Positions 1 to 64,000 of a stretch of 64,000 nucleotides of DNA are shown one piece after another. This DNA comes from Micromonospora carbonacea. Its GTDB lineage: Bacteria; Actinomycetota; Actinomycetes; Mycobacteriales; Micromonosporaceae. Position numbers and translations under genes: made by a program. The first letter of the stretch is position 1. Each line of letters starts with the position of its first letter. The stretch is from contig NZ_JACHMZ010000001.1 in assembly GCF_014205165.1 (NCBI RefSeq), positions 6,120,501 through 6,184,500 on the forward strand. Direction: 5' to 3'. The notes under the pieces were generated by a model. The model was not told the origin of the DNA. It saw only the letters and a program-made list of their open reading frames with translations, and made no database searches.

Positions 1-660
1 GGTGACCCGGGCGAGGGGCATCATCGCCACCTTGCGGGTGACGATGCCGTTGACCACCATGACCCGCTTGTTGGTCAGGATGAACCGGTCGTACCACCAG
101 TCGGCGACCTTCCAGGCCACCCAGCCCATCACGGCAAACCAGAGCAGCACCGCGATGGTGGTCAGCGCGCCCACGTCCCGCCCGGCGAGGAAGCCGGAGA
201 GGTAGCCGAGGACGAAGGTCGCCCCGATGCCCACCAGGATCGGCGTGGTCAGGTGGATCCAGTGCCGCTTCCACTCGCCCCGGTAGCGCTCGGTGGGGAA
301 GAGGTAGCGCGCCACCAGCGAGCTCGGCTCGTCCTCCAGCGGCAGGACCCGGCGGGGGCCGAGCGGCATGCCGGAGGCGTCGACCCGCAGCCCGGCGAGC
401 TCCTCTTCGGAGATCTGCGGCGGCTGGTAGTCGGCCTCCGGGTCACGGACCCAGGCCCGGCCGGAACGCGCCTGGCCGCCGAAGGGACCGTCGCCGTAGC
501 CGGCGTCGTCGGAGAATGGCGGACCGTCGGCGAAGCCCGGCCCCGGGCCTGGGCCCGGAATGTCGTCGGGCCTGACCCTGGGGATCGGCTCCGTGTCTCG
601 GTCCCGGCGCTCCCGGTCGGGGTCGTCGGGGTCGAAAGGCGGACCGGAGGGGCTGCCCAT
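1..660 (-). CDS. PH domain-containing membrane protein (3' part outside the window)
   Basis: The start codon lies at 660 and the frame is open to the window edge, giving 220 residues. The N-terminal ~75 residues are disordered and rich in Pro, Asp and Gly. Around residues 105-160 two hydrophobic stretches form a membrane hairpin (ITTPIL-like start, then a segment ending in AVMGW). It is followed by the typical entry to a bacterial PH domain (DRFILTNKRVMVVNGIVTRK). Proteins of this YdbS-like type are membrane anchored; their ligand is generally unknown. A 52-residue membrane peptide gene ends only 6 nt upstream, so the two are probably co-transcribed. The family call is fairly sure; the function is not. 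Confidence 0.75.
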   Translation of the reverse strand, partial: MGSPSGPPFDPDDPDRERRDRDTEPIPRVRPDDIPGPGPGPGFADGPPFSDDAGYGDGPFGGQARSGRAWVRDPEADYQPPQISEEELAGLRVDASGMPLGPRRVLPLEDEPSSLVARYLFPTERYRGEWKRHWIHLTTPILVGIGATFVLGYLSGFLAGRDVGALTTIAVLLWFAVMGWVAWKVADWWYDRFILTNKRVMVVNGIVTRKVAMMPLARVT

Positions 661-666
661 CGGCGG

Positions 667-825
667 TTAGGCGATGAGGCTGGTGAAGAAGTCGCCGAAC
701 CCCTGGGCGATGTCCATGATGCCGCCGCCGATCGACTTGAAGACGTCTGCGGCGGAATTTGGCCGGTACGCAACAAAGAAGATCAAGAATGCGATACCGG
801 CCCAGGTGAGGACCTTCTTGACCAT
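667..825 (-). CDS. small single-pass membrane protein, 52 aa
   Basis: The frame runs from ATG at 825 to TAA at 667 and encodes 52 residues. The sequence begins MVKKVLTWAGIAFLIFFVAY, a short basic N-terminus and one membrane helix. A soluble tail with a FGDFF motif near the C-terminus follows. An AG-rich stretch lies about 10 nt upstream of the start. The PH-domain gene begins 6 nt after the stop, so the peptide may act with it at the membrane. I recognise it as a conserved small actinomycete hypothetical protein but can name no function. Codon use has the strong third-position GC of its neighbours, with a few AT-ending codons in the helix. Confidence 0.65.
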   Translation of the reverse strand: MVKKVLTWAGIAFLIFFVAYRPNSAADVFKSIGGGIMDIAQGFGDFFTSLIA

Positions 826-959
826 GGCGGGCCATCCTCTCGCGCGGCGCCGGGTCCATTTACCGCAGCGGCACCCAGAGTATCAGTTAGGTGTCGTACA
901 GTGAATCTCTGCGTCCGCTCTCCGACAGAACGGGCAGACTCGCCAAGCCTCTCGGCTCG

Positions 960-1655
960 TCAGGCCTTCCCGTGCAGGTACGGAGACGGAGCGCCGTACA
1001 CGAGCTCGGACGGCGTCCACTCTGTGAGGTCGTGCAACTCCACGTCCTCGGCGAGCAGATGTCCCGCGCTCGCCGGCCAGGCTATCGCATGAAGCCACAA
1101 TCCCCGAGCCTCGCCGGCGTACGCGCTTCGATCCGTCGGAGAATTCACGAGCCACAGTGGAGTCGGGTGGCCGGCGACACGGATCCTGGCCTGCCCGACA
1201 TGCCCCGGATGCCCGGGGCCGGGATCGTCCAGCGCCTCGGCGAGTTGCGGACCCGGGTCGGGGCCGGCCATGCCGGCGAACCGGGTGCCCAGCCCGACGC
1301 CCGGCTCCTCCGCCACGAACACCAGGTCGGCGGGGCCGCCGCCGAGCGGCTCGGGCCCGGCGAAGGCCACGGCGGTGGCCCGCACCCCGGCGCGCTCGTC
1401 CCCGGCGTACGCCACGCCGGTGAGGGTCCAGCCGGGCGGCAGCGGCCACGGGCACCAGACCGGCGTGGCGGGGCCGTCGGCGGGACCGGCGGCGGCGACC
1501 CGGCCCACGACGCTGGCCACGATCTCCGCTCCGATGTGCTCCGGCACGTGCAGCGGCGGCACGGGACCGCAGCGCGCGCAGCGCCACTCCGTGTGCATCA
1601 GGTCCGGCTCCCGGACGGATCCACCACACCTGGGGCAACTCACCGCGACACTCAC
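960..1655 (-). CDS. DUF6758-family zinc-ribbon protein
   Basis: 231 residues from a GTG at 1655. The N-terminus has a zinc-ribbon pair (CPRCGG near residues 6-11, then CARCG about 20 residues on). The family signature follows: a WCPWPLPPGWTLTGVAYAGD stretch and GPEPLGGGPADLVFVAEEPG, then a WLV/GEARGLWLHAI segment. These match the actinobacterial DUF6758 family, whose function is unknown. An in-frame ATG 162 nt upstream exists, but the extension is low-complexity and overlaps an intergenic palindrome, so the GTG next to the zinc ribbon is preferred. It is probably cytoplasmic, and no partner is obvious from the neighbours. Confidence 0.7.
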   Translation of the reverse strand: MSVAVSCPRCGGSVREPDLMHTEWRCARCGPVPPLHVPEHIGAEIVASVVGRVAAAGPADGPATPVWCPWPLPPGWTLTGVAYAGDERAGVRATAVAFAGPEPLGGGPADLVFVAEEPGVGLGTRFAGMAGPDPGPQLAEALDDPGPGHPGHVGQARIRVAGHPTPLWLVNSPTDRSAYAGEARGLWLHAIAWPASAGHLLAEDVELHDLTEWTPSELVYGAPSPYLHGKA

Positions 1656-1757
1656 GTTTCCACCGTCACCCCGGCTCGGCCCACAGTCAAGTGGAGCGGC
1701 CGAATCCCCCGGCGCGTCGCCACCCGCCGGCCGGCCCCGGTCCGGGGAGGACCGGCC

Positions 1758-1822
1758 CCGCCATGTCGCCGACACTGGGTGGTCCGGGAGCCCGGGACAC
1801 CGCCATGTCGCCGACATGGCGG
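1758..1822. repeat. palindromic intergenic repeat, perfect copy plus degenerate copy
   Basis: Positions 1800-1822 form a perfect 23-nt palindrome: 11-nt arms (CCGCCATGTCG) around one central base. A degenerate copy with the same left arm occupies 1758-1782. A related palindrome occurs at 31347-31369. The element lies in the 276-nt gap between the DUF6758 and TrmH genes and could form a hairpin. It looks like a dispersed intergenic palindrome, not a gene-specific operator. Confidence 0.65.
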
Positions 1823-1840
1823 CGCGAACACGCGGACGGG

Positions 1841-1919
1841 GCGCGGTGGGACGCGGCAGGGCGGGCCGCGGCGGGGCACGGCGCGGTGGGATGCGGCGGG
1901 CGGGCCGCGGCAGGGCACG
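1841..1919. repeat. two imperfect 39-40 bp tandem copies
   Basis: Copies at 1841-1880 and 1881-1919 both begin GCGCGGTGGGA and share the GGCGGGCCGCGGC core. A third copy starts at 1920 and breaks off just before the stop codon of the rRNA/tRNA methyltransferase gene. It is GC-rich non-coding DNA of replication-slippage type. Confidence 0.6.
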
Positions 1920-1931
1920 GCGCGGCGGACG

Positions 1932-2555
1932 TCAGGCGGGCGGCGGGCCGGCGTGGGCCCGGATCCAGGCGTGCATGGCGATGCCGCTGGCCACCCCGGC
2001 GTTGATCGACCGGGTCGAGCCGTACTGGGCGATGGAGAAGAGCTGGTCGCAGGCCGACCGGGCGGCCTCGGACAGCCCCGGCCCCTCCTGGCCGAACAGC
2101 AGCGCGCAGCGGCGGGGCAGGCTCGTCGTCTCCAACGGCCGGGAGCCGGGCAGGTTGTCGATGCCGACCACCGGCAGGCCCCGGTCCGCCGCCCAGGCGG
2201 CGAACTCCCCGATCGTCTCGTGGTGCCGGACGTGCTGGTACCGGTCGGTGACCATGGCGCCCCGCCGGTTCCACCGCCGCCGCCCCACGATGTGCACCTC
2301 GGCCGCCAGGAAGGCGTTGGCGTTGCGGACCACGGTGCCGATGTTGAGGTCGTGCTGCCAGTTCTCGATCGCCACGTGGAAGTCGTGCCGACGCCGGTCG
2401 AGGTCGGCCACCACGGCCTCCCGCCGCCAGTACCGGTACCGGTCCACGACGTTGCGCCGGTCGCCCTCGGCGAGCAGCTCCGGGTCGTAGCGCGGGTCGT
2501 CCGGGGGGTCGCCGGTCCACGGCCCCACGCCGACCTCAGGCTGATCACCGGTCAC
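1932..2555 (-). CDS. TrmH/SpoU-family RNA 2'-O-methyltransferase
   Basis: 207 residues from GTG at 2555. The three SPOUT motifs are visible. Motif 1 is NIGTVVRNANAF (residues 71-82), with the Asn and Arg of the active site. Motif 2 is ALLFGQEGPGLSE (151-163). Motif 3 is YGSTRSINAGVASGIAMHAW (178-197). The trefoil-knot fold of this family transfers a methyl group from SAM to a ribose 2'-OH of tRNA or rRNA; the target here cannot be read. It lacks an N-terminal RNA-binding extension of the L30e type. A much longer upstream reading exists but is Arg/Pro/Gly filler antisense to the neighbour, so the GTG start is preferred. Confidence 0.85.
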   Translation of the reverse strand: MTGDQPEVGVGPWTGDPPDDPRYDPELLAEGDRRNVVDRYRYWRREAVVADLDRRRHDFHVAIENWQHDLNIGTVVRNANAFLAAEVHIVGRRRWNRRGAMVTDRYQHVRHHETIGEFAAWAADRGLPVVGIDNLPGSRPLETTSLPRRCALLFGQEGPGLSEAARSACDQLFSIAQYGSTRSINAGVASGIAMHAWIRAHAGPPPA

Positions 2556-2632
2556 GATCTGGAGAGGGTACGGACCTCCCAGCCGCCCCGCGCCGCCGGG
2601 TGCGCCGGGGCCACTCGTCGGGTCGCTCGGGT

Positions 2633-3136
2633 TCAGCCCAGGTCGAGGGCCCCGCCCAGCCGGTCCAGGAACCGCCGGTCGGCCGGGGTCGCGGGCCCGC
2701 CCGCCGGGGCCCCGGCGGTGGCCCGGCGGACCCGGGCCGCGACCGACTGCACCCACTGCCGGTACGCGGCGGAGTCGGCGGGGTCGGCCCGCCGGCGCAG
2801 CACCCGGACCGTGGCCCGGCAGGCGGCCAGCACGTCGACCAGGTCGGTGAGCCGGTCCTCGGGGGCCGCCCCGTCGTGCCGGGCGTAGATGGCGGCGACC
2901 ACGGCACGCACCAGGTCGCTGTCGGAGGCCCGCCCGGCGGCCACGGCGTCGAGGCCGGCCAGCCCGGCGGCGACGCCCCGGGGCGGGCCGCCGGGGGCGG
3001 GCTCGGCGGCGGCCACGAGCACCCGGCCGGGCAGGCCGGTCAGCAGGTCCCACTCGGCGGCGGAGTAGGCGGCGGTGGTCAGCGGTGCGGCGCGGCGGCC
3101 GGCAGAGGACGGCTCTCCGGCGACGGAGTGGCTCAT
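2633..3136 (-). CDS. hypothetical protein, 167 aa
   Basis: The frame starts at ATG 3136 behind a strong ribosome site (GGAGGT, 4-nt spacing). I do not recognise a family. The product is Ala/Arg/Asp-rich, soluble and mostly helical in appearance, with a conserved-looking core of RASDSDLVRAVVAAIYARHD and a later YRQWVQSVAARVR helix. There is no signal peptide or membrane segment. It lies 78 nt upstream of the TrmH gene on the same strand and downstream of the MaoC gene, so it could be in one transcript with either. Codon bias is that of a real gene. Confidence 0.6.
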   Translation of the reverse strand: MSHSVAGEPSSAGRRAAPLTTAAYSAAEWDLLTGLPGRVLVAAAEPAPGGPPRGVAAGLAGLDAVAAGRASDSDLVRAVVAAIYARHDGAAPEDRLTDLVDVLAACRATVRVLRRRADPADSAAYRQWVQSVAARVRRATAGAPAGGPATPADRRFLDRLGGALDLG

Positions 3137-3227
3137 GGGCACCTCCGGCGCCAGCATATGACCCCGTACGGCCGGTCGGGGCCCTTCCCGCAACCGCGCG
3201 GCGCGGACCGCCGGCGGACGAACGGGG

Positions 3228-3743
3228 TCAGCGCGGCTCGGGGAAGCTCGGCCGCTCCGGGTCGACGCCCTCGGGCACGGTCGCGGCGGCGTACGCCTGC
3301 TTGGGGACCATCATCCGGCGGCGGAAGACGCAGACCATGGTGCCGTCCTGCTTGTAGCCGCGGGTCTCGACCGACACGACGCCCCGGTCGGGCTTCGAGG
3401 AGGACTCGCGCTTGTCCAGGACGGTGGTCTCGCCGTAGATGGTGTCGCCGTGGAAGGTCGGTGCGACGTGCCGCAGCGACTCGACCTCCAGGTTCGCGAT
3501 GGCCTTGCCGCTGACGTCGGGCACGGACAGGCCGAGCAGCAGGGAGTAGACGTAGTTGCCGACCACCACGTTGCGGCCGAACTGGCTCGCCGACCCGGCG
3601 TAGTGCGCGTCGAGGTGCAGGGGGTGGTGGTTCATGGTGAGCAGGCAGAAGAGGTGGTCGTCGTACTCGGTGACGGTCTTGCCCGGCCAGTGCCGGTAGA
3701 CCGCGCCGACCTCGAACTCCTCGTAGTAGCGGCCGAACTGCAT
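3228..3743 (-). CDS. MaoC-like (hot-dog fold) acyl-CoA hydratase
   Basis: 171 residues from ATG 3743, with AAGGGGA about 8 nt upstream. It has the single hot-dog domain of MaoC dehydratases, with the catalytic Asp/His region visible in MNHHPLHLDAHYAG (residues 46-59 or so) and the later PTFHGDTIYGET segment. MaoC proteins hydrate 2-enoyl-CoA or act on branched C4-C5 CoA esters. This short form resembles those encoded beside meaA and ccr in streptomycetes, where a mesaconyl-CoA hydratase role is proposed. The acyl-CoA dehydrogenase at 8.4 kb and the malyl-CoA-lyase homologue at 11.9 kb support that reading by proximity only. A 240-residue reading is open further upstream but is non-coding in composition. 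Confidence 0.8.
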   Translation of the reverse strand: MQFGRYYEEFEVGAVYRHWPGKTVTEYDDHLFCLLTMNHHPLHLDAHYAGSASQFGRNVVVGNYVYSLLLGLSVPDVSGKAIANLEVESLRHVAPTFHGDTIYGETTVLDKRESSSKPDRGVVSVETRGYKQDGTMVCVFRRRMMVPKQAYAAATVPEGVDPERPSFPEPR

Positions 3744-4294
3744 CGGGGTCCCCTTCACGGGCGGGCGACGGAGTTCGGGCCAGCATGCCTTATCGAGGGT
3801 TAAGGCGAGGCCGGGGGCCGCCGGCGGCCGAGGAAATGTCACACCGGCCGCGCTCCCGGGGGGAGACGCAATGAGCGGCGGGGCCCTCCCCGGCACCCGC
3901 CGCCCACGCTCTGATGGGGAAGATTCTGCCCCACCGCGCGCCCCGGTCAACAGAGACCGGGGTCACATTTATCGTTTCGTAACAATACGAAGAGTAACGA
4001 TCATGAAGTGTGGGAGCGATCACCGCAGGTCGAATCGTCGCTAGTCAGGCATCAGATCATCGAAGTTGATCAGCAATCGGGCCCCCCACCTGTGGAAACG
4101 CTCCCATCACGTCCCGTCACGCAAATGCGTCATGCATGTGCATGCAGCAAGGAGGCCGGCAACAGATGAGAATCGATACGCTGGCACCCCGATCCCGGCC
4201 CCGCCGGGTTTCGGGGGCGGACGCCCGGGAATGCGCCGGGTCCCGTCCTGGTTCCAGCAGGCGTACGTGATTCCGCGGTGATCGGAGAGTCCAC
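3744..4294. promoter_or_regulatory. 551-nt divergent intergenic region, maoC-trxA
   Basis: No gene is supported here. The region is less GC-rich than its surroundings. It contains an imperfect dyad at 3971-4001 (outer ATCGTT/AACGAT, inner TCGTA/TACGA around acaa). It also contains two sites resembling the CebR/LacI operator TGGGAGCGCTCCCA, at 4011-4024 (11 of 14) and 4093-4106 (12 of 14). A ribosome-site-like AAGGAGG at 4149-4155 precedes a 34-codon ATG frame at 4166 that I do not consider a gene. A GGAGAG just before 4295 serves the thioredoxin gene. Confidence 0.5.
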
Positions 4295-4657
4295 ATGGCA
4301 ACCGTTGAGCTGACCACGACGAACTTCGACGAGGTGGCGGGCGGCGACGGCATCGTCCTCGTCGACTTCTGGGCGGAGTGGTGCGGCCCGTGCAAGCGGT
4401 TCGCCCCGGTCTACGAGCGCTCCTCCGACAAGCACCCCGACATCGTCTTCGGCAAGGTCGACACCGAGGCCCAGCAGGAGCTCGGCGCGAAGTTCGACAT
4501 CCGCTCGATCCCGACGATCATGGCGATCCGGGACGGCGTGATCGTCTTCGCCCAGCCGGGGGCGCTGCCCGAGTCGGCCCTGGAGAACCTCATCGAGCAG
4601 GTCCAGGCCCTCGACATGGACGACGTCCGCAAGAAGCTGGCCGAGCACAAGCACTGA
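4295..4657 (+). CDS. trxA: thioredoxin
   Basis: 120 residues, ATG start behind CGGAGAG. The active site WCGPC is at residues 29-33, followed by Lys, and the cis-proline loop RSIPTIM comes later. The fold spans residues 2-107 and ends in a short basic helix (KKLAEHKH). Thioredoxin reduces protein disulfides using electrons from thioredoxin reductase in the cytoplasm. No reductase gene is adjacent; the gene is monocistronic, with a perfect 14-bp hairpin 32 nt downstream. The upstream region carries LacI/CebR-like sites that are unexpected for a thioredoxin gene. Confidence 0.93.
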   Translation: MATVELTTTNFDEVAGGDGIVLVDFWAEWCGPCKRFAPVYERSSDKHPDIVFGKVDTEAQQELGAKFDIRSIPTIMAIRDGVIVFAQPGALPESALENLIEQVQALDMDDVRKKLAEHKH

Positions 4658-4688
4658 GCGCCGGGCGCTCACCGAGCCCGCGCCGGCC

Positions 4689-4720
4689 GGCGGCCGGGCC
4701 CCCACCGGGGCCCGGCCGCC
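4689..4720 (+). terminator. intrinsic terminator hairpin after trxA
   Basis: A perfect 14-bp stem (GGCGGCCGGGCCCC, 4689-4702) with a CACC loop lies 32 nt after the thioredoxin stop codon. There is no T-tract, as is common in actinomycetes. Confidence 0.75.
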
Positions 4721-4829
4721 GCCGCGTCAGCAGGGCCGCCGTCCGGCGGGGCGTCACCGGTACGGTTGGGGCGGGCCACCCGACGGAGGGACCCGAAGGG
4801 CGCCCTTCATCCCGTAGCGTCGGAAACCG

Positions 4830-5270
4830 ATGGAAACGCTGACCCGCCGGGGCCGGGGGGCCCGACTGGCCGCCACCGCGCTCGGCCTCGTCGTGCTGCT
4901 CGCCGGCACCGCCTGGGGCACCGACGACGACTTCCCGTTCGGGCCGTTCCGGATGTACTCCACGTCCGACCCGCCGGACGCCGCCGCCCCCGACACCCGC
5001 GTCGAGGGCGTCGACCGCACCGGGGCCCTGGTCGACCTGGGCCAGGAGGCCACCGGCATCCGCCGGGCCGAGATCGAGGGCCAGCAGAGCCGGTACGTCG
5101 AGGAACCGGCCCGGCTGCGCCGGGTCGCCGACGCGTACGCCGAACGCCACCCCGACGCCGCCGCGCTGGTCGAGGTGCGCATCGTGATCCGCTGGTACGG
5201 CATCGCCGACGCCCGGCCGACCGGGCGCTGGACCGACGAGACCGTGGTGAGCTGGCGGGCGGACGGGTGA
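4830..5270 (+). CDS. hypothetical exported or membrane-anchored protein upstream of an HTTM gene
   Basis: 146 residues. The N-terminus has a basic start and a hydrophobic helix (residues 13-29, ATALGLVVLLAGTAWG) that may be a signal anchor. The soluble domain begins with FPFGPFRMYST, a motif I associate with small proteins encoded beside HTTM-family genes. A VEVRIVIRWYGI strand lies near the C-terminus. The stop codon overlaps the start of the HTTM gene by 4 nt (GTGA), so translation is coupled and the two products probably act together at the membrane. Reaction and substrate are unknown. Confidence 0.65.
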   Translation: METLTRRGRGARLAATALGLVVLLAGTAWGTDDDFPFGPFRMYSTSDPPDAAAPDTRVEGVDRTGALVDLGQEATGIRRAEIEGQQSRYVEEPARLRRVADAYAERHPDAAALVEVRIVIRWYGIADARPTGRWTDETVVSWRADG

Positions 5271-6205
5271 TCGGCTGGCTCACCGAGGCGGTCCCCCGGG
5301 GCCGGGTGGCCGCCTTCCGCACCCTGGTCTACCTCTTCGTCGCCGCCGACCTGGTCTTCTTCACCCCCTGGGTGCGCGCCCGCGCGAGCGTGCCCGGCGA
5401 CCTCTATCAGCCACTGCTCGTCGGGCGGGTGCTCCCGTTGCCGACCCCCACCCCGGCGCTGGTAGGCGCGATCTTCTGGGCGCTGCTGGCCCTCGCCCTG
5501 CTCGCCGCGACCGGGCGGGCCCACCGCCTGCTCGGCTGGTCGGTCTTCGCGCTCTACCTGGAGTGGATGATCATCGCGATGAGCTACGGCAAGGTCGACC
5601 ACGACCGGTTCGGCCTGCTCGTCGCGCTCGCCGCGCTGCCCACCGCCGGCCGGGCCCGGCACGGCGACCCGACCCGCACCGAGGCCGGCGGCTGGGCGCT
5701 GCGGGTCACCCAGATCGCGGTGATCTGCACCTACTTCCTGGCCGCCTTCGCGAAGTTCCGGTTCGGGGGCCTCGACTGGGCCACCGGCTCCGTGCTCGCC
5801 AAGGCGATCATCCGGCGCGGCACCGACCTGGCCGACCTGATCGCCGGCGTGCCGCACCTGCTGCTCGTGGCGCAGTTCGGCATCCTCGCCTTCGAGCTGC
5901 TCAGCCCGGTGGTCTTCGTGCTGCCGCCCCGCTGGCGGCTGGCCACGGTCGGCTTCTTCTACTCGTTCCACCTGGTCACCATGGCGACCATCACCATCTC
6001 GTTCGCCCCGCACCTGGTGGCCATGGCCAGCTTCCTGCCGCTGGAACGGGTGCGTCCGGTCGTCTGGCTGCGCCGGCTCGGCCGGGGCGGACCACGGGGA
6101 CGGCCGCGCCGGGACGGGCCGGCGGGGCGGCCCGGCCAGCTCGACGACCAGCCCTGGGCGGCCACGGGCGACGGCCGCCGCCCCGCGCCGCTGCACCAGC
6201 CATAG
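5267..6205 (+). CDS. HTTM-family (vitamin K-dependent carboxylase-like) membrane protein
   Basis: 312 residues from a GTG that overlaps the preceding stop. Six or more hydrophobic helices can be traced across residues 15-265. HTTM features include YFLAAFAKFRFGGLDWATG and FYSFHLVTMATITISFAPHL, followed by a basic, disordered tail. HTTM proteins include vitamin K-dependent gamma-carboxylase, and bacterial members often sit beside DCC-family thiol oxidoreductases, as here (gene at 6358-6738, opposite strand). The bacterial substrate is unknown. The HTTM call is from membrane topology and motif resemblance. Confidence 0.65.
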   Translation: MIGWLTEAVPRGRVAAFRTLVYLFVAADLVFFTPWVRARASVPGDLYQPLLVGRVLPLPTPTPALVGAIFWALLALALLAATGRAHRLLGWSVFALYLEWMIIAMSYGKVDHDRFGLLVALAALPTAGRARHGDPTRTEAGGWALRVTQIAVICTYFLAAFAKFRFGGLDWATGSVLAKAIIRRGTDLADLIAGVPHLLLVAQFGILAFELLSPVVFVLPPRWRLATVGFFYSFHLVTMATITISFAPHLVAMASFLPLERVRPVVWLRRLGRGGPRGRPRRDGPAGRPGQLDDQPWAATGDGRRPAPLHQP

Positions 6206-6294
6206 GCCCGTTGGGCGTTCCCGCGGGGAACGGCCGCTCGCCGCGCCGCGGGCGTGGTGCGGGGCGGGGCGCGTCGCGCGCGTGGTGCCGGCGG

Positions 6295-6351
6295 GGCGAG
6301 GGCTTGGTCCGGGCGTGGCGTGAACGTGGCGAGGGCTTGGTCCGGGCGTGG
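6295..6351. repeat. 24-bp direct repeat
   Basis: The 24-nt unit (GGCGAGGGCTTGGTCCGGGC plus GTGG) occurs exactly at 6295-6318 and 6328-6351, separated by 9 nt. Related GGGCGTGGTGCGG fragments precede it. It lies in the spacer between the convergent HTTM and DCC genes. Confidence 0.7.
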
Positions 6352-6357
6352 TGCGGG

Positions 6358-6738
6358 TCAGTCCCGCGGGGCCGAGGGCACGGCGCAGGCGGCCGTGCCG
6401 CCCGGCAGCCGGTGCCGGTTGCGGGCCACCCAGCGGTACACCGGCCAGGCGGCCAGGCGGACGGGCGGGAACCGCAGCCCGGCCCCGGCGACCCGCCACA
6501 GGGGACCGCTGTCGCCGAGCAGCCGCGCGATCGCGTCCGGCCCGGCGGCCCTTGAGCCGTCCGCGCCGACCCACTGCACCGCGTCGGCGCACTCGGCCGC
6601 CGTCAGACCCAGCGCGTCGAGGTCGGCGAACTGCCAGGGCAGCACCCGCGCGCGGGTCGGGATGCGGCGCTCGATGAACTCCGCGCACTTCGTGCAGAAC
6701 GCGCAGTCGCCGTCGAAGACGAAGGTCGACCTCTCCAT
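6358..6738 (-). CDS. DCC-family thiol-disulfide oxidoreductase (DUF393)
   Basis: 126 residues from ATG 6738. The DxDCxxC signature that names the family is at residues 9-15 (DGDCAFC), followed by a helical domain and a C-terminal basic helix with PVYRWVARNRHRLPG. DCC proteins have a thioredoxin-like CxxC and are thought to exchange disulfides. A 180-residue reading continues upstream, but the stretch before ATG 6738 is non-coding in composition. It converges on the HTTM gene; HTTM and DCC genes are recurrent neighbours in bacteria, which suggests a shared membrane redox task. Confidence 0.8.
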   Translation of the reverse strand: MERSTFVFDGDCAFCTKCAEFIERRIPTRARVLPWQFADLDALGLTAAECADAVQWVGADGSRAAGPDAIARLLGDSGPLWRVAGAGLRFPPVRLAAWPVYRWVARNRHRLPGGTAACAVPSAPRD

Positions 6739-6805
6739 GCCCTCATCCTCCCCCCGACGCCCCGCCGGCCGTACGCCGGTGTCCGGCACGTCACTTGCAC
6801 TTCGT

Positions 6806-6821
6806 TCGTACGCGTGTTCGA
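6806..6821. promoter_or_regulatory. LexA (SOS) box-like site
   Basis: The 16-mer TCGTACGCGTGTTCGA matches the actinobacterial SOS box TCGAAC-N4-GTTCGA with one mismatch in the left half. It lies 9 nt upstream of the radical-SAM gene's ATG (6831), in the spacer with the divergent DCC gene. Confidence 0.5.
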
Positions 6822-6830
6822 ATGGGGTGC

Positions 6831-7877
6831 ATGCGCTGGGACAGCCTCTCCGCTCCCCCGGACGAGGCCGGTTCCGAGCGGGCAGCGCCGGCGGCTCCAC
6901 CCCTGCCGCTGGCGCTGCCCGGCGCGGCCATCCGCACCTTCGACACGCCCGGCTTCGCCGGGATGACCTTCCACGAGGTGCGGGCGAAGTCGATCATCAA
7001 TCGGGTGCCGGGCACGTCCCGCGTCCCCTTCGAGTGGACGGTCAACCCCTACCGGGGCTGCTCGCATGCCTGCGTCTACTGCCTCGCCCGCAACACGCAC
7101 ACCTACCTCGACCTCGACGCCGGGGCCGACTTCGACCGGCAGGTGATCGTCAAGGTCAACGCGGGCGAGCTGCTGCGCCGGGAGCTGGCCGCGCCGGGGT
7201 GGCGCGGCGCGCCCGTGGCGATGGGCACCAACGTGGACTGCTATCAGCGCGCCGAGGGGAAATACCAGCTCATGCCGCAGATCATCGCGGCGCTGCGCGA
7301 CTTCGCGAACCCGTTCTCGATCCTGACCAAGGGCACCCTCCTGCTGCGGGACCTGCCCCTGCTGCGCCGGGCCGCCGAGGTGACCCGGGTCGGCCTGGCG
7401 TACTCGGTGGGGTTCCTCGACGAGGCGCTGTGGCGGGCGGTGGAGCCCGGCGCCCCGAGCCCCCGCCGCCGACTGGCAGCCGTCCGGGCGCTGACCGACG
7501 CCGGCTTCTCCGTCGGCGTGCTGATGGCCCCCGTCCTGCCCGGCCTCTGCGACGACGACGCGTCGATCGACGCCACCGTGTCGGCCGTCGCCGCCGCCGG
7601 GGCGGCCAGCGTGACGCCGCTGGTCCTGCACCTGCGCCCCGGCGCCCGCGAGTGGTACGCGCGCTGGCTCGGCCGGGAGCACCCGCACCTCGTCCCCCGC
7701 TACCGCGAGCTCTACCGGGCGGGCGCGTACGCGCCGCAGGCGTACCAGCGGGAGGTGGCCGCCCGGGTGCGCATCGCCGCCCGGCGGCATGGCCTGCCCC
7801 GCGCCGGGGTGGGCGAGGGTCGGCGGCCGGCAGCCGAGCCGGGCCCGCCGCCGGCCGAGCAGCTCACCCTGCTCTGA
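6831..7877 (+). CDS. Rv2578c-family radical SAM protein
   Basis: 348 residues. The radical SAM cluster CxxxCxxC is at C77, C81 and C84 (GCSHACVYC), in the family context NPYRGCSHACVYCLARNTH. A characteristic GTNVDCYQRAEGKY stretch and a SILTKGTLLLRDLPLL strand follow. The start MRWDS is chosen because it aligns with the mycobacterial homologue. An ATG 36 nt upstream (6795) would place the LexA-like box inside the gene. The protein resembles the SplB/Rv2578c group of DNA-damage-associated radical SAM enzymes, whose reaction is not established. The upstream SOS-box-like site suggests damage induction. Confidence 0.85.
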   Translation: MRWDSLSAPPDEAGSERAAPAAPPLPLALPGAAIRTFDTPGFAGMTFHEVRAKSIINRVPGTSRVPFEWTVNPYRGCSHACVYCLARNTHTYLDLDAGADFDRQVIVKVNAGELLRRELAAPGWRGAPVAMGTNVDCYQRAEGKYQLMPQIIAALRDFANPFSILTKGTLLLRDLPLLRRAAEVTRVGLAYSVGFLDEALWRAVEPGAPSPRRRLAAVRALTDAGFSVGVLMAPVLPGLCDDDASIDATVSAVAAAGAASVTPLVLHLRPGAREWYARWLGREHPHLVPRYRELYRAGAYAPQAYQREVAARVRIAARRHGLPRAGVGEGRRPAAEPGPPPAEQLTLL

Positions 7878-7903
7878 CCCGCGCGGCGGGCTAGAGTCGC
7901 GGG

Positions 7904-8311
7904 ATGCGCAGCGCCCAGCAGATCCTCGCCGACTCCGCCGTGATCGCCGTCGTGGGCGCGTCCCGCGACCCCGGCAAGGCCGCGCACCGGGTGCCGGCGC
8001 AGATGCAGCGGTACGGCTGGCGGATCATCCCGGTCAACCCGACGGTCGACGAACTGTTCGGCGAGCGGGCCTACGCGTCGCTGGCTGACATCCCGCACCC
8101 GGTGGACCTGGTGGACGTGTTCCGGCCGGCGCGGGACGCCGTCGGGGTGGTGCGCGAGGCGGTGGCGATCGGCGCGCCCGCGGTGTGGTTGCAGCTCGGG
8201 ATCGTCTCGCCCGAGGCGCGGCGGATCGCCGAGGAGGCCGGCGTCGACTACGTCGAGGACCGCTGCCTGATCATCGAGCGGGCCGCCGGGGACCTGACCC
8301 GCCTCGGCTGA
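7904..8311 (+). CDS. CoA-binding domain protein (YccU type)
   Basis: 135 residues, a single Rossmann-fold CoA-binding domain. The nucleotide loop is AVVGASRDPGKAAHRVP (residues 15-31). PVNPTVDELFGERAYASLADIP and WLQLGIVSPEA follow, typical of the YccU/PF13380 family. Such proteins bind CoA or related cofactors in the cytoplasm; a catalytic role is not known. The gene begins 26 nt after the radical-SAM stop and may be co-transcribed with it. Length matches the family. Confidence 0.85.
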   Translation: MRSAQQILADSAVIAVVGASRDPGKAAHRVPAQMQRYGWRIIPVNPTVDELFGERAYASLADIPHPVDLVDVFRPARDAVGVVREAVAIGAPAVWLQLGIVSPEARRIAEEAGVDYVEDRCLIIERAAGDLTRLG

Positions 8312-8395
8312 CGGCCACCCGCCGGCGCGCTCCCTGCCGCCCCGCCGGCGCGCCGCCTGCCGGCGGGTTTGCAGGGGGCCCTTCCTATGCAGAAT

Positions 8396-8423
8396 GCGTT
8401 AACAGGGGGCCCTTCCTTGCACC
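8396..8423. repeat. 28-bp interspersed repeat, copy A
   Basis: The sequence beginning GCGTTAACAGGGGGCCCTTC and ending CTTGCACC is identical to 16359-16386. Both copies end within 2 nt of the stop codon of a minus-strand gene. A shorter variant with the GCAGGGGGCCCTTCCT core lies just before it at 8370-8385. The symmetrical GGGGGCCC core can form a small hairpin. Confidence 0.75.
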
Positions 8424-8424
8424 G

Positions 8425-9621
8425 TCAGAGGCGGTAGTCGCGCAGCAGGCCGCGGGAGATGATGGTCTTCTGGATCTCCGAGGTGCCCTCGCCGATGAGC
8501 AGGAACGGGGCCTCCCGCATCAGCCGCTCGATCTCGTACTCCTTCGAGTAGCCGTAGCCGCCGTGGATGCGGAACGCCTCCTGGACGACCTCGGCGCAGT
8601 ATTCGGAGGCCAGCAGCTTGGCCATGCCGGCCTCGACGTCGTTGCGCTGGCCGGCGTCCTTGAGCCGGGCGGCGTTGACCATGAGGGCGTGCGCGGCCTC
8701 GATCTTCGTGCCCATCTCGGCGAGCTTGAACGCGATCGCCTGGTGCTGCGCGAGCGGCTGGCCGAACGTCCGGCGCTGCTGGGCGTACGCGACCGCCAGC
8801 TCGAAGGCACGGATGGAGATGCCGCAGGCGCGGGCGGCCACGTTGACCCGGCCGACCTCGATGCCGTCCATCATCTGGTAGAAGCCCCGGCCGACCCGAT
8901 CCTCCCCGCCGAGCACGGCGGAGGCGGGGACGGTGACGCCGTCGAGGATCATCTCGGTGGTCTCGACGCCCTTGTAGCCCATTTTGTCGATCTTGCCGGG
9001 GATGGTGAGGCCGGGCGCGGTCTCGCCGAAGCCGGGCTCCTTCTCCAGCAGGAAGGTGCTCATGTTGCCGTAGACCGAGTCGGCCCCGGCGTCGGTCCTG
9101 ACCAGGGTGGCCACCACCGAGGAGTACGCCCCGTTGGTCAGCCACATCTTCTGGCCGTCGAGGACGTAGGTGTCGCCGTCGCGGACCGCCTTCGACCTGA
9201 TCGCCGAGACGTCCGAGCCGCACTCGGGCTCCGACATCGAGAACGCCCCACGCACCTCCCCGGTGGCCATCCTCGGCAGCAGCCGGGCCCGCTGCTCGGC
9301 GGAGCCGTGCTGCGAGATCAGGTACGCCACGATGAAGTGGGTGTTGACGATGCCGGAGATCGACATCCAGCCCCGGGACAGCTCCTCGACCACCAGGGCG
9401 TACGTCAGCAGGGACTCGCCGAGCCCGCCGTGTTCCTCGGCGATGGTGAGGCCGAACAGCCCCAGCTCGCGCATCCCGTCGAGGATGTCCGTGGGGTACT
9501 CGTCGGCGTGCTCCAGCCGCTGGGCGTGCGGGATGATCTCCTTGTCGACGAACTCCCGGACGGTCTCCAGGATCGACCGCTGCACGTCGGTCAGGCCGGG
9601 CGTCTGGGCGAGTCTGGCCAT
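8425..9621 (-). CDS. acyl-CoA dehydrogenase
   Basis: 398 residues from ATG 9621, with GGAGG 5 nt upstream. The order is typical: N-terminal helices, the FAD loop (FSMSEPECGSDVSAIRSKAV and MWLTNG), then the C-terminal helical domain with RIHGGYGYSKEYEIERLMREA and the terminal GEGTSEIQK. The catalytic Glu position of short-chain enzymes is consistent with REAPFLLIGEGTSE. Substrate cannot be read. The MaoC and malyl-CoA-lyase type genes nearby raise methylsuccinyl-CoA dehydrogenase or branched-chain acyl-CoA roles. A near-palindrome 67 nt upstream recurs upstream of the lyase gene. Confidence 0.9.
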   Translation of the reverse strand: MARLAQTPGLTDVQRSILETVREFVDKEIIPHAQRLEHADEYPTDILDGMRELGLFGLTIAEEHGGLGESLLTYALVVEELSRGWMSISGIVNTHFIVAYLISQHGSAEQRARLLPRMATGEVRGAFSMSEPECGSDVSAIRSKAVRDGDTYVLDGQKMWLTNGAYSSVVATLVRTDAGADSVYGNMSTFLLEKEPGFGETAPGLTIPGKIDKMGYKGVETTEMILDGVTVPASAVLGGEDRVGRGFYQMMDGIEVGRVNVAARACGISIRAFELAVAYAQQRRTFGQPLAQHQAIAFKLAEMGTKIEAAHALMVNAARLKDAGQRNDVEAGMAKLLASEYCAEVVQEAFRIHGGYGYSKEYEIERLMREAPFLLIGEGTSEIQKTIISRGLLRDYRL

Positions 9622-9687
9622 CTCAGCCTCCGGGGGAATCGGCACGTCGCTCGTCGACACGTCACCCACGAGTGCACTACTCGCGGG

Positions 9688-9705
9688 TAACTGAACGTTC
9701 GGTAA
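9688..9705. promoter_or_regulatory. candidate operator of the acyl-CoA dehydrogenase gene
   Basis: TAACTGAACGTTCGGTAA is an 18-nt near-palindrome around GAACGTTC, TetR-operator-like in size. It lies 67 nt before the start codon of the acyl-CoA dehydrogenase gene. The sequence at 12913-12930 matches it at 14 of 18 positions in the same orientation relative to its gene. Confidence 0.5.
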
Positions 9706-9827
9706 GTATCGGCCCGCCGGGCCGGCGGGGCCAAGGCGGCCGGTCCACCCAACCGCTGTGAAAAGGTTCACCGCTGCGGGTAGCGTCCGCAATAGGCCAG
9801 GTCACGACGGGTAGCGGAAGGTGCCGG

Positions 9828-10262
9828 ATGAGTTATCCACCGCGCGAGCCGGACGAACCGCCATCCCCGTACGAGCCCCCGCCGCCGCCAGGCCAGCACG
9901 AACCGCCGTCGCCGTACGAGCCACCGCCGCCCGCCCAGTACGGGGCCCCGCCCCCGGGCTACGGGCAGTACGGCCCGCCGCCGGGGCAGGGCCAGTATCC
10001 GCCGCCTGCCGGCCAGGGGCGGGGCACCAACGTCCTCGCCGTGCTGTCGCTGGTCTTCGCGTTCGTCTTCGCCCCCGCCGGCATCGTGCTCGGCCACCTG
10101 GCCAAGCGGCAGATCCGGCGCACCGGCGAGGACGGCGACCAGCTCGCCACCTGGGGCCTGATCCTCAGCTACGTCTTCACCGTCATCGGCCTGATCGCCT
10201 GCTGCGGCTGGCTCGGGCTGGTCTTCTGGGGCGGCTCCACGGACGGCAGCTCCTACAACTGA
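9828..10262 (+). CDS. DUF4190 membrane protein with proline-rich N-terminus
   Basis: 144 residues. The first ~65 are a Pro/Tyr/Gly-rich cytoplasmic tail with PPSPYEPPPPP repeats. Two membrane helices follow (NVLAVLSLVFAFVFAPAGIVLG and LILSYVFTVIGLIACCG) around the conserved GHLAKRQIRRTGEDGDQLA loop of DUF4190. Function is unknown. A second DUF4190 gene lies at 11307-11834, separated by an SDR gene on the opposite strand. The two are related paralogues by their IRxTGExGxxxA loop. Confidence 0.85.
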   Translation: MSYPPREPDEPPSPYEPPPPPGQHEPPSPYEPPPPAQYGAPPPGYGQYGPPPGQGQYPPPAGQGRGTNVLAVLSLVFAFVFAPAGIVLGHLAKRQIRRTGEDGDQLATWGLILSYVFTVIGLIACCGWLGLVFWGGSTDGSSYN

Positions 10263-10283
10263 TCCGGCCGGGCCCCGGGGCGG

Positions 10284-11039
10284 TCAGCGGAACTGCGCCT
10301 CCCGGACGCTGTTGCCGCCGTCGACCACCAGCATCTGCCCCGTGATGTACGACGCGGCCGGCGAGCAGAGGAAGGCGATCGCGGCGGCCACCTCGTCCGG
10401 AATGCCGGGGCGACCCACCGGCGTGCCGAGGCCCTGCCGGATCTCCGCCACGGTGGAGGCGGCGGTGTGGATGGTGCCCGGGGCCACCGAGTTCACCGTC
10501 ACCCCGTCGGCGATCATCTCCATCGCCAGCGCCCGGGTCAGCCCCACCACGCCCGCCTTCGCCGCCGCGTACGCCGCCTCGGTGGGCAGGGCGTTCACCG
10601 GACCGGCCGTGGCCGCGAGGTTGACGATCCGGCCCCAGCCGCGCTCGGCCATCCCACCGATGAACGCCCGGCTGCACAGGAACGCCGTGGTCAGGTTCCG
10701 GTCGATCTCGCCGCGCCACTCGTCGTAGCTGAGCTGGGCCACCGGGCGCAGCACCTCTGGGCTGGCCCGGCTCGCCAGGCCGGCGTTGTTCACCAGCACC
10801 TCGACGTCGCCGAGCTGCTCGGCCACCGCGTCGGCGAGCGCGCCGACCTCCGACTCGTCGGTGAGATCCGCGACGAAACCCGTCACCCCCAGCTCGCCGG
10901 CCCGCTCGTGGATGCGCCGGGTGGTGGAGACGATGGCCACCCGGGCCCCCAGGTCCGCCAGCCGGCGGGCGGTGGCGTACCCGATGCCGTCGGCGCTGCC
11001 CGCGCCCGTGACCAGGGCGACCCGGCCGTCGAGCCGCAT
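10284..11039 (-). CDS. short-chain dehydrogenase/reductase lacking the usual catalytic Ser
   Basis: 251 residues from ATG 11039. It has the NAD(P) loop [10 protein letters not shown] (near residues 11-20), the NNAG motif and the YAAAK catalytic pair. The expected Ser of the tetrad is replaced by Ala: the strand reads VNLAATAG where most members have S at the second A. The C-terminus has the family [11 protein letters not shown]. SDRs reduce or oxidise alcohols and ketones; substrate is unknown. A longer start at 11189 would add a 50-residue disordered leader with poorer composition. It converges on the DUF4190 gene. Confidence 0.8.
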
Positions 11040-11306
11040 GGTGACCGGCTCCGGCAGCGCCACCGGGGCGTCCTCGTCGGCCGGGCCGGCCCCGGCGGTG
11101 GGGCGGCTGCGCCGGGGCATCCCCGGGCGGCTCACGTCCCGTCGAGATCGGCTGCCGGAGCGGTCCGCGCCGCGCGCGTCGATTGCCATGCCGCGATCCT
11201 GCCTGTTCGCCCTGCTCCGGGCAACGCGGCACCCGGTGACGTGCCGCGTTTTGGGTCGCCCTGGCTACCCTGACCGCGCACCCTCGACGAGACGCGGAGA
11301 GAGCCC

Positions 11307-11834
11307 ATGACATACCCCCCACCGGCCGACAGCCCGAGCGACCCCTGGTCCCAGCCGGCCACGCCGCCGGTCGACCCGACGCTGCCGGCGAGCGGGCCGC
11401 CGGCCGGCGGCGACCCGAACGCGCCGGTCGACCCGTACGCGGGGATGAAGATGGAGCAGGCCGCGCCGGTCGCCGACCCCTACGCCGTGCCCGGCTACGC
11501 CCCGGCCGGTCACCCGGCCCCGGGCTACCCGGGATACGGGTACGCGCCGCCGCCGAGGACCAACGGGATGGCGATCGCGGCGCTGGTGCTCTCCCTCGTC
11601 GGCATCGGCTCCTGCATCACCGCGCCGATCGGCGCGATCCTCGGGCACGTGGCCCGCAAGCAGATCCGCGAGACGGGCGAGGGCGGCGAGGGGATGGCGA
11701 AGGCGGCCATCATCGTCGGCTGGATCCTCACCGGCCTGATGGTGCTGGCGATCCTCGGCTACGTGGCGCTGATCATCATCGCCATCAGCACGGGCAGCTC
11801 CAGCAGCGACCGCGGAACCGGCTACGGCTACTGA
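11307..11834 (+). CDS. DUF4190 membrane protein
   Basis: 175 residues. The N-terminal ~85 residues are Pro/Gly/Tyr-rich (GYPGYGYAPPP). Two membrane helices (AIAALVLSLVGIGSCITAPIGAILG and AAIIVGWILTGLMVLAILGYVALIII) flank the conserved GHVARKQIRETGEGGEGMA loop. It ends in a short polar tail (SSSSDRGTGYGY). The start ATG has GGAGAGAGCCC upstream. It is a second copy of the family at 9828-10262; function is unknown. A hairpin terminator follows. Confidence 0.85.
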   Translation: MTYPPPADSPSDPWSQPATPPVDPTLPASGPPAGGDPNAPVDPYAGMKMEQAAPVADPYAVPGYAPAGHPAPGYPGYGYAPPPRTNGMAIAALVLSLVGIGSCITAPIGAILGHVARKQIRETGEGGEGMAKAAIIVGWILTGLMVLAILGYVALIIIAISTGSSSSDRGTGYGY

Positions 11835-11840
11835 CGGCCC

Positions 11841-11866
11841 GGTGCCGCCCCACCCGGGGCGGCACC
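11841..11866. terminator. bidirectional hairpin between convergent genes
   Basis: A perfect 11-bp stem (GGTGCCGCCCC with its complement, loop ACCC) lies between the stop codons of the DUF4190 gene and the HpcH/HpaI gene. It could end both transcripts. Confidence 0.7.
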
Positions 11867-11901
11867 GCCGCCCGCCGGCTCGCAGCTCACGGGGCGTCGG
11901 C

Positions 11902-12858
11902 TCACCCGGTGGGCGGCGTGAAGCGCGACGTGCGGGTCAGGCCGGCCGCCCGGCCCTTGGCGGCGACCACCAGGGCCATCTTGCGGGACGCCTCGTCGAT
12001 CATCTCGTCGCCGAGCATCACCGCGCCGAGCCGGCCGCCGGCCTCCGAGGTGTAGTGCTCGTAGGCGTCGAGGATCAACTCGGCGTGGTCGTAGTCGGCC
12101 TGGGCCGGCGAGTAGACCTCGTTGGCGGCGTCGATCTGGCCGGGGTGCAGCACCCACTTGCCGTCGAAGCCCAGCGCGGCCGAGCGCTTCGCCACCTCGC
12201 GGAACGCGTCCGTGTCCCGGATCTGGAGGAACGGGCCGTCGATGGCCTGGAGGTCGTGCATCCGGGCGGCCATCAGGATGCGCATCAGGATGTAGTGGTA
12301 GGGGTCGCCCGGGTAGTCCGGCAGAAGCCCGCCGACCACCAGCGACCTCATGTTGATCGAGGCCATGAAGTCGGCCGGGCCGAAGATGATCGTCTCGACG
12401 CGGGGCGAGGCCGCGGCGATGGCGTCGACGTTGACCAGCCCGGCCGCGTTCTCGATCTGCGCCTCGATGCCGATCCGGCCGACCGGCAGGCCGAGGGTCT
12501 TCTCCAACTGGGTGAGCGTCAGGTCCAGCCACTGCACCTGGGCGGCGTCCTGCACCTTGGGCAGCATGACGCAGTCGAGGTGCGCGCCGGCCCCCTCCAC
12601 GACGTCGATCACGTCCCGGTACGTCCACGGGGTCGTGAGGTCGTTGACCCGGACCACCCGGGTCTTGCCGGCCCAGTCGCCCTCGTTGAGGGCCGCCACG
12701 ACGTTCTTGCGCGCGTCCGGCTTGGCGAGCGGGGCGACGGCGTCCTCCAGGTCGAGGAAGACCTGGTCGGCGGGGAGGCCCTGGGCCTTGCCGAGCATCT
12801 TGACGCTGGAGCCCGGCACGGCGAGGCAGGACCGGCGGGGACGACCGGCGACGGTCAT
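11902..12858 (-). CDS. HpcH/HpaI-family CoA-ester lyase (CitE/malyl-CoA lyase type)
   Basis: 318 residues from ATG 12858 behind AAGGAGG. The TIM-barrel family landmarks are all present: FLDLEDAVAP (metal-site Glu and Asp), VRVN, VMLPKVQ, EAQIENAAGL (Glu of the site), FGPADFMAS, and GKWVLHPGQIDAAN. The GDPYHYILMRI segment and length closely resemble L-malyl-CoA/beta-methylmalyl-CoA lyase (Mcl). The reaction would be cleavage of a 3-hydroxyacyl-CoA diester to an acyl-CoA and glyoxylate, with Mg2+. With the MaoC and acyl-CoA dehydrogenase genes this suggests part of the ethylmalonyl-CoA route, by inference. The upstream 18-nt motif is shared with the dehydrogenase gene. Confidence 0.88.
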   Translation of the reverse strand: MTVAGRPRRSCLAVPGSSVKMLGKAQGLPADQVFLDLEDAVAPLAKPDARKNVVAALNEGDWAGKTRVVRVNDLTTPWTYRDVIDVVEGAGAHLDCVMLPKVQDAAQVQWLDLTLTQLEKTLGLPVGRIGIEAQIENAAGLVNVDAIAAASPRVETIIFGPADFMASINMRSLVVGGLLPDYPGDPYHYILMRILMAARMHDLQAIDGPFLQIRDTDAFREVAKRSAALGFDGKWVLHPGQIDAANEVYSPAQADYDHAELILDAYEHYTSEAGGRLGAVMLGDEMIDEASRKMALVVAAKGRAAGLTRTSRFTPPTG

Positions 12859-12912
12859 GGGGCCTCCTTACGGCGCGGCGGGCAGGCCGACGCCACCTGT
12901 TCGGCGACCGGA

Positions 12913-12930
12913 TGACTGAACGATCGCAAA
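12913..12930. promoter_or_regulatory. candidate operator of the CoA-lyase gene
   Basis: TGACTGAACGATCGCAAA lies 55 nt before the lyase start codon and 32 nt before the divergent SDR gene at 12962. It matches the acyl-CoA dehydrogenase upstream element at 14 of 18 positions. Confidence 0.45.
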
Positions 12931-12961
12931 GGTGCTTGTGACGCCACGGTAACCTCGTGCC

Positions 12962-13807
12962 GTGACTGGGGTGAACGGGCCTGTGGAGGATCTCACGGGG
13001 CGGCGGACCGTGGTGGTGACGGGCGCCAGCTCCGGCATCGGCCTGGCCGCCGCGGTGGAGCTGGCCCGCCGGGGCGACCGGGTGGCGCTGGTCGGGCGGG
13101 ACCCGGCCCGGCTCCAGGCCGCGGGCGAGCGGGTGCGGGAGGCCAGCGGCGAGCGGCCCGAGCTGTTCCGGGCCGACTACGCGGTCCTCGACGACGTGCG
13201 GGGGCTCGCCGAGCGGCTGCGCGCCGCGTACGACCGGATCGACGTGCTGGCCAACAACGCCGGCGCGATCGTGCTGCGCCCGGTGACCACCGTCGACGGT
13301 TTCGAGCTGTCCATGCAGGCCAACCACCTCGCGCCGTTCCTGCTCAGCACCCTGCTGCGGGACCGGGTCGGCCGGCTGGTGGTGACCGCCTCCGGCGCGC
13401 ACCGCAGCGGCGTCCTCGACCCCGACGACCTCAACGGCAGCCTGCGCGGCTACCGGTCGATGCGCGCGTACGGCACCAGCAAGCAGGCGAACATCCTGTT
13501 CACCGGCGAGGCGGCCCGGCGCTGGCCGGACATCCCGGCGTACTGCTTCCACCCGGGCGTGGTGCGGACCCGGTTCGGCGCGGACAGCCGGCTGGTCGCC
13601 CTCGGCATGCGGATCATGCCGTTCCGCAGCCCGGAGAAGGGCGCGGAGACCCTGGTCTGGCTGGCCAACCAGGATCCGGCCCGGCTGGTCGACGGCGGCT
13701 ACTACGCCGACCGCCGGCCCCGCCGACCGCTGGGCAAGGCCACCGACCCGCAGCTCGCCGCCCGGCTCTGGGTGGCCAGCGCGAAGGCGGTCGGCGTCGA
13801 GCCGTGA
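12962..13807 (+). CDS. short-chain dehydrogenase/reductase (retinol dehydrogenase-like)
   Basis: 281 residues from GTG 12962. The cofactor loop is TGASSGIGLAAA (residues 20-31), NNAG is present, and the catalytic pair is YGTSK with a preceding VTASGAHRSG strand that carries the Ser. The C-terminus has the CFHPGVVRTRF element of the WW-oxidoreductase/retinol dehydrogenase-like group. Substrate is unknown; members act on lipophilic ketones or alcohols with NADP(H). It is divergent from the CoA-lyase gene and shares its 103-nt promoter region. Confidence 0.85.
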   Translation: MTGVNGPVEDLTGRRTVVVTGASSGIGLAAAVELARRGDRVALVGRDPARLQAAGERVREASGERPELFRADYAVLDDVRGLAERLRAAYDRIDVLANNAGAIVLRPVTTVDGFELSMQANHLAPFLLSTLLRDRVGRLVVTASGAHRSGVLDPDDLNGSLRGYRSMRAYGTSKQANILFTGEAARRWPDIPAYCFHPGVVRTRFGADSRLVALGMRIMPFRSPEKGAETLVWLANQDPARLVDGGYYADRRPRRPLGKATDPQLAARLWVASAKAVGVEP

Positions 13808-13849
13808 CGGCTCACCCCGGCGAGTTCGGGGCGTGCGGGGAGGGACGCG

Positions 13850-14902
13850 TCACGCCGATCGGTCGGGTGCGGACCCGGGCAGCGGGCCGGGGCCGGCCGA
13901 CAGCGGCGCGGCGTCGGCCGGCAGCGGGACGGGAACGGCGCGGCGGCCGGCGCGGGCCCCGCCGAGCACCACCACCGTGACGCCGGCCAGGATCAGCGCG
14001 AGCCCCGGCAGCGCGCCGACCCGGGGCAACTGGCCGAGCCAGGCCCAGGCGAGCAGGGCCGCCCCGGGTGCCTCCAGCAGGATCAGCAGGCTGACCGTGG
14101 TCGCGGAGACCCGCCGCAGCGCGTAGTTGAACATCGAGTGGCCGAGCAGCTGGGCCCCGGCCACCAAGCCGAGGATCGCCAGCCAGGTGCCGGTGTCGTA
14201 GCCGCCCAGCGGCACGCCGCCGACCAGGCAGACGACCAGCAGGATCAGCGCGCACACCCCGTAGCAGATGGTGGTGTAGGTGGTGGTGGTGACGGTGGCC
14301 CGGGCCCGTTCCCCGAGGGCGGTGTAGATCGCCGCGAACAGGCCGCCGGCCACCGCGAGCAGGTCACCGGCGAAGGCCCGGCCGGAGACGGCGAAGTCGG
14401 CCCCGGAGGCGAGCACCGCGCCGCCGACCGCCACCGCGATGCCGACCCAGACGGCCGGCGGCAGCCGGCGGCCCTGGCCCCGGGCGATCAGCCCCTGCCA
14501 GACCGGCTGGGTGGCGACCAGGGCGACGGCGGCGGCGACCGAGGTGAGCTGGACGCTCGGCATCCAGGTGGCGAAGTGGGCGGCCAGCGCCACCCCCGAC
14601 AGCACGCACCACCAGCCCTCGCGCCGGCCGACGCCCGCCGGTGCGTGCCCGTCCGCCGGCCCGTCGCCGCCGCCCGCCGACCGCGTCAACGCCCGGAACT
14701 CCGCCCGCCGCCGGGCCAGCGCGAACGGGCCCAGCACGCCGACCGCGAGCAGGTTGCGCCAGAAGGCGATCGCCAGGGCGGGCGCGGCGGCGAAGGCGAC
14801 CAGCGGCGCGGACGACGAGACCGCGAGGACGGCCAGGGCGAGGACCCCGCCGGTCAGCGGACCCACCGGGCGGTGATGGTGAGGGACGGGCACGGGAAGC
14901 AA
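13850..14902 (-). CDS. EamA/DMT-superfamily transporter
   Basis: 350 residues with about ten hydrophobic helices in two EamA repeats. The repeat signatures are AFWRNLLAVGVLGPFAL early on, and later LLGHSMFNYALRRVSATTVSLLILLEAPGAALLAWAWLG. The polar segment between helices 2 and 3 (residues 75-95) is a Gly-rich cytoplasmic loop. The C-terminal ~35 residues are a Pro-rich tail. DMT transporters export metabolites such as amino acids or drugs; substrate cannot be deduced. It converges with the SDR gene and is divergent from the HAD gene at 15014. Confidence 0.85.
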   Translation of the reverse strand: MLPVPVPHHHRPVGPLTGGVLALAVLAVSSSAPLVAFAAAPALAIAFWRNLLAVGVLGPFALARRRAEFRALTRSAGGGDGPADGHAPAGVGRREGWWCVLSGVALAAHFATWMPSVQLTSVAAAVALVATQPVWQGLIARGQGRRLPPAVWVGIAVAVGGAVLASGADFAVSGRAFAGDLLAVAGGLFAAIYTALGERARATVTTTTYTTICYGVCALILLVVCLVGGVPLGGYDTGTWLAILGLVAGAQLLGHSMFNYALRRVSATTVSLLILLEAPGAALLAWAWLGQLPRVGALPGLALILAGVTVVVLGGARAGRRAVPVPLPADAAPLSAGPGPLPGSAPDRSA

Positions 14903-15013
14903 TCCTCACACGAGCCTCCGCCGACCATCCGTCACCACAGAACGTCATCGTTCGACTACGATCGTCGCATCCTGCCGGCGGCCCTCCCCCTCGACGCCCG
15001 GAGGCACCTCCCC

Positions 15014-15712
15014 ATGCCCGTCTTTCGCGCGGTGCTGTTCGACTTCTTCGGCACGCTCACCTGCTCCGTGCAACGCGGCACGGCCCACCGGTCCACCGCC
15101 GAGCTGCTCGGCTGCCCGGTCGACGCACTCGTCGACGTGCTCGACCGCAGCTACTACCAGCGGGCCAGCGGGCGGTTCGGCGACGCCGTGGCGACCCTGC
15201 GCTGGGTGTGCGCGCAGGCGGGCGTACACCCGCCGGAGAGCGCGCTGCGCGCGGCCGTCGCCTCCCGGCGGCGGGCGGTCCACGCCGACACCCGGCTGCG
15301 CGCCGACGCGGTGCCCGTGCTGACGGCGCTGCGCGCGGCGGGCGTACGCACCGGCCTGGTCAGCGACTGCACCCACGAGCTGCCGGAGTTCCTGCCGCAG
15401 CTGGCCGTGGCCCCGCTGCTCGACGTGCGGGTCTTCTCGGTGCAGCTCGGGCGCTGCAAGCCCGACCCGGCGCTCTACCTGTCGGCGTGCGGCCCGCTCG
15501 GGCTCGCCCCGGGCGACTGCCTGTACGTCGGCGACGGCGGCAGCCAGGAGCTCACCGGCGCGCGGCGGGCGGGCATGACGGCGGTGCGGCTGGCCGCCCC
15601 GGACCTCGCCGGGCACATGGTGTTCAACGCCGAGCCGGCCTGGGACGGGCCGGAGCTGGGCTCGTTGAGCGACGTCCTCGACCTGGTGGGCCCGGTCGCC
15701 CTACCGGCCTGA
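15014..15712 (+). CDS. HAD-superfamily hydrolase
   Basis: 232 residues from ATG 15014, with GGAGG upstream. Motif I is FDFFGTLT (the usual second Asp is replaced by Phe: DxFGTL as in many subfamily IA members). Motif II is LVSDCTH, motif III is CKPDPALY, and motif IV is YVGDGGSQELTGA. The cap lies between motifs I and II. HAD phosphatases of this type hydrolyse small phosphate esters in the cytoplasm; substrate is unknown. It stands alone between the EamA gene and a minus-strand hypothetical gene. Confidence 0.82.
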   Translation: MPVFRAVLFDFFGTLTCSVQRGTAHRSTAELLGCPVDALVDVLDRSYYQRASGRFGDAVATLRWVCAQAGVHPPESALRAAVASRRRAVHADTRLRADAVPVLTALRAAGVRTGLVSDCTHELPEFLPQLAVAPLLDVRVFSVQLGRCKPDPALYLSACGPLGLAPGDCLYVGDGGSQELTGARRAGMTAVRLAAPDLAGHMVFNAEPAWDGPELGSLSDVLDLVGPVALPA

Positions 15713-15747
15713 CCCGACGCCCGGCCCGCGCACGGCGGGGGGTCGGG

Positions 15748-16263
15748 TCAGCGACGGCGGACGCGGTGCAGCCGGAACGGTCGACGGGTGACCCGGACCA
15801 CCGGGGCCGCCCGGGGCGGCTCGGCCAGCGAGGCGTCCGGCAGCCGGTCGCCGGCGGCCGGTTCGCCGGCCGGGGTGAGCCGGACCAGGGCGCAGCCGTC
15901 GGTGGCCCACCGCTGCGCCAGGTCGGCCGCGGCCCCGGGGGCGTTGAGCCGCTTGGCGGCGACCGTCGGGGCGACGGTCGCCCACTCCTCGGTGCCCGGG
16001 GCCAGCCGGGTCACCCGGGCCGGCCAGGTGACGATCCGGCCGCCGTGGTCGCCGCGCAGCGTCACCTGCGCCTCGGCCGCCTCCGCGAGCCCGGGCGCGG
16101 CCTGCTCGCCGGGGCCGCTCACGACCAGGAGCGACCCTGGCGACGGTACGCACCACAGGGCCCGCGCCGGCCCGCCCGCGACGCCCACCCAGGCGACGGC
16201 GGCCTTCTTCACTGCCTCGTCGACCAGGGGCGTGCCGAACCGCCCGTCCACCTCGTCAGTCAC
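15748..16263 (-). CDS. hypothetical protein, 171 aa
   Basis: The GTG at 16263 is preferred because GGGAGGA lies 6 nt upstream; an ATG 18 nt further out lacks a ribosome site. I do not recognise a named family. The product is soluble. It has alternating beta-like segments (ALWCVPSPGSLLVVSGPGEQ, AQVTLRGDHGGRIVTWPARV) reminiscent of a split-barrel fold, and a basic C-terminus (FRLHRVRRR). No catalytic motif is visible. It is probably monocistronic; a 28-bp repeat and PhzF gene lie upstream. Confidence 0.6.
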   Translation of the reverse strand: MTDEVDGRFGTPLVDEAVKKAAVAWVGVAGGPARALWCVPSPGSLLVVSGPGEQAAPGLAEAAEAQVTLRGDHGGRIVTWPARVTRLAPGTEEWATVAPTVAAKRLNAPGAAADLAQRWATDGCALVRLTPAGEPAAGDRLPDASLAEPPRAAPVVRVTRRPFRLHRVRRR

Positions 16264-16358
16264 CCCGGCATCCTCCCGCATGCCCGCCGGCCCGCGCGAG
16301 CGTACGGCGGAAGCCTGCCGCCCGTGGCCGGTGAGAGGGGTTCCCTTCTCTACCGTGG

Positions 16359-16386
16359 GCGTTAACAGGGGGCCCTTCCTTGCACC
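16359..16386. repeat. 28-bp interspersed repeat, copy B
   Basis: Identical over 28 nt to 8396-8423. It abuts the stop codon of the PhzF gene at 16387, as copy A abuts the acyl-CoA dehydrogenase stop. A small imperfect hairpin (GAGAGGGGTTCCCTTCTC, 16334-16351) lies just before it. Confidence 0.75.
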
Positions 16387-17256
16387 TCAGCCGACGAAGG
16401 GCGGGACGGCGATCTCGCCGCGCGCCACCGGCATCACGTCGCCGCGCACCGTCGCCCCGACCGCCGCACCGCCGGCCGCGGTGACCGTGCAGGCCAGCAC
16501 GGACGGCCGGCGCAGCTCGGCGCCCTGCCGGACGGTGTAGGCGGAGCGCCCCTCCCCGGGGAGCAGCCCGCTGGCGACCAGCCACACGCCGAGCCCGAGG
16601 GCGGCCGAGCCCGTCGCCGGATCCTCCGGCACGCCGCGTCCCGGGACGAAGACCCGGGCGTGCGCGGTTTGCGCGTCGGCGTCCCAGGAGAAGACGCTGA
16701 CATGTTCGAGGCCGTACCGCTCCGCCGCCACCGGGTCGACCCGGGCGCGGGCCACCGCGTCCGGCCACACCGGCAGGTACGGGAACTCCAGCCCGCACCC
16801 GGCGACCCGGGGCGGCGGCCCGGCGTGGTCGGCGGCGGTGAGGCCGACCATCTCCAGCAGTGGCTCCAGGTCCAGCTCGGGGCCGAGCGTCGGCACGCCA
16901 CCGGTGAGCGTCGCGCCGTACGCGGTCACCTCGATCGGCAGCACCCCGGCCCCGCACTCCTGAGTGATCTGCCCCACGCCGAACAGGCCCCGGCGGCTCG
17001 CGGTGACCGCCGCGCCGACGCTGGGGTGGCCGGCGAACGGCAGCTCGTCGGTGGGCGTGAAGATCCGTGCCCGGTAGGTGGTCCCGACCTGGGTGGGCGG
17101 CAGCACGAACACCGTCTCGGACAGGTTGAACTCCAACGCGAGCGCCTGCATCTGTTCGGTGGCCAGCCCCTCGGCGCCGAACACCACGGCGAGCGGGTTG
17201 CCGGCGAACGGGCGGTCGGTGAAGACGTCCACGATCTCGTAGGCCAAGGTCGACAT
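16387..17256 (-). CDS. PhzF-family isomerase-like protein
   Basis: 289 residues from ATG 17256. The two-domain PhzF fold shows its signatures: VDVFTDRPFAGNPLAVVF (residues 9-26), the catalytic Glu in FNLSETVFV, FTPTDELPFAGHPSVGAA, and the second-half PATGSAALGLG. PhzF in phenazine synthesis isomerises a dihydro-hydroxyanthranilate. Most homologues, including this stand-alone one, have other or unknown substrates. A reading open far upstream is antisense to the next gene and is not real. It is divergent from the MgtE-N/CBS gene with a 27-nt spacer. Confidence 0.88.
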   Translation of the reverse strand: MSTLAYEIVDVFTDRPFAGNPLAVVFGAEGLATEQMQALALEFNLSETVFVLPPTQVGTTYRARIFTPTDELPFAGHPSVGAAVTASRRGLFGVGQITQECGAGVLPIEVTAYGATLTGGVPTLGPELDLEPLLEMVGLTAADHAGPPPRVAGCGLEFPYLPVWPDAVARARVDPVAAERYGLEHVSVFSWDADAQTAHARVFVPGRGVPEDPATGSAALGLGVWLVASGLLPGEGRSAYTVRQGAELRRPSVLACTVTAAGGAAVGATVRGDVMPVARGEIAVPPFVG

Positions 17257-17283
17257 GTTGATAAACAGTAGGCGCTTAGGCTG

Positions 17284-18576
17284 GTGCCCGTGAGCACGCC
17301 GAACCGGGTCTACATCGCCCGACTCGCCGGAGTCGCCGTCTTCGACCCCAACGGCGACCAGGTGGGCCGGGTACGCGACGCGGTGGCCCGGCTCCGGCCC
17401 ACCCAGCGCCCGCCGGAGGTGGTGGGCCTGGTCGCCGAGATGCCGATGCGCCGGCGGATCTTCCTGTCCATCAACCGGATCACCACCATCGACGCCGACG
17501 CGGTGGTGCTCGGCAGCGGGACGCTCAACCTGCGCCGGTTCGAGAAGCGCCCCAACGAGCTGCTGGTGCTCCAGGAGCTGCTGGACCGGCGCGTGCAGCT
17601 CGACCCGGGCGGCCAGCCCGGCTCGGTGGTCGACGTGGCGATGGAGCGCAGCCGGGGCGGCGAGTGGTCGCTGACCCGCGTCGCCGTCCGCGAGCACACC
17701 GGTCGGCTCACCCGCCGCGGCCACCTGCACCAGGTCGAGTGGGACCGGGTGCGCGGCCTCAGTGGCATCGGCGAGAACCGGGGCACGGCGAACCTGCTCG
17801 CCGTCCTGGAGGACATGCGTCCCGCCGACCTGGCCAACGCCCTCCAGGACCTGCCGGACACCCGGCGCAACGAGGTGGCGGCGGCGCTGGACGACGAGCG
17901 GCTGGCCGACGTGCTCAGCGAGCTGCCCGAGCACGACCAGGTGGAGATCCTCGCCGCGCTGGACCGGGAACGGGCCGCGGACGTGCTGGAGGAGATGGAC
18001 CCCGACGATGCCGCCGACCTGCTCAACGAGCTGCCCCCGACCGAGCAGGACGTGCTGCTGGACCTGATGGAGCCGGGCGAGGCCGACCCGGTCCGCCAGC
18101 TGCTGAAATACTCGTCGGGCACGGCGGGCAGCGTGATGACCTCGGAGCCGGTGATCCTCCCCCCGGACGCCACGGTCGCCGAGGCGCTGGCCCGGATCCG
18201 GGAGGAGCAGCTCTCCCCCGCGGTGGCCGCGCAGGTCTTCGTGACCCGCGCGCCGCTGACCACCCCGACCGGCCGCTACCTGGGCATGGTCCACTTCCAG
18301 CGGCTGCTGCGGGAGCCACCGGCCGACCTGCTCGGCGGGGTGGTGGTCAACGACATCGACCCACTGCGCCCGGCCACCCCGCTGCCCGAGATCACCCGCC
18401 GGATGGCCACGTACGACCTGGTCGCCATGCCGGTGGTGGACCGCAACAACCGGCTCGTCGGCGCGGTGACCGTCGACGACGTGCTGGACCACTCGCTGCC
18501 GCGCGACTGGCGGGACCGGGACGCCCCGACCGCACCCGCACCCGTGCACGAGGGGCTGGACGGCGTCGATGAGTGA
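17284..18576 (+). CDS. MgtE N-terminal/CBS domain regulatory protein
   Basis: 430 residues from GTG 17284 (a second GTG at 17290 is equally possible). A PRC-barrel-like N-terminus (residues 8-100) is followed by a second such region. Then comes the MgtE intracellular N domain with its acidic helical repeats (ALQDLPDTRRNEVAAALDDE, DVLSELPEHDQVEILAALD, DDAADLLNELP; about 175-275). A CBS pair begins at SVMTSEPVILPPDATVAEAL. There is no membrane domain, so it is not itself a Mg2+ channel. The neighbours DUF1003 and Mrp match the Rv1232c-Rv1229c order in mycobacteria. Confidence 0.85.
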   Translation: MPVSTPNRVYIARLAGVAVFDPNGDQVGRVRDAVARLRPTQRPPEVVGLVAEMPMRRRIFLSINRITTIDADAVVLGSGTLNLRRFEKRPNELLVLQELLDRRVQLDPGGQPGSVVDVAMERSRGGEWSLTRVAVREHTGRLTRRGHLHQVEWDRVRGLSGIGENRGTANLLAVLEDMRPADLANALQDLPDTRRNEVAAALDDERLADVLSELPEHDQVEILAALDRERAADVLEEMDPDDAADLLNELPPTEQDVLLDLMEPGEADPVRQLLKYSSGTAGSVMTSEPVILPPDATVAEALARIREEQLSPAVAAQVFVTRAPLTTPTGRYLGMVHFQRLLREPPADLLGGVVVNDIDPLRPATPLPEITRRMATYDLVAMPVVDRNNRLVGAVTVDDVLDHSLPRDWRDRDAPTAPAPVHEGLDGVDE

Positions 18577-19204
18577 GCAGCGACGGGCCGAGCGGCTCGA
18601 CCAGCCGCGCGAGCCCCGGGGCGTGAAGCTGCCCCGGTTCGACCCGGAGGCGTTCGGCCGGTGGTCCGAGGGGATCGCCCGGGGCATGGGCACGGCGAAC
18701 TTCATCGTCTACATGACGGTGGTGATCGCCGCCTGGTTCGGCTGGAACACCCTCGCCCCGGCGGACCTGCGCTTCGACCCGTACACCTTCACGTTCCTGA
18801 CCCTGGTGCTCTCCCTCCAGGCGTCCTACGCGGCCCCGCTGATCCTGCTCGCGCAGAACCGGCAGACGGACCGGGACCGGGTGGCGCTGGAGGAGGACCG
18901 GCGGCGCGCGACGATGCAGAAGGCGGACACCGAGTACCTGGCCCGGGAGGTCGCGGCGCTGCGGATCGCGCTCGGCGAGGTGGCGACCCGGGACTTCCTC
19001 CGGTCGGAGCTGGCCCGGCTGGCCGAGGAGCTGGACGAGGCCGCCCAGCGCCGGCAGCGGCTGGAGCGCCGGCAGCAGGAACGCCCGTCGCACGAGCGCC
19101 CGCCGCCGCGCGGGGGCACGGCGCAGCTCGACGAGCCCCTCGACGAGCTGGACGGCGACTTCGCCCGGGGCGCCCGCCCGGAGGGGTCGACCGACGCCCG
19201 CTGA
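18569..19204 (+). CDS. DUF1003 membrane protein
   Basis: 211 residues, ATG start overlapping the MgtE-N/CBS gene by 8 nt, so the two are translationally coupled. Two membrane helices (NFIVYMTVVIAAWFGWN and FTFLTLVLSLQASYAAPLILLAQN) carry the DUF1003 signature, including the LAQNRQTDRDR segment. A long charged coiled-coil region (residues 105-170) and a disordered tail follow. Function is unknown; the pairing with an MgtE-N/CBS protein suggests a shared role in ion or magnesium sensing at the membrane, by inference. Confidence 0.88.
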   Translation: MSEQRRAERLDQPREPRGVKLPRFDPEAFGRWSEGIARGMGTANFIVYMTVVIAAWFGWNTLAPADLRFDPYTFTFLTLVLSLQASYAAPLILLAQNRQTDRDRVALEEDRRRATMQKADTEYLAREVAALRIALGEVATRDFLRSELARLAEELDEAAQRRQRLERRQQERPSHERPPPRGGTAQLDEPLDELDGDFARGARPEGSTDAR

Positions 19205-19329
19205 CCGCCGGCCGGGCGGGTCGGCCGGGGCGGGTGGGCGCGCTGACCAGGCCGGGCGGGCCATCGATTCGCTCACACCGGGGCCCGCCGACGGCCGGCA
19301 CCTATCGCCCCCGACGTAGCATTGCGGGC

Positions 19330-20478
19330 ATGTCAGCACCCGTCAGCACCGTCGAGGACGCCGTCCAGGCCGCCCTGGCCACCGTCGACGACCCGGAGAT
19401 CCGCCGGCCGATCACCGATCTCGGCATGGTCCGCTCCGCCCGGGTCGGCGACGACGGTGTGGTCCGGGTCGAGCTGCTGCTCACCGTGGCCGGCTGCCCG
19501 CTCAAGGACAAGCTGCGCGCCGACATCACCGCCGCCGTCGGCGCGGTGCCCGGGGTGACCGGCGTGGAGATCGAGTTCGGGGTGATGAGCCCCGAGCAGC
19601 GCCAGGGCCTCCAAGCGAAGCTGCGCGGCGGCTCCGCCACCGAGGAGCCGGTGATCCCGTTCGCCCAGCCCGGCTCCCGCACCCGCGTCTACGCGGTCGC
19701 CAGCGGCAAGGGCGGCGTCGGCAAGTCCAGCGTCACGGTGAACCTGGCCGCCGCGCTGGCCGCCCGGGGCCTGAGCGTCGGCGTCGTCGACGCGGACATC
19801 TACGGCCACTCGGTGCCCCGGATGCTCGGCGCGGACGGCCGCCCGACCCGGGTGGAGGATCTGATCATGCCGCCGCAGGCACACGGCGTGAAGGTGATCT
19901 CGATCGGCATGTTCACCTCGGGCAACGCGGCCGTGGTGTGGCGCGGCCCGATGCTGCACCGGGCGTTGCAGCAGTTCCTCGCCGACGTCTACTGGGGCGA
20001 CCTGGACGTGCTCCTGCTCGACCTGCCCCCGGGCACCGGCGACGTGGCCATCTCGCTGGCCCAGCTGCTGCCGAACGCCGAGATCCTGGTGGTCACCACG
20101 CCGCAGGCCGCCGCCGCCGAGGTGGCCGAGCGGGCCGGCGCGATCGCGCTCCAGACCCATCAGCGGGTGGTCGGCGTGATCGAGAACATGTCGTGGCTGG
20201 AGCTGCCCGACGGCTCCCGGATGGAGGTCTTCGGTGCCGGCGGCGGCGCGACCGTCGCCGAGTCGCTGACCCGGACGATCGGGGCGCAGGTGCCGCTGCT
20301 CGGGCAGATCCCGCTGGACACCCGGGTCCGGGAGGCCGGCGATGCCGGCAACCCGATCGTGCTCGCCGAGCCGGAGTCGCCGGCCGCGAAGGCCCTCGGC
20401 CAGGTCGCCGACCGGCTCGCGGTGCGGCGGGAGTCGCTGCTCGGCAAGCCCCTCGGCCTCAAGCCCGCCGCCCGCTGA
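19330..20478 (+). CDS. mrp: Mrp/NBP35-family Fe-S cluster carrier ATPase
   Basis: 382 residues from ATG 19330. An N-terminal MIP18/DUF59 domain (residues 9-95, with AGCPLKDKL) is fused to a ParA-like P-loop ATPase. The deviant Walker A is GKGGVGKSS (126-134); the Mrp motifs DADIYGHSVPRMLG, WRGPMLHRALQQFL and DLPPGTGDVAISLAQ follow. Mrp proteins carry and insert Fe-S clusters and use ATP in the cytoplasm. The C-terminal CxxC of many Mrp proteins is absent here (the region reads ENMSWLELPDGSRMEVFG), as in other actinobacterial members. Probably monocistronic. Confidence 0.93.
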   Translation: MSAPVSTVEDAVQAALATVDDPEIRRPITDLGMVRSARVGDDGVVRVELLLTVAGCPLKDKLRADITAAVGAVPGVTGVEIEFGVMSPEQRQGLQAKLRGGSATEEPVIPFAQPGSRTRVYAVASGKGGVGKSSVTVNLAAALAARGLSVGVVDADIYGHSVPRMLGADGRPTRVEDLIMPPQAHGVKVISIGMFTSGNAAVVWRGPMLHRALQQFLADVYWGDLDVLLLDLPPGTGDVAISLAQLLPNAEILVVTTPQAAAAEVAERAGAIALQTHQRVVGVIENMSWLELPDGSRMEVFGAGGGATVAESLTRTIGAQVPLLGQIPLDTRVREAGDAGNPIVLAEPESPAAKALGQVADRLAVRRESLLGKPLGLKPAAR

Positions 20479-20536
20479 CCGCCGCCCGCTGACCGCTGCC
20501 GGCTGACCGCTGGCGCCGGCCCGGGCTGGTGCGGCT

Positions 20537-20626
20537 GGGCCGGTCACGCGCGGGCCGGTCACGCGCGGGCCGGTCACGCGCGGGCCGGTCACGCGCGGGC
20601 CGGTCACGCGCGGGCCGGTCACGCGC
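20537..20626. repeat. 15-bp tandem repeat, six copies
   Basis: The unit GGGCCGGTCACGCGC is repeated exactly six times, with a partial seventh (GGGC). Translated in one plus frame it gives a GRSRA pentapeptide array, but no gene is supported there. It lies in the 474-nt non-coding region between mrp and tatB. Confidence 0.9.
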
Positions 20627-20679
20627 GGGCAGCGGGTCAGGCCCCGGGCCCTCCCCGCGGGCGACTCCCCTCGCGGCGG

Positions 20680-20855
20680 CTAGGGAGCTGAGTCGAATAC
20701 GACATCAGTCGATCTCGCCGGGGCGGCGTGGGTTGCCCGACGGGTCGGCTGCCCCGGCGGTCGCGCCGGCCGGCGGGACGCGACACGCTCACCCCGGTCC
20801 TGCTCAGCTGGGAGCCCGGGCGGGGGGCGATGTCGTATCCGACTCAGCTCCCTAG
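20680..20855. mobile_element. MITE-like element with 27-bp inverted ends
   Basis: Left end 20680-20706 starts CTAGGGAGCTGAGTCG and ends TACGACATC. The right end 20829-20855 is its reverse complement with one mismatch. The 122-nt interior is GC-rich and has no coding potential. Both ends carry CTAG. No clear target duplication is visible. The size and terminal inverted repeats fit a non-autonomous miniature element or the remnant of an IS, but an unusually large regulatory hairpin cannot be excluded. Confidence 0.55.
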
Positions 20856-20952
20856 GGGCCGACGCGCGCATCGGTCGCCCCGGGGCCGGCGGACGCGCCC
20901 CGGACCGGCGGACGGGCCGGGCGGACGGGGCCGGCGGCGACGAGGGCGTGGC

Positions 20953-21387
20953 TCAGGTGGCGTCGTCGTAGCTGGCCGTGCGGGGGGCCGGTGCCGTCGC
21001 CGCGCCGCCGGAGGTGGCCGTGACCGCGCCGCTGGTGCTGTTCGACCGCAGGTCGACCGCCTTGGCCACGTCCTTCAGGTCCTCGTGCACGCCGGTGACG
21101 TCCGCGCGGAGGCTGTCGTAGACGCCCTGCAGCGGCTTCCGGATCGCCTGCTCGTCCTCCTCGCTGAGCAGGTGCTTGCGGATGAACGCCTTCGGGTGCA
21201 GGTCCTCCAGCTGGATGTCGGTGCCCAGCTCGCGGCTCAGGTCGCCGGTCGCGTTGCGGGCCATGGCACGCAGGTTGCGGACCATGCGCAGCCCGTCGCT
21301 GATCACGTTGGGCAGCCGGTCACCGAAGATCAGCAGCGCCAGGAGCAGCAGCGCGGCGATCTCCCACCAGTTGAGGTTCTCGAACAC
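20953..21387 (-). CDS. tatB: Sec-independent (twin-arginine) translocase subunit TatB
   Basis: 144 residues from ATG 21387. The N-terminal membrane helix WWEIAALLLLALLIFGDRLP (residues 7-26), with the FG-D/E-RLP hinge, is the Tat A/B signature. A long amphipathic, charged region follows, with MARNATGDLSRELG typical of TatB, not TatA. TatB works with TatC to recognise twin-arginine signal peptides. It is encoded downstream of htrA on the same strand with an 80-nt gap, as in mycobacteria. One likely substrate family (DUF1501, TRRRFL signal) is encoded at 28.7 kb. Confidence 0.9.
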   Translation of the reverse strand: MFENLNWWEIAALLLLALLIFGDRLPNVISDGLRMVRNLRAMARNATGDLSRELGTDIQLEDLHPKAFIRKHLLSEEDEQAIRKPLQGVYDSLRADVTGVHEDLKDVAKAVDLRSNSTSGAVTATSGGAATAPAPRTASYDDAT

Positions 21388-21467
21388 TGCTGGGCCTCCT
21401 CGTCGGCATCAGGCCAAGCGTACGCAGGTGACGGCCCCTCGGGGAGGGGCCGGTCGGCTGTCGACTC

Positions 21468-22802
21468 TCACTTGGCGTCCGCGGCGAGCGTCACCGAGGC
21501 GTTCTGCCGGCTCGACCCGCGCCGGTACTCCACCGTCACCACGGACCCCGGGGCGAACTTGCGCACCAGGGCGATCAGGTCGGTCGGGTCCGTCATGGGG
21601 CGGCCGGCGAGCCGCAGGATCACGTCCCCCGCCCGCAGCCCCGCCGCGGCCGCCGGGCCCGCCGGCTCCACCGACGCCAGGCGTACGCCGCCGGTGCCGC
21701 CGCTGGCCGCGCCGCTGCCGCCGACCTGGGCGCCGATCACCGTACGGCGGGCCTTGCCGGTGCCGATGATGTCCTGGGTGACCCGCTTCGCCTGGTTGAT
21801 CGGGATGGCGAAGGCGAGCCCGATGTTGCCGGCCTCCTGCCCGTCGGCGACGAGCGACTTGATCGTCGAGTTCACCCCGATCACCCGGCCGGCCGAGTCC
21901 ACCAGCGGGCCGCCGGAGTTGCCGTGGTTGACCGCGGCGTCGGTCTGGATGGCCGCGTAGTAGCGGGTCGGCCCGCCCGGGTCGCCCGCCTGCATCGTCC
22001 GGTCCAGGGCGCTCACGATGCCGGCGGTCACCGTGTTGGCCAGGGACAGCGGCGAGCCGATGGCCAGCACCGGGTCGCCGACCGCGAGGGCGTCGGAGTC
22101 GCCGAACTCCACCGGTCGCAGGCCCGTGACGGAGGACACCTTGATCACCGCGATGTCGGACTCCGGGTCCTGCCCGACGACGCTGGCGGCGGCGGTGCTG
22201 CCGTCGTTGAACACCACCGACGCCTTGCCGGTGCCCCCGGCGACGACGTGGTCGTTGGTGATCACGTAGCCGTCGGCGCTGACGATGAAGCCGGAACCCT
22301 CGCTCGTCCCGCCCATGCCGGCCACCCGGACGGTGACCACGCTGGGCAGGACCCGCTCGGCGACCCCGGCCAGCGACTCCGGCTTGCGCTGGGCCAGCGC
22401 CGGGGCCTCGGCGGGACCTGCGCCGAGCACCGGGCCGCCGGCCGCGCCGCCACGCACCGCGAAGGCGTACCCCAGGGCACCGCCGAGGGTCCCGGCGAGC
22501 AGCGCGGTGACCAGCGGGATGAGCAGCAGCTGGCGCAGCGTCGGCCGGCGCGGTGCGTCCGGGTCGACGACCGGCTCCGGCTCCGCGGCGCCGTCAACGG
22601 GGCCGGGCACCACCACGGCCGCCGGGGCGTACGGGTCGCGCCACGGGTCGGCGAGCGCGTCGGACCACCAGGGCGAGGCCGGGGCGCCCCGGTGGACGCC
22701 GTCGGGCGTCGTCGGCGGTCCGGCCGGCGGCGCACCGGCCCCCGGCGGTGCCGCCGGGGTCGGAGCTCCCCCAGGCTGGCGCCAGTCCCAGCCGTCGGTC
22801 AC
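21468..22802 (-). CDS. htrA: HtrA-type trypsin-like serine protease with PDZ domain
   Basis: 444 residues from GTG 22802 (GGGAGG upstream). The layout is a Pro-rich cytoplasmic N-terminus, one membrane helix (LLLIPLVTALLAGTLGGALGY, about 105-125), the protease domain, and a C-terminal PDZ domain. The catalytic triad is visible as His in TNDHVV, Asp in ESDIAVIKV and Ser in NHGNSGGPL. It would act outside the membrane in protein quality control or signalling. In mycobacteria this gene follows sigE and rseA; here the upstream neighbour is an O-methyltransferase gene and sigE/rseA are missing. Confidence 0.92.
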   Translation of the reverse strand: MTDGWDWRQPGGAPTPAAPPGAGAPPAGPPTTPDGVHRGAPASPWWSDALADPWRDPYAPAAVVVPGPVDGAAEPEPVVDPDAPRRPTLRQLLLIPLVTALLAGTLGGALGYAFAVRGGAAGGPVLGAGPAEAPALAQRKPESLAGVAERVLPSVVTVRVAGMGGTSEGSGFIVSADGYVITNDHVVAGGTGKASVVFNDGSTAAASVVGQDPESDIAVIKVSSVTGLRPVEFGDSDALAVGDPVLAIGSPLSLANTVTAGIVSALDRTMQAGDPGGPTRYYAAIQTDAAVNHGNSGGPLVDSAGRVIGVNSTIKSLVADGQEAGNIGLAFAIPINQAKRVTQDIIGTGKARRTVIGAQVGGSGAASGGTGGVRLASVEPAGPAAAAGLRAGDVILRLAGRPMTDPTDLIALVRKFAPGSVVTVEYRRGSSRQNASVTLAADAK

Positions 22803-23056
22803 GTCGGTGCCTCCCAGTCGTCCCCGGCCCCTCGCTCCGGACCGGCAGGGCTGACCGGTCCGACGACGGGGATACCGCATCCAGGATTACACGAATGCCG
22901 CGAGTGCAGTCAGTGGTTGCGGTGCGTGACCGCCCGGTGGGAACCGCCCGATCGGGCAGGTTCCACCGTGATCGTCGGGCACCGGACTCGCGGCTGCGTC
23001 CGTTCGGCCCCGCCTCTAGGCTCATACCGCCAACCCGCCCCCGACGGAGGTGTCCC

Positions 23057-23707
23057 ATCGCCACGGCCGCCAGTTCCGGCAGCTCGACGACCCCGGCGTC
23101 GCAGTTCGCCGAGTCGTACGTCACCGAGGACCTCGTGCTGCGGACCGCCCGCAGCCTCGCCCGCGAGGTGGGCCTCGACGCGGTGACCCCGGGCACGGGG
23201 GCGGCGCTGCGGCTGCTGGCCGCCGCCGGGAGCGCGCGGGCGGTGGTGGAGATCGGCACCGGCACCGGCGTGAGCGGCGTGTGGCTGCTGCGGGGCATGC
23301 GCGCCGACGGCGTCCTCACCACCATCGACGTCGAGGTGGAGCACCAGCGGATCGCCCGTCGGATCTTCACCGAGGCGGGCTTCCCCGCGGGGCGCACCCG
23401 CATCATCACCGGCCGGGCCCTGGACGTGCTGCCCCGGCTCGCCGACGGCGCGTACGACATGGTCTTCGTCGACACCGAGGCCACCAACTTCAGTTCCTGC
23501 GTGGCCGCGGCGCTGCGGCTGCTGCGCCGCGGCGGGGTGCTCGCGCTGCACGGCACGCTGGCCGACGGGCGGATCGCCGACCCGGCGGCCCGGGACGTGG
23601 AGACGGTGACCACCCGGGAGACGATCAAGGCGCTCCGGGAGTCCGAGGACTGGACGCCGGCCCTGCTCCCCGTCGGCCACGGCCTGCTCGCCGCCGTGAA
23701 GTGCTGA
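23057..23707 (+). CDS. SAM-dependent O-methyltransferase (Rv1220c type) with apparent ATC start
   Basis: 216 residues if translation starts at ATC 23057, placed 4 nt after GGAGGTGT. The conserved N-terminus (FAESYVTEDLVLRTAR) begins about 15 residues later, and the only standard in-frame start near it (GTG 23135) would cut into it. The methyltransferase-3 fold is shown by VVEIGTGTGVSGVWLLRG (SAM loop, about 60-77), TIDVE and MVFVDTEA. The substrate is unknown. The gene corresponds in position to Rv1220c beside the sigE-htrA-tatB locus of mycobacteria. An upstream start further out is open but non-coding in composition. Confidence 0.85.
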   Translation: MATAASSGSSTTPASQFAESYVTEDLVLRTARSLAREVGLDAVTPGTGAALRLLAAAGSARAVVEIGTGTGVSGVWLLRGMRADGVLTTIDVEVEHQRIARRIFTEAGFPAGRTRIITGRALDVLPRLADGAYDMVFVDTEATNFSSCVAAALRLLRRGGVLALHGTLADGRIADPAARDVETVTTRETIKALRESEDWTPALLPVGHGLLAAVKC

Positions 23708-23764
23708 GGCTCGCCGCCCGCCGCGGGAGGCCCTGAGCCGCCCCCGCCGCCGGGGAGGCGCACG

Positions 23765-25246
23765 TCACCCGAGGGTGGCCAGCCAGCGCAGCAGGCCGCG
23801 CACCCCCCAGCCGGTGGCGCCCCGGGTCAGCTCGGCGGCGTCGCCGTCGGCCCACGAGGGCGCGGACATGTCGACGTGCAGCCAGCGCTGCCGCAGGTCG
23901 CCGGTGAACTCACGCAGGTAGAGCGCGGCCAGCACCGACCCGCCGCCCTGGTTCGGGGCGCTGTAGAGGTCCGCCACGTCGCTGCCCAGGTATTCGACGT
24001 AGTCGGCCGGCAGCGGCATCCGCCAGGCCGACTCCCCCGCCGCGTCGATCGCGGCCAGCACGTCGGCGGCCAGCTCGTCGTTGTCGGAGTAGAGCGCGCC
24101 GGTGCGCTTGCCGAGCGCCACCATGTTCGCCCCGGTCAGGGTCGCCAGGTCGATCAGCAGGTCGGGCTTGAGCTCGGCGACGGCGTACGCCAGCGCGTCG
24201 GCGAGCACCAGCCGCCCCTCGGCGTCGGAGTTGGTGGTCTCGCTGGTCACGCCGCCGTAGTGGGTGATCACGTCGCCGGGGCGGAACGCCGACCCGCTGA
24301 CCGCGTTCTCCGCCAGCGGCGTCAGGGTGGTGATCCGGACCGGCAGCCGCAGCGCCGCCGCGCCCAGCGTGGCGGCCACGACGGCGGCGGCGCCGGCCAT
24401 GTCCTTGCGCATCAGCTTCATGGCGGGCACCGGCTTGATGGAGATGCCGCCCGTGTCGAAGGTGATCCCCTTGCCGACCAGGACGACGTGGGTGCGCGCG
24501 TCGGCGGGGTGCCAGTCCAGCTCGACCAGGCGCGGGCCGCTGGCGGAGCCGCCGCCGACGGCGAGGATGCCGCCGAATCCCTCGGCGGCCAGTTCGTCTG
24601 GCTGCCGGACCCGCAGGCGCAGGTCGGGGCGGCCGGCCGCGGCGGCCTCGACCTGCTCGGCGAACCACTGCGGGTCCTTCACCGAGGACGGGGTGTTGGT
24701 CAGGTCCCGGGCCAGGCGGGTCATCCGGGCGGTCACCTCGGCCCGTTCGACCGCGTCCGCGTAGGCGGCGGGGTCGCCGACGGCGACGTCGACGCCGCTC
24801 AGCGCCGGCGTCTCGCCGGCCTCGGTGAGCCGGAAGCGGTAGGACGCCAGCAGCAGCCCCTCGACGAGGCCGCGCACCGCGTCGGGCGCGGCATCGACCG
24901 GCATCATGATCGTGAGATGTGTCTCACCGGACGCGGCGCGGGCCAGCGCCGCCCCCGCCGCCCGCCATCCGGCCTCGTCGCCGTCGCCGGCGCCGGCCCC
25001 GACCAGCAGCAGCCGCGCCGGGACCCGGCCCGGCCGCAGGTGGACGTGCGCCTCGCCGGCCCGCCCGGTGGCCCGGGCCGCCGGGACCAGGGCGGCGGCC
25101 TCGGCCAGCACGTCGTCGGCGAGCGCCGGCAGGCCGGGCAGCAGCACGGCCCGCGCCGCCCCGTCCCCGGCCACCCCGGCGGGTCGGATGGGCAGGGCCA
25201 GGGCGTCGGGCCGCTCGGGCCCACCCACCAGACGGATGGCAAGCAC
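23765..25246 (-). CDS. pepA: leucyl aminopeptidase (M17)
   Basis: 493 residues from GTG 25246, with GGAGG about 10 nt upstream; the 24-residue extension to GTG 25318 is less likely. The N-terminal macro-like domain is followed by the M17 peptidase domain. It contains VGKGITFDTGGISIKP (metal ligands Lys and Asp), KDMAGAAAV and the NSDAEGRLVLADAL signature (ligands Asp and Glu, catalytic Arg). The enzyme removes N-terminal residues from peptides using two metal ions and is hexameric in characterised members. It converges with the O-methyltransferase gene. Confidence 0.93.
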   Translation of the reverse strand: MLAIRLVGGPERPDALALPIRPAGVAGDGAARAVLLPGLPALADDVLAEAAALVPAARATGRAGEAHVHLRPGRVPARLLLVGAGAGDGDEAGWRAAGAALARAASGETHLTIMMPVDAAPDAVRGLVEGLLLASYRFRLTEAGETPALSGVDVAVGDPAAYADAVERAEVTARMTRLARDLTNTPSSVKDPQWFAEQVEAAAAGRPDLRLRVRQPDELAAEGFGGILAVGGGSASGPRLVELDWHPADARTHVVLVGKGITFDTGGISIKPVPAMKLMRKDMAGAAAVVAATLGAAALRLPVRITTLTPLAENAVSGSAFRPGDVITHYGGVTSETTNSDAEGRLVLADALAYAVAELKPDLLIDLATLTGANMVALGKRTGALYSDNDELAADVLAAIDAAGESAWRMPLPADYVEYLGSDVADLYSAPNQGGGSVLAALYLREFTGDLRQRWLHVDMSAPSWADGDAAELTRGATGWGVRGLLRWLATLG

Positions 25247-25387
25247 GCTGGAACGACCTCCAGATGGGTCGGAAGAGGGCCCGGACGCGACCGGGCCCAG
25301 GGCGAAGCCCTGAGCCACCGGCGGGGCCGGTGGCTCAGGGAGGTGTGAACCGCCCGCGCGGCAACCGCCGCCCGGACCGTGCCTCGG

Positions 25388-25555
25388 TCAGCCGGCGGCT
25401 GCCTTCAGTGCGTCACCGAGCGCGTTGGCCTCGTCGGGAGTCATCTCGACGACGAGCCGGCCACCACCCTCCAGCGGGACCCGCATGACGATGCCCCGGC
25501 CCTCCTTGGTGACTTCCAGCGGACCGTCGCCCGTCCGCGGCTTCATCGCCGCCAT
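25388..25555 (-). CDS. DUF3117 small conserved protein
   Basis: 55 residues from ATG 25555, with GGGGAGA about 5 nt upstream. It reads MAAMKPRTGDGPLEVTKEGR at the N-terminus, the hallmark of DUF3117, a small protein found in almost all actinobacteria. The C-terminal helix (EANALGDALKAAAG) is typical. Structure and partner are unknown to me. In M. tuberculosis the counterpart Rv1211 lies near folP2 and tagA; here those genes are 5-7 kb away, so the neighbourhood is loosely conserved. Confidence 0.92.
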   Translation of the reverse strand: MAAMKPRTGDGPLEVTKEGRGIVMRVPLEGGGRLVVEMTPDEANALGDALKAAAG

Positions 25556-25745
25556 GTCGTCTCCCCTCAGACCTGCAACAGGGTCGGTGGGTTGCCCCAC
25601 AGCCTCTTCGCCATCACCCACCGCGACGTGCACGGCGGGGTCGACCAACGATTTTCCCTGATGAACACCGCCGGACCCAAACCGAAGAGGCATTGATGTA
25701 ACAGGACCTAGCTTATCTTGAGAAGGCCTGTCACAATGTGCGGTC

Positions 25746-26564
25746 ATGCAGGCACGGTCGGCACTCTTCGACCTGTACGGCGACCACCTCCGACCCCGGG
25801 GCGGCCGCGCACCGGTCGCCGCCCTGGTCAGGTTGCTCGCACCGCTCGGGATCGCCCCGCCGGCGGTGCGCACGGCGGTCAGCCGGATGGTTCGCCAGGG
25901 CTGGCTCGACCCCCTCCGGCTGGCCTCGGGGCCGGGCTATTCGATCACACCGAAAGCCGCGCGGCGACTCGACGAGGCGGCCGCCCGGATCTACCGGACA
26001 GGCCGGGTCAGCTGGGACGGACGGTTCGACATGCTCGTCCTGGACAGCCCCGCCTCCCGCCGGGAACGGCAGCGGCTCGCCGCCAACCTCAGCTTCCTCG
26101 GCTACGGCTCCCTCGACGAGCAGACCTGGGTGGCCACCCGGCCGGCGGAGGACGTCGACGTCCTGCTCGACGAGGCCGGCGTGCGGTACGAGCGGTTCAC
26201 CGCCGCGCACACCGCCGGCACCCCGGGCGCGATGGGCGTGGTCCGCCGGGCCTGGGACCTCACCGAGATCGGGCACGCCTACGAGCAGTTCGTCGCCGAG
26301 CAGCGCCCCCTGCTGGCCGCGGTCACGGTGCGCAGCGACGACGAGGAGGCGTACGCGGCCCGGTTCCGGCTCGTGCACGCATGGCGTACCTTCCTGTTCC
26401 GGGACCCGCAGCTCCCACCGGCGCTGCTGCCCGAGCGCTGGCCCGGCACCGCCGCGGCCAGTTTCTTCGACCGGCACGCCACCCGGCTGCGGCCGGCCGC
26501 CGACCGGTACGTCGAGCAGTGCCTCGACGCCACCAACCGTGAGAGAAGGGTCGTCAAGACGTGA
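25746..26564 (+). CDS. PaaX-family transcriptional regulator
   Basis: 272 residues from ATG 25746. The winged-helix DNA-binding region covers residues 1-75 (SALFDLYGDHLRP, AVRTAVSRMVRQGWL, YSITPKAARRLDEA). The PaaX middle and C-terminal domains follow (WDGRFDMLVLD, AWDLTEIGHAYEQFV, LVHAWRTFLFRDPQLPPALLPERWPG). PaaX represses phenylacetate catabolism and releases DNA on phenylacetyl-CoA binding. The gene overlaps by 4 nt an enoyl-CoA hydratase gene, a PaaG-like partner that supports an acyl-CoA effector. AT-rich sequence before the gene is its likely promoter and operator. Confidence 0.92.
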   Translation: MQARSALFDLYGDHLRPRGGRAPVAALVRLLAPLGIAPPAVRTAVSRMVRQGWLDPLRLASGPGYSITPKAARRLDEAAARIYRTGRVSWDGRFDMLVLDSPASRRERQRLAANLSFLGYGSLDEQTWVATRPAEDVDVLLDEAGVRYERFTAAHTAGTPGAMGVVRRAWDLTEIGHAYEQFVAEQRPLLAAVTVRSDDEEAYAARFRLVHAWRTFLFRDPQLPPALLPERWPGTAAASFFDRHATRLRPAADRYVEQCLDATNRERRVVKT

Positions 26565-27352
26565 CCGAGCCGCTGCTCGTCGACCGCACCGACGCCGTCG
26601 TCACCCTGACCCTCAACCGACCGACGGCGATGAACGCGCTCGACGTGGCGCTCAAGGAGGCGCTCCGGGACGCCCTGGCCGAGCTGGAGTCCGACCGGTC
26701 CTGCCGGGCCGTGGTGCTGGCCGGTGCGGGCGGCTCGTTCAGCGCCGGCCAGGACCTGCGCGAGCACGTGCAGGTCCTGGAGTCGCCGGGCGTGAACCCG
26801 GTGGACACCGTCCGGGCCCACTACAACCCGATCGCCGCCCGGCTGGCCAACCTGCCGAAGCCCGTGGTGGCCGCCGTGCGGGGGATGGCCGCCGGGGCCG
26901 GGGCGTCGCTGGCCTTCCTGGCCGACTTCCGCATCGGTGGGCCGAAGACCCGGTTCCTGATGGCCTTCGCCGGGGTGGGGCTCGCCGCCGACACCGGCGC
27001 CTCCTGGACCCTGCCCCGGCTGGTCGGTCACGCCAAGGCCGTCGAGCTGCTGATGCTCGCCGAGCCGGTCGCCGCCGACGAGGCCAGCCGGCTGGGCCTG
27101 CTGACCCGCCTGGTCGACGACGACGAGCAGGTGCTGCCGGCCGCTCAGGAGCTGGCCGCCCGGCTCGCCGCCGGCCCGACCGTCGCCTACGGGGCGATCA
27201 AGCGGCAGCTCTCCATCGCCGACGCCGGCACCCTCGCCGACGCCCTGGCCGCCGAGGCGCAGGCCCAGTCGATCTGCGGGGGCACCGCCGACCACCGCGC
27301 CGCCACCCTGTCCTTCGTCAACAAGCAGCCGCCGGTCTTCGAGGGCCGCTGA
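26561..27352 (+). CDS. enoyl-CoA hydratase/isomerase family protein
   Basis: 263 residues from GTG 26561, overlapping the PaaX stop by 4 nt. The crotonase fold shows LNRPTAMNALD, the first oxyanion loop AGAGGSFSAGQDLREH, the second loop KPVVAAVRGMAAGAGASLAF, and the family segment SRLGLLTRLVDDD. The DLREH segment places an Asp and a Glu near the CoA-binding Ala-Gly. The short sequence and PaaX linkage suggest PaaG/PaaB-like ring 1,2-epoxyphenylacetyl-CoA isomerase or a generic hydratase. No other paa genes are present. Confidence 0.88.
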   Translation: MTEPLLVDRTDAVVTLTLNRPTAMNALDVALKEALRDALAELESDRSCRAVVLAGAGGSFSAGQDLREHVQVLESPGVNPVDTVRAHYNPIAARLANLPKPVVAAVRGMAAGAGASLAFLADFRIGGPKTRFLMAFAGVGLAADTGASWTLPRLVGHAKAVELLMLAEPVAADEASRLGLLTRLVDDDEQVLPAAQELAARLAAGPTVAYGAIKRQLSIADAGTLADALAAEAQAQSICGGTADHRAATLSFVNKQPPVFEGR

Positions 27353-27410
27353 ACGCTGCCCGGACCTCGTCCTTACCGTTCTCGAACACCGGCTCCGTAC
27401 GGTCGGTGTC

Positions 27411-28709
27411 ATGGCTGATCGGGAAGCGGTGGCGCACCTGCTGCGGCGGGCGACCTTCGGGCCGACCGCCGACGAGGTGGACGCCGCCGAGCGGGCCGGC
27501 CTCGCGGCGACGCTCGACGCCCTGCTCGACCCCCCGGGCCCGGACCGGGGGGCGGCGGCGACACCGCCCCCGGCGCTCGGTGCCGACCCGCACGCCGGGA
27601 TCACCCGGCAGTCGAGCCGTGAGCAGCGGCAGCAGGCCAACGAGCGGCGGCGGGAGCAGGTGCTGCGCGTCACCGGGTGGTGGCTCGACCGGATGGTCGC
27701 CGCCGACGACGGGCTGGGCGAGAAGCTGCTGTTCTTCTGGCACGGTCACTGGGCGACCAGCGTCCGCAAGGTGCGCTCCGCGCCGCTGATGCTCGGCCAG
27801 CTCGCCACCCTGCGCCGGCACGGCCGGGGACCGCTCGGCCCACTGGTCGAGGCGATGGTGCGCGATCCGGCCCTGATCCTCTGGCTCGACGGGCAGAAGA
27901 ACACCCGGGCCGCACCGAACGAGAACCTGGCCCGGGAACTGATGGAGCTGTTCACCCTCGGCGTCGGCAACTACGCCGAGGCCGACGTGAAGGCCGGCGC
28001 GCGGGCGCTCACCGGCTGGGTGGTGGACCGGCGCACCGGGGCGGCCCGGTTCGAGCCGCGCCGGCACGACGCCGGCGCGAAGACGATCCTGGGTCGCACC
28101 GGCCCGTTCGACGCCGCCGGGTTCGCCGCGCTGCTCGCCGGGCAGCCGGCCGCCCGGGAGTTCGTCGCCCGTCGGCTCTGGTTCCGGTACGCCGGCCCGG
28201 AGACGCCCGCCCCGGCCGGGCTCGCCGGCCCGGACACCCTCGCCACGCTGCGCGCCGTGCTCACCGCCGGCGAGTTCGGGCGGACCGCCGGCACGCTGGT
28301 GAAGCAGCCGGTCGAGTGGGCCGTCGGCGCGCTGCGCCAGCTCGGCGTCCGGCCGTCCCGCCTGTCCGAGCAGCGGCGGCGGCAGCTCCTCGCCGGCCTC
28401 ACCGCGCTGGACCAGGTGCCGCTGCGCCCGCCCAGTGTGGGTGGCTGGCCGGCCGGCGTGGCCTGGCTGACCACCTCGTCGTTGCAGGCCCGGCTGCGGC
28501 TGGCCGACCTGCTGGCCGGCGTCGCCGCGCCCACCGTGCTGGACCGGCTGGCCGCCGCGCCGGCCGCCGGCCGGCCCGATGCCCTGGCCCGGCTGCTCGT
28601 CGTCGACGCGTGGAGCGCACGCACGCGGGCCGCCCTGGACCCGCTGGCCGGCCAGCCGCGCAAGCTCCTGGCCGCCGGGCTGGTCAGCCCCGAGTACACC
28701 GTCAGCTGA
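27411..28709 (+). CDS. DUF1800 family protein
   Basis: 432 residues, ATG start. Family signatures are AVAHLLRRATFGPTADEVDA at the N-terminus, LLFFWHGHWATS, NENLARELMELFTLG, and GAKTILGR. No signal peptide is seen, although some members are exported. The downstream neighbour, 18 nt away, is a DUF1501 protein. DUF1800 and DUF1501 genes are paired in many bacteria and the pair is likely one operon. The biochemical role is unknown. Confidence 0.92.
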   Translation: MADREAVAHLLRRATFGPTADEVDAAERAGLAATLDALLDPPGPDRGAAATPPPALGADPHAGITRQSSREQRQQANERRREQVLRVTGWWLDRMVAADDGLGEKLLFFWHGHWATSVRKVRSAPLMLGQLATLRRHGRGPLGPLVEAMVRDPALILWLDGQKNTRAAPNENLARELMELFTLGVGNYAEADVKAGARALTGWVVDRRTGAARFEPRRHDAGAKTILGRTGPFDAAGFAALLAGQPAAREFVARRLWFRYAGPETPAPAGLAGPDTLATLRAVLTAGEFGRTAGTLVKQPVEWAVGALRQLGVRPSRLSEQRRRQLLAGLTALDQVPLRPPSVGGWPAGVAWLTTSSLQARLRLADLLAGVAAPTVLDRLAAAPAAGRPDALARLLVVDAWSARTRAALDPLAGQPRKLLAAGLVSPEYTVS

Positions 28710-28727
28710 GCGGGAGGAGACGAGACG

Positions 28728-29969
28728 ATGGACAGGCTCACCCGACGCCGCTTCCTCGTCGCCAGCGGGGTGGTCGGCGCGACCGCCCTGGCGGCCGGCG
28801 CCACCGCGTACACGCTCGACGACCTGCTCGCCACCGCCGGGGACGCCGACCCGGACGCCCGCACCCTGGTGCTGGTCACCCTGTACGGGGGCAACGACGG
28901 GCTGAACACCGTCGTCCCGTACGCCGACCCGGCCTACGCCGCCGCCCGCCCGGAGCTGGCCTACCGGGCGGAGGAGGTGAAGCGGCTCGACGATGCCGTC
29001 GGGCTGAACCCGGCGCTGGCCGGCCTGCACGGCCTGTACGCCGCCGGCCGGCTCGCCGTCGTCCGGGGCGTCGGCTACCCGAAGCCGGACCGCAGCCACT
29101 TCCGGTCGATGGACATCTGGCACACGGCCGAGCCGGAGCGGCCCGGCAGCACGGGCTGGCTGGGCCGCTGGCTCGACCGGGCCGGCGGGGACCCCCGGCT
29201 CGCGGTGTCGTTCGAGCCGGCGCTGCCGCCCCTGCTCGCGGGGGCCCGCAGCGCGGGCGCCTCGGTGCCGGTGACCGACCGCGGGGCCGCGCGGGGCCTG
29301 CCGGAGCCGGCGCTGGCCGCCCTCGCCGCCGCCCAGCCCGGCGAGTCCGTGGCGCGGGCCCGCGCCGCCGCCTGCTTCGCGGACCTGCGTTCGGTCGACG
29401 AGCTGATCCAGGGGGTACGCGACACGACCGGCGCGGCCGAGGACGACCCGGACGGCGAGCAGGCCCCGGCCACCGCCACCGGGGGCGCGCGGACGCCGCT
29501 GGAGGCGCAGCTCGACCTCGTGGCCCGGTGCGTGGAGGCCGGCGTGACCACCCGGGTCTTCTCGGTCTCCCTCGGCGGCTTCGACACGCACGCCGACGAG
29601 CGGCAGCTCCAGGAGGTGCTGCTCGGCCAGGTGGACCGGGCGCTGACCGGCTTCGCCGAGCGGATGGCCCGCAGCGAGGCCGGGCGGCGGGTGGTGGTGG
29701 CGGTCTACTCCGAGTTCGGCCGCCGGGTGCATGCCAACGCCTCCGACGGCACCGACCACGGCACGGCGTCCGACGTGCTGCTGCTCGGGGCGGGGGTGCG
29801 CGGCGGGCTGCACGGCGAGCCGCCGAGCCTGACCGAGCTCGACGACGGCGACCTGAAGTTCACCACCGACTTCCGGGACGTCTACGCGGCGCTCCTGGCG
29901 CAGGTGCTGCACACCGACCCGGCCGAGGTGCTGGACGGCTGGTCGGGCCGCCTGGGCGCCGTCTGGTGA
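28728..29969 (+). CDS. DUF1501 family protein with twin-arginine signal
   Basis: 413 residues from ATG 28728, with GGGAGGAG upstream. The N-terminus (MDRLTRRRFLVASGVVGATA) is a Tat signal with RRxFL and a hydrophobic h-region. The sulfatase-like/alkaline-phosphatase-type fold of DUF1501 shows TLVLVTLYGGNDGLNTVVPY (residues 44-65), FRSMDIWHTAEP, SLGGFDTHADE, and EFGRRVHANASDGTDHG with metal-binding His and Asp. It is exported by TatABC; a tatB gene is at 20.9 kb. It pairs with DUF1800; substrate is unknown. Confidence 0.92.
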   Translation: MDRLTRRRFLVASGVVGATALAAGATAYTLDDLLATAGDADPDARTLVLVTLYGGNDGLNTVVPYADPAYAAARPELAYRAEEVKRLDDAVGLNPALAGLHGLYAAGRLAVVRGVGYPKPDRSHFRSMDIWHTAEPERPGSTGWLGRWLDRAGGDPRLAVSFEPALPPLLAGARSAGASVPVTDRGAARGLPEPALAALAAAQPGESVARARAAACFADLRSVDELIQGVRDTTGAAEDDPDGEQAPATATGGARTPLEAQLDLVARCVEAGVTTRVFSVSLGGFDTHADERQLQEVLLGQVDRALTGFAERMARSEAGRRVVVAVYSEFGRRVHANASDGTDHGTASDVLLLGAGVRGGLHGEPPSLTELDDGDLKFTTDFRDVYAALLAQVLHTDPAEVLDGWSGRLGAVW

Positions 29970-29979
29970 CCGGCGCGGG

Positions 29980-30675
29980 TCAGTCCTCCTCCGGGTCCTG
30001 GTTGGCCTCGGCCCCCAGCACGAACGCCTGCATCGCCAGCTCGTCGCCGGACGGCGAGACGAAGGCCGGCAGCTCGCGGGGCCCCAGGTCACGCACGTAG
30101 GACCAGAACAGCCGGACGGCCTCCGCCGGGGTGGCCGCCTCGATCGGGAGGTCCAGGCTGACCAGCCAGGACCGGCGGGCCGGCGGCGGGCCGAGCCGTG
30201 CGACCAGCGCCCGGTAGGCGTCGGCGGGCAGCGCGCTGACCGGCCCGTCGAGCGCCAGCCCGTCGGCCGGCACCGGCTCGTCGAAGACCCGCCGGGTGTA
30301 CGCGACCACGAACGCGCCGGACGCCGGGTCGGACTGCGGGTCGTCCGGGTCCTCCCGGCGCTCGGCGGTCGCCCGGGCGACCCGGCCCAGGGCCACCAGC
30401 CGCAGCGGGCCCTCGGTCAGCACGGCCACGGGGTCGCCCGGCCGGGGACCGGCGGCGGCGCCCCCGGCCCCGGCGGCAGTGGTGACGGTGGCCCCGGCGG
30501 GATCGTCAGCCGTGCCGACGGCGGTCAGCCCGGTCAGCTCCAGCGTGTCGTGGTGGACGAGCCGCTCGGCGTCGTAGCGGCCCGGCGGGAGGAGCACGGC
30601 CCAGGCGGTGACGCCCCGCCCGCCGTCGGGCCGGACGGGGACCGTGCTGTCGGGGCGGTCGTCGGTGTCGGTCAT
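29980..30675 (-). CDS. conserved hypothetical protein, 231 aa
   Basis: 231 residues from ATG 30675. The product is soluble and acidic, with an Ala/Gly-rich loop (AGAGGAAAGPRPGD) and a C-terminal region beginning SWLVSLDLPIEAATPAEAVRLFWSYVRDLGP. That region suggests a helical domain preceding a beta strand (FVSPSGDELAMQAFVLG). I do not recognise a named family. It converges with DUF1501 with only 10 nt between stop codons. It begins 13 nt before the tag stop codon on the same strand, so tag is probably transcribed first and then this gene. Confidence 0.6.
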   Translation of the reverse strand: MTDTDDRPDSTVPVRPDGGRGVTAWAVLLPPGRYDAERLVHHDTLELTGLTAVGTADDPAGATVTTAAGAGGAAAGPRPGDPVAVLTEGPLRLVALGRVARATAERREDPDDPQSDPASGAFVVAYTRRVFDEPVPADGLALDGPVSALPADAYRALVARLGPPPARRSWLVSLDLPIEAATPAEAVRLFWSYVRDLGPRELPAFVSPSGDELAMQAFVLGAEANQDPEED

Positions 30676-30688
30676 GGGGTCGATCCCA

Positions 30689-31270
30689 TCACGCCGGCGA
30701 CGGGCCGGTGACGTGGCAGCCGGCCAGGTGGTCGTCGACCATGCCGGTGGCCTGCATGAGCGCGTAGGCGGTGGTGGGGCCGACGAACCGGAACCCGCGC
30801 TTCTTCAGCGCCTTGGCCAGCGCGGTCGACTCGGGGGTGAGCGCCGGCACGTCGGCGAACGAGGCCAGCCGGGCGGCCCGGGGCGCCGGCGCGTGGGACC
30901 AGAGCAGCGCGGAGAGCCCCTCGGGCAGCTCCAGGGCGGCCCGGGCGTTGGCGACGGCCGCCTCGATCTTGGCCCGGTTGCGCACGATGCCGGCGTCGGC
31001 CAGCAGCCGGGTCACGTCGGCGTCGCCGTAGGCCGCCACCGCCTCGATGCGGAAGTCGTCGAAGGCCAGCCGGAACGCGGGGCGCTTGCGCAGGATGGTC
31101 AGCCAGGACAGGCCCGACTGGAACGCCTCCAGGGTCATCCGCTCGTAGAGCGCGTCGTCGCCGCGCAGGGGCCGCCCCCACTCCCGGTCGTGGTAGGGGA
31201 GGTAGTCCGGGGTGCTCGCCCCCCAGGCGCAGCGGGCCAGTCCGTCCGCGCCGATCACCAGGTCAGTCAC
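30689..31270 (-). CDS. tag: DNA-3-methyladenine glycosylase I
   Basis: 193 residues from GTG 31270. Signatures are CAWG (zinc Cys), YHDREWGRPLRGDDALYERM (zinc His, catalytic Glu), the SWLTILRKRPAFRLAFDDF helix, and C-terminal KKRGFRFVGPTTAYALMQATG with a final DDHLAGC (zinc His and Cys). Tag removes 3-methyladenine from DNA in base-excision repair. The neighbours DivIVA, FolP2 and DUF3117 echo the M. tuberculosis Rv1207-Rv1211 order, where the same enzyme is Rv1210. The ribosome site is weak. The region upstream to 31428 has no gene. Confidence 0.93.
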   Translation of the reverse strand: MTDLVIGADGLARCAWGASTPDYLPYHDREWGRPLRGDDALYERMTLEAFQSGLSWLTILRKRPAFRLAFDDFRIEAVAAYGDADVTRLLADAGIVRNRAKIEAAVANARAALELPEGLSALLWSHAPAPRAARLASFADVPALTPESTALAKALKKRGFRFVGPTTAYALMQATGMVDDHLAGCHVTGPSPA

Positions 31271-31346
31271 GGCCCACACGTTAGCCGCAGCCGCCGGCCG
31301 GGCAAGGGCGCCCGGGCGTGGTGGCGGTATCCGCCCCCTCGGGACC

Positions 31347-31369
31347 CCGCCAGGTCGGCGACCTGGCGG
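31347..31369. repeat. 23-nt palindromic repeat
   Basis: Two 11-nt arms (CCGCCAGGTCG and its complement) around one central base. The layout matches the palindrome at 1800-1822, with compensating changes at one arm position. It lies in the tag-SRPBCC spacer. Confidence 0.6.
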
Positions 31370-31428
31370 TAACGCCCCGGCCGCACCCGACCCGGACCCG
31401 CCCGCACCGGGCGGCGCGGTGGCGGTCG

Positions 31429-31926
31429 TCAGGGCAGGCAGCCCTGCTCGACCAGCCGGCCGAACTTCTTCAACGCCTGGGTGAGGCTGACCTTGGACCC
31501 GGGCCAGAGCACCGGCCACGCCACCCGCCCGGCCGCGCCGCCCGGCACGTGGAACCACTCGTGCCAGACGACCTGGGTGCGCCCGCCCTCGATCTGGGTG
31601 CAGCGCAGCACGCCGGGGCCGCGCAGCAGGCGGCCGCAGTGCACCACGCCGATCTCGTACGGCGCGTCGACCCGGACCACCCGCATCTCGTCGCGCAGCA
31701 CCGCCGGCCCGAGCGAGGTGACCGCCTCCACGAGGCTGCCCTCGCCGCCGTCGCCCTCGACGACCCGGACGGTGGTGAACGGGATCCAGTCGGACTGTCG
31801 TTCCCAGGCCAGCAGCCCGGCGAACACCCGCTCGGCCGGGGCGTTGACGATCACCGTGGCGGTGACCTCGCCCGCGCCGGGCTGGGCCGCCTCGCGGAGG
31901 CCCTCGGCGTCCGCCGAGCCGGTCAC
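31429..31926 (-). CDS. SRPBCC (START-like) domain protein
   Basis: 165 residues from GTG 31926, which overlaps the preceding DivIVA stop by 4 nt. The fold begins with VTATVIVNAPAERVFAGLLAWERQSDWIPF, typical of polyketide-cyclase/Coq10-like SRPBCC proteins. Strands and the hydrophobic-cavity helix RVAWPVLWPGSKVSLTQALKKFGRLVE close it. Such proteins bind small hydrophobic ligands. The ligand is unknown. Translational coupling to a DivIVA-domain gene suggests a common regulon. Confidence 0.85.
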   Translation of the reverse strand: MTGSADAEGLREAAQPGAGEVTATVIVNAPAERVFAGLLAWERQSDWIPFTTVRVVEGDGGEGSLVEAVTSLGPAVLRDEMRVVRVDAPYEIGVVHCGRLLRGPGVLRCTQIEGGRTQVVWHEWFHVPGGAAGRVAWPVLWPGSKVSLTQALKKFGRLVEQGCLP

Positions 31927-32474
31927 GCCGGCTCCGACCGGACGGGGTGGTCGGTCGCCTCGCGGTCGCCGGCCTCGGGGGCGGCGGCGGTCACCGTGAG
32001 GTCGGCTCCGGTGGCGGGGACGGTGGCCGGGGCGGCGGCACCGGTGGTGTCCGCGCCGGTGGGGGCAGCAGCCGCGATGGGGGCGTCGGCCCCCGCGGCC
32101 TGCTCGGCGGCGGCAGCGGCGGCCTGCTCGCGGGTGTGCCGCAGCGCGTCGGCGTCGGCGACCCGTCCCTCGCGCAACGCGGTGACCTCCGCCTCCAGCA
32201 CGCCGATCAGCTCGGACTTGTACCCGATGTCGTAGGCCGCCCGGCGCAGCGCCTGGTCGACCTGGGACATCCGGTACCCGCGCGGCGCCGTGTCGAAACG
32301 GACGCCCCCCACGTCGGACTCCCGCAGCGGCCGGCTGACCGGCAGCGGGACGGCCCGCCCGTCCGGCTCGACCGGCGCGAGGCCGGGATCGCGACCGGTG
32401 ACCAGCACCGTCGCCCCGAAGACCACTGCCGCGACGGTGAGCGCGACGACCAGCGTGAGCAGCACCTGACCCAT
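31923..32474 (-). CDS. DivIVA-domain membrane protein
   Basis: 183 residues from ATG 32474. One N-terminal membrane helix (VLLTLVVALTVAAVVFGATVLVTG) is followed by RPLRESDVGGVRFDTAPRGYRMSQVDQALRRAAYD, the DivIVA motif that contacts membranes in polar growth proteins. A coiled coil (residues 100-130) and a low-complexity Ala/Pro/Thr tail follow. DivIVA proteins organise growth poles. This short, membrane-anchored form resembles Rv1209. Its stop codon overlaps the SRPBCC start. Function is inferred only from the domain. Confidence 0.85.
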   Translation of the reverse strand: MGQVLLTLVVALTVAAVVFGATVLVTGRDPGLAPVEPDGRAVPLPVSRPLRESDVGGVRFDTAPRGYRMSQVDQALRRAAYDIGYKSELIGVLEAEVTALREGRVADADALRHTREQAAAAAAEQAAGADAPIAAAAPTGADTTGAAAPATVPATGADLTVTAAAPEAGDREATDHPVRSEPA

Positions 32475-32630
32475 GCAAGAGATCGTGGCACGCGAACGGG
32501 CCCGGAGCGACCCCGCCGGGCGGTCCTCCCACAGATCGGTGCGGATCTGTGCCGTCGTACCGCCAGGAAGGATCACCGGACGACCCGCTAGCGTCGGGGG
32601 GCGGCCGGGTCGCCCGGCCGGCTACGGAGG

Positions 32631-32691
32631 ACCGGCGGCCGCGGAATCGGCGGCCGCGGAGACCGGTGGCCGCGACGGATCGGCGGCCGCG
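32631..32691. repeat. degenerate GC-rich short tandem repeat
   Basis: Three exact copies and one imperfect copy of a CGGCGGCCGCGG-like unit occur at 15-18 nt spacing in the leader of the folP2 gene. The only likely functional parts nearby are a ribosome site (GGGAGG) just before 32709 and a TAGCGT-like -10 around 32588. Confidence 0.55.
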
Positions 32692-32708
32692 GGAGATCGG
32701 GAGGCGAC

Positions 32709-33578
32709 ATGGCCGGGGCGCTTCGGCTCGGCAGCCGGACCTTCGCGCCGGGCGAGCTGGTGGTGATGGCCATCGTCAACCGCACGCCCGACTCGTTCTT
32801 CGACCGGGGGGCGACCTTCGCACAGGACAGCGCGCTGCGCGCGGTGGAGCGGGCGGTGGCCGAGGGCGCGGAGATCATCGACATCGGCGGGGTCAAGGCC
32901 GGCCCCGGCGACGAGGTGGACGTGGCCGAGGAGATCCGCCGCACGGTGGACACGATCTCCGCCGTGCGGGCCGCCTTCCCGGACGTGGTCATCTCCATCG
33001 ACACCTGGCGGGCCGAGGTCGCGGTGGAGGCGGTCGCGGCCGGCGCGGACCTGCTCAACGACACCTGGTCGGGGGCGGACCCGGCGCTCGCCCGGGTCGC
33101 CGCCGAGACCGGGGCCGGGCTGGTCTGCTCGCACGCGGGCGGGCTGGAGCCGCGCACCCGCCCGCACCGGGCGGCCTTCGCCGACGTGGTGGCCGACGTG
33201 GTCGCGACGGTCACCGGCCTCGCCGAGCGCGCGGTCGCCCTGGGGGTACGCCCCGACGGCGTCCTCATCGACCCGGCGCACGACTTCGGCAAGAACACCC
33301 GGCACTCCCTGGAGATCACCCGTCGGCTCGACGAGCTCTCCGGCACGGGCTGGCCGCTGCTGGTGGCCCTGTCCAACAAGGACTTCATCGGCGAGACGCT
33401 GGACCTGCCCGTGGCCGAGCGGCTGGAGGGGACCCTCGCGGCGACCGCGCTGTCGGCCTGGCTGGGCGCGCGGGTGTTCCGTGCCCACCAGGTGGGGCCG
33501 ACCCGGCGGGTGCTGGACATGGTGGCGTCGATCCGGGGCGACCGCCCGCCGGCCGTCACCCGGCGCGGGCTGGCCTGA
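32709..33578 (+). CDS. folP2: dihydropteroate synthase paralogue FolP2
   Basis: 289 residues from ATG 32709 behind GGGAGG. The TIM barrel opens with VMAIVNRTPDSFFDRGATF; canonical DHPS has VTPDSFSDGG. This VNRTPDSF variant and IDIGGVKAGPG, ISIDTWRAEV and NDTWSGADP are the FolP2 hallmarks. LIDPAHDFGKNTRHSLE and the ALSNKDFIGETL motif complete the fold. Mycobacterial FolP2 is reported not to supply normal DHPS activity, so the reaction is uncertain. Synteny with DivIVA, Tag and DUF3117 supports the FolP2 assignment. Confidence 0.9.
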   Translation: MAGALRLGSRTFAPGELVVMAIVNRTPDSFFDRGATFAQDSALRAVERAVAEGAEIIDIGGVKAGPGDEVDVAEEIRRTVDTISAVRAAFPDVVISIDTWRAEVAVEAVAAGADLLNDTWSGADPALARVAAETGAGLVCSHAGGLEPRTRPHRAAFADVVADVVATVTGLAERAVALGVRPDGVLIDPAHDFGKNTRHSLEITRRLDELSGTGWPLLVALSNKDFIGETLDLPVAERLEGTLAATALSAWLGARVFRAHQVGPTRRVLDMVASIRGDRPPAVTRRGLA

Positions 33579-33641
33579 CCGTCGACCCCCGGTGCCCCGC
33601 CGGCCCCGGCAGGACCGCCGGCCCCGACCGGGCGTCGGCGC

Positions 33642-34019
33642 TCAGGTCCAGCGGAGGATGTTCTTGCGCCAGGCGTAGAGGATGCCCAGCGCCAGCACGC
33701 CCACGAAGACGCCCATCTCGGCGACCGTGACGAGCCCGAAGCCGGGCCGGTCGAAGACCACCGCCCACGGGAAGAGGAAGACCGCCTCGACCGCGAACAG
33801 CACGTAGAGGTAGGCGTACACGTAGTAGCGGATCTGCATCTGGGCCCAGTCGCCGCCCACCGGGTCGAGGCCGCACTCGTAGCCGGCCCGCTTGCCGGGC
33901 GGGTCCGCCGGGCGGGCGGGACGCAGCACCCGGTTCGCGGCGAACGCCACGACGAAGAAGAGGGCGGCGGCGAGCAGCAGGAGCCCGAGCGTCGCGTACG
34001 AGCCCAGGTAACCGGTCAC
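33642..34019 (-). CDS. nuoA: NADH-quinone oxidoreductase subunit A (orphan)
   Basis: 125 residues from GTG 34019. Three membrane helices are visible, with the NuoA/ND3 signatures YECGLDPVGGDWAQMQIRYYVYAYLYVLFAVEAVFL-like loop (Cys at residue ~49) and the conserved Asp/Glu. Subunit A is part of the complex I membrane arm. No other nuo gene lies beside it in the window. The converging folP2 gene and the divergent gene at 34147 are unrelated. The korAB pair 1.8 kb away recalls the S. coelicolor layout where a partial nuo set lies near kor genes. Confidence 0.9.
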   Translation of the reverse strand: MTGYLGSYATLGLLLLAAALFFVVAFAANRVLRPARPADPPGKRAGYECGLDPVGGDWAQMQIRYYVYAYLYVLFAVEAVFLFPWAVVFDRPGFGLVTVAEMGVFVGVLALGILYAWRKNILRWT

Positions 34020-34146
34020 GGTGGGTCAGCCTACCGTGCCGGTACCGGAGCACGTTACGAAACTGTTTCCCAGCGAGACTAGTGCCGCCGGGCAACTGTT
34101 ACCGACCATTGAACCGTCACCGACTGTCGGCGGAGGAGTGGCCCGC

Positions 34147-35553
34147 GTGGACGTACGCCCCGTTCGGCGGGCAGCCGACCGACGCCGGGCGGCGCTGCTC
34201 GCCGCGTCCGTGGCGGTCGGGCTGCTCGTCTCGGCGGCGGGGCCGCCCGGCGGGGCCACGGCCGCGCCGACGCCGGCCCGGGCGGCCGCCGCGTCGGCGG
34301 ACCCTCCGGCGGGACCGGCCGGCGACCCCGGCGAGGAGACCCCACCGGTCGAGCCGACGCCCGCCGAGCCGTCGCCCACCGAGGCGCCGCCGACCCTGCC
34401 CCCGCCGGAGACCACCGCCCCGGCCCCCACGCCCACCGGGCCGCCGCCCAGCACGCCCGCCGAGCCCGCCGGCCCGCCCGCCACCACGGCCGCGCCCCCG
34501 ACCACCGCCGGGCCGCCGGCCCCGACCACCACCCCGCCGGCACGCACGTCGGCCCCCGGCCCGGACGCGCCGGTGTCGGGCCGCCTCGGCGTGTGGGTGG
34601 GCACCGACGACGTCGTGCTGACCGACGCGTACTGGAACGCGGCCGACACCACGACCACGCTGCGGATCACCGTGGCCAACACGGGCGACGTCGCGGAGCA
34701 GGTCCGGCTCTCGTACACCCTGCCGGCCGGGCTGACCGACGCGGGCACCGCCGGTTGCGCGCCGACCGACGGCGGCGGGCACCTCTGCGGGGCGTGGACG
34801 GCGGCGGCCGGCGCGCGGTTCAGCGCGCTGCTCTCGGTGCGGGTCGACGGCGACGCGTGGCGACGGATGCCGCTCAGCGGCGCGGTGCGGGTGAGCGCCA
34901 CCGCCCCGGGGGTGGCCGGGGCGGTCGACGACAACGAGGGATTCGCGGTGCTCTTCCCGCCGGGCCCGCCGGTGCCGGGCATCGCGCTGCGGGCCGACGG
35001 GGTCGCGTTCGACATCAGCGGGAGCGCCAGCGAGCTGGGCGTCCGGCTGAGCAACACCGGAGAGGTCGACGCGGACGGGCGGATCGACGTGGTCCTGCCC
35101 GACGGCGTCACGGTCCCGGCCCCGCCGGCCTTCTGTGCCGCGCTGAGCGCCACCCGCACCAGGTGCGACGTCGGCGCGGTGCGGGCCGGCGGGGCCGCCA
35201 CCCTGCGGCTCACGGTCAGCGCGACCGCCGAGGCGCAACGCGACGCGCCGCTGTCCGGCGCCGTGGTCGGCCGCCTCGATCCGCGCAGCGGGCTGGCCCG
35301 GCAGGTGCAGATGAGCTTCCGGATCACCGCGGCGGCCGCGATGGCCACCCCGGCCGCGACGCCCGCCCCGGCCGGATCCCAGGGGGTGCTCACCGCCGCG
35401 GGGGCCGGGCGGCACCCCGACGGCGGGCTCAGCTCGGCGCAGCGCGGCGCGGTCGCCCTGATCGTGATCTCGGTGCTGCTGGTGGTGCTGGCGCTCGCGC
35501 TGGCGACCGTCTCGCTGCGCCGCCGGCTCACCGGCCCGCCCGGCGACCGGTGA
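34147..35553 (+). CDS. membrane-anchored surface protein with proline-rich stalk
   Basis: 468 residues from GTG 34147 (GGAGGA about 9 nt upstream). It has an N-terminal signal (residues 5-40, with RRAALLAASVAVGLLVSAAG), a ~95-residue Pro/Thr/Ala stalk, and two beta-rich modules containing TTTLRITVANTGDVAEQVRLSYTLP and SELGVRLSNTGEVDADGRIDVVLPDGVTV. These modules look like CARDB/DUF11-type Ig-like folds. It ends with a single membrane helix and a basic cytoplasmic tail (SLRRRLTGPPGDR). The topology is exported and membrane-tethered. Ligand and role are unknown; it is divergent from nuoA. Confidence 0.7.
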   Translation: MDVRPVRRAADRRRAALLAASVAVGLLVSAAGPPGGATAAPTPARAAAASADPPAGPAGDPGEETPPVEPTPAEPSPTEAPPTLPPPETTAPAPTPTGPPPSTPAEPAGPPATTAAPPTTAGPPAPTTTPPARTSAPGPDAPVSGRLGVWVGTDDVVLTDAYWNAADTTTTLRITVANTGDVAEQVRLSYTLPAGLTDAGTAGCAPTDGGGHLCGAWTAAAGARFSALLSVRVDGDAWRRMPLSGAVRVSATAPGVAGAVDDNEGFAVLFPPGPPVPGIALRADGVAFDISGSASELGVRLSNTGEVDADGRIDVVLPDGVTVPAPPAFCAALSATRTRCDVGAVRAGGAATLRLTVSATAEAQRDAPLSGAVVGRLDPRSGLARQVQMSFRITAAAAMATPAATPAPAGSQGVLTAAGAGRHPDGGLSSAQRGAVALIVISVLLVVLALALATVSLRRRLTGPPGDR

Positions 35554-35738
35554 TTCTGATTACGGCGGGCGGGGCAAACAACCACAAACCCTGACGTAAG
35601 CGCCCGGAATCCGTTCCCAGTCGGCGGACCACTGGGCAAGCTCGACATCTCATCCGACGTAGGCTCTCTGGTAGGAACCCAGACCGGACCGGACCACCCA
35701 CGGGGCGGTGCGGGGCAGCGCTGTGTCAAGGAGGTCAT

Positions 35739-35816
35739 GTGGCCGGGCAAGGCGAGGTCACCATCATGTTCAGCCGCCCGCGCGACCGCGCCGAGCGAAG
35801 CGAGGGGCAGGCGTGA
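35739..35816 (+). CDS. 25-aa leader ORF overlapping the korA start
   Basis: Behind AAGGAGGT (35728-35735) the frame GTG 35739 to TGA 35816 encodes 25 residues (starting VAGQGEVTIMF). The TGA overlaps the korA start GTG by 4 nt. The strong ribosome site belongs to this frame, not to korA, which has only AGGGG before it. An ATG at 35737 in another frame also follows the site. It could be a translationally coupled leader. Its existence as a made peptide is inference. Confidence 0.4.
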   Translation: MAGQGEVTIMFSRPRDRAERSEGQA

Positions 35817-37657
35817 CGAAGCAGATCCGTCAACTCGACCGGGTGGTCATCCGGTTCGCCGGCGACTCCGGCGACGGCATGCAGCTGACCGGTGACCGGT
35901 TCACCTCGGAGACGGCCCAGCTGGGCAACGACATCTCCACGTTGCCCAACTTCCCCGCCGAGATCCGGGCCCCCGCCGGGACCCTGCCGGGCGTGTCGAG
36001 CTTCCAGGTGCACTTCGCCGACTACGACATCCTCACCCCGGGCGACGCGCCGAACGTGCTGGTCGCGATGAACCCGGCCGCGCTCAAGGCCAACCTGGCC
36101 GACCTGCCGCGCGGCGCGGACATCATCGTGAACACCGACGAGTTCACCAAGCGCAACCTCGCCAAGGTGGGCTACCAGGCCAGCCCGCTCGACGACGACT
36201 CCCTCGACGGCTACGTGGTGCACCCCGTCGCGCTCACCTCGATGACCGTCCGGGCGCTCGCCGACCAGCAGGTGTCCAAGAAGGACGCCGAGCGGGCCAA
36301 GAACATGTTCGCCCTGGGCCTGCTCTCCTGGATGTACTCCCGGCCGTACGAGTCGACCCTGCGCTTCCTGGAGCGCAAGTTCGCCAAGCGCCCCGAGCTG
36401 GTCGCGGCGAACGTCGCGGCGTTCCGGGCCGGCTGGAACTTCGGCGAGACCACCGACTCCTTCTCGGTCCGGTACGAGGTGAAGCCGGCGAAGATGGTGC
36501 CGGGCACCTACCGCAACATCACCGGCAACGCGGCGCTCTCGCTCGGCCTGGTGGCCGCGGGCGTCCGCTCCGGCCTGCCGGTGTTCCTCGGCGCCTACCC
36601 GATCACCCCGGCGTCGGACATCCTGCACGAGCTGAGCAAGCACAAGCGGTTCGGCGTGATCACGATGCAGGCCGAGGACGAGATCGCCGCGGTCGGGGCG
36701 GCGCTCGGCGCGTCGTACGGCGGGATGCTCGGCATCACCACCACCAGCGGCCCCGGCGTGGCGCTCAAGAGCGAGACGATCTCCCTCGCGGTGGCGCTGG
36801 AGCTGCCGCTGGTCATCGTGGACGTGCAGCGGGCCGGCCCGTCGACGGGCATGCCCACCAAGACCGAGCAGGCCGACCTCAACATGGCCCTGTACGGCCG
36901 GCACGGCGAGGCCCCCGTCGCGGTGATCGCCCCGAAGTCCCCGTCGGACTGCTTCCACGCGGCCATCGAGGCGGCCCGGATCGCGCTGACCTACCGCACC
37001 CCGGTGCTCCTGCTCTCCGACAACTACGTCGCCAACGGCTCCGAGCCGTGGCTGCTGCCCGACGTGGAGTCCCTGCCCGACCTGCGGGTCGAGTTCGCCA
37101 CCGCGCCCAACGGCGACGACGGCACGTTCCTGCCCTACCTGCGCGACCCGCAGACCCTGGCCCGCCCGTGGGCCATCCCGGGCACGCCGGGGCTGGAGCA
37201 CCGCATCGGCGGCCTGGAGAAGGCCGACAAGACCGGCGACATCTCCTACGACCCGGCGAACCACGACTTCATGGTGCGCACCCGGGCGGCCCGGATCGAG
37301 GCGATCCCGGTGCCGGACGTCGAGGTGGAGGACCCGGACGGCAACGCCCGGCTGCTGGTGCTGGGCTGGGGCTCGACCTACGGCCCGATCGGCGCCGCCT
37401 GCCGGCGGCTGCGCCAGCGCGGCCTGTCCGTCGCGCAGGCCCACCTGCGGCACCTGGCCCCGATGCCGGCCAACCTCGGCGAGGTGCTGCGCTCCTACGA
37501 CCGGGTGGTCATCCCCGAGATGAACCTCGGCCAGCTCGCCCAGGTGATCCGGGGCAAGTACCTGGTCGACGCCATCGGCTACAACCAGGTCCGCGGCCTG
37601 CCGTTCACGGCCACCGAGCTGGAGACGATGCTGGAAGAGGTCCTGAAGAATGTCTGA
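35813..37657 (+). CDS. korA: 2-oxoglutarate (2-oxoacid):ferredoxin oxidoreductase, alpha (fused gamma-alpha) subunit
   Basis: 614 residues from GTG 35813. The N-terminal gamma-like domain begins VVIRFAGDSGDGMQLTGDRF (residues 10-29). The alpha domain starts at about residue 235 with FLGAYPITPASDILHELSKH and carries MQAEDEIAAVGAALGASYGG. With KorB it oxidatively decarboxylates 2-oxoglutarate to succinyl-CoA and reduces ferredoxin. The korB start lies 8 nt before the korA stop, so the two are translationally coupled. The 614-residue gamma-alpha fusion is the usual actinobacterial form. The start is supported by overlap with the leader frame. Confidence 0.92.
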   Translation: MTKQIRQLDRVVIRFAGDSGDGMQLTGDRFTSETAQLGNDISTLPNFPAEIRAPAGTLPGVSSFQVHFADYDILTPGDAPNVLVAMNPAALKANLADLPRGADIIVNTDEFTKRNLAKVGYQASPLDDDSLDGYVVHPVALTSMTVRALADQQVSKKDAERAKNMFALGLLSWMYSRPYESTLRFLERKFAKRPELVAANVAAFRAGWNFGETTDSFSVRYEVKPAKMVPGTYRNITGNAALSLGLVAAGVRSGLPVFLGAYPITPASDILHELSKHKRFGVITMQAEDEIAAVGAALGASYGGMLGITTTSGPGVALKSETISLAVALELPLVIVDVQRAGPSTGMPTKTEQADLNMALYGRHGEAPVAVIAPKSPSDCFHAAIEAARIALTYRTPVLLLSDNYVANGSEPWLLPDVESLPDLRVEFATAPNGDDGTFLPYLRDPQTLARPWAIPGTPGLEHRIGGLEKADKTGDISYDPANHDFMVRTRAARIEAIPVPDVEVEDPDGNARLLVLGWGSTYGPIGAACRRLRQRGLSVAQAHLRHLAPMPANLGEVLRSYDRVVIPEMNLGQLAQVIRGKYLVDAIGYNQVRGLPFTATELETMLEEVLKNV

Positions 37658-38684
37658 GCCCGTCGCCCTCAAGCTCACCGCGAAGGACTTCAAGTCCGAC
37701 CAGGAGGTGCGCTGGTGCCCCGGTTGCGGTGACTACGCGATCCTCGCCGCCGTGCAGCAGTTCATGCCGGAGCTGAACATCCCCCGGGAGCGGATCGTCT
37801 TCGTCTCCGGCATCGGGTGCTCGTCCCGGTTCCCGTACTACATGAACACCTACGGGCTGCACTCGATCCACGGCCGCGCCCCGGCGATCGCCACGGGCCT
37901 GTCGGTGTCCCGCCCGGACCTGTCCGTGTGGGTCGTCACCGGCGACGGCGACGCGCTGTCGATCGGCGGCAACCACCTCATCCACGCGCTGCGCCGCAAC
38001 GTCAACCTGAAGATCCTGCTGTTCAACAACAGGATCTACGGCCTGACCAAGGGGCAGTACTCTCCGACGTCCGAGGTCGGCAAGATCACCAAGTCGACGC
38101 CGGCCGGTTCGGCCGACGCCCCGTTCAACCCGATCTCGCTGGCCCTGGGCGCGGAGGCGAGCTTCGTCGGCCGCACCATCGACTCCGACCGCAAGCACCT
38201 CCAGTCGGTGCTGCGGGCCGCCGCCGAGCACCAGGGCTCGGCGTTCGTGGAGATCTACCAGAACTGCAACATCTTCAACGACGGGGCGTTCGACCAGCTC
38301 AAGGAGCCGGCCACCCGCGACGACTTCCTGATCCGGCTGGAGCACGGGCAGCCGATCACGTTCGGCGCCGACGGCCGGTTCTGCGTCGTCCACCCGCCGG
38401 GCGGCTTCGGCCTGGAGGTGCGGGAGACGGCGTCGGTCCGCCCGGAGGAGATCGTCGTGCACGACGCGACGGTCGCCGACCCGGCGTACGCGTTCGCGCT
38501 GTCCCGGCTGCCCGGGCTCGACCTGAGCAACACCCCGATCGGCGTGTTCCGCTCGGTCGACCGCCCGTCCTACGACAGCGTGGTCCAGGCCCAGGTCGAG
38601 GAGGCGAAGGCGAAGGTCACCGAGACCCCGGAGCAGCAGCTCGCCGGCCTGCTGGGCAGCGGCGACACCTGGACGATCCTCTGA
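37650..38684 (+). CDS. korB: 2-oxoglutarate (2-oxoacid):ferredoxin oxidoreductase, beta subunit
   Basis: 344 residues, ATG start within the korA 3' end. The beta subunit binds thiamine diphosphate: signatures are WCPGCGDYAIL (Fe-S/TPP Cys motif), GIGCSSRFPYYMNTYG, and the TPP motif GDGDALSIGGNHLIHALRRN with FNNRIYGLTKGQYSPTS. It forms the active site with KorA and needs a ferredoxin partner, which is not in the window. A strong hairpin 35 nt downstream ends the operon. Confidence 0.93.
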   Translation: MSEPVALKLTAKDFKSDQEVRWCPGCGDYAILAAVQQFMPELNIPRERIVFVSGIGCSSRFPYYMNTYGLHSIHGRAPAIATGLSVSRPDLSVWVVTGDGDALSIGGNHLIHALRRNVNLKILLFNNRIYGLTKGQYSPTSEVGKITKSTPAGSADAPFNPISLALGAEASFVGRTIDSDRKHLQSVLRAAAEHQGSAFVEIYQNCNIFNDGAFDQLKEPATRDDFLIRLEHGQPITFGADGRFCVVHPPGGFGLEVRETASVRPEEIVVHDATVADPAYAFALSRLPGLDLSNTPIGVFRSVDRPSYDSVVQAQVEEAKAKVTETPEQQLAGLLGSGDTWTIL

Positions 38685-38718
38685 TCCGTCCCCGTGCGGG
38701 GGCGACCCGTCAGGCGAG

Positions 38719-38754
38719 CGAAGGGCCCGTCACCGAATGGTGGCGGGCCCTTCG
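38719..38754 (+). terminator. intrinsic terminator after korAB
   Basis: A 16-bp stem with one mismatch (CGAAGGGCCCGTCACC, then GGTGGCGGGCCCTTCG) and a GAAT loop follows the korB stop by 35 nt. It lies between convergent korB and the potassium-channel gene and can serve both strands. Confidence 0.85.
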
Positions 38755-38777
38755 TCGTGAAGAAGCGCGGCGGGCGG

Positions 38778-39794
38778 TCAGCCCGGCGTGCCGGCGGGCT
38801 GGGGCCGGTCGTCGCGGACGTGCACGAGCATGTCGCCGGTCTCGATGACCGCGCCGGCCCGGTCGGAGAGCGTGACCACCTTGCCCCGGCGGACCAGCGC
38901 GATGACCAGGGCGTCCAGCTCGCGCGGGGAGCGGCCGACCTCGTCGCGCTCCGCCGAACGCATGGCCAGCGCCATGCCCTGCCCCGGGGTCAGCAGATCC
39001 TCCACCACGTCGATCAGCGGCGGCGCGGAGGTGGACAGGCCGAGCAGCCGGCCCGCCGTGGCGGAGGAGACGATCACGTGGTGGGCGCCGCTCTGCTTGA
39101 GCAGCGGCGCGTTCTCGGCCTCGCGGGCCGCCGCGATGATCCGCACCTGCCCGGCGGTGAGCTGCCGGACGGTGAGCGCGACCAGCACCGACGCGTCGTC
39201 GCTGTCGGTTGCGATGATCACCGCCTTGGCGTTGCGCACGTGCGCCTCGTTGAGCACCGAGGAACGGGTGGCCGACCCCTCGATCGCGACGAGCCCCGCC
39301 GAGGTAGCCTGCCGCAGCGACGCCGGGCTGCGCTCGACCACCACGATCCGGGACTTGTCGAGGCCGTTCTCCAGCAGCGCCGAGACCGCGCTGCGGCCCT
39401 TGGTGCCGTAGCCGCAGATGATGACGTGGTCCTTCACGCTCTTCCTCCACCGCGTCAGACGACGGCCGGTCCGGTACTGCTCGGTCAGGACTTCCAGGGT
39501 GGTGCCGACCAGGATGATCAGGAAGAGCACCCGGGCCGGGGTGACGAACAGGACGTTGACCAGCCGGGCGGACGGTGCCGCCGGCGTGATGTCGCCGTAC
39601 CCGGTGGTGGAGAGGGAGACCACCGCGTAGTAGAAGCAGTCGAGGAGGGTCAGGCCGTCCTCGTTGACGTCGCGGTAGCCGTCGCGGTCGAGGTAGACCG
39701 CGGTGACGACGGCGAAGACCAGGCCCAGGGCGGCGGCCAGGCGCAGGCTCAGCGCGCTCAGCGGGCCCCGCCGCTGCGCGGGAAAGTGGATCAC
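38778..39794 (-). CDS. two-helix potassium channel with RCK/TrkA-N domain
   Basis: 338 residues from ATG 39794. Two membrane helices (about 16-33 and 79-101) flank a pore helix with selectivity filter TTGYGD at residues 63-68. The RCK N domain follows, with the dinucleotide loop VIICGYGTKGRS (125-135) and a strand VVVERSP. A TrkA-C-like C-terminus (VVTLSDRAGAVIETGDMLVHV) completes it. It is a K+ channel gated by a cytoplasmic ligand in the plasma membrane. No other K+ genes are nearby. Confidence 0.92.
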   Translation of the reverse strand: MIHFPAQRRGPLSALSLRLAAALGLVFAVVTAVYLDRDGYRDVNEDGLTLLDCFYYAVVSLSTTGYGDITPAAPSARLVNVLFVTPARVLFLIILVGTTLEVLTEQYRTGRRLTRWRKSVKDHVIICGYGTKGRSAVSALLENGLDKSRIVVVERSPASLRQATSAGLVAIEGSATRSSVLNEAHVRNAKAVIIATDSDDASVLVALTVRQLTAGQVRIIAAAREAENAPLLKQSGAHHVIVSSATAGRLLGLSTSAPPLIDVVEDLLTPGQGMALAMRSAERDEVGRSPRELDALVIALVRRGKVVTLSDRAGAVIETGDMLVHVRDDRPQPAGTPG

Positions 39795-39999
39795 CGCGGG
39801 ACCTGCTCCGCCTCCGTCGCCTGCACGTGCACAACATAGCGGGTGCGCGCCCGACCGGCCCGGCAGCCCGGGACAACGCCGGTGGTCGGCAGCCGGTCGC
39901 CGCGCCGGGCGGCGTCGGCACCCGGCGCGGGCGGGGTGGGTGTGCCGCCCGCCGAACCGGCATGATGGGGGCAGGAGCGCCCACCAAGAGGAGGCCCGG

Positions 40000-40641
40000 A
40001 TGTCGTTGCTGCGACGGGTGATCGGCGGCGTGCTGCGCCGGGTGCGGCAGCGTCAGGGCCGCACCCTGCGCGAGGTGGCCGAGGCGGCGGGGGTGTCCCT
40101 GCCCTACCTCTCCGAGGTCGAGCGCGGGCGCAAGGAGGCCAGCTCCGAGGTGCTGGCGGCGATCTGCCGCGCCCTCGGCATCGACCTGTCGGACCTGCTG
40201 GAGGAGGCCCGCGACGACCTGCGCCGGGTCGAGCGGCGGGTGCCCGCCGCGCCCCGGGTGGCCCTGGCCCGGCTGGACGAGGTGGTCCCGGTGGGCGGCG
40301 AGCCCGGCCCGCGCCTGCGCGTCGGCTTCCACGCCGACCCGACCGCGCCCCCGCAGGGCGGGCCACGGGTGGAGTGCCGGGAGCCGGTGGCCGCCGGCCG
40401 GGTGCTCCGGCTCGGCGGGGTCACCCCCAGCGCGGGCGGCCGGCTGCTGCACGTCGGCGGGGTGGGCCTGGGCGCGTCCGTGGTGTCCGTGGGCGGGGCG
40501 ACGCCGCACCCCGGCCCGGCCGTCCACGTCCTGCCGGTCCGGCTGTTCGCGGCCGCGCCGCTGAGGCGTCCCGCCGCGCGTACCGTGCGGGCGCTGGCCC
40601 GGCGGCGGGGCCGGGCGGGCCGGCGGCTGACCGCCCGCTAG
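40000..40641 (+). CDS. clgR: XRE-family regulator of the ClgR type
   Basis: 213 residues from ATG 40000 (AGGAGG 5 nt upstream). The N-terminal 80 residues match ClgR closely: LLRRVIGGVLRRVRQRQGRT, then the helix-turn-helix LREVAEAAGVSLPYLSEVER, then GRKEASSEVLAAICRALG. The C-terminus is longer than in streptomycete ClgR and is Gly/Pro/Arg-rich, possibly disordered. ClgR activates clp protease genes and others after stress and is itself degraded by ClpP. Here a clpP paralogue starts 138 nt downstream on the same strand, which strongly supports the assignment. Confidence 0.85.
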   Translation: MSLLRRVIGGVLRRVRQRQGRTLREVAEAAGVSLPYLSEVERGRKEASSEVLAAICRALGIDLSDLLEEARDDLRRVERRVPAAPRVALARLDEVVPVGGEPGPRLRVGFHADPTAPPQGGPRVECREPVAAGRVLRLGGVTPSAGGRLLHVGGVGLGASVVSVGGATPHPGPAVHVLPVRLFAAAPLRRPAARTVRALARRRGRAGRRLTAR

Positions 40642-40779
40642 GCCCGGCCGGGTTCTGCCGTCGGCGGATCTGCCTCCGGCAGAAGCGCTGGGAACCGCGC
40701 GCCGGCAGGGCGGACGCTGGGTGGACCGGTTCCCCTGGGCGGAGTCCGTCGCCCGCCGGCAGCGTGGAGGTCGATCACG

Positions 40780-41376
40780 ATGACCAGGTACGGCGTGTGG
40801 ATGCGGGACGGCGGCCAGCCGTCCTTCGGCGACCAGGTGTTCCAGCGGTTGCTGCGGGAACGGATCATCTTCCTCGGCACGGAGGTCACCGACGAGTCGG
40901 CCAACCAGATCTGCGCGCAGCTCCTGCTGCTGGCGGCCGAGGACAGCGAGCGGGACATCTACCTCTACATCAACTCGCCGGGCGGCTCGGTCAGCGCCGG
41001 GATGGCCGTCTACGACACGATGCGGTACATCCGCAACGACGTGGCCACCCTGGCGCTCGGCATGGCCGGCTCGATGGGCCAGTTCCTGCTCTGCGCGGGC
41101 ACCGCGGGCAAGCGGTACGCCCTGCCCCACTCGCGGATCATGATGCACCAGCCGTCGGGCGGCTTCGGCGGCACGGTCGCCGACATCACCATCCAGGCGG
41201 AGAACATGCTGCACGTCAAGCGCACGATGCAGGAGCTGATCGCCCGGCACAGCGGGCGCTCCCTGGAGCAGATCCAGCGGGACTCGGACCGGGACCGCTG
41301 GTTCACCGCCGAGGAGGCCCGGGAGTACGGCCTGATCGACCGGGTGCTCAGCCGGGTCGACCAGCTGGCGGCCTGA
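40780..41376 (+). CDS. clpP: ATP-dependent Clp protease proteolytic subunit
   Basis: 198 residues from ATG 40780. The ClpP fold shows SERDIYLYINSPGGSVSAGMAVYD and the catalytic Ser in AGSMGQFLL, the His in PHSRIMMHQP, and the Asp in DRDRWFTAEEAREYGLIDRV. It forms tetradecameric barrels that degrade substrates supplied by ClpX or ClpC in the cytoplasm. It is a single clpP gene without a second clpP or clpX next to it. The paralogue count in this genome cannot be seen. It is most likely ClgR-regulated, as clgR lies upstream. Confidence 0.93.
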   Translation: MTRYGVWMRDGGQPSFGDQVFQRLLRERIIFLGTEVTDESANQICAQLLLLAAEDSERDIYLYINSPGGSVSAGMAVYDTMRYIRNDVATLALGMAGSMGQFLLCAGTAGKRYALPHSRIMMHQPSGGFGGTVADITIQAENMLHVKRTMQELIARHSGRSLEQIQRDSDRDRWFTAEEAREYGLIDRVLSRVDQLAA

Positions 41377-41638
41377 CCGCGCCGGGCGGACCGGCGGGAC
41401 CGGTGCCGGGTACGGCGGCGGCCCGGTGCTGGTGGGGCGCGGCCCGGTGGTGCCGGTGGGGCGGCGGCGGCCGGACACGCCCCCTCGATCCCCGTGTCCG
41501 ACCTCCGACCCGGTGCAGCCTATGTCCGGAGTACGACCGGACGGGCGCTTCCGGAACGCAGCGCTTTGCAGCCGATTCCCGTTACATCGGATTCCCACCG
41601 GGCGCGCCGCCCAGCACCGGGCCGGCCCGGGTGGGCGC

Positions 41639-42010
41639 TCAGCCGGCGGCGTCGTAGCGGGCGCGGGCGGCCTCGACCTCGCCGAGGTGTGTCGTCGCCC
41701 ATGCCTCCAGCCCGCCCACCAGGTCGAGCAGGCTGCGCCCGAGGCCGGTCAGCGCGTAGTCGACCCGGGGCGGGACGGTCGCGTACGCGGTGCGGGTGAT
41801 CAGGCCGTCGCGTTCCAGGCCGCGCAGGGTCTGGGTGAGCATCTTCTGGCTCACCCCCTCGATGCGCCGGGCCAGCTCGCTGAAGCGCCTCCCGCCGTCG
41901 GCGAGGGTGAGGACGACGAGCACGCTCCACCGGTCGCCGATCCGGTCGAGGACCTGCCGGCTGCCGCAGTCGCGGGCGAAGGGAGTGGCTTCCATCCCAA
42001 CACTCTCCAT
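41639..42010 (-). CDS. HxlR/QorR-type redox-sensing regulator
   Basis: 123 residues from ATG 42010; ATG 41995, with GGAG spaced 9 nt, is an equally good start (MEATPFARDCGS). The winged helix shows RIGDRWSVLVVLTLADGGRRFSELARRI, SQKMLTQTLRGLERDGLITR, and VDYALTGLGRSLLDLV. The lone Cys near residue 15 (DCGS) corresponds to the redox-sensing Cys of HxlR members such as QorR and YodB. The gene is divergent from a quinone-oxidoreductase-type gene that such regulators control, and the spacer has a dyad operator. Confidence 0.9.
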   Translation of the reverse strand: MESVGMEATPFARDCGSRQVLDRIGDRWSVLVVLTLADGGRRFSELARRIEGVSQKMLTQTLRGLERDGLITRTAYATVPPRVDYALTGLGRSLLDLVGGLEAWATTHLGEVEAARARYDAAG

Positions 42011-42015
42011 CAGTT

Positions 42016-42040
42016 AGTCCCTTACTTCAAGGTGCCTACT
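42016..42040. promoter_or_regulatory. dyad operator in the hxlR-qorB spacer
   Basis: AGT-N6-CTTcAAG-N6-ACT, a symmetrical 25-nt site, lies just upstream of the HxlR start codon and 114 nt before the quinone oxidoreductase ATG. Spacing and symmetry fit HxlR-family operators. The repressor would block its own promoter and probably that of its neighbour. Confidence 0.5.
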
Positions 42041-42153
42041 CTCCAACGGGAAGTGATGGCGGTTGCTTCCCGTTGCACCGGACGACGGATCGTCCGACCC
42101 GGAGCACACCCCCCGACCAGGGGATCGTCTCCGGCATCGAGAGGGAGCACACC

Positions 42154-43002
42154 ATGTCCATCGTCGTCACCGGAGCCACCGGCCACCTCGGCGAGCTGAT
42201 CGTCGCCGCGCTGCTGCGGCGGGGCGTGCCCGCCGGGGAGATCGTGGCGCTCGGCCGGGACGCCGGCAAGCTCGCCGGCCTCGCCGGACACGGGGTGGCC
42301 ACCCGGCAGGTCGACTACACGGACCCCGGGTCGCTGCGCGCCGCGTTCGCCGGGGCCGACCGGCTGATGTTCGTCTCCGGCAGCGAGGTCGGGCAGCGCG
42401 TCGCCCAGCACCACAACGTCGTCGCCGCCGCCCGCGAGGCCGGCGTCGGGCTGGTCGTCTACACCAGCATCGCCAACGCCGACCGCTCCGGCATGATCCT
42501 CGCCGGGGAGCACCTCGCCACCGAGCGGGAGATCACCGCGTCGGGCCTGCCGTACGTGATCCTGCGCAACGGGTGGTACCTGGAGAACTACACCGACCAG
42601 CTCGCGACGTACCTCCAGTTCGGTGTGACCGGCGCGGCGGGCGACGGGCGGGTCAGCGCCGCGACCCGCGCGGACTACGCCGAGGCCGCCGCCGCGGCGC
42701 TCACCGGCGCCGCCGAGACCAACCGGGTGTACGAGCTCGGCGGCCCGGCGTTCACCCTGACCGAGCTGGCCGAGGAGGTGTCCCGGCAGACCGGCCAGGC
42801 CGTCGGCTACACCGACCTGCCGGCGGAGAAGCTCACCGAGGTGCTGGTCTCCGCCGGCCTGCCCGAGGGCTTCGCCGCCGTCCTGGCCGACAGCGACCTG
42901 GGCCTGGCCCGGGGCGAGCTGTACGTCGACGGCGACGACCTGGCGAAGCTGATCGGCCGCGAGCCGACCACCCTCGCCGAGGCGCTGCGCGCCGCGCGCT
43001 GA
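42154..43002 (+). CDS. NAD(P)H:quinone oxidoreductase/NmrA-like SDR (QorB type)
   Basis: 282 residues from ATG 42154 (AGGGAG upstream); a longer reading from ATG 42073 adds non-coding residues and crosses the promoter. The atypical SDR fold begins MSIVVTGATGHLGELIVAAL (Gly-rich NAD(P) loop TGATGHLG) and continues with FVSGSEVGQRVAQHHNVV, VVYTSIANADRS, and LRNGWYLENY. QorB-type enzymes reduce quinones with NADPH, protecting the cell from quinone stress. The divergent HxlR regulator is the usual partner. Confidence 0.88.
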   Translation: MSIVVTGATGHLGELIVAALLRRGVPAGEIVALGRDAGKLAGLAGHGVATRQVDYTDPGSLRAAFAGADRLMFVSGSEVGQRVAQHHNVVAAAREAGVGLVVYTSIANADRSGMILAGEHLATEREITASGLPYVILRNGWYLENYTDQLATYLQFGVTGAAGDGRVSAATRADYAEAAAAALTGAAETNRVYELGGPAFTLTELAEEVSRQTGQAVGYTDLPAEKLTEVLVSAGLPEGFAAVLADSDLGLARGELYVDGDDLAKLIGREPTTLAEALRAAR

Positions 43003-43119
43003 GCCGCCGCACGTGAGTCGCGGCGTCGGGCCGGCCGGGCCCGGGCCCGGCCGGCCCGTGCGAGATTCCCTCGCCGTCGCGGCTGCCGCCGCACCCGCGC
43101 CTGCTGGTACCGTCGCGAG

Positions 43120-43338
43120 GTGATCGTCGAGGAACACTGGTGGAACGGGGACGCAACCAAACGAGGGCGTCGCGACGTCTACATCCGCACCGATGGTCAG
43201 CGCTGGGAGGTCCAGGCGCAGATCGGTGGTGAGCACGGCCGCTCGAAGGTGCTGGAATGCTCCAGCCACAGCTCCGCGAGCATCCTCGCGGGGGCGTGGC
43301 GCGGAGGCAGCTCGGGCTGGCGCGAACTGCGACGCTGA
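43120..43338 (+). CDS. small conserved hypothetical protein, 72 aa
   Basis: GTG start at 43120 (MIVEEHWWNGDATKRGRRDV at the N-terminus). The protein is rich in Trp, Arg and Ser, with a beta-like core (YIRTDGQRWEVQAQIGG) and a C-terminal helix (SASILAGAWRGGSSGWRELR). I recognise it as a small actinobacterial protein of unknown function. Trp positions suggest a compact fold. It is separated by 121 nt from the ROK gene and does not appear to be part of its operon. Confidence 0.65.
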   Translation: MIVEEHWWNGDATKRGRRDVYIRTDGQRWEVQAQIGGEHGRSKVLECSSHSSASILAGAWRGGSSGWRELRR

Positions 43339-43459
43339 GCGTCGCCCCCGACGGGGGACGGGCGGCCGGCCCCGCGCGCCGGCCGCCGGTAGGCGTGCGC
43401 GGCGGCAGCGGCGAACGCCTATGCTCTGCTGGGGATTCGGACGGCGTGACCGGGGAGCA

Positions 43460-44731
43460 GTGAGCGGACCGAGGGCGGACAAGCTGCCGCACGCGAGCAG
43501 CAAGGCCGCGGTGCTGGACGCCATCCGGGCAGCCGGCACGATCAGCCGGGTGGGCCTGATCAGCGTGACCGGCTTCACTGCGCCCACCATTTCCAACCTC
43601 GTCCGCAAGCTCATCGACGAGGGCCTGGTCGTCGAGACCGGCCACGCCGAGTCGACCGGCGGAAAACGGCGGGTCCTGCTCCGGCTCAACCACACCTCCC
43701 GGTACGCGGTGGGCGTGTGCCTCGGCCAGGGCGTCATGACGTACGTCCTGACCGATCTGACCGGGATCGTGGTGGCCCGGATCTCCCGGCCCGGCGTCGG
43801 CGTCGAGGCGCCCGCGACGGTCGTCTCCCGGATCGCGGCCGAGATACCGACCCTGGTCGACAGCGTCGGCGTGGACCGGGCCCGGTTGGTCGGGGTGGGG
43901 CTGGTCTTCCCCGGCCCGCTCACCGGCCGGGGGGTCGCCGGCCTGAACCCCGAGCTGCGGCACTGGCGGGAGTTCCCGCTCGGCGCGGCGCTGGAGCAGG
44001 CGACCGAGCTGCCGGTGGTGCTGGACAACGACGCCACAGCCGCCGCCCTGGGCGAACACTGGGCGGGCGGGTTCGGCACGGCGAGCGCCGCCGCCGCCCT
44101 CTACATGGGCAGCGGCCTCGGCGCCGGGCTGGTCATCGACGGGATCACCTATCGCGGACCGAGTGGCAACGCCGGCGAGCTGGGGCACGTCTGCGTGGCC
44201 GCGGACGGCCCGCCCTGCTGGTGCGGCGCGCGGGGGTGCGTGGAGGCCGTCGCCGGGCCCGCCGCCGTGGTCGCGGCGGGGCGGGCGGACGCCGGCCTGG
44301 CCCGGGCGCTCGGCCTCACGACCGGCGCCGGCCCCGCGGCGGTGGCCCGCGACTTCGCCGCGATCGGCCGCGCCGCCCGGCGCGGGGAGCAGCGGGCCCT
44401 GGCGCTGTGCGAGAGGTCCGCGCGGTACGTCGCGGCGGCCGCCCGCACCCTGGCCAACGTGATGGACCTGGAGGTCATCGTGCTGACCGGGCCGGGCTTC
44501 GCCGTCGCCGGCTCGGTCTACCTGCCCGTGCTCCGCCAGGAGCTGCACACGGTGTTCTCCCGCTCCGCGCACCCCGTCGACGTACGGCTGTCCCGGTCCG
44601 CCGCCACCGCGTCCGCCGTCGGGGCCGCCGCCCTGGTCCTGGAGTCCGAGCTGGTCCCGTTCCACCGCGGGCTCCGGGTGTCGGAGAGCCTCGACGGGGA
44701 GTTCGCGCCGCTGCCCGGATCGGCCCGCTGA
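43460..44731 (+). CDS. ROK-family transcriptional repressor
   Basis: 423 residues from GTG 43460 (an ATG 39 nt upstream is a possible alternative). The N-terminal winged helix (residues 10-70) has ASSKAAVLDAIRAAGTISRVG and SNLVRKLIDEGLVVETG. The ROK domain follows with VLDNDATAAALGEHW, GSGLGAGLVIDG and the zinc motif GHVCVAADGPPCWCGARGC. The DxGxT kinase loop is absent, so it is a regulator, not a sugar kinase. ROK regulators sense sugars. The next two genes are a sugar-sensor-like protein and a cellulase, so a cellulose- or cello-oligomer response is a reasonable inference. Confidence 0.88.
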   Translation: MSGPRADKLPHASSKAAVLDAIRAAGTISRVGLISVTGFTAPTISNLVRKLIDEGLVVETGHAESTGGKRRVLLRLNHTSRYAVGVCLGQGVMTYVLTDLTGIVVARISRPGVGVEAPATVVSRIAAEIPTLVDSVGVDRARLVGVGLVFPGPLTGRGVAGLNPELRHWREFPLGAALEQATELPVVLDNDATAAALGEHWAGGFGTASAAAALYMGSGLGAGLVIDGITYRGPSGNAGELGHVCVAADGPPCWCGARGCVEAVAGPAAVVAAGRADAGLARALGLTTGAGPAAVARDFAAIGRAARRGEQRALALCERSARYVAAAARTLANVMDLEVIVLTGPGFAVAGSVYLPVLRQELHTVFSRSAHPVDVRLSRSAATASAVGAAALVLESELVPFHRGLRVSESLDGEFAPLPGSAR

Positions 44732-44748
44732 CCTGTGATGGGGGCGGA

Positions 44749-45609
44749 ATGAGCACGACGAGCGCGGTCGGCCTGGTGCTCGCCCGGGCGCCCCGCCTGC
44801 TCGGCGCCGAGCCGTTCTTCATGGAGTTCATCTCCGGCATCGAGGAACGTCTCGCCGAGCACGGCCGGTCGGTGCTGCTGCACATCGTCGCCGACCACGC
44901 CGCCGAGATCGCCGCCTACCGCCGGTGGGCACAGCTCCGGCTGGCCGAGGCCGTGGTGCTGGTGAACCCGACCGCCGCGGACCCCCGGCCGGCGGTCCTG
45001 CGCGACCTGGGCCTCCCCGTGGTCGTGGCCGGCGAGCCAGCCGGCGACACCCCGGCCGTGCGGCGCGACGACGTCGGCTCGGTACGGGCGGCGGTCGCGC
45101 ACCTGGCCGGCCTCGGGCACCGCCGGATCGCGCGGATCAGCGGGCCCGACAGCCTGCGGCACACCCGCACCCGCACGGCCGCGTTGCTGGCCGCCGCCGC
45201 CCCGGCCGGCATCGACGCCGTGGTCCTGACCGGCGACTACTCGGAGGAGTCGGGCGCGGCGGCGACCGTCCGGCTGTTGCGCGACGGCGACCCGCCCAGC
45301 GCGATCATCTACGACAACGACCTGATGGCGGTCGGCGGCCTGGAGGTGGCCAGGGAGCTGGGCCTGGCGGTCCCCCGCGACCTGAGCATGCTCGCCTGGG
45401 ACGACTCCAGCCTGTGCCGCCTGTCCTCCCCGCAGCTCACCACGATGAGCCTCGACGTGCACGAGTTCGGCGCGCTGGTGGCCGCCTCCGTGCTCGCCCT
45501 GCTCGACGGCGAGCCGGTCCGGGAACGGTGGTGCCCCACCGAGACGGTGATCGCCCGGCACACCACCGGCCCCGCGCCGGCCGGGAAGCAGGGCCGGACG
45601 TCAGCTTGA
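44749..45609 (+). CDS. LacI-type sugar-sensing domain protein lacking the DNA-binding domain
   Basis: 286 residues from ATG 44749, 17 nt after the ROK stop. The periplasmic-binding-protein fold of LacI/GalR regulators is clear: TSAVGLVLARAPRLLGAEPFFMEFISGIEERL at the N-terminus, then VAHLAGLGHRRIARISGP, DPPSAIIYDNDLMAVGGLEVARELG and DLSMLAWDDSSLCRLSSPQLTTM. The usual ~55-residue N-terminal helix-turn-helix is missing; the frame is closed by the ROK gene. It could act with the ROK repressor or be a leftover sensor. Function is uncertain; I infer co-regulation of the cellulase. Confidence 0.8.
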   Translation: MSTTSAVGLVLARAPRLLGAEPFFMEFISGIEERLAEHGRSVLLHIVADHAAEIAAYRRWAQLRLAEAVVLVNPTAADPRPAVLRDLGLPVVVAGEPAGDTPAVRRDDVGSVRAAVAHLAGLGHRRIARISGPDSLRHTRTRTAALLAAAAPAGIDAVVLTGDYSEESGAAATVRLLRDGDPPSAIIYDNDLMAVGGLEVARELGLAVPRDLSMLAWDDSSLCRLSSPQLTTMSLDVHEFGALVAASVLALLDGEPVRERWCPTETVIARHTTGPAPAGKQGRTSA

Positions 45610-45650
45610 CTTAGTGAGGTAAATAAACAAAGCTCTTCGATGCGCTCCCA
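45607..45650 (+). promoter_or_regulatory. promoter/operator of the cellulase gene
   Basis: A TTGACT -35-like hexamer at 45607-45612 is followed by the AT-rich TTAGTGAGGTAAATAAAC. The 14-mer at 45637-45650 (TCGATGCGCTCCCA) matches 11 of 14 positions of the CebR operator TGGGAGCGCTCCCA, intact in the right half. The latter suggests cellobiose or cello-oligomer control. Confidence 0.5.
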
Positions 45651-45683
45651 TCGACGATCCCCTCTCGACCACGAGGAGATCAG

Positions 45684-47237
45684 ATGAGACATCGTCATGC
45701 CCTGCTGGCCGTCGGCACCACCGCGACCCTGGTCGCCGCCGGCCTGGCCGGGCTCACCTTCCCCGCCTCGGCCGCGGCCACCGGCTGCTCCGTGGCATAC
45801 ACCGTGCAGAGCCAGTGGACAGGCGGGTTCAGCGGGAACGTCGCCATCACCAACCTCGGCTCCGCCCTCACCGGCTGGACGCTGACCTTCGACTTCCCGA
45901 CCAGCGGCCAGCAGGTCACCCAGGGCTGGAGCGCCACCTGGTCGCAGTCCGGCACGAGCGTCTCGGCCGCCAGCCTGAGCTGGAACGGATCGCTGGGCAC
46001 GGGCGGATCGACCACGATCGGCTTCAACGGCTCGTGGAGCGGCAGCAACCCCGTGCCGAAGTCGTTCGCGCTCAACGGCACGACCTGCACCGGCTCGGTG
46101 ACCTCGCCGACCCCGGAGCCGACCACCACCCCGCCGCCGACGACCCCGCCGCCCACCACTCCCCCGCCCACGACCCCACCGCCCACCACTCCCCCACCCA
46201 CGACCCCGCCGCCGACCGGGGCCGCGCCCGCGCTGAAGGTCTCCGGCAACCGGCTGGTGACGGCGAGCGGGGCGACCTACCGGCTGCTCGGAGTCAACCG
46301 GGCCAGCGGTGAGTTCGCCTGCGTGCAGGGCAAGGGCATGTGGGACAGCGGCCCCGTCGACCAGGCCTCGGTCAACGCCATGAAGGCGTGGAACATCCGC
46401 GCCGTGCGGATCCCGCTCAACGAGGACTGCTGGCTCGGCCTCTCCGGCTCGCCCAGCGGCGCGACGTACCAGCAGGCCGTCAAGGACTACGTGAACCTGC
46501 TCGTGGCCAACGGGATCAACCCGATCCTCGACCTGCACTGGACCCACGGGCAGTACACCGGCAACATCTCCGCCTGCGCCGACGTCAACGCCACCTGCCA
46601 GAAGCCGATGCCCAGCATGCAGCACACTCCGCAGTTCTGGACCGGCGTCGCCAACGCCTTCAAGGGCAACGACGCCGTGGTGTTCGACCTGTTCAACGAG
46701 CCCTACCCGGACGCCGCCAACAACTGGTCGGACATGGCTGCCGCGTGGCGCTGCCTGCGCGACGGCGGCACCTGCACCGGCATCACCTACGAGGTCGCCG
46801 GCATGCAGGACCTGGTCGACGCCGTCCGGGCCACCGGTGCCAGCAACGTCCTGCTGGTCGCCGGCCTGACCTGGACCAACGACCTGAGCCAGTGGCTCAC
46901 CTACAAGCCGAACGACCCGCTCGGCAACATCGTGGCGTCGTGGCACTCGTACAACTTCAACGCCTGCGTCACCGCCTCCTGCTGGGACAGCCAGATCGGC
47001 GCCGTCGCCGCGCAGGTGCCGGTGCACGCCGGCGAGATCGGCCAGGACACCTGCGCCCACGACTACATCGACCAGGTGATGACCTGGCTGGACTCCAAGC
47101 GGATCGGCTACACGGCGTGGACCTGGAACCCGTGGGGATGCAGCGGCGGCAACGTCCTCATCCAGGACTACAACGGCACCCCGACCAGCACCTACGGTGA
47201 GGGCTACAAGGCCCACCTGCTCTCCGTGACCCCGTAA
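45684..47237 (+). CDS. secreted cellulase: CBM2, Pro/Thr linker and GH5 domain
   Basis: 517 residues with a Sec signal peptide (cleavage after ASA, about residue 30). CBM2 spans residues 33-136, with a terminal disulfide pair C35/C135 and surface Trp residues. A (PPPTT)n linker covers 147-177, and GH5 spans 183-515. The GH5 acid/base is E339 in FDLFNEPYPD, and the nucleophile is E451 in VHAGEIGQD. It hydrolyses beta-1,4-glucan outside the cell. It is preceded by ROK and LacI-like genes and a CebR-like half operator, and ends with a hairpin terminator. Confidence 0.93.
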   Translation: MRHRHALLAVGTTATLVAAGLAGLTFPASAAATGCSVAYTVQSQWTGGFSGNVAITNLGSALTGWTLTFDFPTSGQQVTQGWSATWSQSGTSVSAASLSWNGSLGTGGSTTIGFNGSWSGSNPVPKSFALNGTTCTGSVTSPTPEPTTTPPPTTPPPTTPPPTTPPPTTPPPTTPPPTGAAPALKVSGNRLVTASGATYRLLGVNRASGEFACVQGKGMWDSGPVDQASVNAMKAWNIRAVRIPLNEDCWLGLSGSPSGATYQQAVKDYVNLLVANGINPILDLHWTHGQYTGNISACADVNATCQKPMPSMQHTPQFWTGVANAFKGNDAVVFDLFNEPYPDAANNWSDMAAAWRCLRDGGTCTGITYEVAGMQDLVDAVRATGASNVLLVAGLTWTNDLSQWLTYKPNDPLGNIVASWHSYNFNACVTASCWDSQIGAVAAQVPVHAGEIGQDTCAHDYIDQVMTWLDSKRIGYTAWTWNPWGCSGGNVLIQDYNGTPTSTYGEGYKAHLLSVTP

Positions 47238-47246
47238 CGACGACAG

Positions 47247-47294
47247 CGTCGCCGGCCGGTGCGCCCCGCGAGTGGGGGCGTACGGCCGGCGACG
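47247..47294 (+). terminator. intrinsic terminator after the cellulase gene
   Basis: A long hairpin (outer CGTCGCCGGCCG with CGGCCGGCGACG, inner GCGCCCC with a GGGGCG partner) begins 9 nt after the cellulase stop. It separates the cellulase locus from the biosynthetic genes that follow. Confidence 0.85.
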
Positions 47295-47408
47295 CGCGGG
47301 GTAGGCGAGCCCCTGTCACCGTGATCTTGAACGGTGGCTCTAGGCGAACCGCTAGTAAATAGCCGGTACGGTCACCATCGAGTGATTCGATCGGCGCGGG
47401 GGGGGCAC

Positions 47409-48329
47409 ATGAGCCAGACGTACGGCCGCAGCCCGCTCTGGGAGCTCTACAACAACACCCAGGTCACCAGGGAGGCCGTCGGCGACCTGAGCAACTTCAA
47501 GTCCAGCGAGGTCAACTACAAGCTGGCGCTCTGGGACCCGCGGGTCAATGGTGTGCGCTATCTGAAAACGCTCGTCTTCACCCTCGCGGCGGGCCTGAGC
47601 CCGGCCAACTGGGCCCGGCTGCGCCGCATCGCCAACCGCGAGGTCGGCGATCCGTTCTCGATCACCTACGACGGCGAAGCGGTCTGCATGGACTACCTGC
47701 AGGCGGTGCTCGAGGTGGAGTTCATCGAGAGCCGGATGACCCTCGACGGTACGAGCATCCTGGAGATCGGCGCCGGCTACGGGCGGACCTGCCACGCGCT
47801 GCTGTCCAACCACGAGATCGCCGCGTACCACATCGTCGATCTGGAGAACTCGCTCGACCTGGCCAGCCGCTACCTCGGCGCGGTGCTGACCGACGAGCAG
47901 CTTGCCAAGGTGCACTTTCACGGCGTCGACCAGGCGGAGGCCGGCGGCGCCCTGCGGGAGCTCCGGTTCGACCTGGCCATCAACATCGACTCGTTCGCGG
48001 AGATGACCCCGGACACCGTCGGCGCCTACCTGGACCTCATCGCCACCCATGCCGACCACCTCTACGTCAACAACCCGGTCGGCAAGTACCTCGACAAGAG
48101 CCTGGACGGGCACTCGCAGGGCGACGCGGTCGTCCAGCTCGCGTTGCGGACCGGCCTGCTGAGGGACATCGTGGACATCTTCGACGACCGCGCCGTCGCG
48201 GCGCAGTCCCGCCGGTTCATCGACGCCTACCGGCCGGGCCGCGACTGGGCGCTGCTCGCAGATGCGAGAGCCGTCCCGTGGAGCTTCTACTGGCAGGCGC
48301 TGTACCGGTCCGGAGCTGCCGGGCGATGA
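47409..48329 (+). CDS. putative sugar O-methyltransferase
   Basis: 306 residues from ATG 47409. The SAM loop is ILEIGAGYGRTCHALL (residues 114-129), followed by DLENSLDLAS and FDLAINIDSFAEMT. The conserved NNPVGKYLD stretch and N-terminal PLWELYNNTQ/VNYKLALWDPR match the putative sugar O-methyltransferase family of deoxysugar clusters. It overlaps the 4-ketoreductase start by 4 nt (ATGA). I infer methylation at the sugar O-4, as in evernitrose. It could equally act on another sugar of the same cluster. Confidence 0.8.
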   Translation: MSQTYGRSPLWELYNNTQVTREAVGDLSNFKSSEVNYKLALWDPRVNGVRYLKTLVFTLAAGLSPANWARLRRIANREVGDPFSITYDGEAVCMDYLQAVLEVEFIESRMTLDGTSILEIGAGYGRTCHALLSNHEIAAYHIVDLENSLDLASRYLGAVLTDEQLAKVHFHGVDQAEAGGALRELRFDLAINIDSFAEMTPDTVGAYLDLIATHADHLYVNNPVGKYLDKSLDGHSQGDAVVQLALRTGLLRDIVDIFDDRAVAAQSRRFIDAYRPGRDWALLADARAVPWSFYWQALYRSGAAGR

Positions 48330-49435
48330 CGGACCGCCCGCTGATCGCGGTGCTCGGCGCGTCCGGTTTCGTGGGCTCGGCCGTCCTGACCGCGCTGGCC
48401 GACCGCCCAGTCACCGTCCGGGCGGTGTCCCGCCGATCCGCTGTGGCACCGGAGCCGGCCGCCGCGGATTTCGAGGTGGTCACCGCCGACCTCACCGAGA
48501 CAGGCGCGGTCGCGGCGGCGGTCGAGGGCGCGGATGCCGTGATCAACCTGGTGCTCAACACCGCCGGGTGGCGCAGCGCCGACGGCGACGGCACCGCGGC
48601 GCGGGTGAACCTCGGCGTCGTCCGTGACCTGGTCGAGGTTGCGCGGGCCGGGACCGGGCCACGGGTGGTCGTCTTCGCCGGCTCGGCGTCACAGGTCGGC
48701 CGGGCGCAGCGGATGCCCGTCGACGGGACCGAACCCGACCACCCGGAGACCGGATACGACCGGCAGAAGGCGGCCGCCGAAGCGCTGCTCGACCGGGCCT
48801 CCGCCGATGGCATCCTCCGCGGGGTCACGCTGCGCCTGCCCACCGTCTTCGGGCCGGCCCGCCCGGGTGGCGGCGACGACCGCGGGGTCGTGTCGACGAT
48901 GATCCGCCGCGCGCTCGCCGGCGAACCCCTGACCATGTGGCACGACGGCACCATCCAGCGAGAGCTGCTCTACGTGGACGACGCGGCGAGCGCCTTCGTC
49001 GCCGCCCTCGACCATGCCGATGCGCTCGTCTGCCGGCACTGGCCGCTCGGCAGCCGCCGCGGCGAACCGGTCGGTGACCTTTTCCGGACGATCGCCGCGC
49101 TGGTCGCGGAGGAGACGGGGCGTCCGCCGGTGCCGGTCGTCTCCGTCGCGCCGCCCGCCAGTGCCCGGCAGACCGACTTCCACAGTCTGGTGGTCGACGC
49201 ATCCGCCTTCACCGCCGTGACCGGATGGCGCGCCCAGGTGGATCTTCTGCACGGTCTACGCCGTACGGTGCGGTCCCTGAGCGAAACGCGCCTCGATCTC
49301 GGCGCAGATCTCGTACCGGGGGAGCACCCCGGCCGCGTGGGCCTGGGCGAAGGTGATCGCGGTCCGGTCCCGATCCGACAGGATCGGCTCGATGTCGGCG
49401 GGAACGGGCAGGCCGAGCGTGTCGTCGAGCGGTGA
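48326..49435 (+). CDS. NDP-hexose 4-ketoreductase (TylCIV/EvaE type), unusual C-terminal tail
   Basis: 369 residues from ATG 48326 (overlapping the O-methyltransferase stop). The atypical SDR has the loop GASGFVGSAVLTAL (residues 10-23), VINLVLNTAGWRS, AGSASQVGRAQR, the Tyr-Lys pair in TGYDRQKAAAEALL and RLPTVFGPARPGGGDDRGVV. It reduces C-4 of a dTDP-4-keto-6-deoxysugar with NADPH. Typical family members end near residue 310. Here the frame continues 60 residues antisense to the 3' end of the epimerase gene, and the tail is Gly/Val/Arg-rich filler. The stop is real in the sequence, but the tail may be non-functional. Confidence 0.88.
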   Translation: MTDRPLIAVLGASGFVGSAVLTALADRPVTVRAVSRRSAVAPEPAAADFEVVTADLTETGAVAAAVEGADAVINLVLNTAGWRSADGDGTAARVNLGVVRDLVEVARAGTGPRVVVFAGSASQVGRAQRMPVDGTEPDHPETGYDRQKAAAEALLDRASADGILRGVTLRLPTVFGPARPGGGDDRGVVSTMIRRALAGEPLTMWHDGTIQRELLYVDDAASAFVAALDHADALVCRHWPLGSRRGEPVGDLFRTIAALVAEETGRPPVPVVSVAPPASARQTDFHSLVVDASAFTAVTGWRAQVDLLHGLRRTVRSLSETRLDLGADLVPGEHPGRVGLGEGDRGPVPIRQDRLDVGGNGQAERVVER

Positions 49436-49879
49436 CAACGCCCGTTCGTTCTCGAAGACGTACTCCGTGGAGAGCAGGTAAGACATCACCGTGTCGTCCA
49501 TCAGGGCGACGAACATGTGCGCCACCCCCGTCGGCAGGTACAGCGACCTGAAGCCCTGGGAGTCGAGGACCACGCTGTCCCAGCGCCCGAAGGTCGGCGA
49601 TCCGACCCGGACGTCGAGCACCACGTCGAGGACCCGGCCGTACGGGCACGAGACGAACTTGGCCGAACCGGGCGGCGTCGTGGTGTAGTGCAGCCCGCGG
49701 ACGACGCCGCGGCGGGAGACGCTGTAGCTGGTCTGCGCCACGGGAAACAACGGATATCCGAGCGTCTCGGTGAAGACCGAGTCCAGGTACGGGGACACGA
49801 AGACCCCCCGCGGGTCGGGAAAGACCCGCGGGGTGAAGACGTACGCGCCCTCGACGGCGAGTTCGGTTGCTACCTGCAC
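49256..49879 (-). CDS. NDP-4-keto-6-deoxyhexose 3,5-epimerase (RmlC type)
   Basis: 207 residues from GTG 49879. The cupin fold has ELAVEGAYVFTPRVFPDPRGVFVSPYLD, the catalytic His in VVRGLHYTTTPPGSAKFVSC, YGRVLDVVLDVRVGSPTFGRW and the LYLPTGVAHMFVALMDD strand. It epimerises C-3 and C-5 of the dTDP-4-keto sugar and gives the L-configuration (EvaD-like). It overlaps the converging ketoreductase by 180 nt. The C-methyltransferase gene ends 8 nt upstream on the same strand; the four minus-strand genes 49256-53566 form an operon. Confidence 0.9.
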   Translation of the reverse strand: MQVATELAVEGAYVFTPRVFPDPRGVFVSPYLDSVFTETLGYPLFPVAQTSYSVSRRGVVRGLHYTTTPPGSAKFVSCPYGRVLDVVLDVRVGSPTFGRWDSVVLDSQGFRSLYLPTGVAHMFVALMDDTVMSYLLSTEYVFENERALSPLDDTLGLPVPADIEPILSDRDRTAITFAQAHAAGVLPRYEICAEIEARFAQGPHRTA

Positions 49880-49887
49880 GGCCCCAC

Positions 49888-51138
49888 TCAATCCCGCACG
49901 TGAACGTGCGGAACGTACAGGATCCAGGCCCCGCCGGCCTGCCGGAACGCCTGCTCCTTCGCCATGATCTCGTCGGCGTGGTTCCACGCGAAGAGCAGCG
50001 CGTAGTCCGGCGGGTCGGTCGGGAACTCGTCCGCCGCATGAACCGGGATGTGCGTGCCCGGGGTCAGGCGGCCCTGTTTGGCGGGCGTCGTGTCGTACAC
50101 CCGCGACACCAGGTCCGGCCCGATGCCGCAGAAGTTCGCCACGGTCGCGCTCTTGGCGGTCGCCCCGTAGGCCACCACCCGTTTGCCCTCCGCCGTCAAC
50201 CGTTCGAGCAACGCCCGCAGGTCGTCGCGGATCCGGCCGACCTGGGCAGCGAACTGGTCCAGCCGGGCCAGCGTCGCGACGCCGCCCGCGTCCTCCTCGG
50301 CGATCAGCGCGGCCACCCGGTCCGCCGGGCGGCGTGCACCCGCACGGGCCAGCGTGTAGCGGACCTCGCCGCCGTGCACGGCCAGCCGGTCCACGTCGAC
50401 CAGCTCGAACCCGAACGACGCGGCCAACGCCTGCACGGAGCGCGCCGAGAACAGGAAGAAGTGCTCGTCGTAGATCTGGTCGAACGACGTCTTCGCCAGG
50501 ATGTCGCCCAGGTAGGGGTCCTCGAAGACGAAGACGCCGTCCGGCCCGAGCAGCGCGTCGACACCCCGCAGGATCGAGTCGAGGTACGGGATGTGGCAGA
50601 TGGTGTTCGCCGCGAAGATCACATCTGCGGGGCCGTCGCTCGCGCGTACCTCACGGGCGGTGGACTCCTCGAAGAAGTCCCCGCGTACCCGAAGGCCCTT
50701 GGCCCTTGCCGCTTCGGCGACCTTGCCCGACGGTTCGAAGCCCAGGTGCCGGACGCCGGCCTCGTGCACGGTCCGCAGCATCACCCCGTCGTTGCAGCCG
50801 ATCTCGACCACGAACGGGTCCGGGCCGGTGGCCTCCGTCTCCAACAGTTGCCGGGCGGTGTCGGCAAAGTGCTTCTGCATGACGGCGGAACCGGACGAGT
50901 AGTACGGGTAGTCCTCGTGGAACATCCGCTCCCGGGGGACCTCCTGCATGAGCTGCACCATCGTGCACGTCTCGCAGAGGCCGACGGCGAGCTGGAAGAA
51001 GTACTCCTGCGGGATCTCCGGTTCGGTCAGGAAGCGGTCGGACAGTGGCTGGCGGCCGAGGTCGAGGAACTGCACGACGGTTCCACCGCAGGCGCGGCAG
51101 GTGGCTCGTGGCCGTGCCCGGTCGGCTGGGCTGATCAT
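49888..51138 (-). CDS. NDP-hexose 3-C-methyltransferase (EvaC/TylCIII type)
   Basis: 416 residues from ATG 51138. A zinc-binding N-terminal domain (CRACGG and CETC, residues 15-60) precedes the SAM domain (DPFVVEIGCNDGVMLRTVHE, about 110-130). A C-terminal alpha/beta domain follows, with VVAYGATAKSATVANFCGI. In the vancosamine and related paths this enzyme methylates C-3 of a dTDP-3-amino-4-keto sugar with SAM. It lies between the 3,5-epimerase and aminotransferase genes, the order expected for a branched aminosugar cassette. A typical length for the family. Confidence 0.93.
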   Translation of the reverse strand: MISPADRARPRATCRACGGTVVQFLDLGRQPLSDRFLTEPEIPQEYFFQLAVGLCETCTMVQLMQEVPRERMFHEDYPYYSSGSAVMQKHFADTARQLLETEATGPDPFVVEIGCNDGVMLRTVHEAGVRHLGFEPSGKVAEAARAKGLRVRGDFFEESTAREVRASDGPADVIFAANTICHIPYLDSILRGVDALLGPDGVFVFEDPYLGDILAKTSFDQIYDEHFFLFSARSVQALAASFGFELVDVDRLAVHGGEVRYTLARAGARRPADRVAALIAEEDAGGVATLARLDQFAAQVGRIRDDLRALLERLTAEGKRVVAYGATAKSATVANFCGIGPDLVSRVYDTTPAKQGRLTPGTHIPVHAADEFPTDPPDYALLFAWNHADEIMAKEQAFRQAGGAWILYVPHVHVRD

Positions 51139-51167
51139 GGGTGGCGTCCTCCAGTGCTACCGGCGGC

Positions 51168-52289
51168 TCAGAGCGTCGTGAGTACGTCGCGCAATGCGCC
51201 TATCACCGTGTCCTGCACGTCGACCGGCAGGGACGGATACATGGGCAGGGAGAAGATCTCGTCGGCGATCCGCTCGGTGACCGGCAGCGATCCGGCGGCA
51301 TAGCCGAGCTTCGAGAAGCCGGTCATGGTGTGCACCGGCCACGGGTAACTGATGTTCAGCGTGATTCCACGCCGCTTCAGTTGCTCCAGGATCGCGTCCC
51401 GCTGCGGATGACGGACGACGTAGAGGTAGAAGACGTGTTCGTTGGCGTCGGCGAGGGCGGGCAGGACGAGCCCGGTCGCCTCGGCGATGTCGCCCAGCCC
51501 GGCGGCGTAGCGCTCGGCCACCGCGCGGCGGCCGGCGATGTACTCGTCGAGCCGGCGCAGCTTGCGCCGGAGAATCTCCGCCTGCACCTCGTCCAGCCGG
51601 CTGTTGTGGCCGGGCGTCTGCACGACGTAGTACACGCTCTCCATGCCGTAGTAGCGCAGTTGGCGCAGGTCACGGTCCACGGTCTCACTACCGGTGAGCA
51701 CGGCGCCGCCGTCACCGTAGGCGCCCAGCACCTTCGTCGGATAGAAGGAGAAGGCCGCCGCGTCGCCCATGGTCCCGGCGAGTTGCCCTGCGTGTCGTGC
51801 GCCGTGCGACTGCGCGCAGTCCTCCAGCACCAGCAGCCCGTGCTCGCGGGCCAGCCGCTGCAACGGCGCCATCTCCACGCACTGGCCGTAGAGGTGGACG
51901 GGCAGCAGAGCCTTGGTCGCCGGGGTGATCACGTCGGCCACCTGGGTCGTGTCCATCAGGTAGTCGTCCGGCCGGATGTCCACGAAGACCGGGATCGCGC
52001 CGACGGCGTCGATCGCCAGCACGGTCGGCGCCGCCGTGTTGGCGACGGTGACCACCTCGTCGCCGGGCCCCACGCCCAACGCCTGCAGGGCCAGCTTGAT
52101 CGCGTTGGTGCCGTTGTCCACCGTGACGCAGTGCGCCACGTCGTGGTACGCGGCGAACTCGGTCTCGAAGCCGAGCACGCTGCGGCCGAGCACGAGGTTG
52201 CCCGACTCGAAGACCGTCTCCACCGCGTCGAGCAGGTCGGCCCGTTCCTTCTCGTATTCCGGCAGGTAGTCCCACACTCGGATGGTCAT
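51168..52289 (-). CDS. DegT/DnrJ/EryC1/StrS sugar aminotransferase (EvaB type)
   Basis: 373 residues from ATG 52289 (AAAGGTG upstream). The PLP aminotransferase has [38 protein letters not shown], and the PLP Lys in [33 protein letters not shown] follows. It transfers an amino group to C-3 of a dTDP-3-keto sugar. It ends 29 nt before the C-methyltransferase start and starts 2 nt after the N-oxygenase stop, so it belongs to the same operon. Confidence 0.93.
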
Positions 52290-52291
52290 GT

Positions 52292-53566
52292 TCACCTTTC
52301 TCCCGCCGGATCCGGGGAGCGGAGCGCCCGAACGCTCATGTAGTCGTTGTCCCGGTCCGCGCCCAGCGCCTGGCCGCTCAGGTAGTCGACGCCATCCACA
52401 TAGCTGTAGGGCTGCATGAACCCACCGGCCCGGACGTCGCGGTAGAGCCGTGCCAACGGGTGCTGCCCGTCGTACGCCTGGCCGCCGAGCAGCGAGAGGC
52501 AGTCGTCGACGACCGCCGGGGCCAGTTCGTTGACGGTCATCTTCGCGTACTGGAACGGGGTCATCATCCCGCGCCCGCGCTCGTCGAGATCGCCGGTCAG
52601 GTCCGCGGCCAGGAGGTCCGCGTTGAGCAGCGCGGCGCCGGCGACGGCCCGGAGCGTGTACAGCCGCGTGTCGATGCCGGCCACCAGGGCGAGGGCGGCG
52701 GCCGCCGGCCGCGATCGACGACGCGCGTACGTCTCGACGGCGAGGTCCCGCGCGGCCTGCGCGACACCGGCGTAGATCCCGAGCATGGTGATCGAGCTGA
52801 CCGTCTGCCCGGCCAGGACGGCGTCCCGGCGCGCGCCGGCCGGCCCGCGGTCGAGAACGTGGTCGGCGGCGACCGGGCAGTCGTGGAAGCTGACGTCGAG
52901 GGTGCCGGAGGCCCGCATCCCGAGGCCGTCCCAGTGCGTGCCGACGGTCAGCCCGGGCGCGTCGCGCCGCACCACCGGAACGGCCAGCACCACGTTGCCG
53001 TCGGCGTCCCGGCGCTGGGCGTGCACGAAGAAGTGGGTACCGATCGGCGCCATGCTGACCAGGATCTTGCGGCCGTTGAGCAGCCAGCCGCCGGAACCAT
53101 CGGCGGTCAGTTCGGTGAGGACGCCCGGCGCGTCCTTCAGTGCCCCGCAGACGGCGGCCTCCCCCGTCGCCATCGCCCGCAGCAGCCGCTCGGCCAGCGC
53201 CCGCACCGGCGGGGAGCCGTGCATCCATTCGTAGGTCAGGGTGAGCCCGCGGCTGAGCTGGACGTGCAGTGCCAGGGCGGTGGAGGCGTCCGCTTCGGCC
53301 AGGCGCATCAGGGCGACGGCGACGTCGTACAGGCGGTGGACGCCGAGCCCGCCGAGCGCGGTGGGCACGGTCGCGCCCATCAGGCCGAGCTTGGCCAACT
53401 GCCCGAACACCTCGACCGGGAACGTGCCGTCCCGGTCGTTGTCACCGGCCTCCGACCGGATCTGCGGGAGTACGCCGGTCAGCAGGTCGACCATGGTGCG
53501 GCCTTCCGGTGTGCTCGGTGCCCGCAGGTCTCCCACCACCGGCGAATTCGCTGTGTCTGTAGCCAT
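52292..53566 (-). CDS. flavin-dependent aminosugar N-oxygenase (nitrososynthase type)
   Basis: 424 residues from ATG 53566 (AAGGAAG upstream). It has the acyl-CoA dehydrogenase fold but deoxysugar-cluster context. Landmarks are [33 protein letters not shown] where typical dehydrogenases have a Gly-Ser-Asp loop, [21 protein letters not shown] and [24 protein letters not shown]. The protein resembles ORF36, RubN8 and KijD3, which oxidise a dTDP-3-amino-sugar to the nitroso level. It is first in the minus-strand sugar operon. A simple acyl-CoA dehydrogenase is the main alternative, but every neighbour is a sugar gene. Confidence 0.88.
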
Positions 53567-53887
53567 CGCCCGCTTCCTTTTGCACTATTCCGACCCTGGT
53601 CGCCTACCCACGACCGAAACCACCATTGCATGGCTGACGGTCGGGAACGACGCCAACGCACATGCGGCCCGCGAATGTGTGGACACCGGTTAGCGTAGGC
53701 CCTCCAGTAGCCGGTGGCGGTGAAGTCTAGGCGTATCACTCGAGCTTCAATGCGGGGCCGTTTCCGGCCTGTGCCGGCGAGCCGTTCCCATATACATTCG
53801 GCGGACACACACGGAGGGCCTCGTGAAGATACTGTTTATCGCAGGGCCAACGAAGTCAATTCCTTCTTCCGCCACGGATCCCCGTCC
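53567..53887. promoter_or_regulatory. divergent promoter region between the nitrosugar operon and the epimerase gene
   Basis: 321 nt without a clear gene, lower in GC than its surroundings. It contains CATATACATTCG (53789-53800), an element that partly recurs at 55742-55755. A GGAGGGCC ribosome site at 53813-53820 precedes a 26-residue frame starting at 53823. No perfect inverted repeat longer than 8 nt was found. Confidence 0.45.
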
Positions 53888-53903
53888 ATGCGCGTCCTCG
53901 TGA
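53823..53903 (+). CDS. 26-aa short ORF or gene remnant
   Basis: GTG 53823, behind GGAGGGCC, to TGA 53903, overlapping the epimerase start by 16 nt. It begins VKILFIAGPTKSIP, which looks like a normal protein N-terminus (Rossmann-like first strand), then ends. It may be a coupled leader or the stub of a deleted gene. The peptide is not recognised. Confidence 0.35.
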   Translation: MKILFIAGPTKSIPSSATDPRPCASS

Positions 53904-54826
53904 CAGGTGGCGCCGGCTTCATCGGCTCACACCTGGTCGACGCCCTGCTGGAGCGCGGCGACACCGTCACCGTGGTCGACGACCTCTCCACCGGCCGGTG
54001 CGGCCGGTTGGCCGTCCGTGTCGCCTTCCATCAGGAGTCCATCACCGACGGGAAGGCTCTCGCCGCGATCGTGGCGGACGCCCGTCCGGACCTGATCTAC
54101 CACCTCGCCGCGCAGGCCGACGTCCGCACCTCGGTCGCGGATGCCAGCGGCGACACCGGGGTCAACGTGCTCGGCACCGTCAACGTCCTGGAGGCGGCCC
54201 GAGCCGTCGGGGCCCGGGTGGTGTTCGCCTCCACCGGCGGAGCCCTGTACGGGGCGATCAGCGCGATCCCGTCCCCCGAGGACGCCCGCCCGGAGCCTGC
54301 GGCGCCGTACGGCGCCGCCAAGTACTGCGCGGAGCAGTACGTGGCCCTCTACAACCGGCTGTACGGCACCGCCCACGCGGTCCTGCGACTGGGCAACGTC
54401 TACGGCCCTCGCCAGGATCCCGCCGGCGAGGCGGGCGTGGTGTCCATATTCTGTGGGAACCTGCTCTCCGGCCGCCGGCCCACGATCTTCGGCGACGGCA
54501 AGCAGACCCGCGACTACGTCTACGTGGCCGACGTGGTCGAAGCGTTCCTGGCCGCGGCCGAGCACGGCGGCGCGGGCGTGTGGAACATCGGCACCGGCAC
54601 CTCCACCAGCATCCTCGAGTTGCTGGAGGTGATCGCCGCGACGGCCGACCGGGCGGTCCAGCCGGTGTTCGCGGCCGCCCGTCTCGGCGAGCTCCAGCAT
54701 TCCGCCCTCGATGTGACCCGGGCCGGCCGGGAGTTGAACTGGACCGCACGGACAGCCCTCGCCGAGGGAATCGCCAGGGCCTACCAGTGGATCAGGGACC
54801 AGGACGGTTGCGACGTCGAGGCATGA
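53888..54826 (+). CDS. NAD-dependent NDP-sugar epimerase/dehydratase (GalE-like)
   Basis: 312 residues from ATG 53888; a reading from 53714 is open but its N-terminal part is not protein-like. The extended SDR shows MRVLVTGGAGFIGSHLVDAL, HLAAQADVRTSVADAS, the Ser of FASTGGALYGA, the YGAAK pair, NVYGPRQDP and DYVYVADVVEAFL. It would act on a UDP- or dTDP-sugar C-4, as in GalE. It is followed by the AviRa gene on the same strand. The substrate in the orthosomycin sugars (for example a C-4 epimer) is inference. Confidence 0.88.
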   Translation: MRVLVTGGAGFIGSHLVDALLERGDTVTVVDDLSTGRCGRLAVRVAFHQESITDGKALAAIVADARPDLIYHLAAQADVRTSVADASGDTGVNVLGTVNVLEAARAVGARVVFASTGGALYGAISAIPSPEDARPEPAAPYGAAKYCAEQYVALYNRLYGTAHAVLRLGNVYGPRQDPAGEAGVVSIFCGNLLSGRRPTIFGDGKQTRDYVYVADVVEAFLAAAEHGGAGVWNIGTGTSTSILELLEVIAATADRAVQPVFAAARLGELQHSALDVTRAGRELNWTARTALAEGIARAYQWIRDQDGCDVEA

Positions 54827-54924
54827 GCGGGCCGGCCTCAAGCTCGTTCCCGGCGGGTGCGTAGCGGTGCTGCGGCACCGGCCACACCCATTGCTACCCT
54901 GGCGTGCGGAGAGATCGGAGCAGG

Positions 54925-55689
54925 GTGGGCTATCGGTACGAGACGACACGGGACGACTACGGCGATCTTGCAAGCGGGGCGGTTCTCCGGTCCGCCCCGG
55001 GCTTTCCCGCCTTCCCCGTGCGGCTCGCGTCCGAGGTGTTCCAGCACGCCCTCGACGTGCGCGGCGGCACCGACCCGGCGGTCCTGTGGGATCCGTGCTG
55101 CGGCAGCGGTTACCTGCTGACCGTGCTCGGGATTCTGCACCGGCGGTCGATCGCGAGGCTGCTGGCCTCGGACATCGACGCCGACGCGGCCCTGACATTG
55201 GCGGCAGCCAATGTCGGCCTGCTCGCCGAGGGTGGCCTGGCGGCACGGGCTGCGGAGTTGACCGAGCGGGCTCGACGCTTCGACAAGCCCGGCTACGCCG
55301 AGGCCGCGGCCGCGGCCGGACGGCTGAGCCGCCGGCTCGAGGCTGCCGGCGGCCCCCTCCCGTACGCCGTCCGACAGGCCGACGTCTTCGACCCGACGGC
55401 GCTGGCCTCGGCGGTCGGGGGCAGCGAACCGGATCTCGTCGTGACGGACGTCCCGTACGGCGAACAGACGGAGTGGACCGGCGGTCATGCCGGTCGGGGC
55501 CTGCACGGAATGCTCACCGCCGTCGCTTCGGTGCTTCGACCGGCCGCGGTGATCGCGGTGATCGTGCGGGGCCGCCGGGTTCCGCCGATCGGGGCGGCAC
55601 GCCCCCGGCGAAAACTGAGGGTGGGCACACGAGCGGCGGCCCTGTTCGTGGCGGCCGACCTCAACGACGCCGGGCCGGCCCACCCGTAA
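54925..55689 (+). CDS. aviRa: 23S rRNA methyltransferase of the AviRa type (orthosomycin resistance)
   Basis: 254 residues from GTG 54925 (GGAG 5 nt upstream). The sequence follows AviRa closely: LASGAVLRSAPGFPAFPVRLASEVFQHAL, then the SAM loop LWDPCCGSGYLLTVLGILHRRS (residues 54-75), ASDIDADAALTLAAANVGLL, and the catalytic region VVTDVPYGEQTEW. AviRa of the avilamycin producer methylates a guanine (G2535, E. coli numbering) in 23S rRNA and blocks orthosomycin binding. The gene would protect this producer. It sits between sugar genes, as resistance genes often do. An ATG 21 nt upstream (54904) is a possible start. Confidence 0.9.
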   Translation: MGYRYETTRDDYGDLASGAVLRSAPGFPAFPVRLASEVFQHALDVRGGTDPAVLWDPCCGSGYLLTVLGILHRRSIARLLASDIDADAALTLAAANVGLLAEGGLAARAAELTERARRFDKPGYAEAAAAAGRLSRRLEAAGGPLPYAVRQADVFDPTALASAVGGSEPDLVVTDVPYGEQTEWTGGHAGRGLHGMLTAVASVLRPAAVIAVIVRGRRVPPIGAARPRRKLRVGTRAAALFVAADLNDAGPAHP

Positions 55690-55892
55690 GCAGTACGGAT
55701 TGCCGGTTCTTCGCGCACGGCTGCACCCTCTAGTGAGCTCCCTATATTGCATTCGAGAAGGGTGATCCCTGCTCCATTTTCCAGTACCGTGAGTCACGGC
55801 AACGGGACATGCCTTTCCTCGGGGCAACCCGGTAGTTCGCCATCCCTCGACGCGATCACATCGAGGGTTGGTCACAGGGGCTGGAGATTATC
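55690..55892. promoter_or_regulatory. upstream region of the GDP-mannose dehydratase-like gene
   Basis: 203 nt without a gene. It contains CTATATTGCATTCG (55742-55755), partly matching the element at 53789, and a GGAG at 55883-55886, 6 nt before the apparent CTG start at 55893. No terminator-like hairpin was seen after the AviRa gene. Confidence 0.4.
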
Positions 55893-56933
55893 CTGACTAG
55901 GCGAGCGCTGATCACAGGGATTACCGGTCAGGACGGTACTTATCTTGCGCGGCACCTCCTGGCCGCTGGATATGACGTCTATGGAATGGTGCGGGGCCAG
56001 AATTCGCCGAGCGCGCGCTGCGGCCGGCAGGTGCACCCCGACGTTCGGCTTGTCAACGGCGACCTGATGGACCAGTCGAGCCTGATCTCGGCGGTGGACA
56101 GGGTTCGGCCGGACGAGATCTACAACCTCGGCGCACTGTCCTACGTCCCCACCTCGTGGCGGCAGCCCAACACCACCGCGGAGATCACCGGGACGGGCGT
56201 GGTGCGCATGCTCGAAGCCGTCCGGATCGTCGCAGGCATCACCAGCTCGCGTACCCCCGGCCCGAGTCGGCCACGCTTCTATCAGGCCTCGTCGTCCGAG
56301 ATGTTCGGCAAGGTGCGGGAGACCCCCCAGAATGAGCTGACGCCCTTCCACCCACGCAGTCCGTACGGCGTCGCCAAAGTGTTCGGCCACTACACGGTGC
56401 AGAACTACCGCGAGTCGTACGGCATGTACGCGGTCTCCGGCATGCTCTTCAACCATGAATCACCCATCCGCGGACCGGAGTTCGTGACGCGAAAGGTGTC
56501 GCTGGGCGCGGCGGCCGTGAAACTGGGGCTCCGGGACTCGTTGCGACTGGGCAATCTGATGGCCGAGCGGGACTGGGGTTTCGCCGGCGACTACGTCCGC
56601 GGCATGTCGATGATGCTCGCCCAGGACGAGCCTGACGACTACGTCCTGGGTACCGGGATCGCGCACAGCGTGCGGGAGCTGGTCGAGCTGGCCTTCGCCC
56701 ACGTCGACCTGGACTGGCGTGACCACGTCGTCCTCGACGAGGCGCTCCAGCGTCCGGCCGAGGTCGACCTGCTCTGCGCCGACGCGACGAAGGCCCAGCA
56801 GCGCCTCGGCTGGAAGCCGACGGTCTACTTCGAGGAGCTGGTCGGGATGATGGTCGACAGCGATCTCCGTCTGCTGTCGGGTCCGCAGTGCAGTGAGGGC
56901 GGCGTCATTCGCGAGCTGGCCGATCTGTGGTGA
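55893..56933 (+). CDS. GDP-mannose 4,6-dehydratase-like protein with apparent CTG start
   Basis: 346 residues if translation starts at CTG 55893, where the usual TRRALITGITGQDGTYLARHLL N-terminus begins; the first in-frame ATG (55986) would remove this cofactor loop. Other GMD marks are NLGALSYVPTSWRQP, SSSEMFGKVRETPQNE, PRSPYGVAKVFGH (Tyr-Lys), LFNHESPIRGPEFVTRK and the DYVLGTG/HSVRELVELAF segment. The reaction is NDP-mannose to 4-keto-6-deoxymannose, the entry to D-rhamnose or D-fucose. It overlaps the 2,3-dehydratase start. The CTG start is inference from family alignment and the GGAG site. Confidence 0.88.
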   Translation: MTRRALITGITGQDGTYLARHLLAAGYDVYGMVRGQNSPSARCGRQVHPDVRLVNGDLMDQSSLISAVDRVRPDEIYNLGALSYVPTSWRQPNTTAEITGTGVVRMLEAVRIVAGITSSRTPGPSRPRFYQASSSEMFGKVRETPQNELTPFHPRSPYGVAKVFGHYTVQNYRESYGMYAVSGMLFNHESPIRGPEFVTRKVSLGAAAVKLGLRDSLRLGNLMAERDWGFAGDYVRGMSMMLAQDEPDDYVLGTGIAHSVRELVELAFAHVDLDWRDHVVLDEALQRPAEVDLLCADATKAQQRLGWKPTVYFEELVGMMVDSDLRLLSGPQCSEGGVIRELADLW

Positions 56934-58342
56934 GCGAGCTTCCCGCGTTGTCCGAGGGCAAGCTCATGACGTCCGGGGATGACCCGATGGAGTGGTGGGA
57001 GCCGGCGGCGGGCGGGGTGAGCCCCGCCTTCCGGTCCTGGCTTGCCGAACGGTCGACGATGACCTCCTGCGAGGTGGAGCGGATCCGGCTGGACGAGCTG
57101 CGTGGTTGGGCGTTCGACGAGACCACCGGCAACCTGGCGCACGAGAGCGGCCGCTTCTTCGTGGTCGAGGGCGTGCACGTGCGAACGACGTACGGTGCGG
57201 TGGCGGAGTGGTACCAGCCGATCATCAATCAGCCGGAGATCGGGATTCTCGGCATGTTGATGAAGCTCGTCGACGGCGTCCCGCACTGCCTGTTGCAGGC
57301 GAAGGTCGAGCCGGGCAACATCAACATGATGCAGCTGTCGCCCACCGTGCAGGCGACCCGCAGCAACTACACGCGGGTCCACGGGGGCGGCGGCACGAGG
57401 TATCTCGAATACTTCACCCGGCCGGGCGCCGGCCGGGTCCTGGTCGACGTGTTGCAGTCCGAGCAGGGCTCCTGGTTCCTGCACAAGCGGAACCGCAACA
57501 TGGTCGTGCTGGTCGACGACGTGCCGCCCTCCGACTACCACTACTGGCTGCCGCTGCACGAGGTTCGGCGGCTCCTGCGCATCGACGTTCTGGTCAACAT
57601 GGACACCCGTTCCGTGCTGTCCTGCCTGCCGTCGACCTTCTTCGCCGGTTCGGGAGTGGTCCCCGCGAACTCCGCCATGGCCGCCGCGCTGGCCCGGTCC
57701 GCCAGCGGCGAGGGTCCGTCGCACCGCTCCACGGAGGCGGTGCTGAGCTGGTTCACCGAGGCCAAGAGCCGGCACGAGCTGGCGGTGAGCCGGATCTCGC
57801 TCCGCGACCTGCGCGGCTGGCGGCACACGCCGTATGAGATCTCCCGCGAGGACGGGCGACACTTCAGCATCGTCGGGGTCACGGTACGCATCAACAACCG
57901 TGAGGTCACCGAGTGGAGTCAACCGTTGCTGCATCCGCGGCAGCGGGGGATCATCGCATTCGCGCTCAGGATCATCAATGGGGTGGCGCACGTGCTGGTG
58001 CACGCTCGGTTCCAGGTGGGGCTGCTGGATGCCATGGAGATGGGACCCACGGTCCAGTGCACGCCGAGTTCGGATGCCGAACAGCGGCCTCCTTTCCTCG
58101 ACCTGATACTCAACGCCCCGAGCGAGCGGATCCTGTTCGACACCGTCCTCGCGGAGGAGGGCGGCCGGTTCTACCGCGCCGAGAACCGCTACATGCTGGT
58201 GGAGGTCGGCGACGACCTTCCGGCGGTGCCGGACACCTTCTGCTGGGTCGCCGTCCATCAGCTCGCCACGCTGCTGCGGCACGGCTACTACCTCAACGTC
58301 GAAGCACGCAGTCTGCTTGCCTGCCTGCACAGCCTGTGGTGA
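56930..58342 (+). CDS. NDP-hexose 2,3-dehydratase (EvaA/TylX3 type)
   Basis: 470 residues from GTG 56930, overlapping the preceding stop (GTG 56927 and ATG 56966 are alternatives). Two homologous halves are visible: FFVVEGVHVRTTYGAVAEWYQPIINQPEIGILGML (first) and HFSIVGVTVRINNREVTEWSQPLLHPRQRGIIAFAL (second). They are the tandem DUF of dTDP-4-keto-6-deoxyglucose 2,3-dehydratases. The enzyme removes the C-2 hydroxyl and gives the 3,4-diketo-2,6-dideoxy intermediate needed by both branches of sugar in this cluster. The stop overlaps the ketoreductase start by 4 nt. Confidence 0.93.
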   Translation: MSELPALSEGKLMTSGDDPMEWWEPAAGGVSPAFRSWLAERSTMTSCEVERIRLDELRGWAFDETTGNLAHESGRFFVVEGVHVRTTYGAVAEWYQPIINQPEIGILGMLMKLVDGVPHCLLQAKVEPGNINMMQLSPTVQATRSNYTRVHGGGGTRYLEYFTRPGAGRVLVDVLQSEQGSWFLHKRNRNMVVLVDDVPPSDYHYWLPLHEVRRLLRIDVLVNMDTRSVLSCLPSTFFAGSGVVPANSAMAAALARSASGEGPSHRSTEAVLSWFTEAKSRHELAVSRISLRDLRGWRHTPYEISREDGRHFSIVGVTVRINNREVTEWSQPLLHPRQRGIIAFALRIINGVAHVLVHARFQVGLLDAMEMGPTVQCTPSSDAEQRPPFLDLILNAPSERILFDTVLAEEGGRFYRAENRYMLVEVGDDLPAVPDTFCWVAVHQLATLLRHGYYLNVEARSLLACLHSLW

Positions 58343-59364
58343 GTGAGGTGCCCCAGCGAGCGGTGGTGAACGATCCGATCCGGTTCGGCGTACTGGGATG
58401 TGCCGACATCGCACGGCGGCGGACCCTGCCGGCGATCCTGCGTGAGCCGACGACCGAACTCGTCGCCGTCGCGGCCCGAGAACAGGCGAAGGCCCGTGCG
58501 TTCGCCGGCCAGTTCGGCTGCGCGGCGGCCGCCGATTACCGCTCGCTGCTGAGCCGGCCGGACGTGGACGCGGTGTATATTCCCCTGCCCGCCGGGTTGC
58601 ACCACGAATGGGTCGGCCGAGCGCTTGAGGCCGGTAAGCACGTCCTGGTGGAGAAGCCGTTGACCACACGGTACGCCCACACCGTGGCGATGGTGGAAAC
58701 CGCCCGGTCCCTCGGCCTCGCCCTGATGGAGAATCTGACCTTTCTCCGGCATGGTCTGCACAGCGCGGTCCTGGATCTGCTGGAGGGCGGCGAGATCGGC
58801 GAACTGCGCGAGGTCAACGCCGCGTTCGGATTCCCTCCCCTCGGCCCGGACGACATCCGCTACCGGCCGGATCTGGGCGGTGGGGCACTGCTCGACACGG
58901 GCATGTATCCGCTGAGCGCCGCCCGCCTCTTCCTCGGTCCCGAGCTGGAGGTCGTCGGCGCGACGCTGAAACTGGACCCCGAACGCGGCGTCGACGTGTC
59001 CGGCAGCGCCCTGCTGTCCACTCCGGACGGCCGGACCGCCCAGTTGACCTTCGGCTTCGAGCACGCGTACCGGTCGGACTATGTGCTGTGGGGCAGCGAG
59101 GGGCGGATCGTCGTCGAACGCGCCTACACGCCCCCTACCACGCGACGGCCCGTCATCAGGCTGGAACACGAGGAGGTCAGGCGGGAACTGACCCTTCCGC
59201 CGGAGGATCAGTTCGCCAACACGCTGCGTGCCTTCGTCGGAGCCGTCGCCGTCGCGGGTCAGCGTGCCGCCGAGACGGTGGAGATCTGCGCCCGGGCTCG
59301 CCTGATCGATGAAATTCGGGTCAAATCAGGGCAACCGCGCGTGCGGCTGCCCCACGAGGTCTGA
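58339..59364 (+). CDS. Gfo/Idh/MocA NDP-hexose 3-ketoreductase (TylC1/KijD10 type)
   Basis: 341 residues from GTG 58339. The N-terminal Rossmann domain has IRFGVLGCADIARRRTLPAIL (residues 14-34), YIPLPAGLHHEWVGRALEAGKHVLVEKPLT with the catalytic EKP, then the C-terminal beta domain with GGALLDTGMYPLSAARLFLG. It reduces C-3 of the 3,4-diketo sugar with NADPH and gives a 3-hydroxy 2,6-dideoxysugar such as D-olivose. The 3-amino branch in the same cluster would not need it, so it suggests a second sugar. Confidence 0.9.
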   Translation: MSEVPQRAVVNDPIRFGVLGCADIARRRTLPAILREPTTELVAVAAREQAKARAFAGQFGCAAAADYRSLLSRPDVDAVYIPLPAGLHHEWVGRALEAGKHVLVEKPLTTRYAHTVAMVETARSLGLALMENLTFLRHGLHSAVLDLLEGGEIGELREVNAAFGFPPLGPDDIRYRPDLGGGALLDTGMYPLSAARLFLGPELEVVGATLKLDPERGVDVSGSALLSTPDGRTAQLTFGFEHAYRSDYVLWGSEGRIVVERAYTPPTTRRPVIRLEHEEVRRELTLPPEDQFANTLRAFVGAVAVAGQRAAETVEICARARLIDEIRVKSGQPRVRLPHEV

Positions 59365-60103
59365 GGCGCGGCGAGACCACGGCCGCACCGGGGAGGCCCG
59401 CGCCGGCCCCCTTGAGGGGCCCCGCAGAACGGGCGAAGCGTTCGGACGACTCGAAAGCCGCCTTAGCCCTCTAGGGGTCATCAATGGCGAAAACACCCAG
59501 CTCAATGGACGATCCAGGCCCCGGAGACTAGGTGTTTCACTAAGCCTCAGCACGAGCTCATAGTTGTCACTCCGCGACTCAGGGTAGCGTTCGATCCATC
59601 GGTGGCCCCTGCGGCCAAGCCGCTGGACCACCCCGCACGCGGCCCGGAGCAGGGCGTACCCCCGAACGCAGGCATCGATGGACCCGCATGGGTCAATTCC
59701 GATCAGAGAGCGACAACCGTCGATCATTTACCCGATCGGGGCAGGCGATACGTGCAACTTTCGGTTACACTACTGCCACGTTAGGTCAGTTCTGGGAGTG
59801 GCCACACGGATGACCTACGTATCGATCGCAGGCAAAGCGGGGGTGCGACTGCTACGGGATGTTTACTGTCAGCTAGGTTTTCCGACACCTTCAGGTCAAC
59901 TCCGATGGCGGGTGAACCGGCTGCGCCGGCTTGCCGCACCCGGCAACCAATCGTCTCGGAATCCGCTGGTCGCGCGACGCTTTCTGCCGAATGTCCGGAC
60001 CCAGCACCGCGTAACGTCGGCCGGCCGCCGGTTCGGTGGCCTCCATCGGGTTGAGCACGCCTGCGTCCGGCTGATTCACGGCCGGTTCGGCCTGACTTAA
60101 GCG
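59365..60103. other. 739-nt non-coding region of lower GC
   Basis: No gene supported on either strand. The only marked structures are a small hairpin at 59405-59421 (GGCCCC/GGGGCC, loop CTTGA), a possible terminator for the ketoreductase gene, and an AAACACC/GGTGTTT inverted pair at 59489-59537. The base composition is visibly less GC-rich than the genes around it. It could hold the promoter of the LuxR-like gene or an unrecognised RNA. Confidence 0.5.
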
Positions 60104-60436
60104 TTGGAAGACGACACCGTGACGCAGTGCGCCGTTCCATCGACTCGTCTTGCGAATCAAGTCATGGTAGGGATTGGAGATGAAACTGTGGGTCTGAAGC
60201 TTCCCCTCTCCGAGTTGGATGCCCGCATCATCGAAAGCATCGCAGCGGGTGAGCGCACCGTGCATATCGCGAACAAGGTCTACCTGAGCCGCCAGGGCGT
60301 CGAATACCACGTCAGCAAGTTGTTGCAGCGGCTACGTGTGCCCAATCGGCCCGCGCTCATCGCCAAGGTGTACTCGATGGGCATCCTTTCGGTGGGGACC
60401 TGGCCCCCGGAGGTTTGCCGGGAAAGGCTCGACTGA
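60104..60436 (+). CDS. stand-alone LuxR-type helix-turn-helix protein
   Basis: 110 residues from TTG 60104; GTG 60119, ATG 60164 and GTG 60188 are in-frame alternatives, the last with GGAG 9 nt upstream. The GerE/LuxR DNA-binding domain is clear: LSELDARIIESIAAGERTVHIANKVYLSRQGVEYHVSKLLQRLRV (about residues 35-79). There is no receiver, PAS or kinase domain, so the signal is unknown. It may be a pathway-specific regulator of the biosynthetic cluster. The start is uncertain. Confidence 0.75.
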   Translation: MEDDTVTQCAVPSTRLANQVMVGIGDETVGLKLPLSELDARIIESIAAGERTVHIANKVYLSRQGVEYHVSKLLQRLRVPNRPALIAKVYSMGILSVGTWPPEVCRERLD

Positions 60437-60497
60437 ACGGAACGGAAACCAGCCCGTGCAACCCCATGACCCATCGGCAGGGACGATTCGAGGTCTC

Positions 60498-61385
60498 ATG
60501 GAAACGAAGAAAAAAGGGCCCTCCGATTATCCGATGGTAGTGGCTATATGCGCATTCAGTGTCGAGAATGTGCGTAAGCACCTACACCACAACCTGGCCC
60601 AACTGTCCGGTGACGAGTACTTCGTGCAGTTGGACCGGCCGAGCACTCCGGAGGCGGAGTCGGTCGCGGCCGAGGTGGATGCCGCCGGCGGAACGATGCG
60701 CGTTCTCGGCGCCACCGGCGGCCTGTCCGCCTCGCGGAATCTCATGTTGGCCCGGTGGCCGAATCACCACGTGATGTTCGTCGACGACGACGTGCGGCTG
60801 GACGCCAAGGCCGTCACGGCGGTCCGCGAGAGCCTGCGCGCGGGCACCCACGTCGTCGGCACTCGGCTCGCCCGTCCACCACGCCCCCTGCCCTGGTACG
60901 TGACGTCCGGTCAGTTCCACCTGCTCGGCTGGCACCGGGACGACCGCGAGATCAAGATCTGGGGTGCCTGTATGGCGGTGGACACCGCCTTCGCCCATGC
61001 CAAGGGCCTCGACTTCGATCTCGCGTTGAGCCGGACGGGTGGCAACCTCCAGTCCGGCGAGGACACCACGTTCGTCAAGCTCATGAAGGACGCGGGGGCC
61101 CGGGAGCAACTCCTGCCGGACTGCTCCGTGACCCACGACGTGGATCCCGCCCGGCTGACCCTGCGCTACCTGCTGCGGCGGGCGTACTGGCAGGGTCGGT
61201 GCGAGTCACGGCGTGGCCAGGCGTGGGCGGGGTTCCGGAAGGAATGGGACCGGCATCGCACCGCGCCGGAGTCCCGCCTGCGCCTGCCGCTGGCGTGTCT
61301 CTACGGTGCCGTGACCGCGTGGGGCGTCCTTCATGATCAGCTCCTGCTGAGGTGGGGGCGTGATCATCGCTCGGCGGCGGTCTGA
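60498..61385 (+). CDS. GT2-type glycosyltransferase
   Basis: 295 residues from ATG 60498. The GT-A fold begins PMVVAICAFSVENVRKHLHHNL. The conserved DDD metal motif is in HVMFVDDDVRLDAKAVTAV (residues 90-108), followed by GACMAVD and GEDTTFVKLMKDAG. The C-terminus is RRAYWQGRCESRRGQAW plus a hydrophobic helix (CLYGAVTAWGVLHDQLLL) that may bind membranes. GT2 enzymes transfer sugars from NDP donors. Specificity is unknown; it is not a GT1-type macrolide or antibiotic glycosyltransferase. Its end overlaps the converging epimerase gene by 22 nt. Confidence 0.78.
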   Translation: METKKKGPSDYPMVVAICAFSVENVRKHLHHNLAQLSGDEYFVQLDRPSTPEAESVAAEVDAAGGTMRVLGATGGLSASRNLMLARWPNHHVMFVDDDVRLDAKAVTAVRESLRAGTHVVGTRLARPPRPLPWYVTSGQFHLLGWHRDDREIKIWGACMAVDTAFAHAKGLDFDLALSRTGGNLQSGEDTTFVKLMKDAGAREQLLPDCSVTHDVDPARLTLRYLLRRAYWQGRCESRRGQAWAGFRKEWDRHRTAPESRLRLPLACLYGAVTAWGVLHDQLLLRWGRDHRSAAV

Positions 61386-62287
61386 TGCGCGAGCACGTGT
61401 TCCCAGCATTCACGTACGCCGTCCGTCAGACCGATCCTGGCCCGCCAGCCGAGGGTCTCGTGTGCCAACGAGGAGTCCAGCCAGTTGCCACCTCTGTCGA
61501 ACTGGCGACCGCCTTCCCAGATCACCTCGATCCGCTGGTCGACCACTGTCGACACCACCGCGAGCAGATCGGCCAGGGAGGTGGGCGCCCCTGAGCCGAC
61601 GTTCAACACGGTCGGGATTCCCTCCGGACCGGTAGTGACCGTACGGCGGTGCACGGCCTTGAGGATCTCGGCGACGTCGTCCACGTGCACGTAGTCGCGG
61701 ACCACCTCCGGATCACCGAAGACCCGGATCGGCTGCCGCCTGGCCGCGGCGTCCAGCCAGTGCGACAGCACGCCGTAGCCGTGCGCCGGGCGCTGGCCGG
61801 GCCCATAGACGTTACTGAGCCGCAGGATCACGGGACGGACATGGTCGGCGTGACCCAACAGTTCGCGTTCCAGCCCGAGCTTGGCGCGCCCGTACGCCGA
61901 CGTGGGCCTGGTCAACGCCGATTCGTCGTACGGCGGGCACGCGTCCGGCGAGTACACCGTGCCGCCTGAGCTGGCCAGTACGAACACCGGGAAGGGGGCG
62001 GAGTGCCGCAGGGCCGTCAGGACGTCGACGAGCAGCCTGCGCTCGGCGACGATCAGTTCCGGATGGCGCTCGGCGAGCGCCGGGCTCAACCGTGCGGCGA
62101 GGAACAGTACGATCTCGGCGTCGCACAGGCCGGCAGCCGGGCGCCCGTCGACCACCGGCGGGTGCGCCTGGTTGAAGCGGGCGACCGGGTGCCCCGCGCG
62201 GGTCAGTTGGGCCACGAGCCGGGACCCGATGAACCCGGTGGCGCCGATGACGGCCGTCGGGCATCTCCTCACCTGGGCTGCCGTCAC
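61364..62287 (-). CDS. NAD-dependent epimerase/dehydratase
   Basis: 307 residues from GTG 62287, overlapping the HAD stop by 4 nt. The extended SDR shows TAVIGATGFIGSRLVAQL (Gly-rich loop), LASSGGTVYSPD, the YGRAK pair in TSAYGRAKLG, LRLSNVYGPGQRP, RDYVHVDDVAEIL, and a C-terminal ESTL-like HETLGWRARIGLTDG. It is a UDP-glucose 4-epimerase-like enzyme; substrate is unknown. With the HAD gene it forms a two-gene minus-strand operon that points away from the polyketide synthase gene. Confidence 0.85.
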   Translation of the reverse strand: MTAAQVRRCPTAVIGATGFIGSRLVAQLTRAGHPVARFNQAHPPVVDGRPAAGLCDAEIVLFLAARLSPALAERHPELIVAERRLLVDVLTALRHSAPFPVFVLASSGGTVYSPDACPPYDESALTRPTSAYGRAKLGLERELLGHADHVRPVILRLSNVYGPGQRPAHGYGVLSHWLDAAARRQPIRVFGDPEVVRDYVHVDDVAEILKAVHRRTVTTGPEGIPTVLNVGSGAPTSLADLLAVVSTVVDQRIEVIWEGGRQFDRGGNWLDSSLAHETLGWRARIGLTDGVRECWEHVLAHQTAAER

Positions 62288-63033
62288 GACGACTCGGCGC
62301 GAGTGACCGGGCGCAGGCCCGTGGCCGAGGAACGAGCCAGGGCCGCCAGCGTGGCGACGACGGACACCCGTTCGTCGTCACCGGCCGGCGGCGCGGTCCG
62401 GACGGCGCGGAGCGACGTGTACGCCCGGATCAGATCGGGGTGGACGCCGGACGGCGGCCGGTAGCCGGGGTCCGCGCGGACGAAGGCGACCGGGCAGCCG
62501 AGCGCCCGCGCCGGCAGGACGTCGTGGTCGTGCCGGTTGCCGACGACCAGCAGGTCGGCGGGGGCGACACCGAGGTGTTCCAGGGCGATTCCCAGCAGCG
62601 CCGGATCCGGCTTGGCGACGCCCACGAGCGAATCGAGGAAGACGCCCGCGCAGGCCTCTGTCAGTCCCCAGGCATCCAGCACCCGCGCGCACTCCGGGGG
62701 CTGGTTGGCGACGATCACCGTCGGGACCTCGCGGGCCAGCGTCACCGCCGCCCGGACCGCGCCCGGCATCTCCTGGGCGAGTTCGTGCCAGGCCCGGCGA
62801 ATCTGCGCCCAGGCTCGGGCGGCGGCCGGCGAATGCAACAGCGTCCGGCCTGCGGCTCCGTCGTCCGGGGAGTGATAGAAACGCTCGACATGCTCGATGA
62901 AAACGGACCGGGTGATCGCCGGGTCGTCAGATCGGAGCAGATCGTACGTCGCTTGCAGCCACGCCAGCTCGAACGGCTCATCGTAATAGATGACCCCACC
63001 GACATCCAGCGCGATGGCACCGTATTCGGTCAT
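62284..63033 (-). CDS. HAD-superfamily phosphatase
   Basis: 249 residues from ATG 63033 (GGGAG 9 nt upstream; a longer reading from 63195 has a non-coding start). Motif I is AIALDVGGVIYYDEPF with the nucleophilic Asp; its usual second Asp is replaced by Gly-Val. Motif II is TVIVANQPP, motif III is VGVAKPDPALL, motif IV is LVVGNRHDHDV. The cap domain covers about residues 15-100. It may dephosphorylate a sugar or nucleotide intermediate of the cluster, or have regulatory use. Coupled to the epimerase gene by a 4-nt overlap. Confidence 0.82.
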   Translation of the reverse strand: MTEYGAIALDVGGVIYYDEPFELAWLQATYDLLRSDDPAITRSVFIEHVERFYHSPDDGAAGRTLLHSPAAARAWAQIRRAWHELAQEMPGAVRAAVTLAREVPTVIVANQPPECARVLDAWGLTEACAGVFLDSLVGVAKPDPALLGIALEHLGVAPADLLVVGNRHDHDVLPARALGCPVAFVRADPGYRPPSGVHPDLIRAYTSLRAVRTAPPAGDDERVSVVATLAALARSSATGLRPVTRAESS

Positions 63034-63528
63034 CGTCAATGACTCCCGTGCCTTCGACAACATCCGCGTGATCCTCGCACGGTCCATCGTGACCGATCGA
63101 GCCCTCGGCTGCCGATCCGACATCTCGCCGGCGGATTCTAGGTCTTTCCCTATTCGCCGATGGTCATCGGATCGGCGGCGTCGCCCGCCGCCCATGCCCG
63201 GGGCGCGTCCACACCAACCACCGCAAGCCGGGCACCCGCACGACCGGGCGGGAGTCCGGTTCCGGATCGCCTCGCGGGAGGCCCTGCCGGGGGCGCGTCA
63301 GAAAATGTCTAGGAGAAGTTCTATATCACTGTCATATAGACCGTTTGTAGAGTTCGTTGGATCGCCGTATGGGATATGGAGTCTGACGCGCGGTGCGCCG
63401 CCCGGAGTCGCGGCGACCGGCCCGGTCGCGGCAGTCCTCGATGCGCCGCGGGGCGTAACCCGCCCGAGGCGATGCCCGCCCGACCGTCCGTTCAGGCAAT
63501 CGACAACAGGGGATGTTCGTGGAACCGA
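63034..63528. promoter_or_regulatory. 495-nt divergent region upstream of the polyketide synthase gene
   Basis: No gene is supported. GC is high until about 63300, then an AT-rich stretch (63300-63390) has TATAT-type sequences and the dyad at 63320-63340. AACAGGGG lies just before the synthase start. It holds the promoters of the HAD gene (leftward) and the synthase gene (rightward). Confidence 0.5.
63320..63340. promoter_or_regulatory. 21-nt dyad TCTATAT-N7-ATATAGA
   Basis: Perfect 7-nt arms around CACTGTC, itself nearly symmetrical (ACnGT), in the AT-rich stretch 189 nt upstream of the synthase start. Symmetry and position fit an operator for a dimeric regulator of the polyketide gene. Confidence 0.55.
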
Positions 63529-64000
63529 AAGCAATCAAGCCGCTCGCGGGGGCCTCTCCATCGGTCGCGGTCATCGGCATCGGTTGCCGGTTCCCCGGCG
63601 ACGTCAATTCCCCGGACGGCTTCTGGGACCTGCTCGCCGGCGGGCACAACACCACCGGCGAAGTGCCGGCCAGCCGATGGGAGCCGTACCGGGACCTGGG
63701 GCCCGAGTTCGAGAACGCCGTACGCCGGGCTAACCGTTCGGGCAGCTTCCTGAATGAGATCGACGGCTTCGATGCCGACTTCTTCGGCATCTCGCCACGC
63801 GAGGCCGAGCTGATGGATCCCCAGCAACGACTGCTGCTGGAGGTGGCCTGGCAGGCCCTGGAACACGCGGGCATCGCACCGCGCGAGCTGGCCGGCACGG
63901 ACACCGGTGTCTTCGCCGGTGCCTGCACCTACGACTACGGTGCCCACCAGCTCGAGAACCTCCCGTACATCGACGCCTGGACCGGGATCGGCGCCGCCGC
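63529..64000 (+). CDS. type I polyketide synthase, start of ketosynthase (3' part outside the window)
   Basis: 157 residues are visible from GTG 63529 (AGGGG spaced 7 nt; ATG 63523 is an alternative). The ketosynthase begins PSVAVIGIGCRFPGDVNSPDGFWDLLAGG, with NRSGSFLNEIDGFDADFFGISPREAELMDPQQRLLLEVAWQALEHAG. These are the standard type I KS N-terminal motifs. The catalytic Cys lies past the edge. A PKS starting with KS and with no loading module fits an iterative orsellinate synthase (AviM/CalO5 type), as needed for the dichloroisoeverninic acid of everninomicins. That identity is inference from context. Confidence 0.85.

Follow-up and report, generated by a model that had tools for sequence, protein, structure and literature searches.

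The window, i.e., the entire 64,000-nucleotide stretch of Micromonospora carbonacea DNA that was analyzed, carries toward its right end an array of genes for sugar modification, rRNA methylation and polyketide synthesis. All the gene classes that the initial annotation had named are directly observed here: an N-oxygenase, a C-methyltransferase, an aminotransferase, a 2,3-dehydratase, a 3,5-epimerase, a 4-ketoreductase-like enzyme, an AviRa protein and the start of a PKS, of which the first 162 codons fall in the window. The genes are as follows:

47409-48329, forward: e04, sugar O-methyltransferase type, evernitrose cassette, left cluster edge (NCBIfam TIGR04371, 136.6 bits, cut-off 44)
48326-49435, forward: e05, NAD-dependent epimerase/dehydratase family, likely 4-ketoreductase (PF01370, 168 bits)
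49256-49987, reverse: e06b, ORF of a dTDP-4-keto-sugar 3,5-epimerase (PF00908 match at 49346-49861)
49888-51138, reverse: e07, C-methyltransferase (PF08484, 185 bits; PF08421; PF13489)
51168-52295, reverse: e08, DegT/DnrJ sugar aminotransferase (PF01041, 359 bits)
52292-53494, reverse: e09, nitrososynthase (N-oxygenase; PDB match)
53888-54826, forward: e10, SDR of the epimerase/dehydratase family (PF01370, 214 bits; 4/9 EvdS6 residues)
54925-55689, forward: e11, AviRa-type rRNA methyltransferase, self-protection (PF11599, 240.4 bits, cut-off 25.7)
55893-56933, forward: e12, GDP-mannose 4,6-dehydratase type (PF16363, 344 bits, scored on the gene as called from 55986)
56966-58342, forward: e13, NDP-hexose 2,3-dehydratase (PF03559, 495 bits)
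58336-59364, forward: e14, Gfo/Idh/MocA oxidoreductase (PF01408, PF22725)
60188-60436, forward: e15, short LuxR-type DNA-binding protein (PF00196, 35 bits, cut-off 23.5)
60570-61385, forward: e16, conserved protein without a Pfam match (0 families), counterpart in 7/7 relatives
61364-62272, reverse: e17, SDR of the epimerase/dehydratase family (PF01370, 106 bits)
62284-63033, reverse: e18, HAD-type hydrolase (PF00702, 42 bits)
63513-64000, forward: e19, orsellinate-type PKS start (gene end 67316 in coordinates continued beyond the window; KS, AT, DH and ACP in 1267 aa)

The evernitrose cassette and the left border

The gene set e04-e09 for evernitrose, by which the everninomicin type is recognized, is present. 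Within it, the 3,5-epimerase e06b was missed by our own gene call; its PF00908 match on the reverse strand is the only one in the genome, it scores 134.9 bits against TIGR01221 (below the cut-off of 155.75), and its true start probably lies inside the ORF, near 49876. The C-methyltransferase e07 would be responsible for the 3-C-methylation of evernitrose, and the best PDB match of e09 is 3mxl, titled 'Nitrososynthase', with 644 bits over residues 1-380. To the right of the cassette, e11 matches PDB 1o9g with 268 bits, and e14 may be an AviT-like 3-ketoreductase. The apparent start codon of e12 is a CTG at 55893, which is kept in all seven clusters where the N-terminal motif of e12 was found; a frameshift or truncation of this gene was rejected, its N-terminus being in frame and deviating solely in the want of a standard start codon.

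The left border can be read directly from a gene-by-gene comparison of the 47 genes of the cluster with seven related clusters. All 15 genes e04-e18 (47409-63033), including e04 at the very edge, have counterparts in four of the seven, and the three genes called just before e04 have none in any of them; the cluster start at 47,409 proposed earlier is exact to the gene. The six nitrosugar genes (47.4-53.5 kb) are found in the same proportion of relatives (4/7) and are absent from the other three, including Streptomyces curacoi. The cellulase terminator that had been placed before the cluster stands only in its first half: a cellulase gene does occupy 45684-47237, but the interval 47200-47450 behind it showed no terminator-like site.

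The remainder of the cluster and its identity

The window was extended by 80 kb to follow the cluster rightwards, in continuing coordinates, and the cluster spans 47,409 to about 101.3-102.9 kb. The extension brought to light everything that had been anticipated beyond 64 kb, i.e., the rest of the PKS, RmlA and RmlB-type genes as a pair (e23, 410 bits, cut-off 320.25; e22, 383.1 bits, cut-off 365.1), a flavin halogenase type (e31, PF04820) and orthoester oxygenases. The last belong to three PhyH-type oxygenases matching EvdO1 (e33), EvdO2 (e25) and EvdMO1. Counterparts of AviN, AviX12, AviB1/B2 and AviRb are likewise present, among them the AviN-type acyltransferase e37 (75% to S. curacoi) and the AviRb-type e38 of the SpoU family (PDB 1x7o, 291 bits), such that both the AviRa and AviRb resistance types occur together. 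The PKS is not modular, since e19 is a single stand-alone KS-AT-DH-ACP protein of 1267 aa and the next gene lies on the other strand; it is presumably iterative and would make orsellinate. Thus, neither of the two observations that had been named as fatal to the everninomicin-type interpretation, a modular downstream PKS and a want of orthoester oxygenases, was made, and that interpretation is supported.

The match to crystallized Evd enzymes allows a more precise statement. The e33 product is identical to EvdO1 in 313/313 residues and the e25 product to EvdO2 in 252/252, while e20 scores 1028.3 bits against 6ec3 (EvdMO1), which is the level of a self-match (1028.1 against its own genome copy). 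The cluster is therefore identified as the evd cluster of M. carbonacea, reported as a 50-gene cluster in M. carbonacea var. aurantiaca (PMC10338323), and positions 47,409 to 64,000 almost certainly represent its left third, from that variety or another strain that shares the cluster. This closest known system, which specifies everninomicin D (PMC10338323; PDB 4xbz for EvdO1, 4xab for EvdO2, 6ec3/5t38 for EvdMO1, 8shh/8sk0 for EvdS6), was compared via its crystallized proteins, and no difference was found in the enzymes compared; the gene count differs, with 47 by our own calls versus 50 in print. The product, as predicted from the genes, would be everninomicin, a member of an antibiotic class that was once in phase III trials (PMC10338323). 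The cluster here is real but ordinary in the sense of having been described already, and the finding chiefly validates the initial annotation and fixes the cluster borders. As for its observed distribution, among 354 genomes from this family an EvdMO1-type gene occurs in 7, which argues that the co-occurrence of the gene set is more than chance.

Two other cluster types might be considered. An avilamycin/curamycin-type orthosomycin cluster without the nitrosugar is suggested by the 33 of 47 genes common to the curamycin/avilamycin-type cluster of Streptomyces curacoi DSM 40107, including the PKS, halogenase, oxygenases and AviRa and AviRb types; however, that cluster and the one in a Streptomyces MAG each have 0/6 of e04-e09, and the evernitrose cassette together with the Evd identities refutes this type, leaving it with next to no probability. 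A nitrosugar cassette of a spirotetronate or anthracycline cluster, whose PKS would be modular or of type II, is equally improbable: nitrososynthases of other pathways do come next among the PDB matches of e09 (3m9v/4kcf, 532 bits; DnmZ, 439 bits), but the sole PKS gene of the stretch codes for one 1267-aa protein, AviRa sits mid-stretch, and identity with the orthoester oxygenases EvdO1 and EvdO2 refutes it. A closer parallel to the evd cluster is the everninomicin-type cluster of Micromonospora sp. ATCC 39149, with 40 of 47 genes in common, all 15 window genes among them, at 54-84% identity over most; it lacks e24, e28, e29, e38, e42, e44 and e50, and its EvdMO1 is split into two genes.

A pathway can be proposed in which each single catalytic step is predicted from its gene. 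RmlA and the RmlB-type enzyme would furnish dTDP-4-keto-6-deoxyglucose, and e13 with e14 the 2,6-dideoxy sugars, while the cassette e04-e09 would give rise to L-evernitrose via 3-C-methylation, amination, 3,5-epimerization, 4-keto reduction, O-methylation and N-oxidation to the nitrosugar. Orsellinate from e19 would be methylated and chlorinated, with the AviN-type protein carrying out its transfer, the chain would be assembled by glycosyltransferases, and the orthoesters would be closed by EvdO1 and EvdO2, with EvdMO1 presumably serving the methylenedioxy bridge. The producer's own 23S rRNA would be methylated by the AviRa- and AviRb-type enzymes.

EvdS6 as dehydratase or decarboxylase

All nine published EvdS6 residues are found at one offset in e22, the gene that matches EvdS6; e10 and e21 were rejected as EvdS6, with 4/9 residues each and, in the case of e21, no PDB match at 1e-50. 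The publication on EvdS6 describes it as a bifunctional UDP-glucuronate decarboxylase acting in everninomicin biosynthesis, which in vitro turns UDP-GlcA into UDP-4-keto-xylose as well as UDP-xylose, and backs this with NMR, structures and mutants; the paper itself calls the TDE triad of EvdS6 atypical, and its main text has dTDP-glucose only within the name of DesIV (PMC10338323). By sequence, e22 looks like the dTDP-glucose 4,6-dehydratase of the cluster. The nine residues recur as 9/9 in Escherichia coli RfbB versus 5/9 in E. coli ArnA and 5-6/9 in eight UXS-type proteins, and the 383.1 bits of e22 lie above the cut-off of the dehydratase family TIGR01181, though below those of two other, longer dehydratase models (649-698). 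A Thr-Asp-Glu triad with a Tyr 24 residues on is a mark of the dTDP-glucose 4,6-dehydratase family, and the active site of e22 reads TDEVYG with a Tyr spacing of 24, in place of the Thr-Ser-Glu triad of decarboxylases.

The main role published for EvdS6 may hence be wrong. We consider it likely that EvdS6 is physiologically a dTDP-glucose 4,6-dehydratase (an AviE1-type orthologue, not AviE2), that the in vitro decarboxylation is a side activity and that the pentose rings come from the UDP-xylose synthase at C1:7206002-7206931, about 1 Mb away. If so, the L-lyxose and eurekanate rings, as well as the deoxysugars, would have a different origin from the one proposed; pentoses would have to be supplied by a gene that is not part of the cluster, a point of relevance to cluster transfer to another host; and an RmlB-type enzyme would have been shown to decarboxylate UDP-glucuronate in vitro.

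Alternatively, e22 might code for the cluster's UDP-glucuronate decarboxylase feeding the L-lyxose and eurekanate rings, with deoxysugar dehydration left to other RmlB-type genes; this genome has two more that score above the cut-off of the dehydratase family, with 57% and 45% identity to e22. The UDP-GlcA turnover speaks for this (PMC10338323), but the residue counts, the TIGR01181 score and the UXS-type gene elsewhere in the genome speak against it, as do the clusters of S. curacoi (with its UDP-xylose-synthase-type gene inside) and the Streptomyces MAG, each with an e22 orthologue plus a separate TSE-type gene, which are near copies (93% in UXS) and count as close to one observation. We regard it as rather unlikely.

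The argument for the dehydratase role rests on residues and family scores because ArnA and others form long branches flagged as unsure in the tree; the Spongiactinospora UXS-type gene (with one TGA inside) and the partial e22 match from Spongiactinospora were excluded from the tree and residue table, and the three genome-contig orthologues of e22 represent few genera. From the structure search, only sequence identities were used, the models being poor (mean pLDDT 53.7 with three sequences and 44.1 with two). The e22 orthologue of ATCC 39149 shares 66% identity with a PDB entry published as a dehydratase, its nearest one after EvdS6 itself.

The everninomicin cluster and its borders

The window corresponds to C1:6120501-6184500 of a complete 7.53 Mb chromosome; the next 80 kb past it were added, and genes were called by a codon-usage script. 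All gene classes named in the initial annotation, which had read the stretch from 47409 to 64000 as the left edge of an everninomicin-type cluster, were recovered in the window by family matches. Among these, the 3,5-epimerase is absent from the codon-usage calls and was found via PF00908 (49346-49861, minus strand), the sole match in a whole-genome search. The proposed extension past 64 kb likewise yielded the remainder of the PKS, RmlA, an RmlB-type gene, PhyH oxygenases and a halogenase type.

Genes at and past the right edge of the window (positions above 64000 continue its numbering)
e19, 63513-67316: PKS
e20, 67471-68823: methyltransferase-PhyH fusion
e21, e24, e41: SDRs
e22, 69961-70950: RmlB-type SDR
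e23: RmlA
e25, e33: PhyH
e26, e27, e30, e35, e43: glycosyltransferases (e26 with a weak Pfam score slightly below cut-off)
e28/e29: E1-type TPP enzyme pair
e31: halogenase type
e32, e36, e40, e44, e45, e46: methyltransferases
e34: radical SAM
e37: AviN type
e38: SpoU-type rRNA methyltransferase
e39: PhyH, score slightly below cut-off
e42: cupin
e47: multicopper oxidase
e48: RMKL-like methyltransferase
e49: Na/H exchanger

The cluster is one already known: e25 and e33 align residue for residue with EvdO2 (252/252 identical) and EvdO1 (313/313), upholding the everninomicin-type reading, e20 reaches 1028.3 bits with 6ec3 and 1028.1 bits with its own genome copy, i.e., the self-match score, and a 50-gene everninomicin D (evd) cluster is described for M. 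carbonacea var. aurantiaca in the accessible text of PMC10338323.

The 47 genes e04-e50 were compared with seven relatives (at least 45% identity over at least 70% of the protein), of each of which 80-140 kb was covered, a gene lying farther away being counted as absent. As e01-e03 (before 47409) and e51-e53 (past 102.9 kb) have counterparts in none of the seven, the cluster begins on the left with the gene at 47409, where its edge had initially been placed, and ends on the right with e49 or e50. The terminator posited after the cellulase fared otherwise, with no terminator-like site detected behind that gene.

Counterparts of e04-e50 in the relatives
Micromonospora rubida: 47/47
Catenuloplanes japonicus: 46/47
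Spongiactinospora sp. TRM90649: 42/47
Micromonospora sp. ATCC 39149: 40/47
Streptomyces curacoi: 33/47
Streptomyces MAG: 33/47
Dactylosporangium roseum: 27/47

Gene distribution and orthosomycin chemistry

The evernitrose cassette e04-e09 is complete (6/6) in M. rubida, C. japonicus, Spongiactinospora and ATCC 39149 and wholly missing (0/6) from the other three relatives. Curamycin is not known to carry a nitrosugar. Nor does one stand among the avilamycin residues listed in the available part of PMC8234114, and the cassette's pattern thus fits evernitrose. The TPP enzyme pair e28/e29 is lacking in a single one of the seven relatives, ATCC 39149. We take this strain to be an everninomicin A producer. 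In everninomicin A, orsellinate replaces the eurekanate end of the molecule, and the TPP enzyme pair EvdU5/EvdS3 has been proposed for the acetyl branch of eurekanate (both from the accessible text of PMC10338323).

The EvdMO1 fusion (e20) is encoded as one polypeptide in the window's genome, as it is in M. rubida and three Catenuloplanes-type genomes; ATCC 39149 and D. roseum encode its halves separately (side by side in the former, ~12 kb apart in the latter), and the Streptomyces clusters match it as two adjacent pieces. The orthosomycin-type cluster of D. roseum (L073-L075, L122-L125; 140 kb) has EvdO1, EvdO2 and both EvdMO1 halves, and within these 140 kb the PKS, halogenase, AviN, O-methyltransferase e40, RmlA, RmlB and evernitrose genes all lack counterparts; an AviN-like gene (52%) lies far away, at 3.006 Mb. 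The product of this cluster may be an orthosomycin without the aromatic acid.

A strong match to AviRa (E <1e-50) occurs in 15 of 354 family genomes. Of the 14 tested besides the window's own, eight (L016, L017, L020, L021, L026, G230, G297, G096) have no EvdO1 match at 1e-15, and carry this resistance gene type without the cluster.

Dehydratase or decarboxylase: the case of EvdS6

EvdS6 has been published as a UDP-glucuronate decarboxylase, with residues H87, T126, D127, E128, Y150, K154, N179, R278 and R279 (PMC10338323, accessible text). Among 82 called genes in 100 kb, e22 alone has all nine at one offset (next best 5/9), and moving its called start up by five codons, to a GTG, yields exactly that offset. 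Sequence comparison makes it fairly probable that the published enzyme is misassigned and would be a dTDP-glucose 4,6-dehydratase: e22 passes the curated cut-off for that activity (383.1 vs 365.1 bits), and by alignment with characterised enzymes the nine residues are 9/9 in E. coli RfbB and 5/9 in E. coli ArnA, to which e22 is 39.6% and 20.9% identical by BLAST, respectively. Eight proteins of the UDP-xylose synthase (UXS) type have 5-6/9. For the ATCC 39149 orthologue, which shares 78.6% identity with e22, EvdS6 ranks first in the PDB (77-78%), followed by DesIV, a dTDP-glucose 4,6-dehydratase (66%); among its best 50 PDB rows, the only decarboxylase titles besides EvdS6 are 8vr2 chains at 23%, these being sequence identities alone, as the comparison started from a poor structure model.

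The clusters of S. curacoi and the Streptomyces MAG hold an e22 orthologue together with a distinct gene in which the active-site triad reads TSE and the Thr-Tyr spacing is 29, a two-gene set matching avilamycin's AviE1, a dehydratase, and AviE2, a decarboxylase (PMC8234114, available part). The window's genome has a UXS-type gene at C1:7206002-7206931, 54% identical to the in-cluster one of S. curacoi, and M. rubida, ATCC 39149, C. japonicus, its congener G098 and D. roseum likewise carry theirs away from the cluster region. In Spongiactinospora, by contrast, the UXS-type gene is inside the cluster and has an internal TGA. In this evernitrose-bearing cluster the counterpart of e22 is matched in its first third only (the two genes being at G354:C105:55165-56121 and 58640-58960), and a full one (75%) sits on another contig.

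Against this reassignment, decarboxylation by EvdS6 in vitro is real, being backed by NMR and mutants in the accessible text of PMC10338323, and e22 could be left free for a new role, with deoxysugars served by the genome's other two dehydratase-type genes. Both of these exceed the dehydratase cut-off (each with 8/9 of the EvdS6 residues). A further point against it is that D. roseum has no e22 orthologue within 140 kb. The main text of PMC10338323 mentions dTDP-glucose solely as part of the name of DesIV. As for the dehydratase role that we favor, no discussion of it was found in the openly accessible EvdS6 and avilamycin/AviE2 literature.

Start codon, overlap and a conserved gene

The GDP-mannose 4,6-dehydratase-type gene e12 seems to begin at a CTG (55893-55895, plus strand), 6 bases past GGAG. 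This CTG is kept in all seven clusters in which the N-terminal motif could be located, from five genera by name; in the stretch from the preceding stop codon to this motif, three of them have no ATG, GTG or TTG, and the other four have one such codon, at varying positions. The 4-ketoreductase-like e05 and the 3,5-epimerase ORF overlap tail-to-tail by 180 bases (49256-49435), the overlap being 138 bases in M. rubida, 78 in C. japonicus and 43 in ATCC 39149. Finally, e16 (60570-61385) codes for a 271-aa protein with no Pfam match and 65-96% identity in 7/7 related clusters; it adjoins a short LuxR-type protein and is perhaps a pathway regulator.
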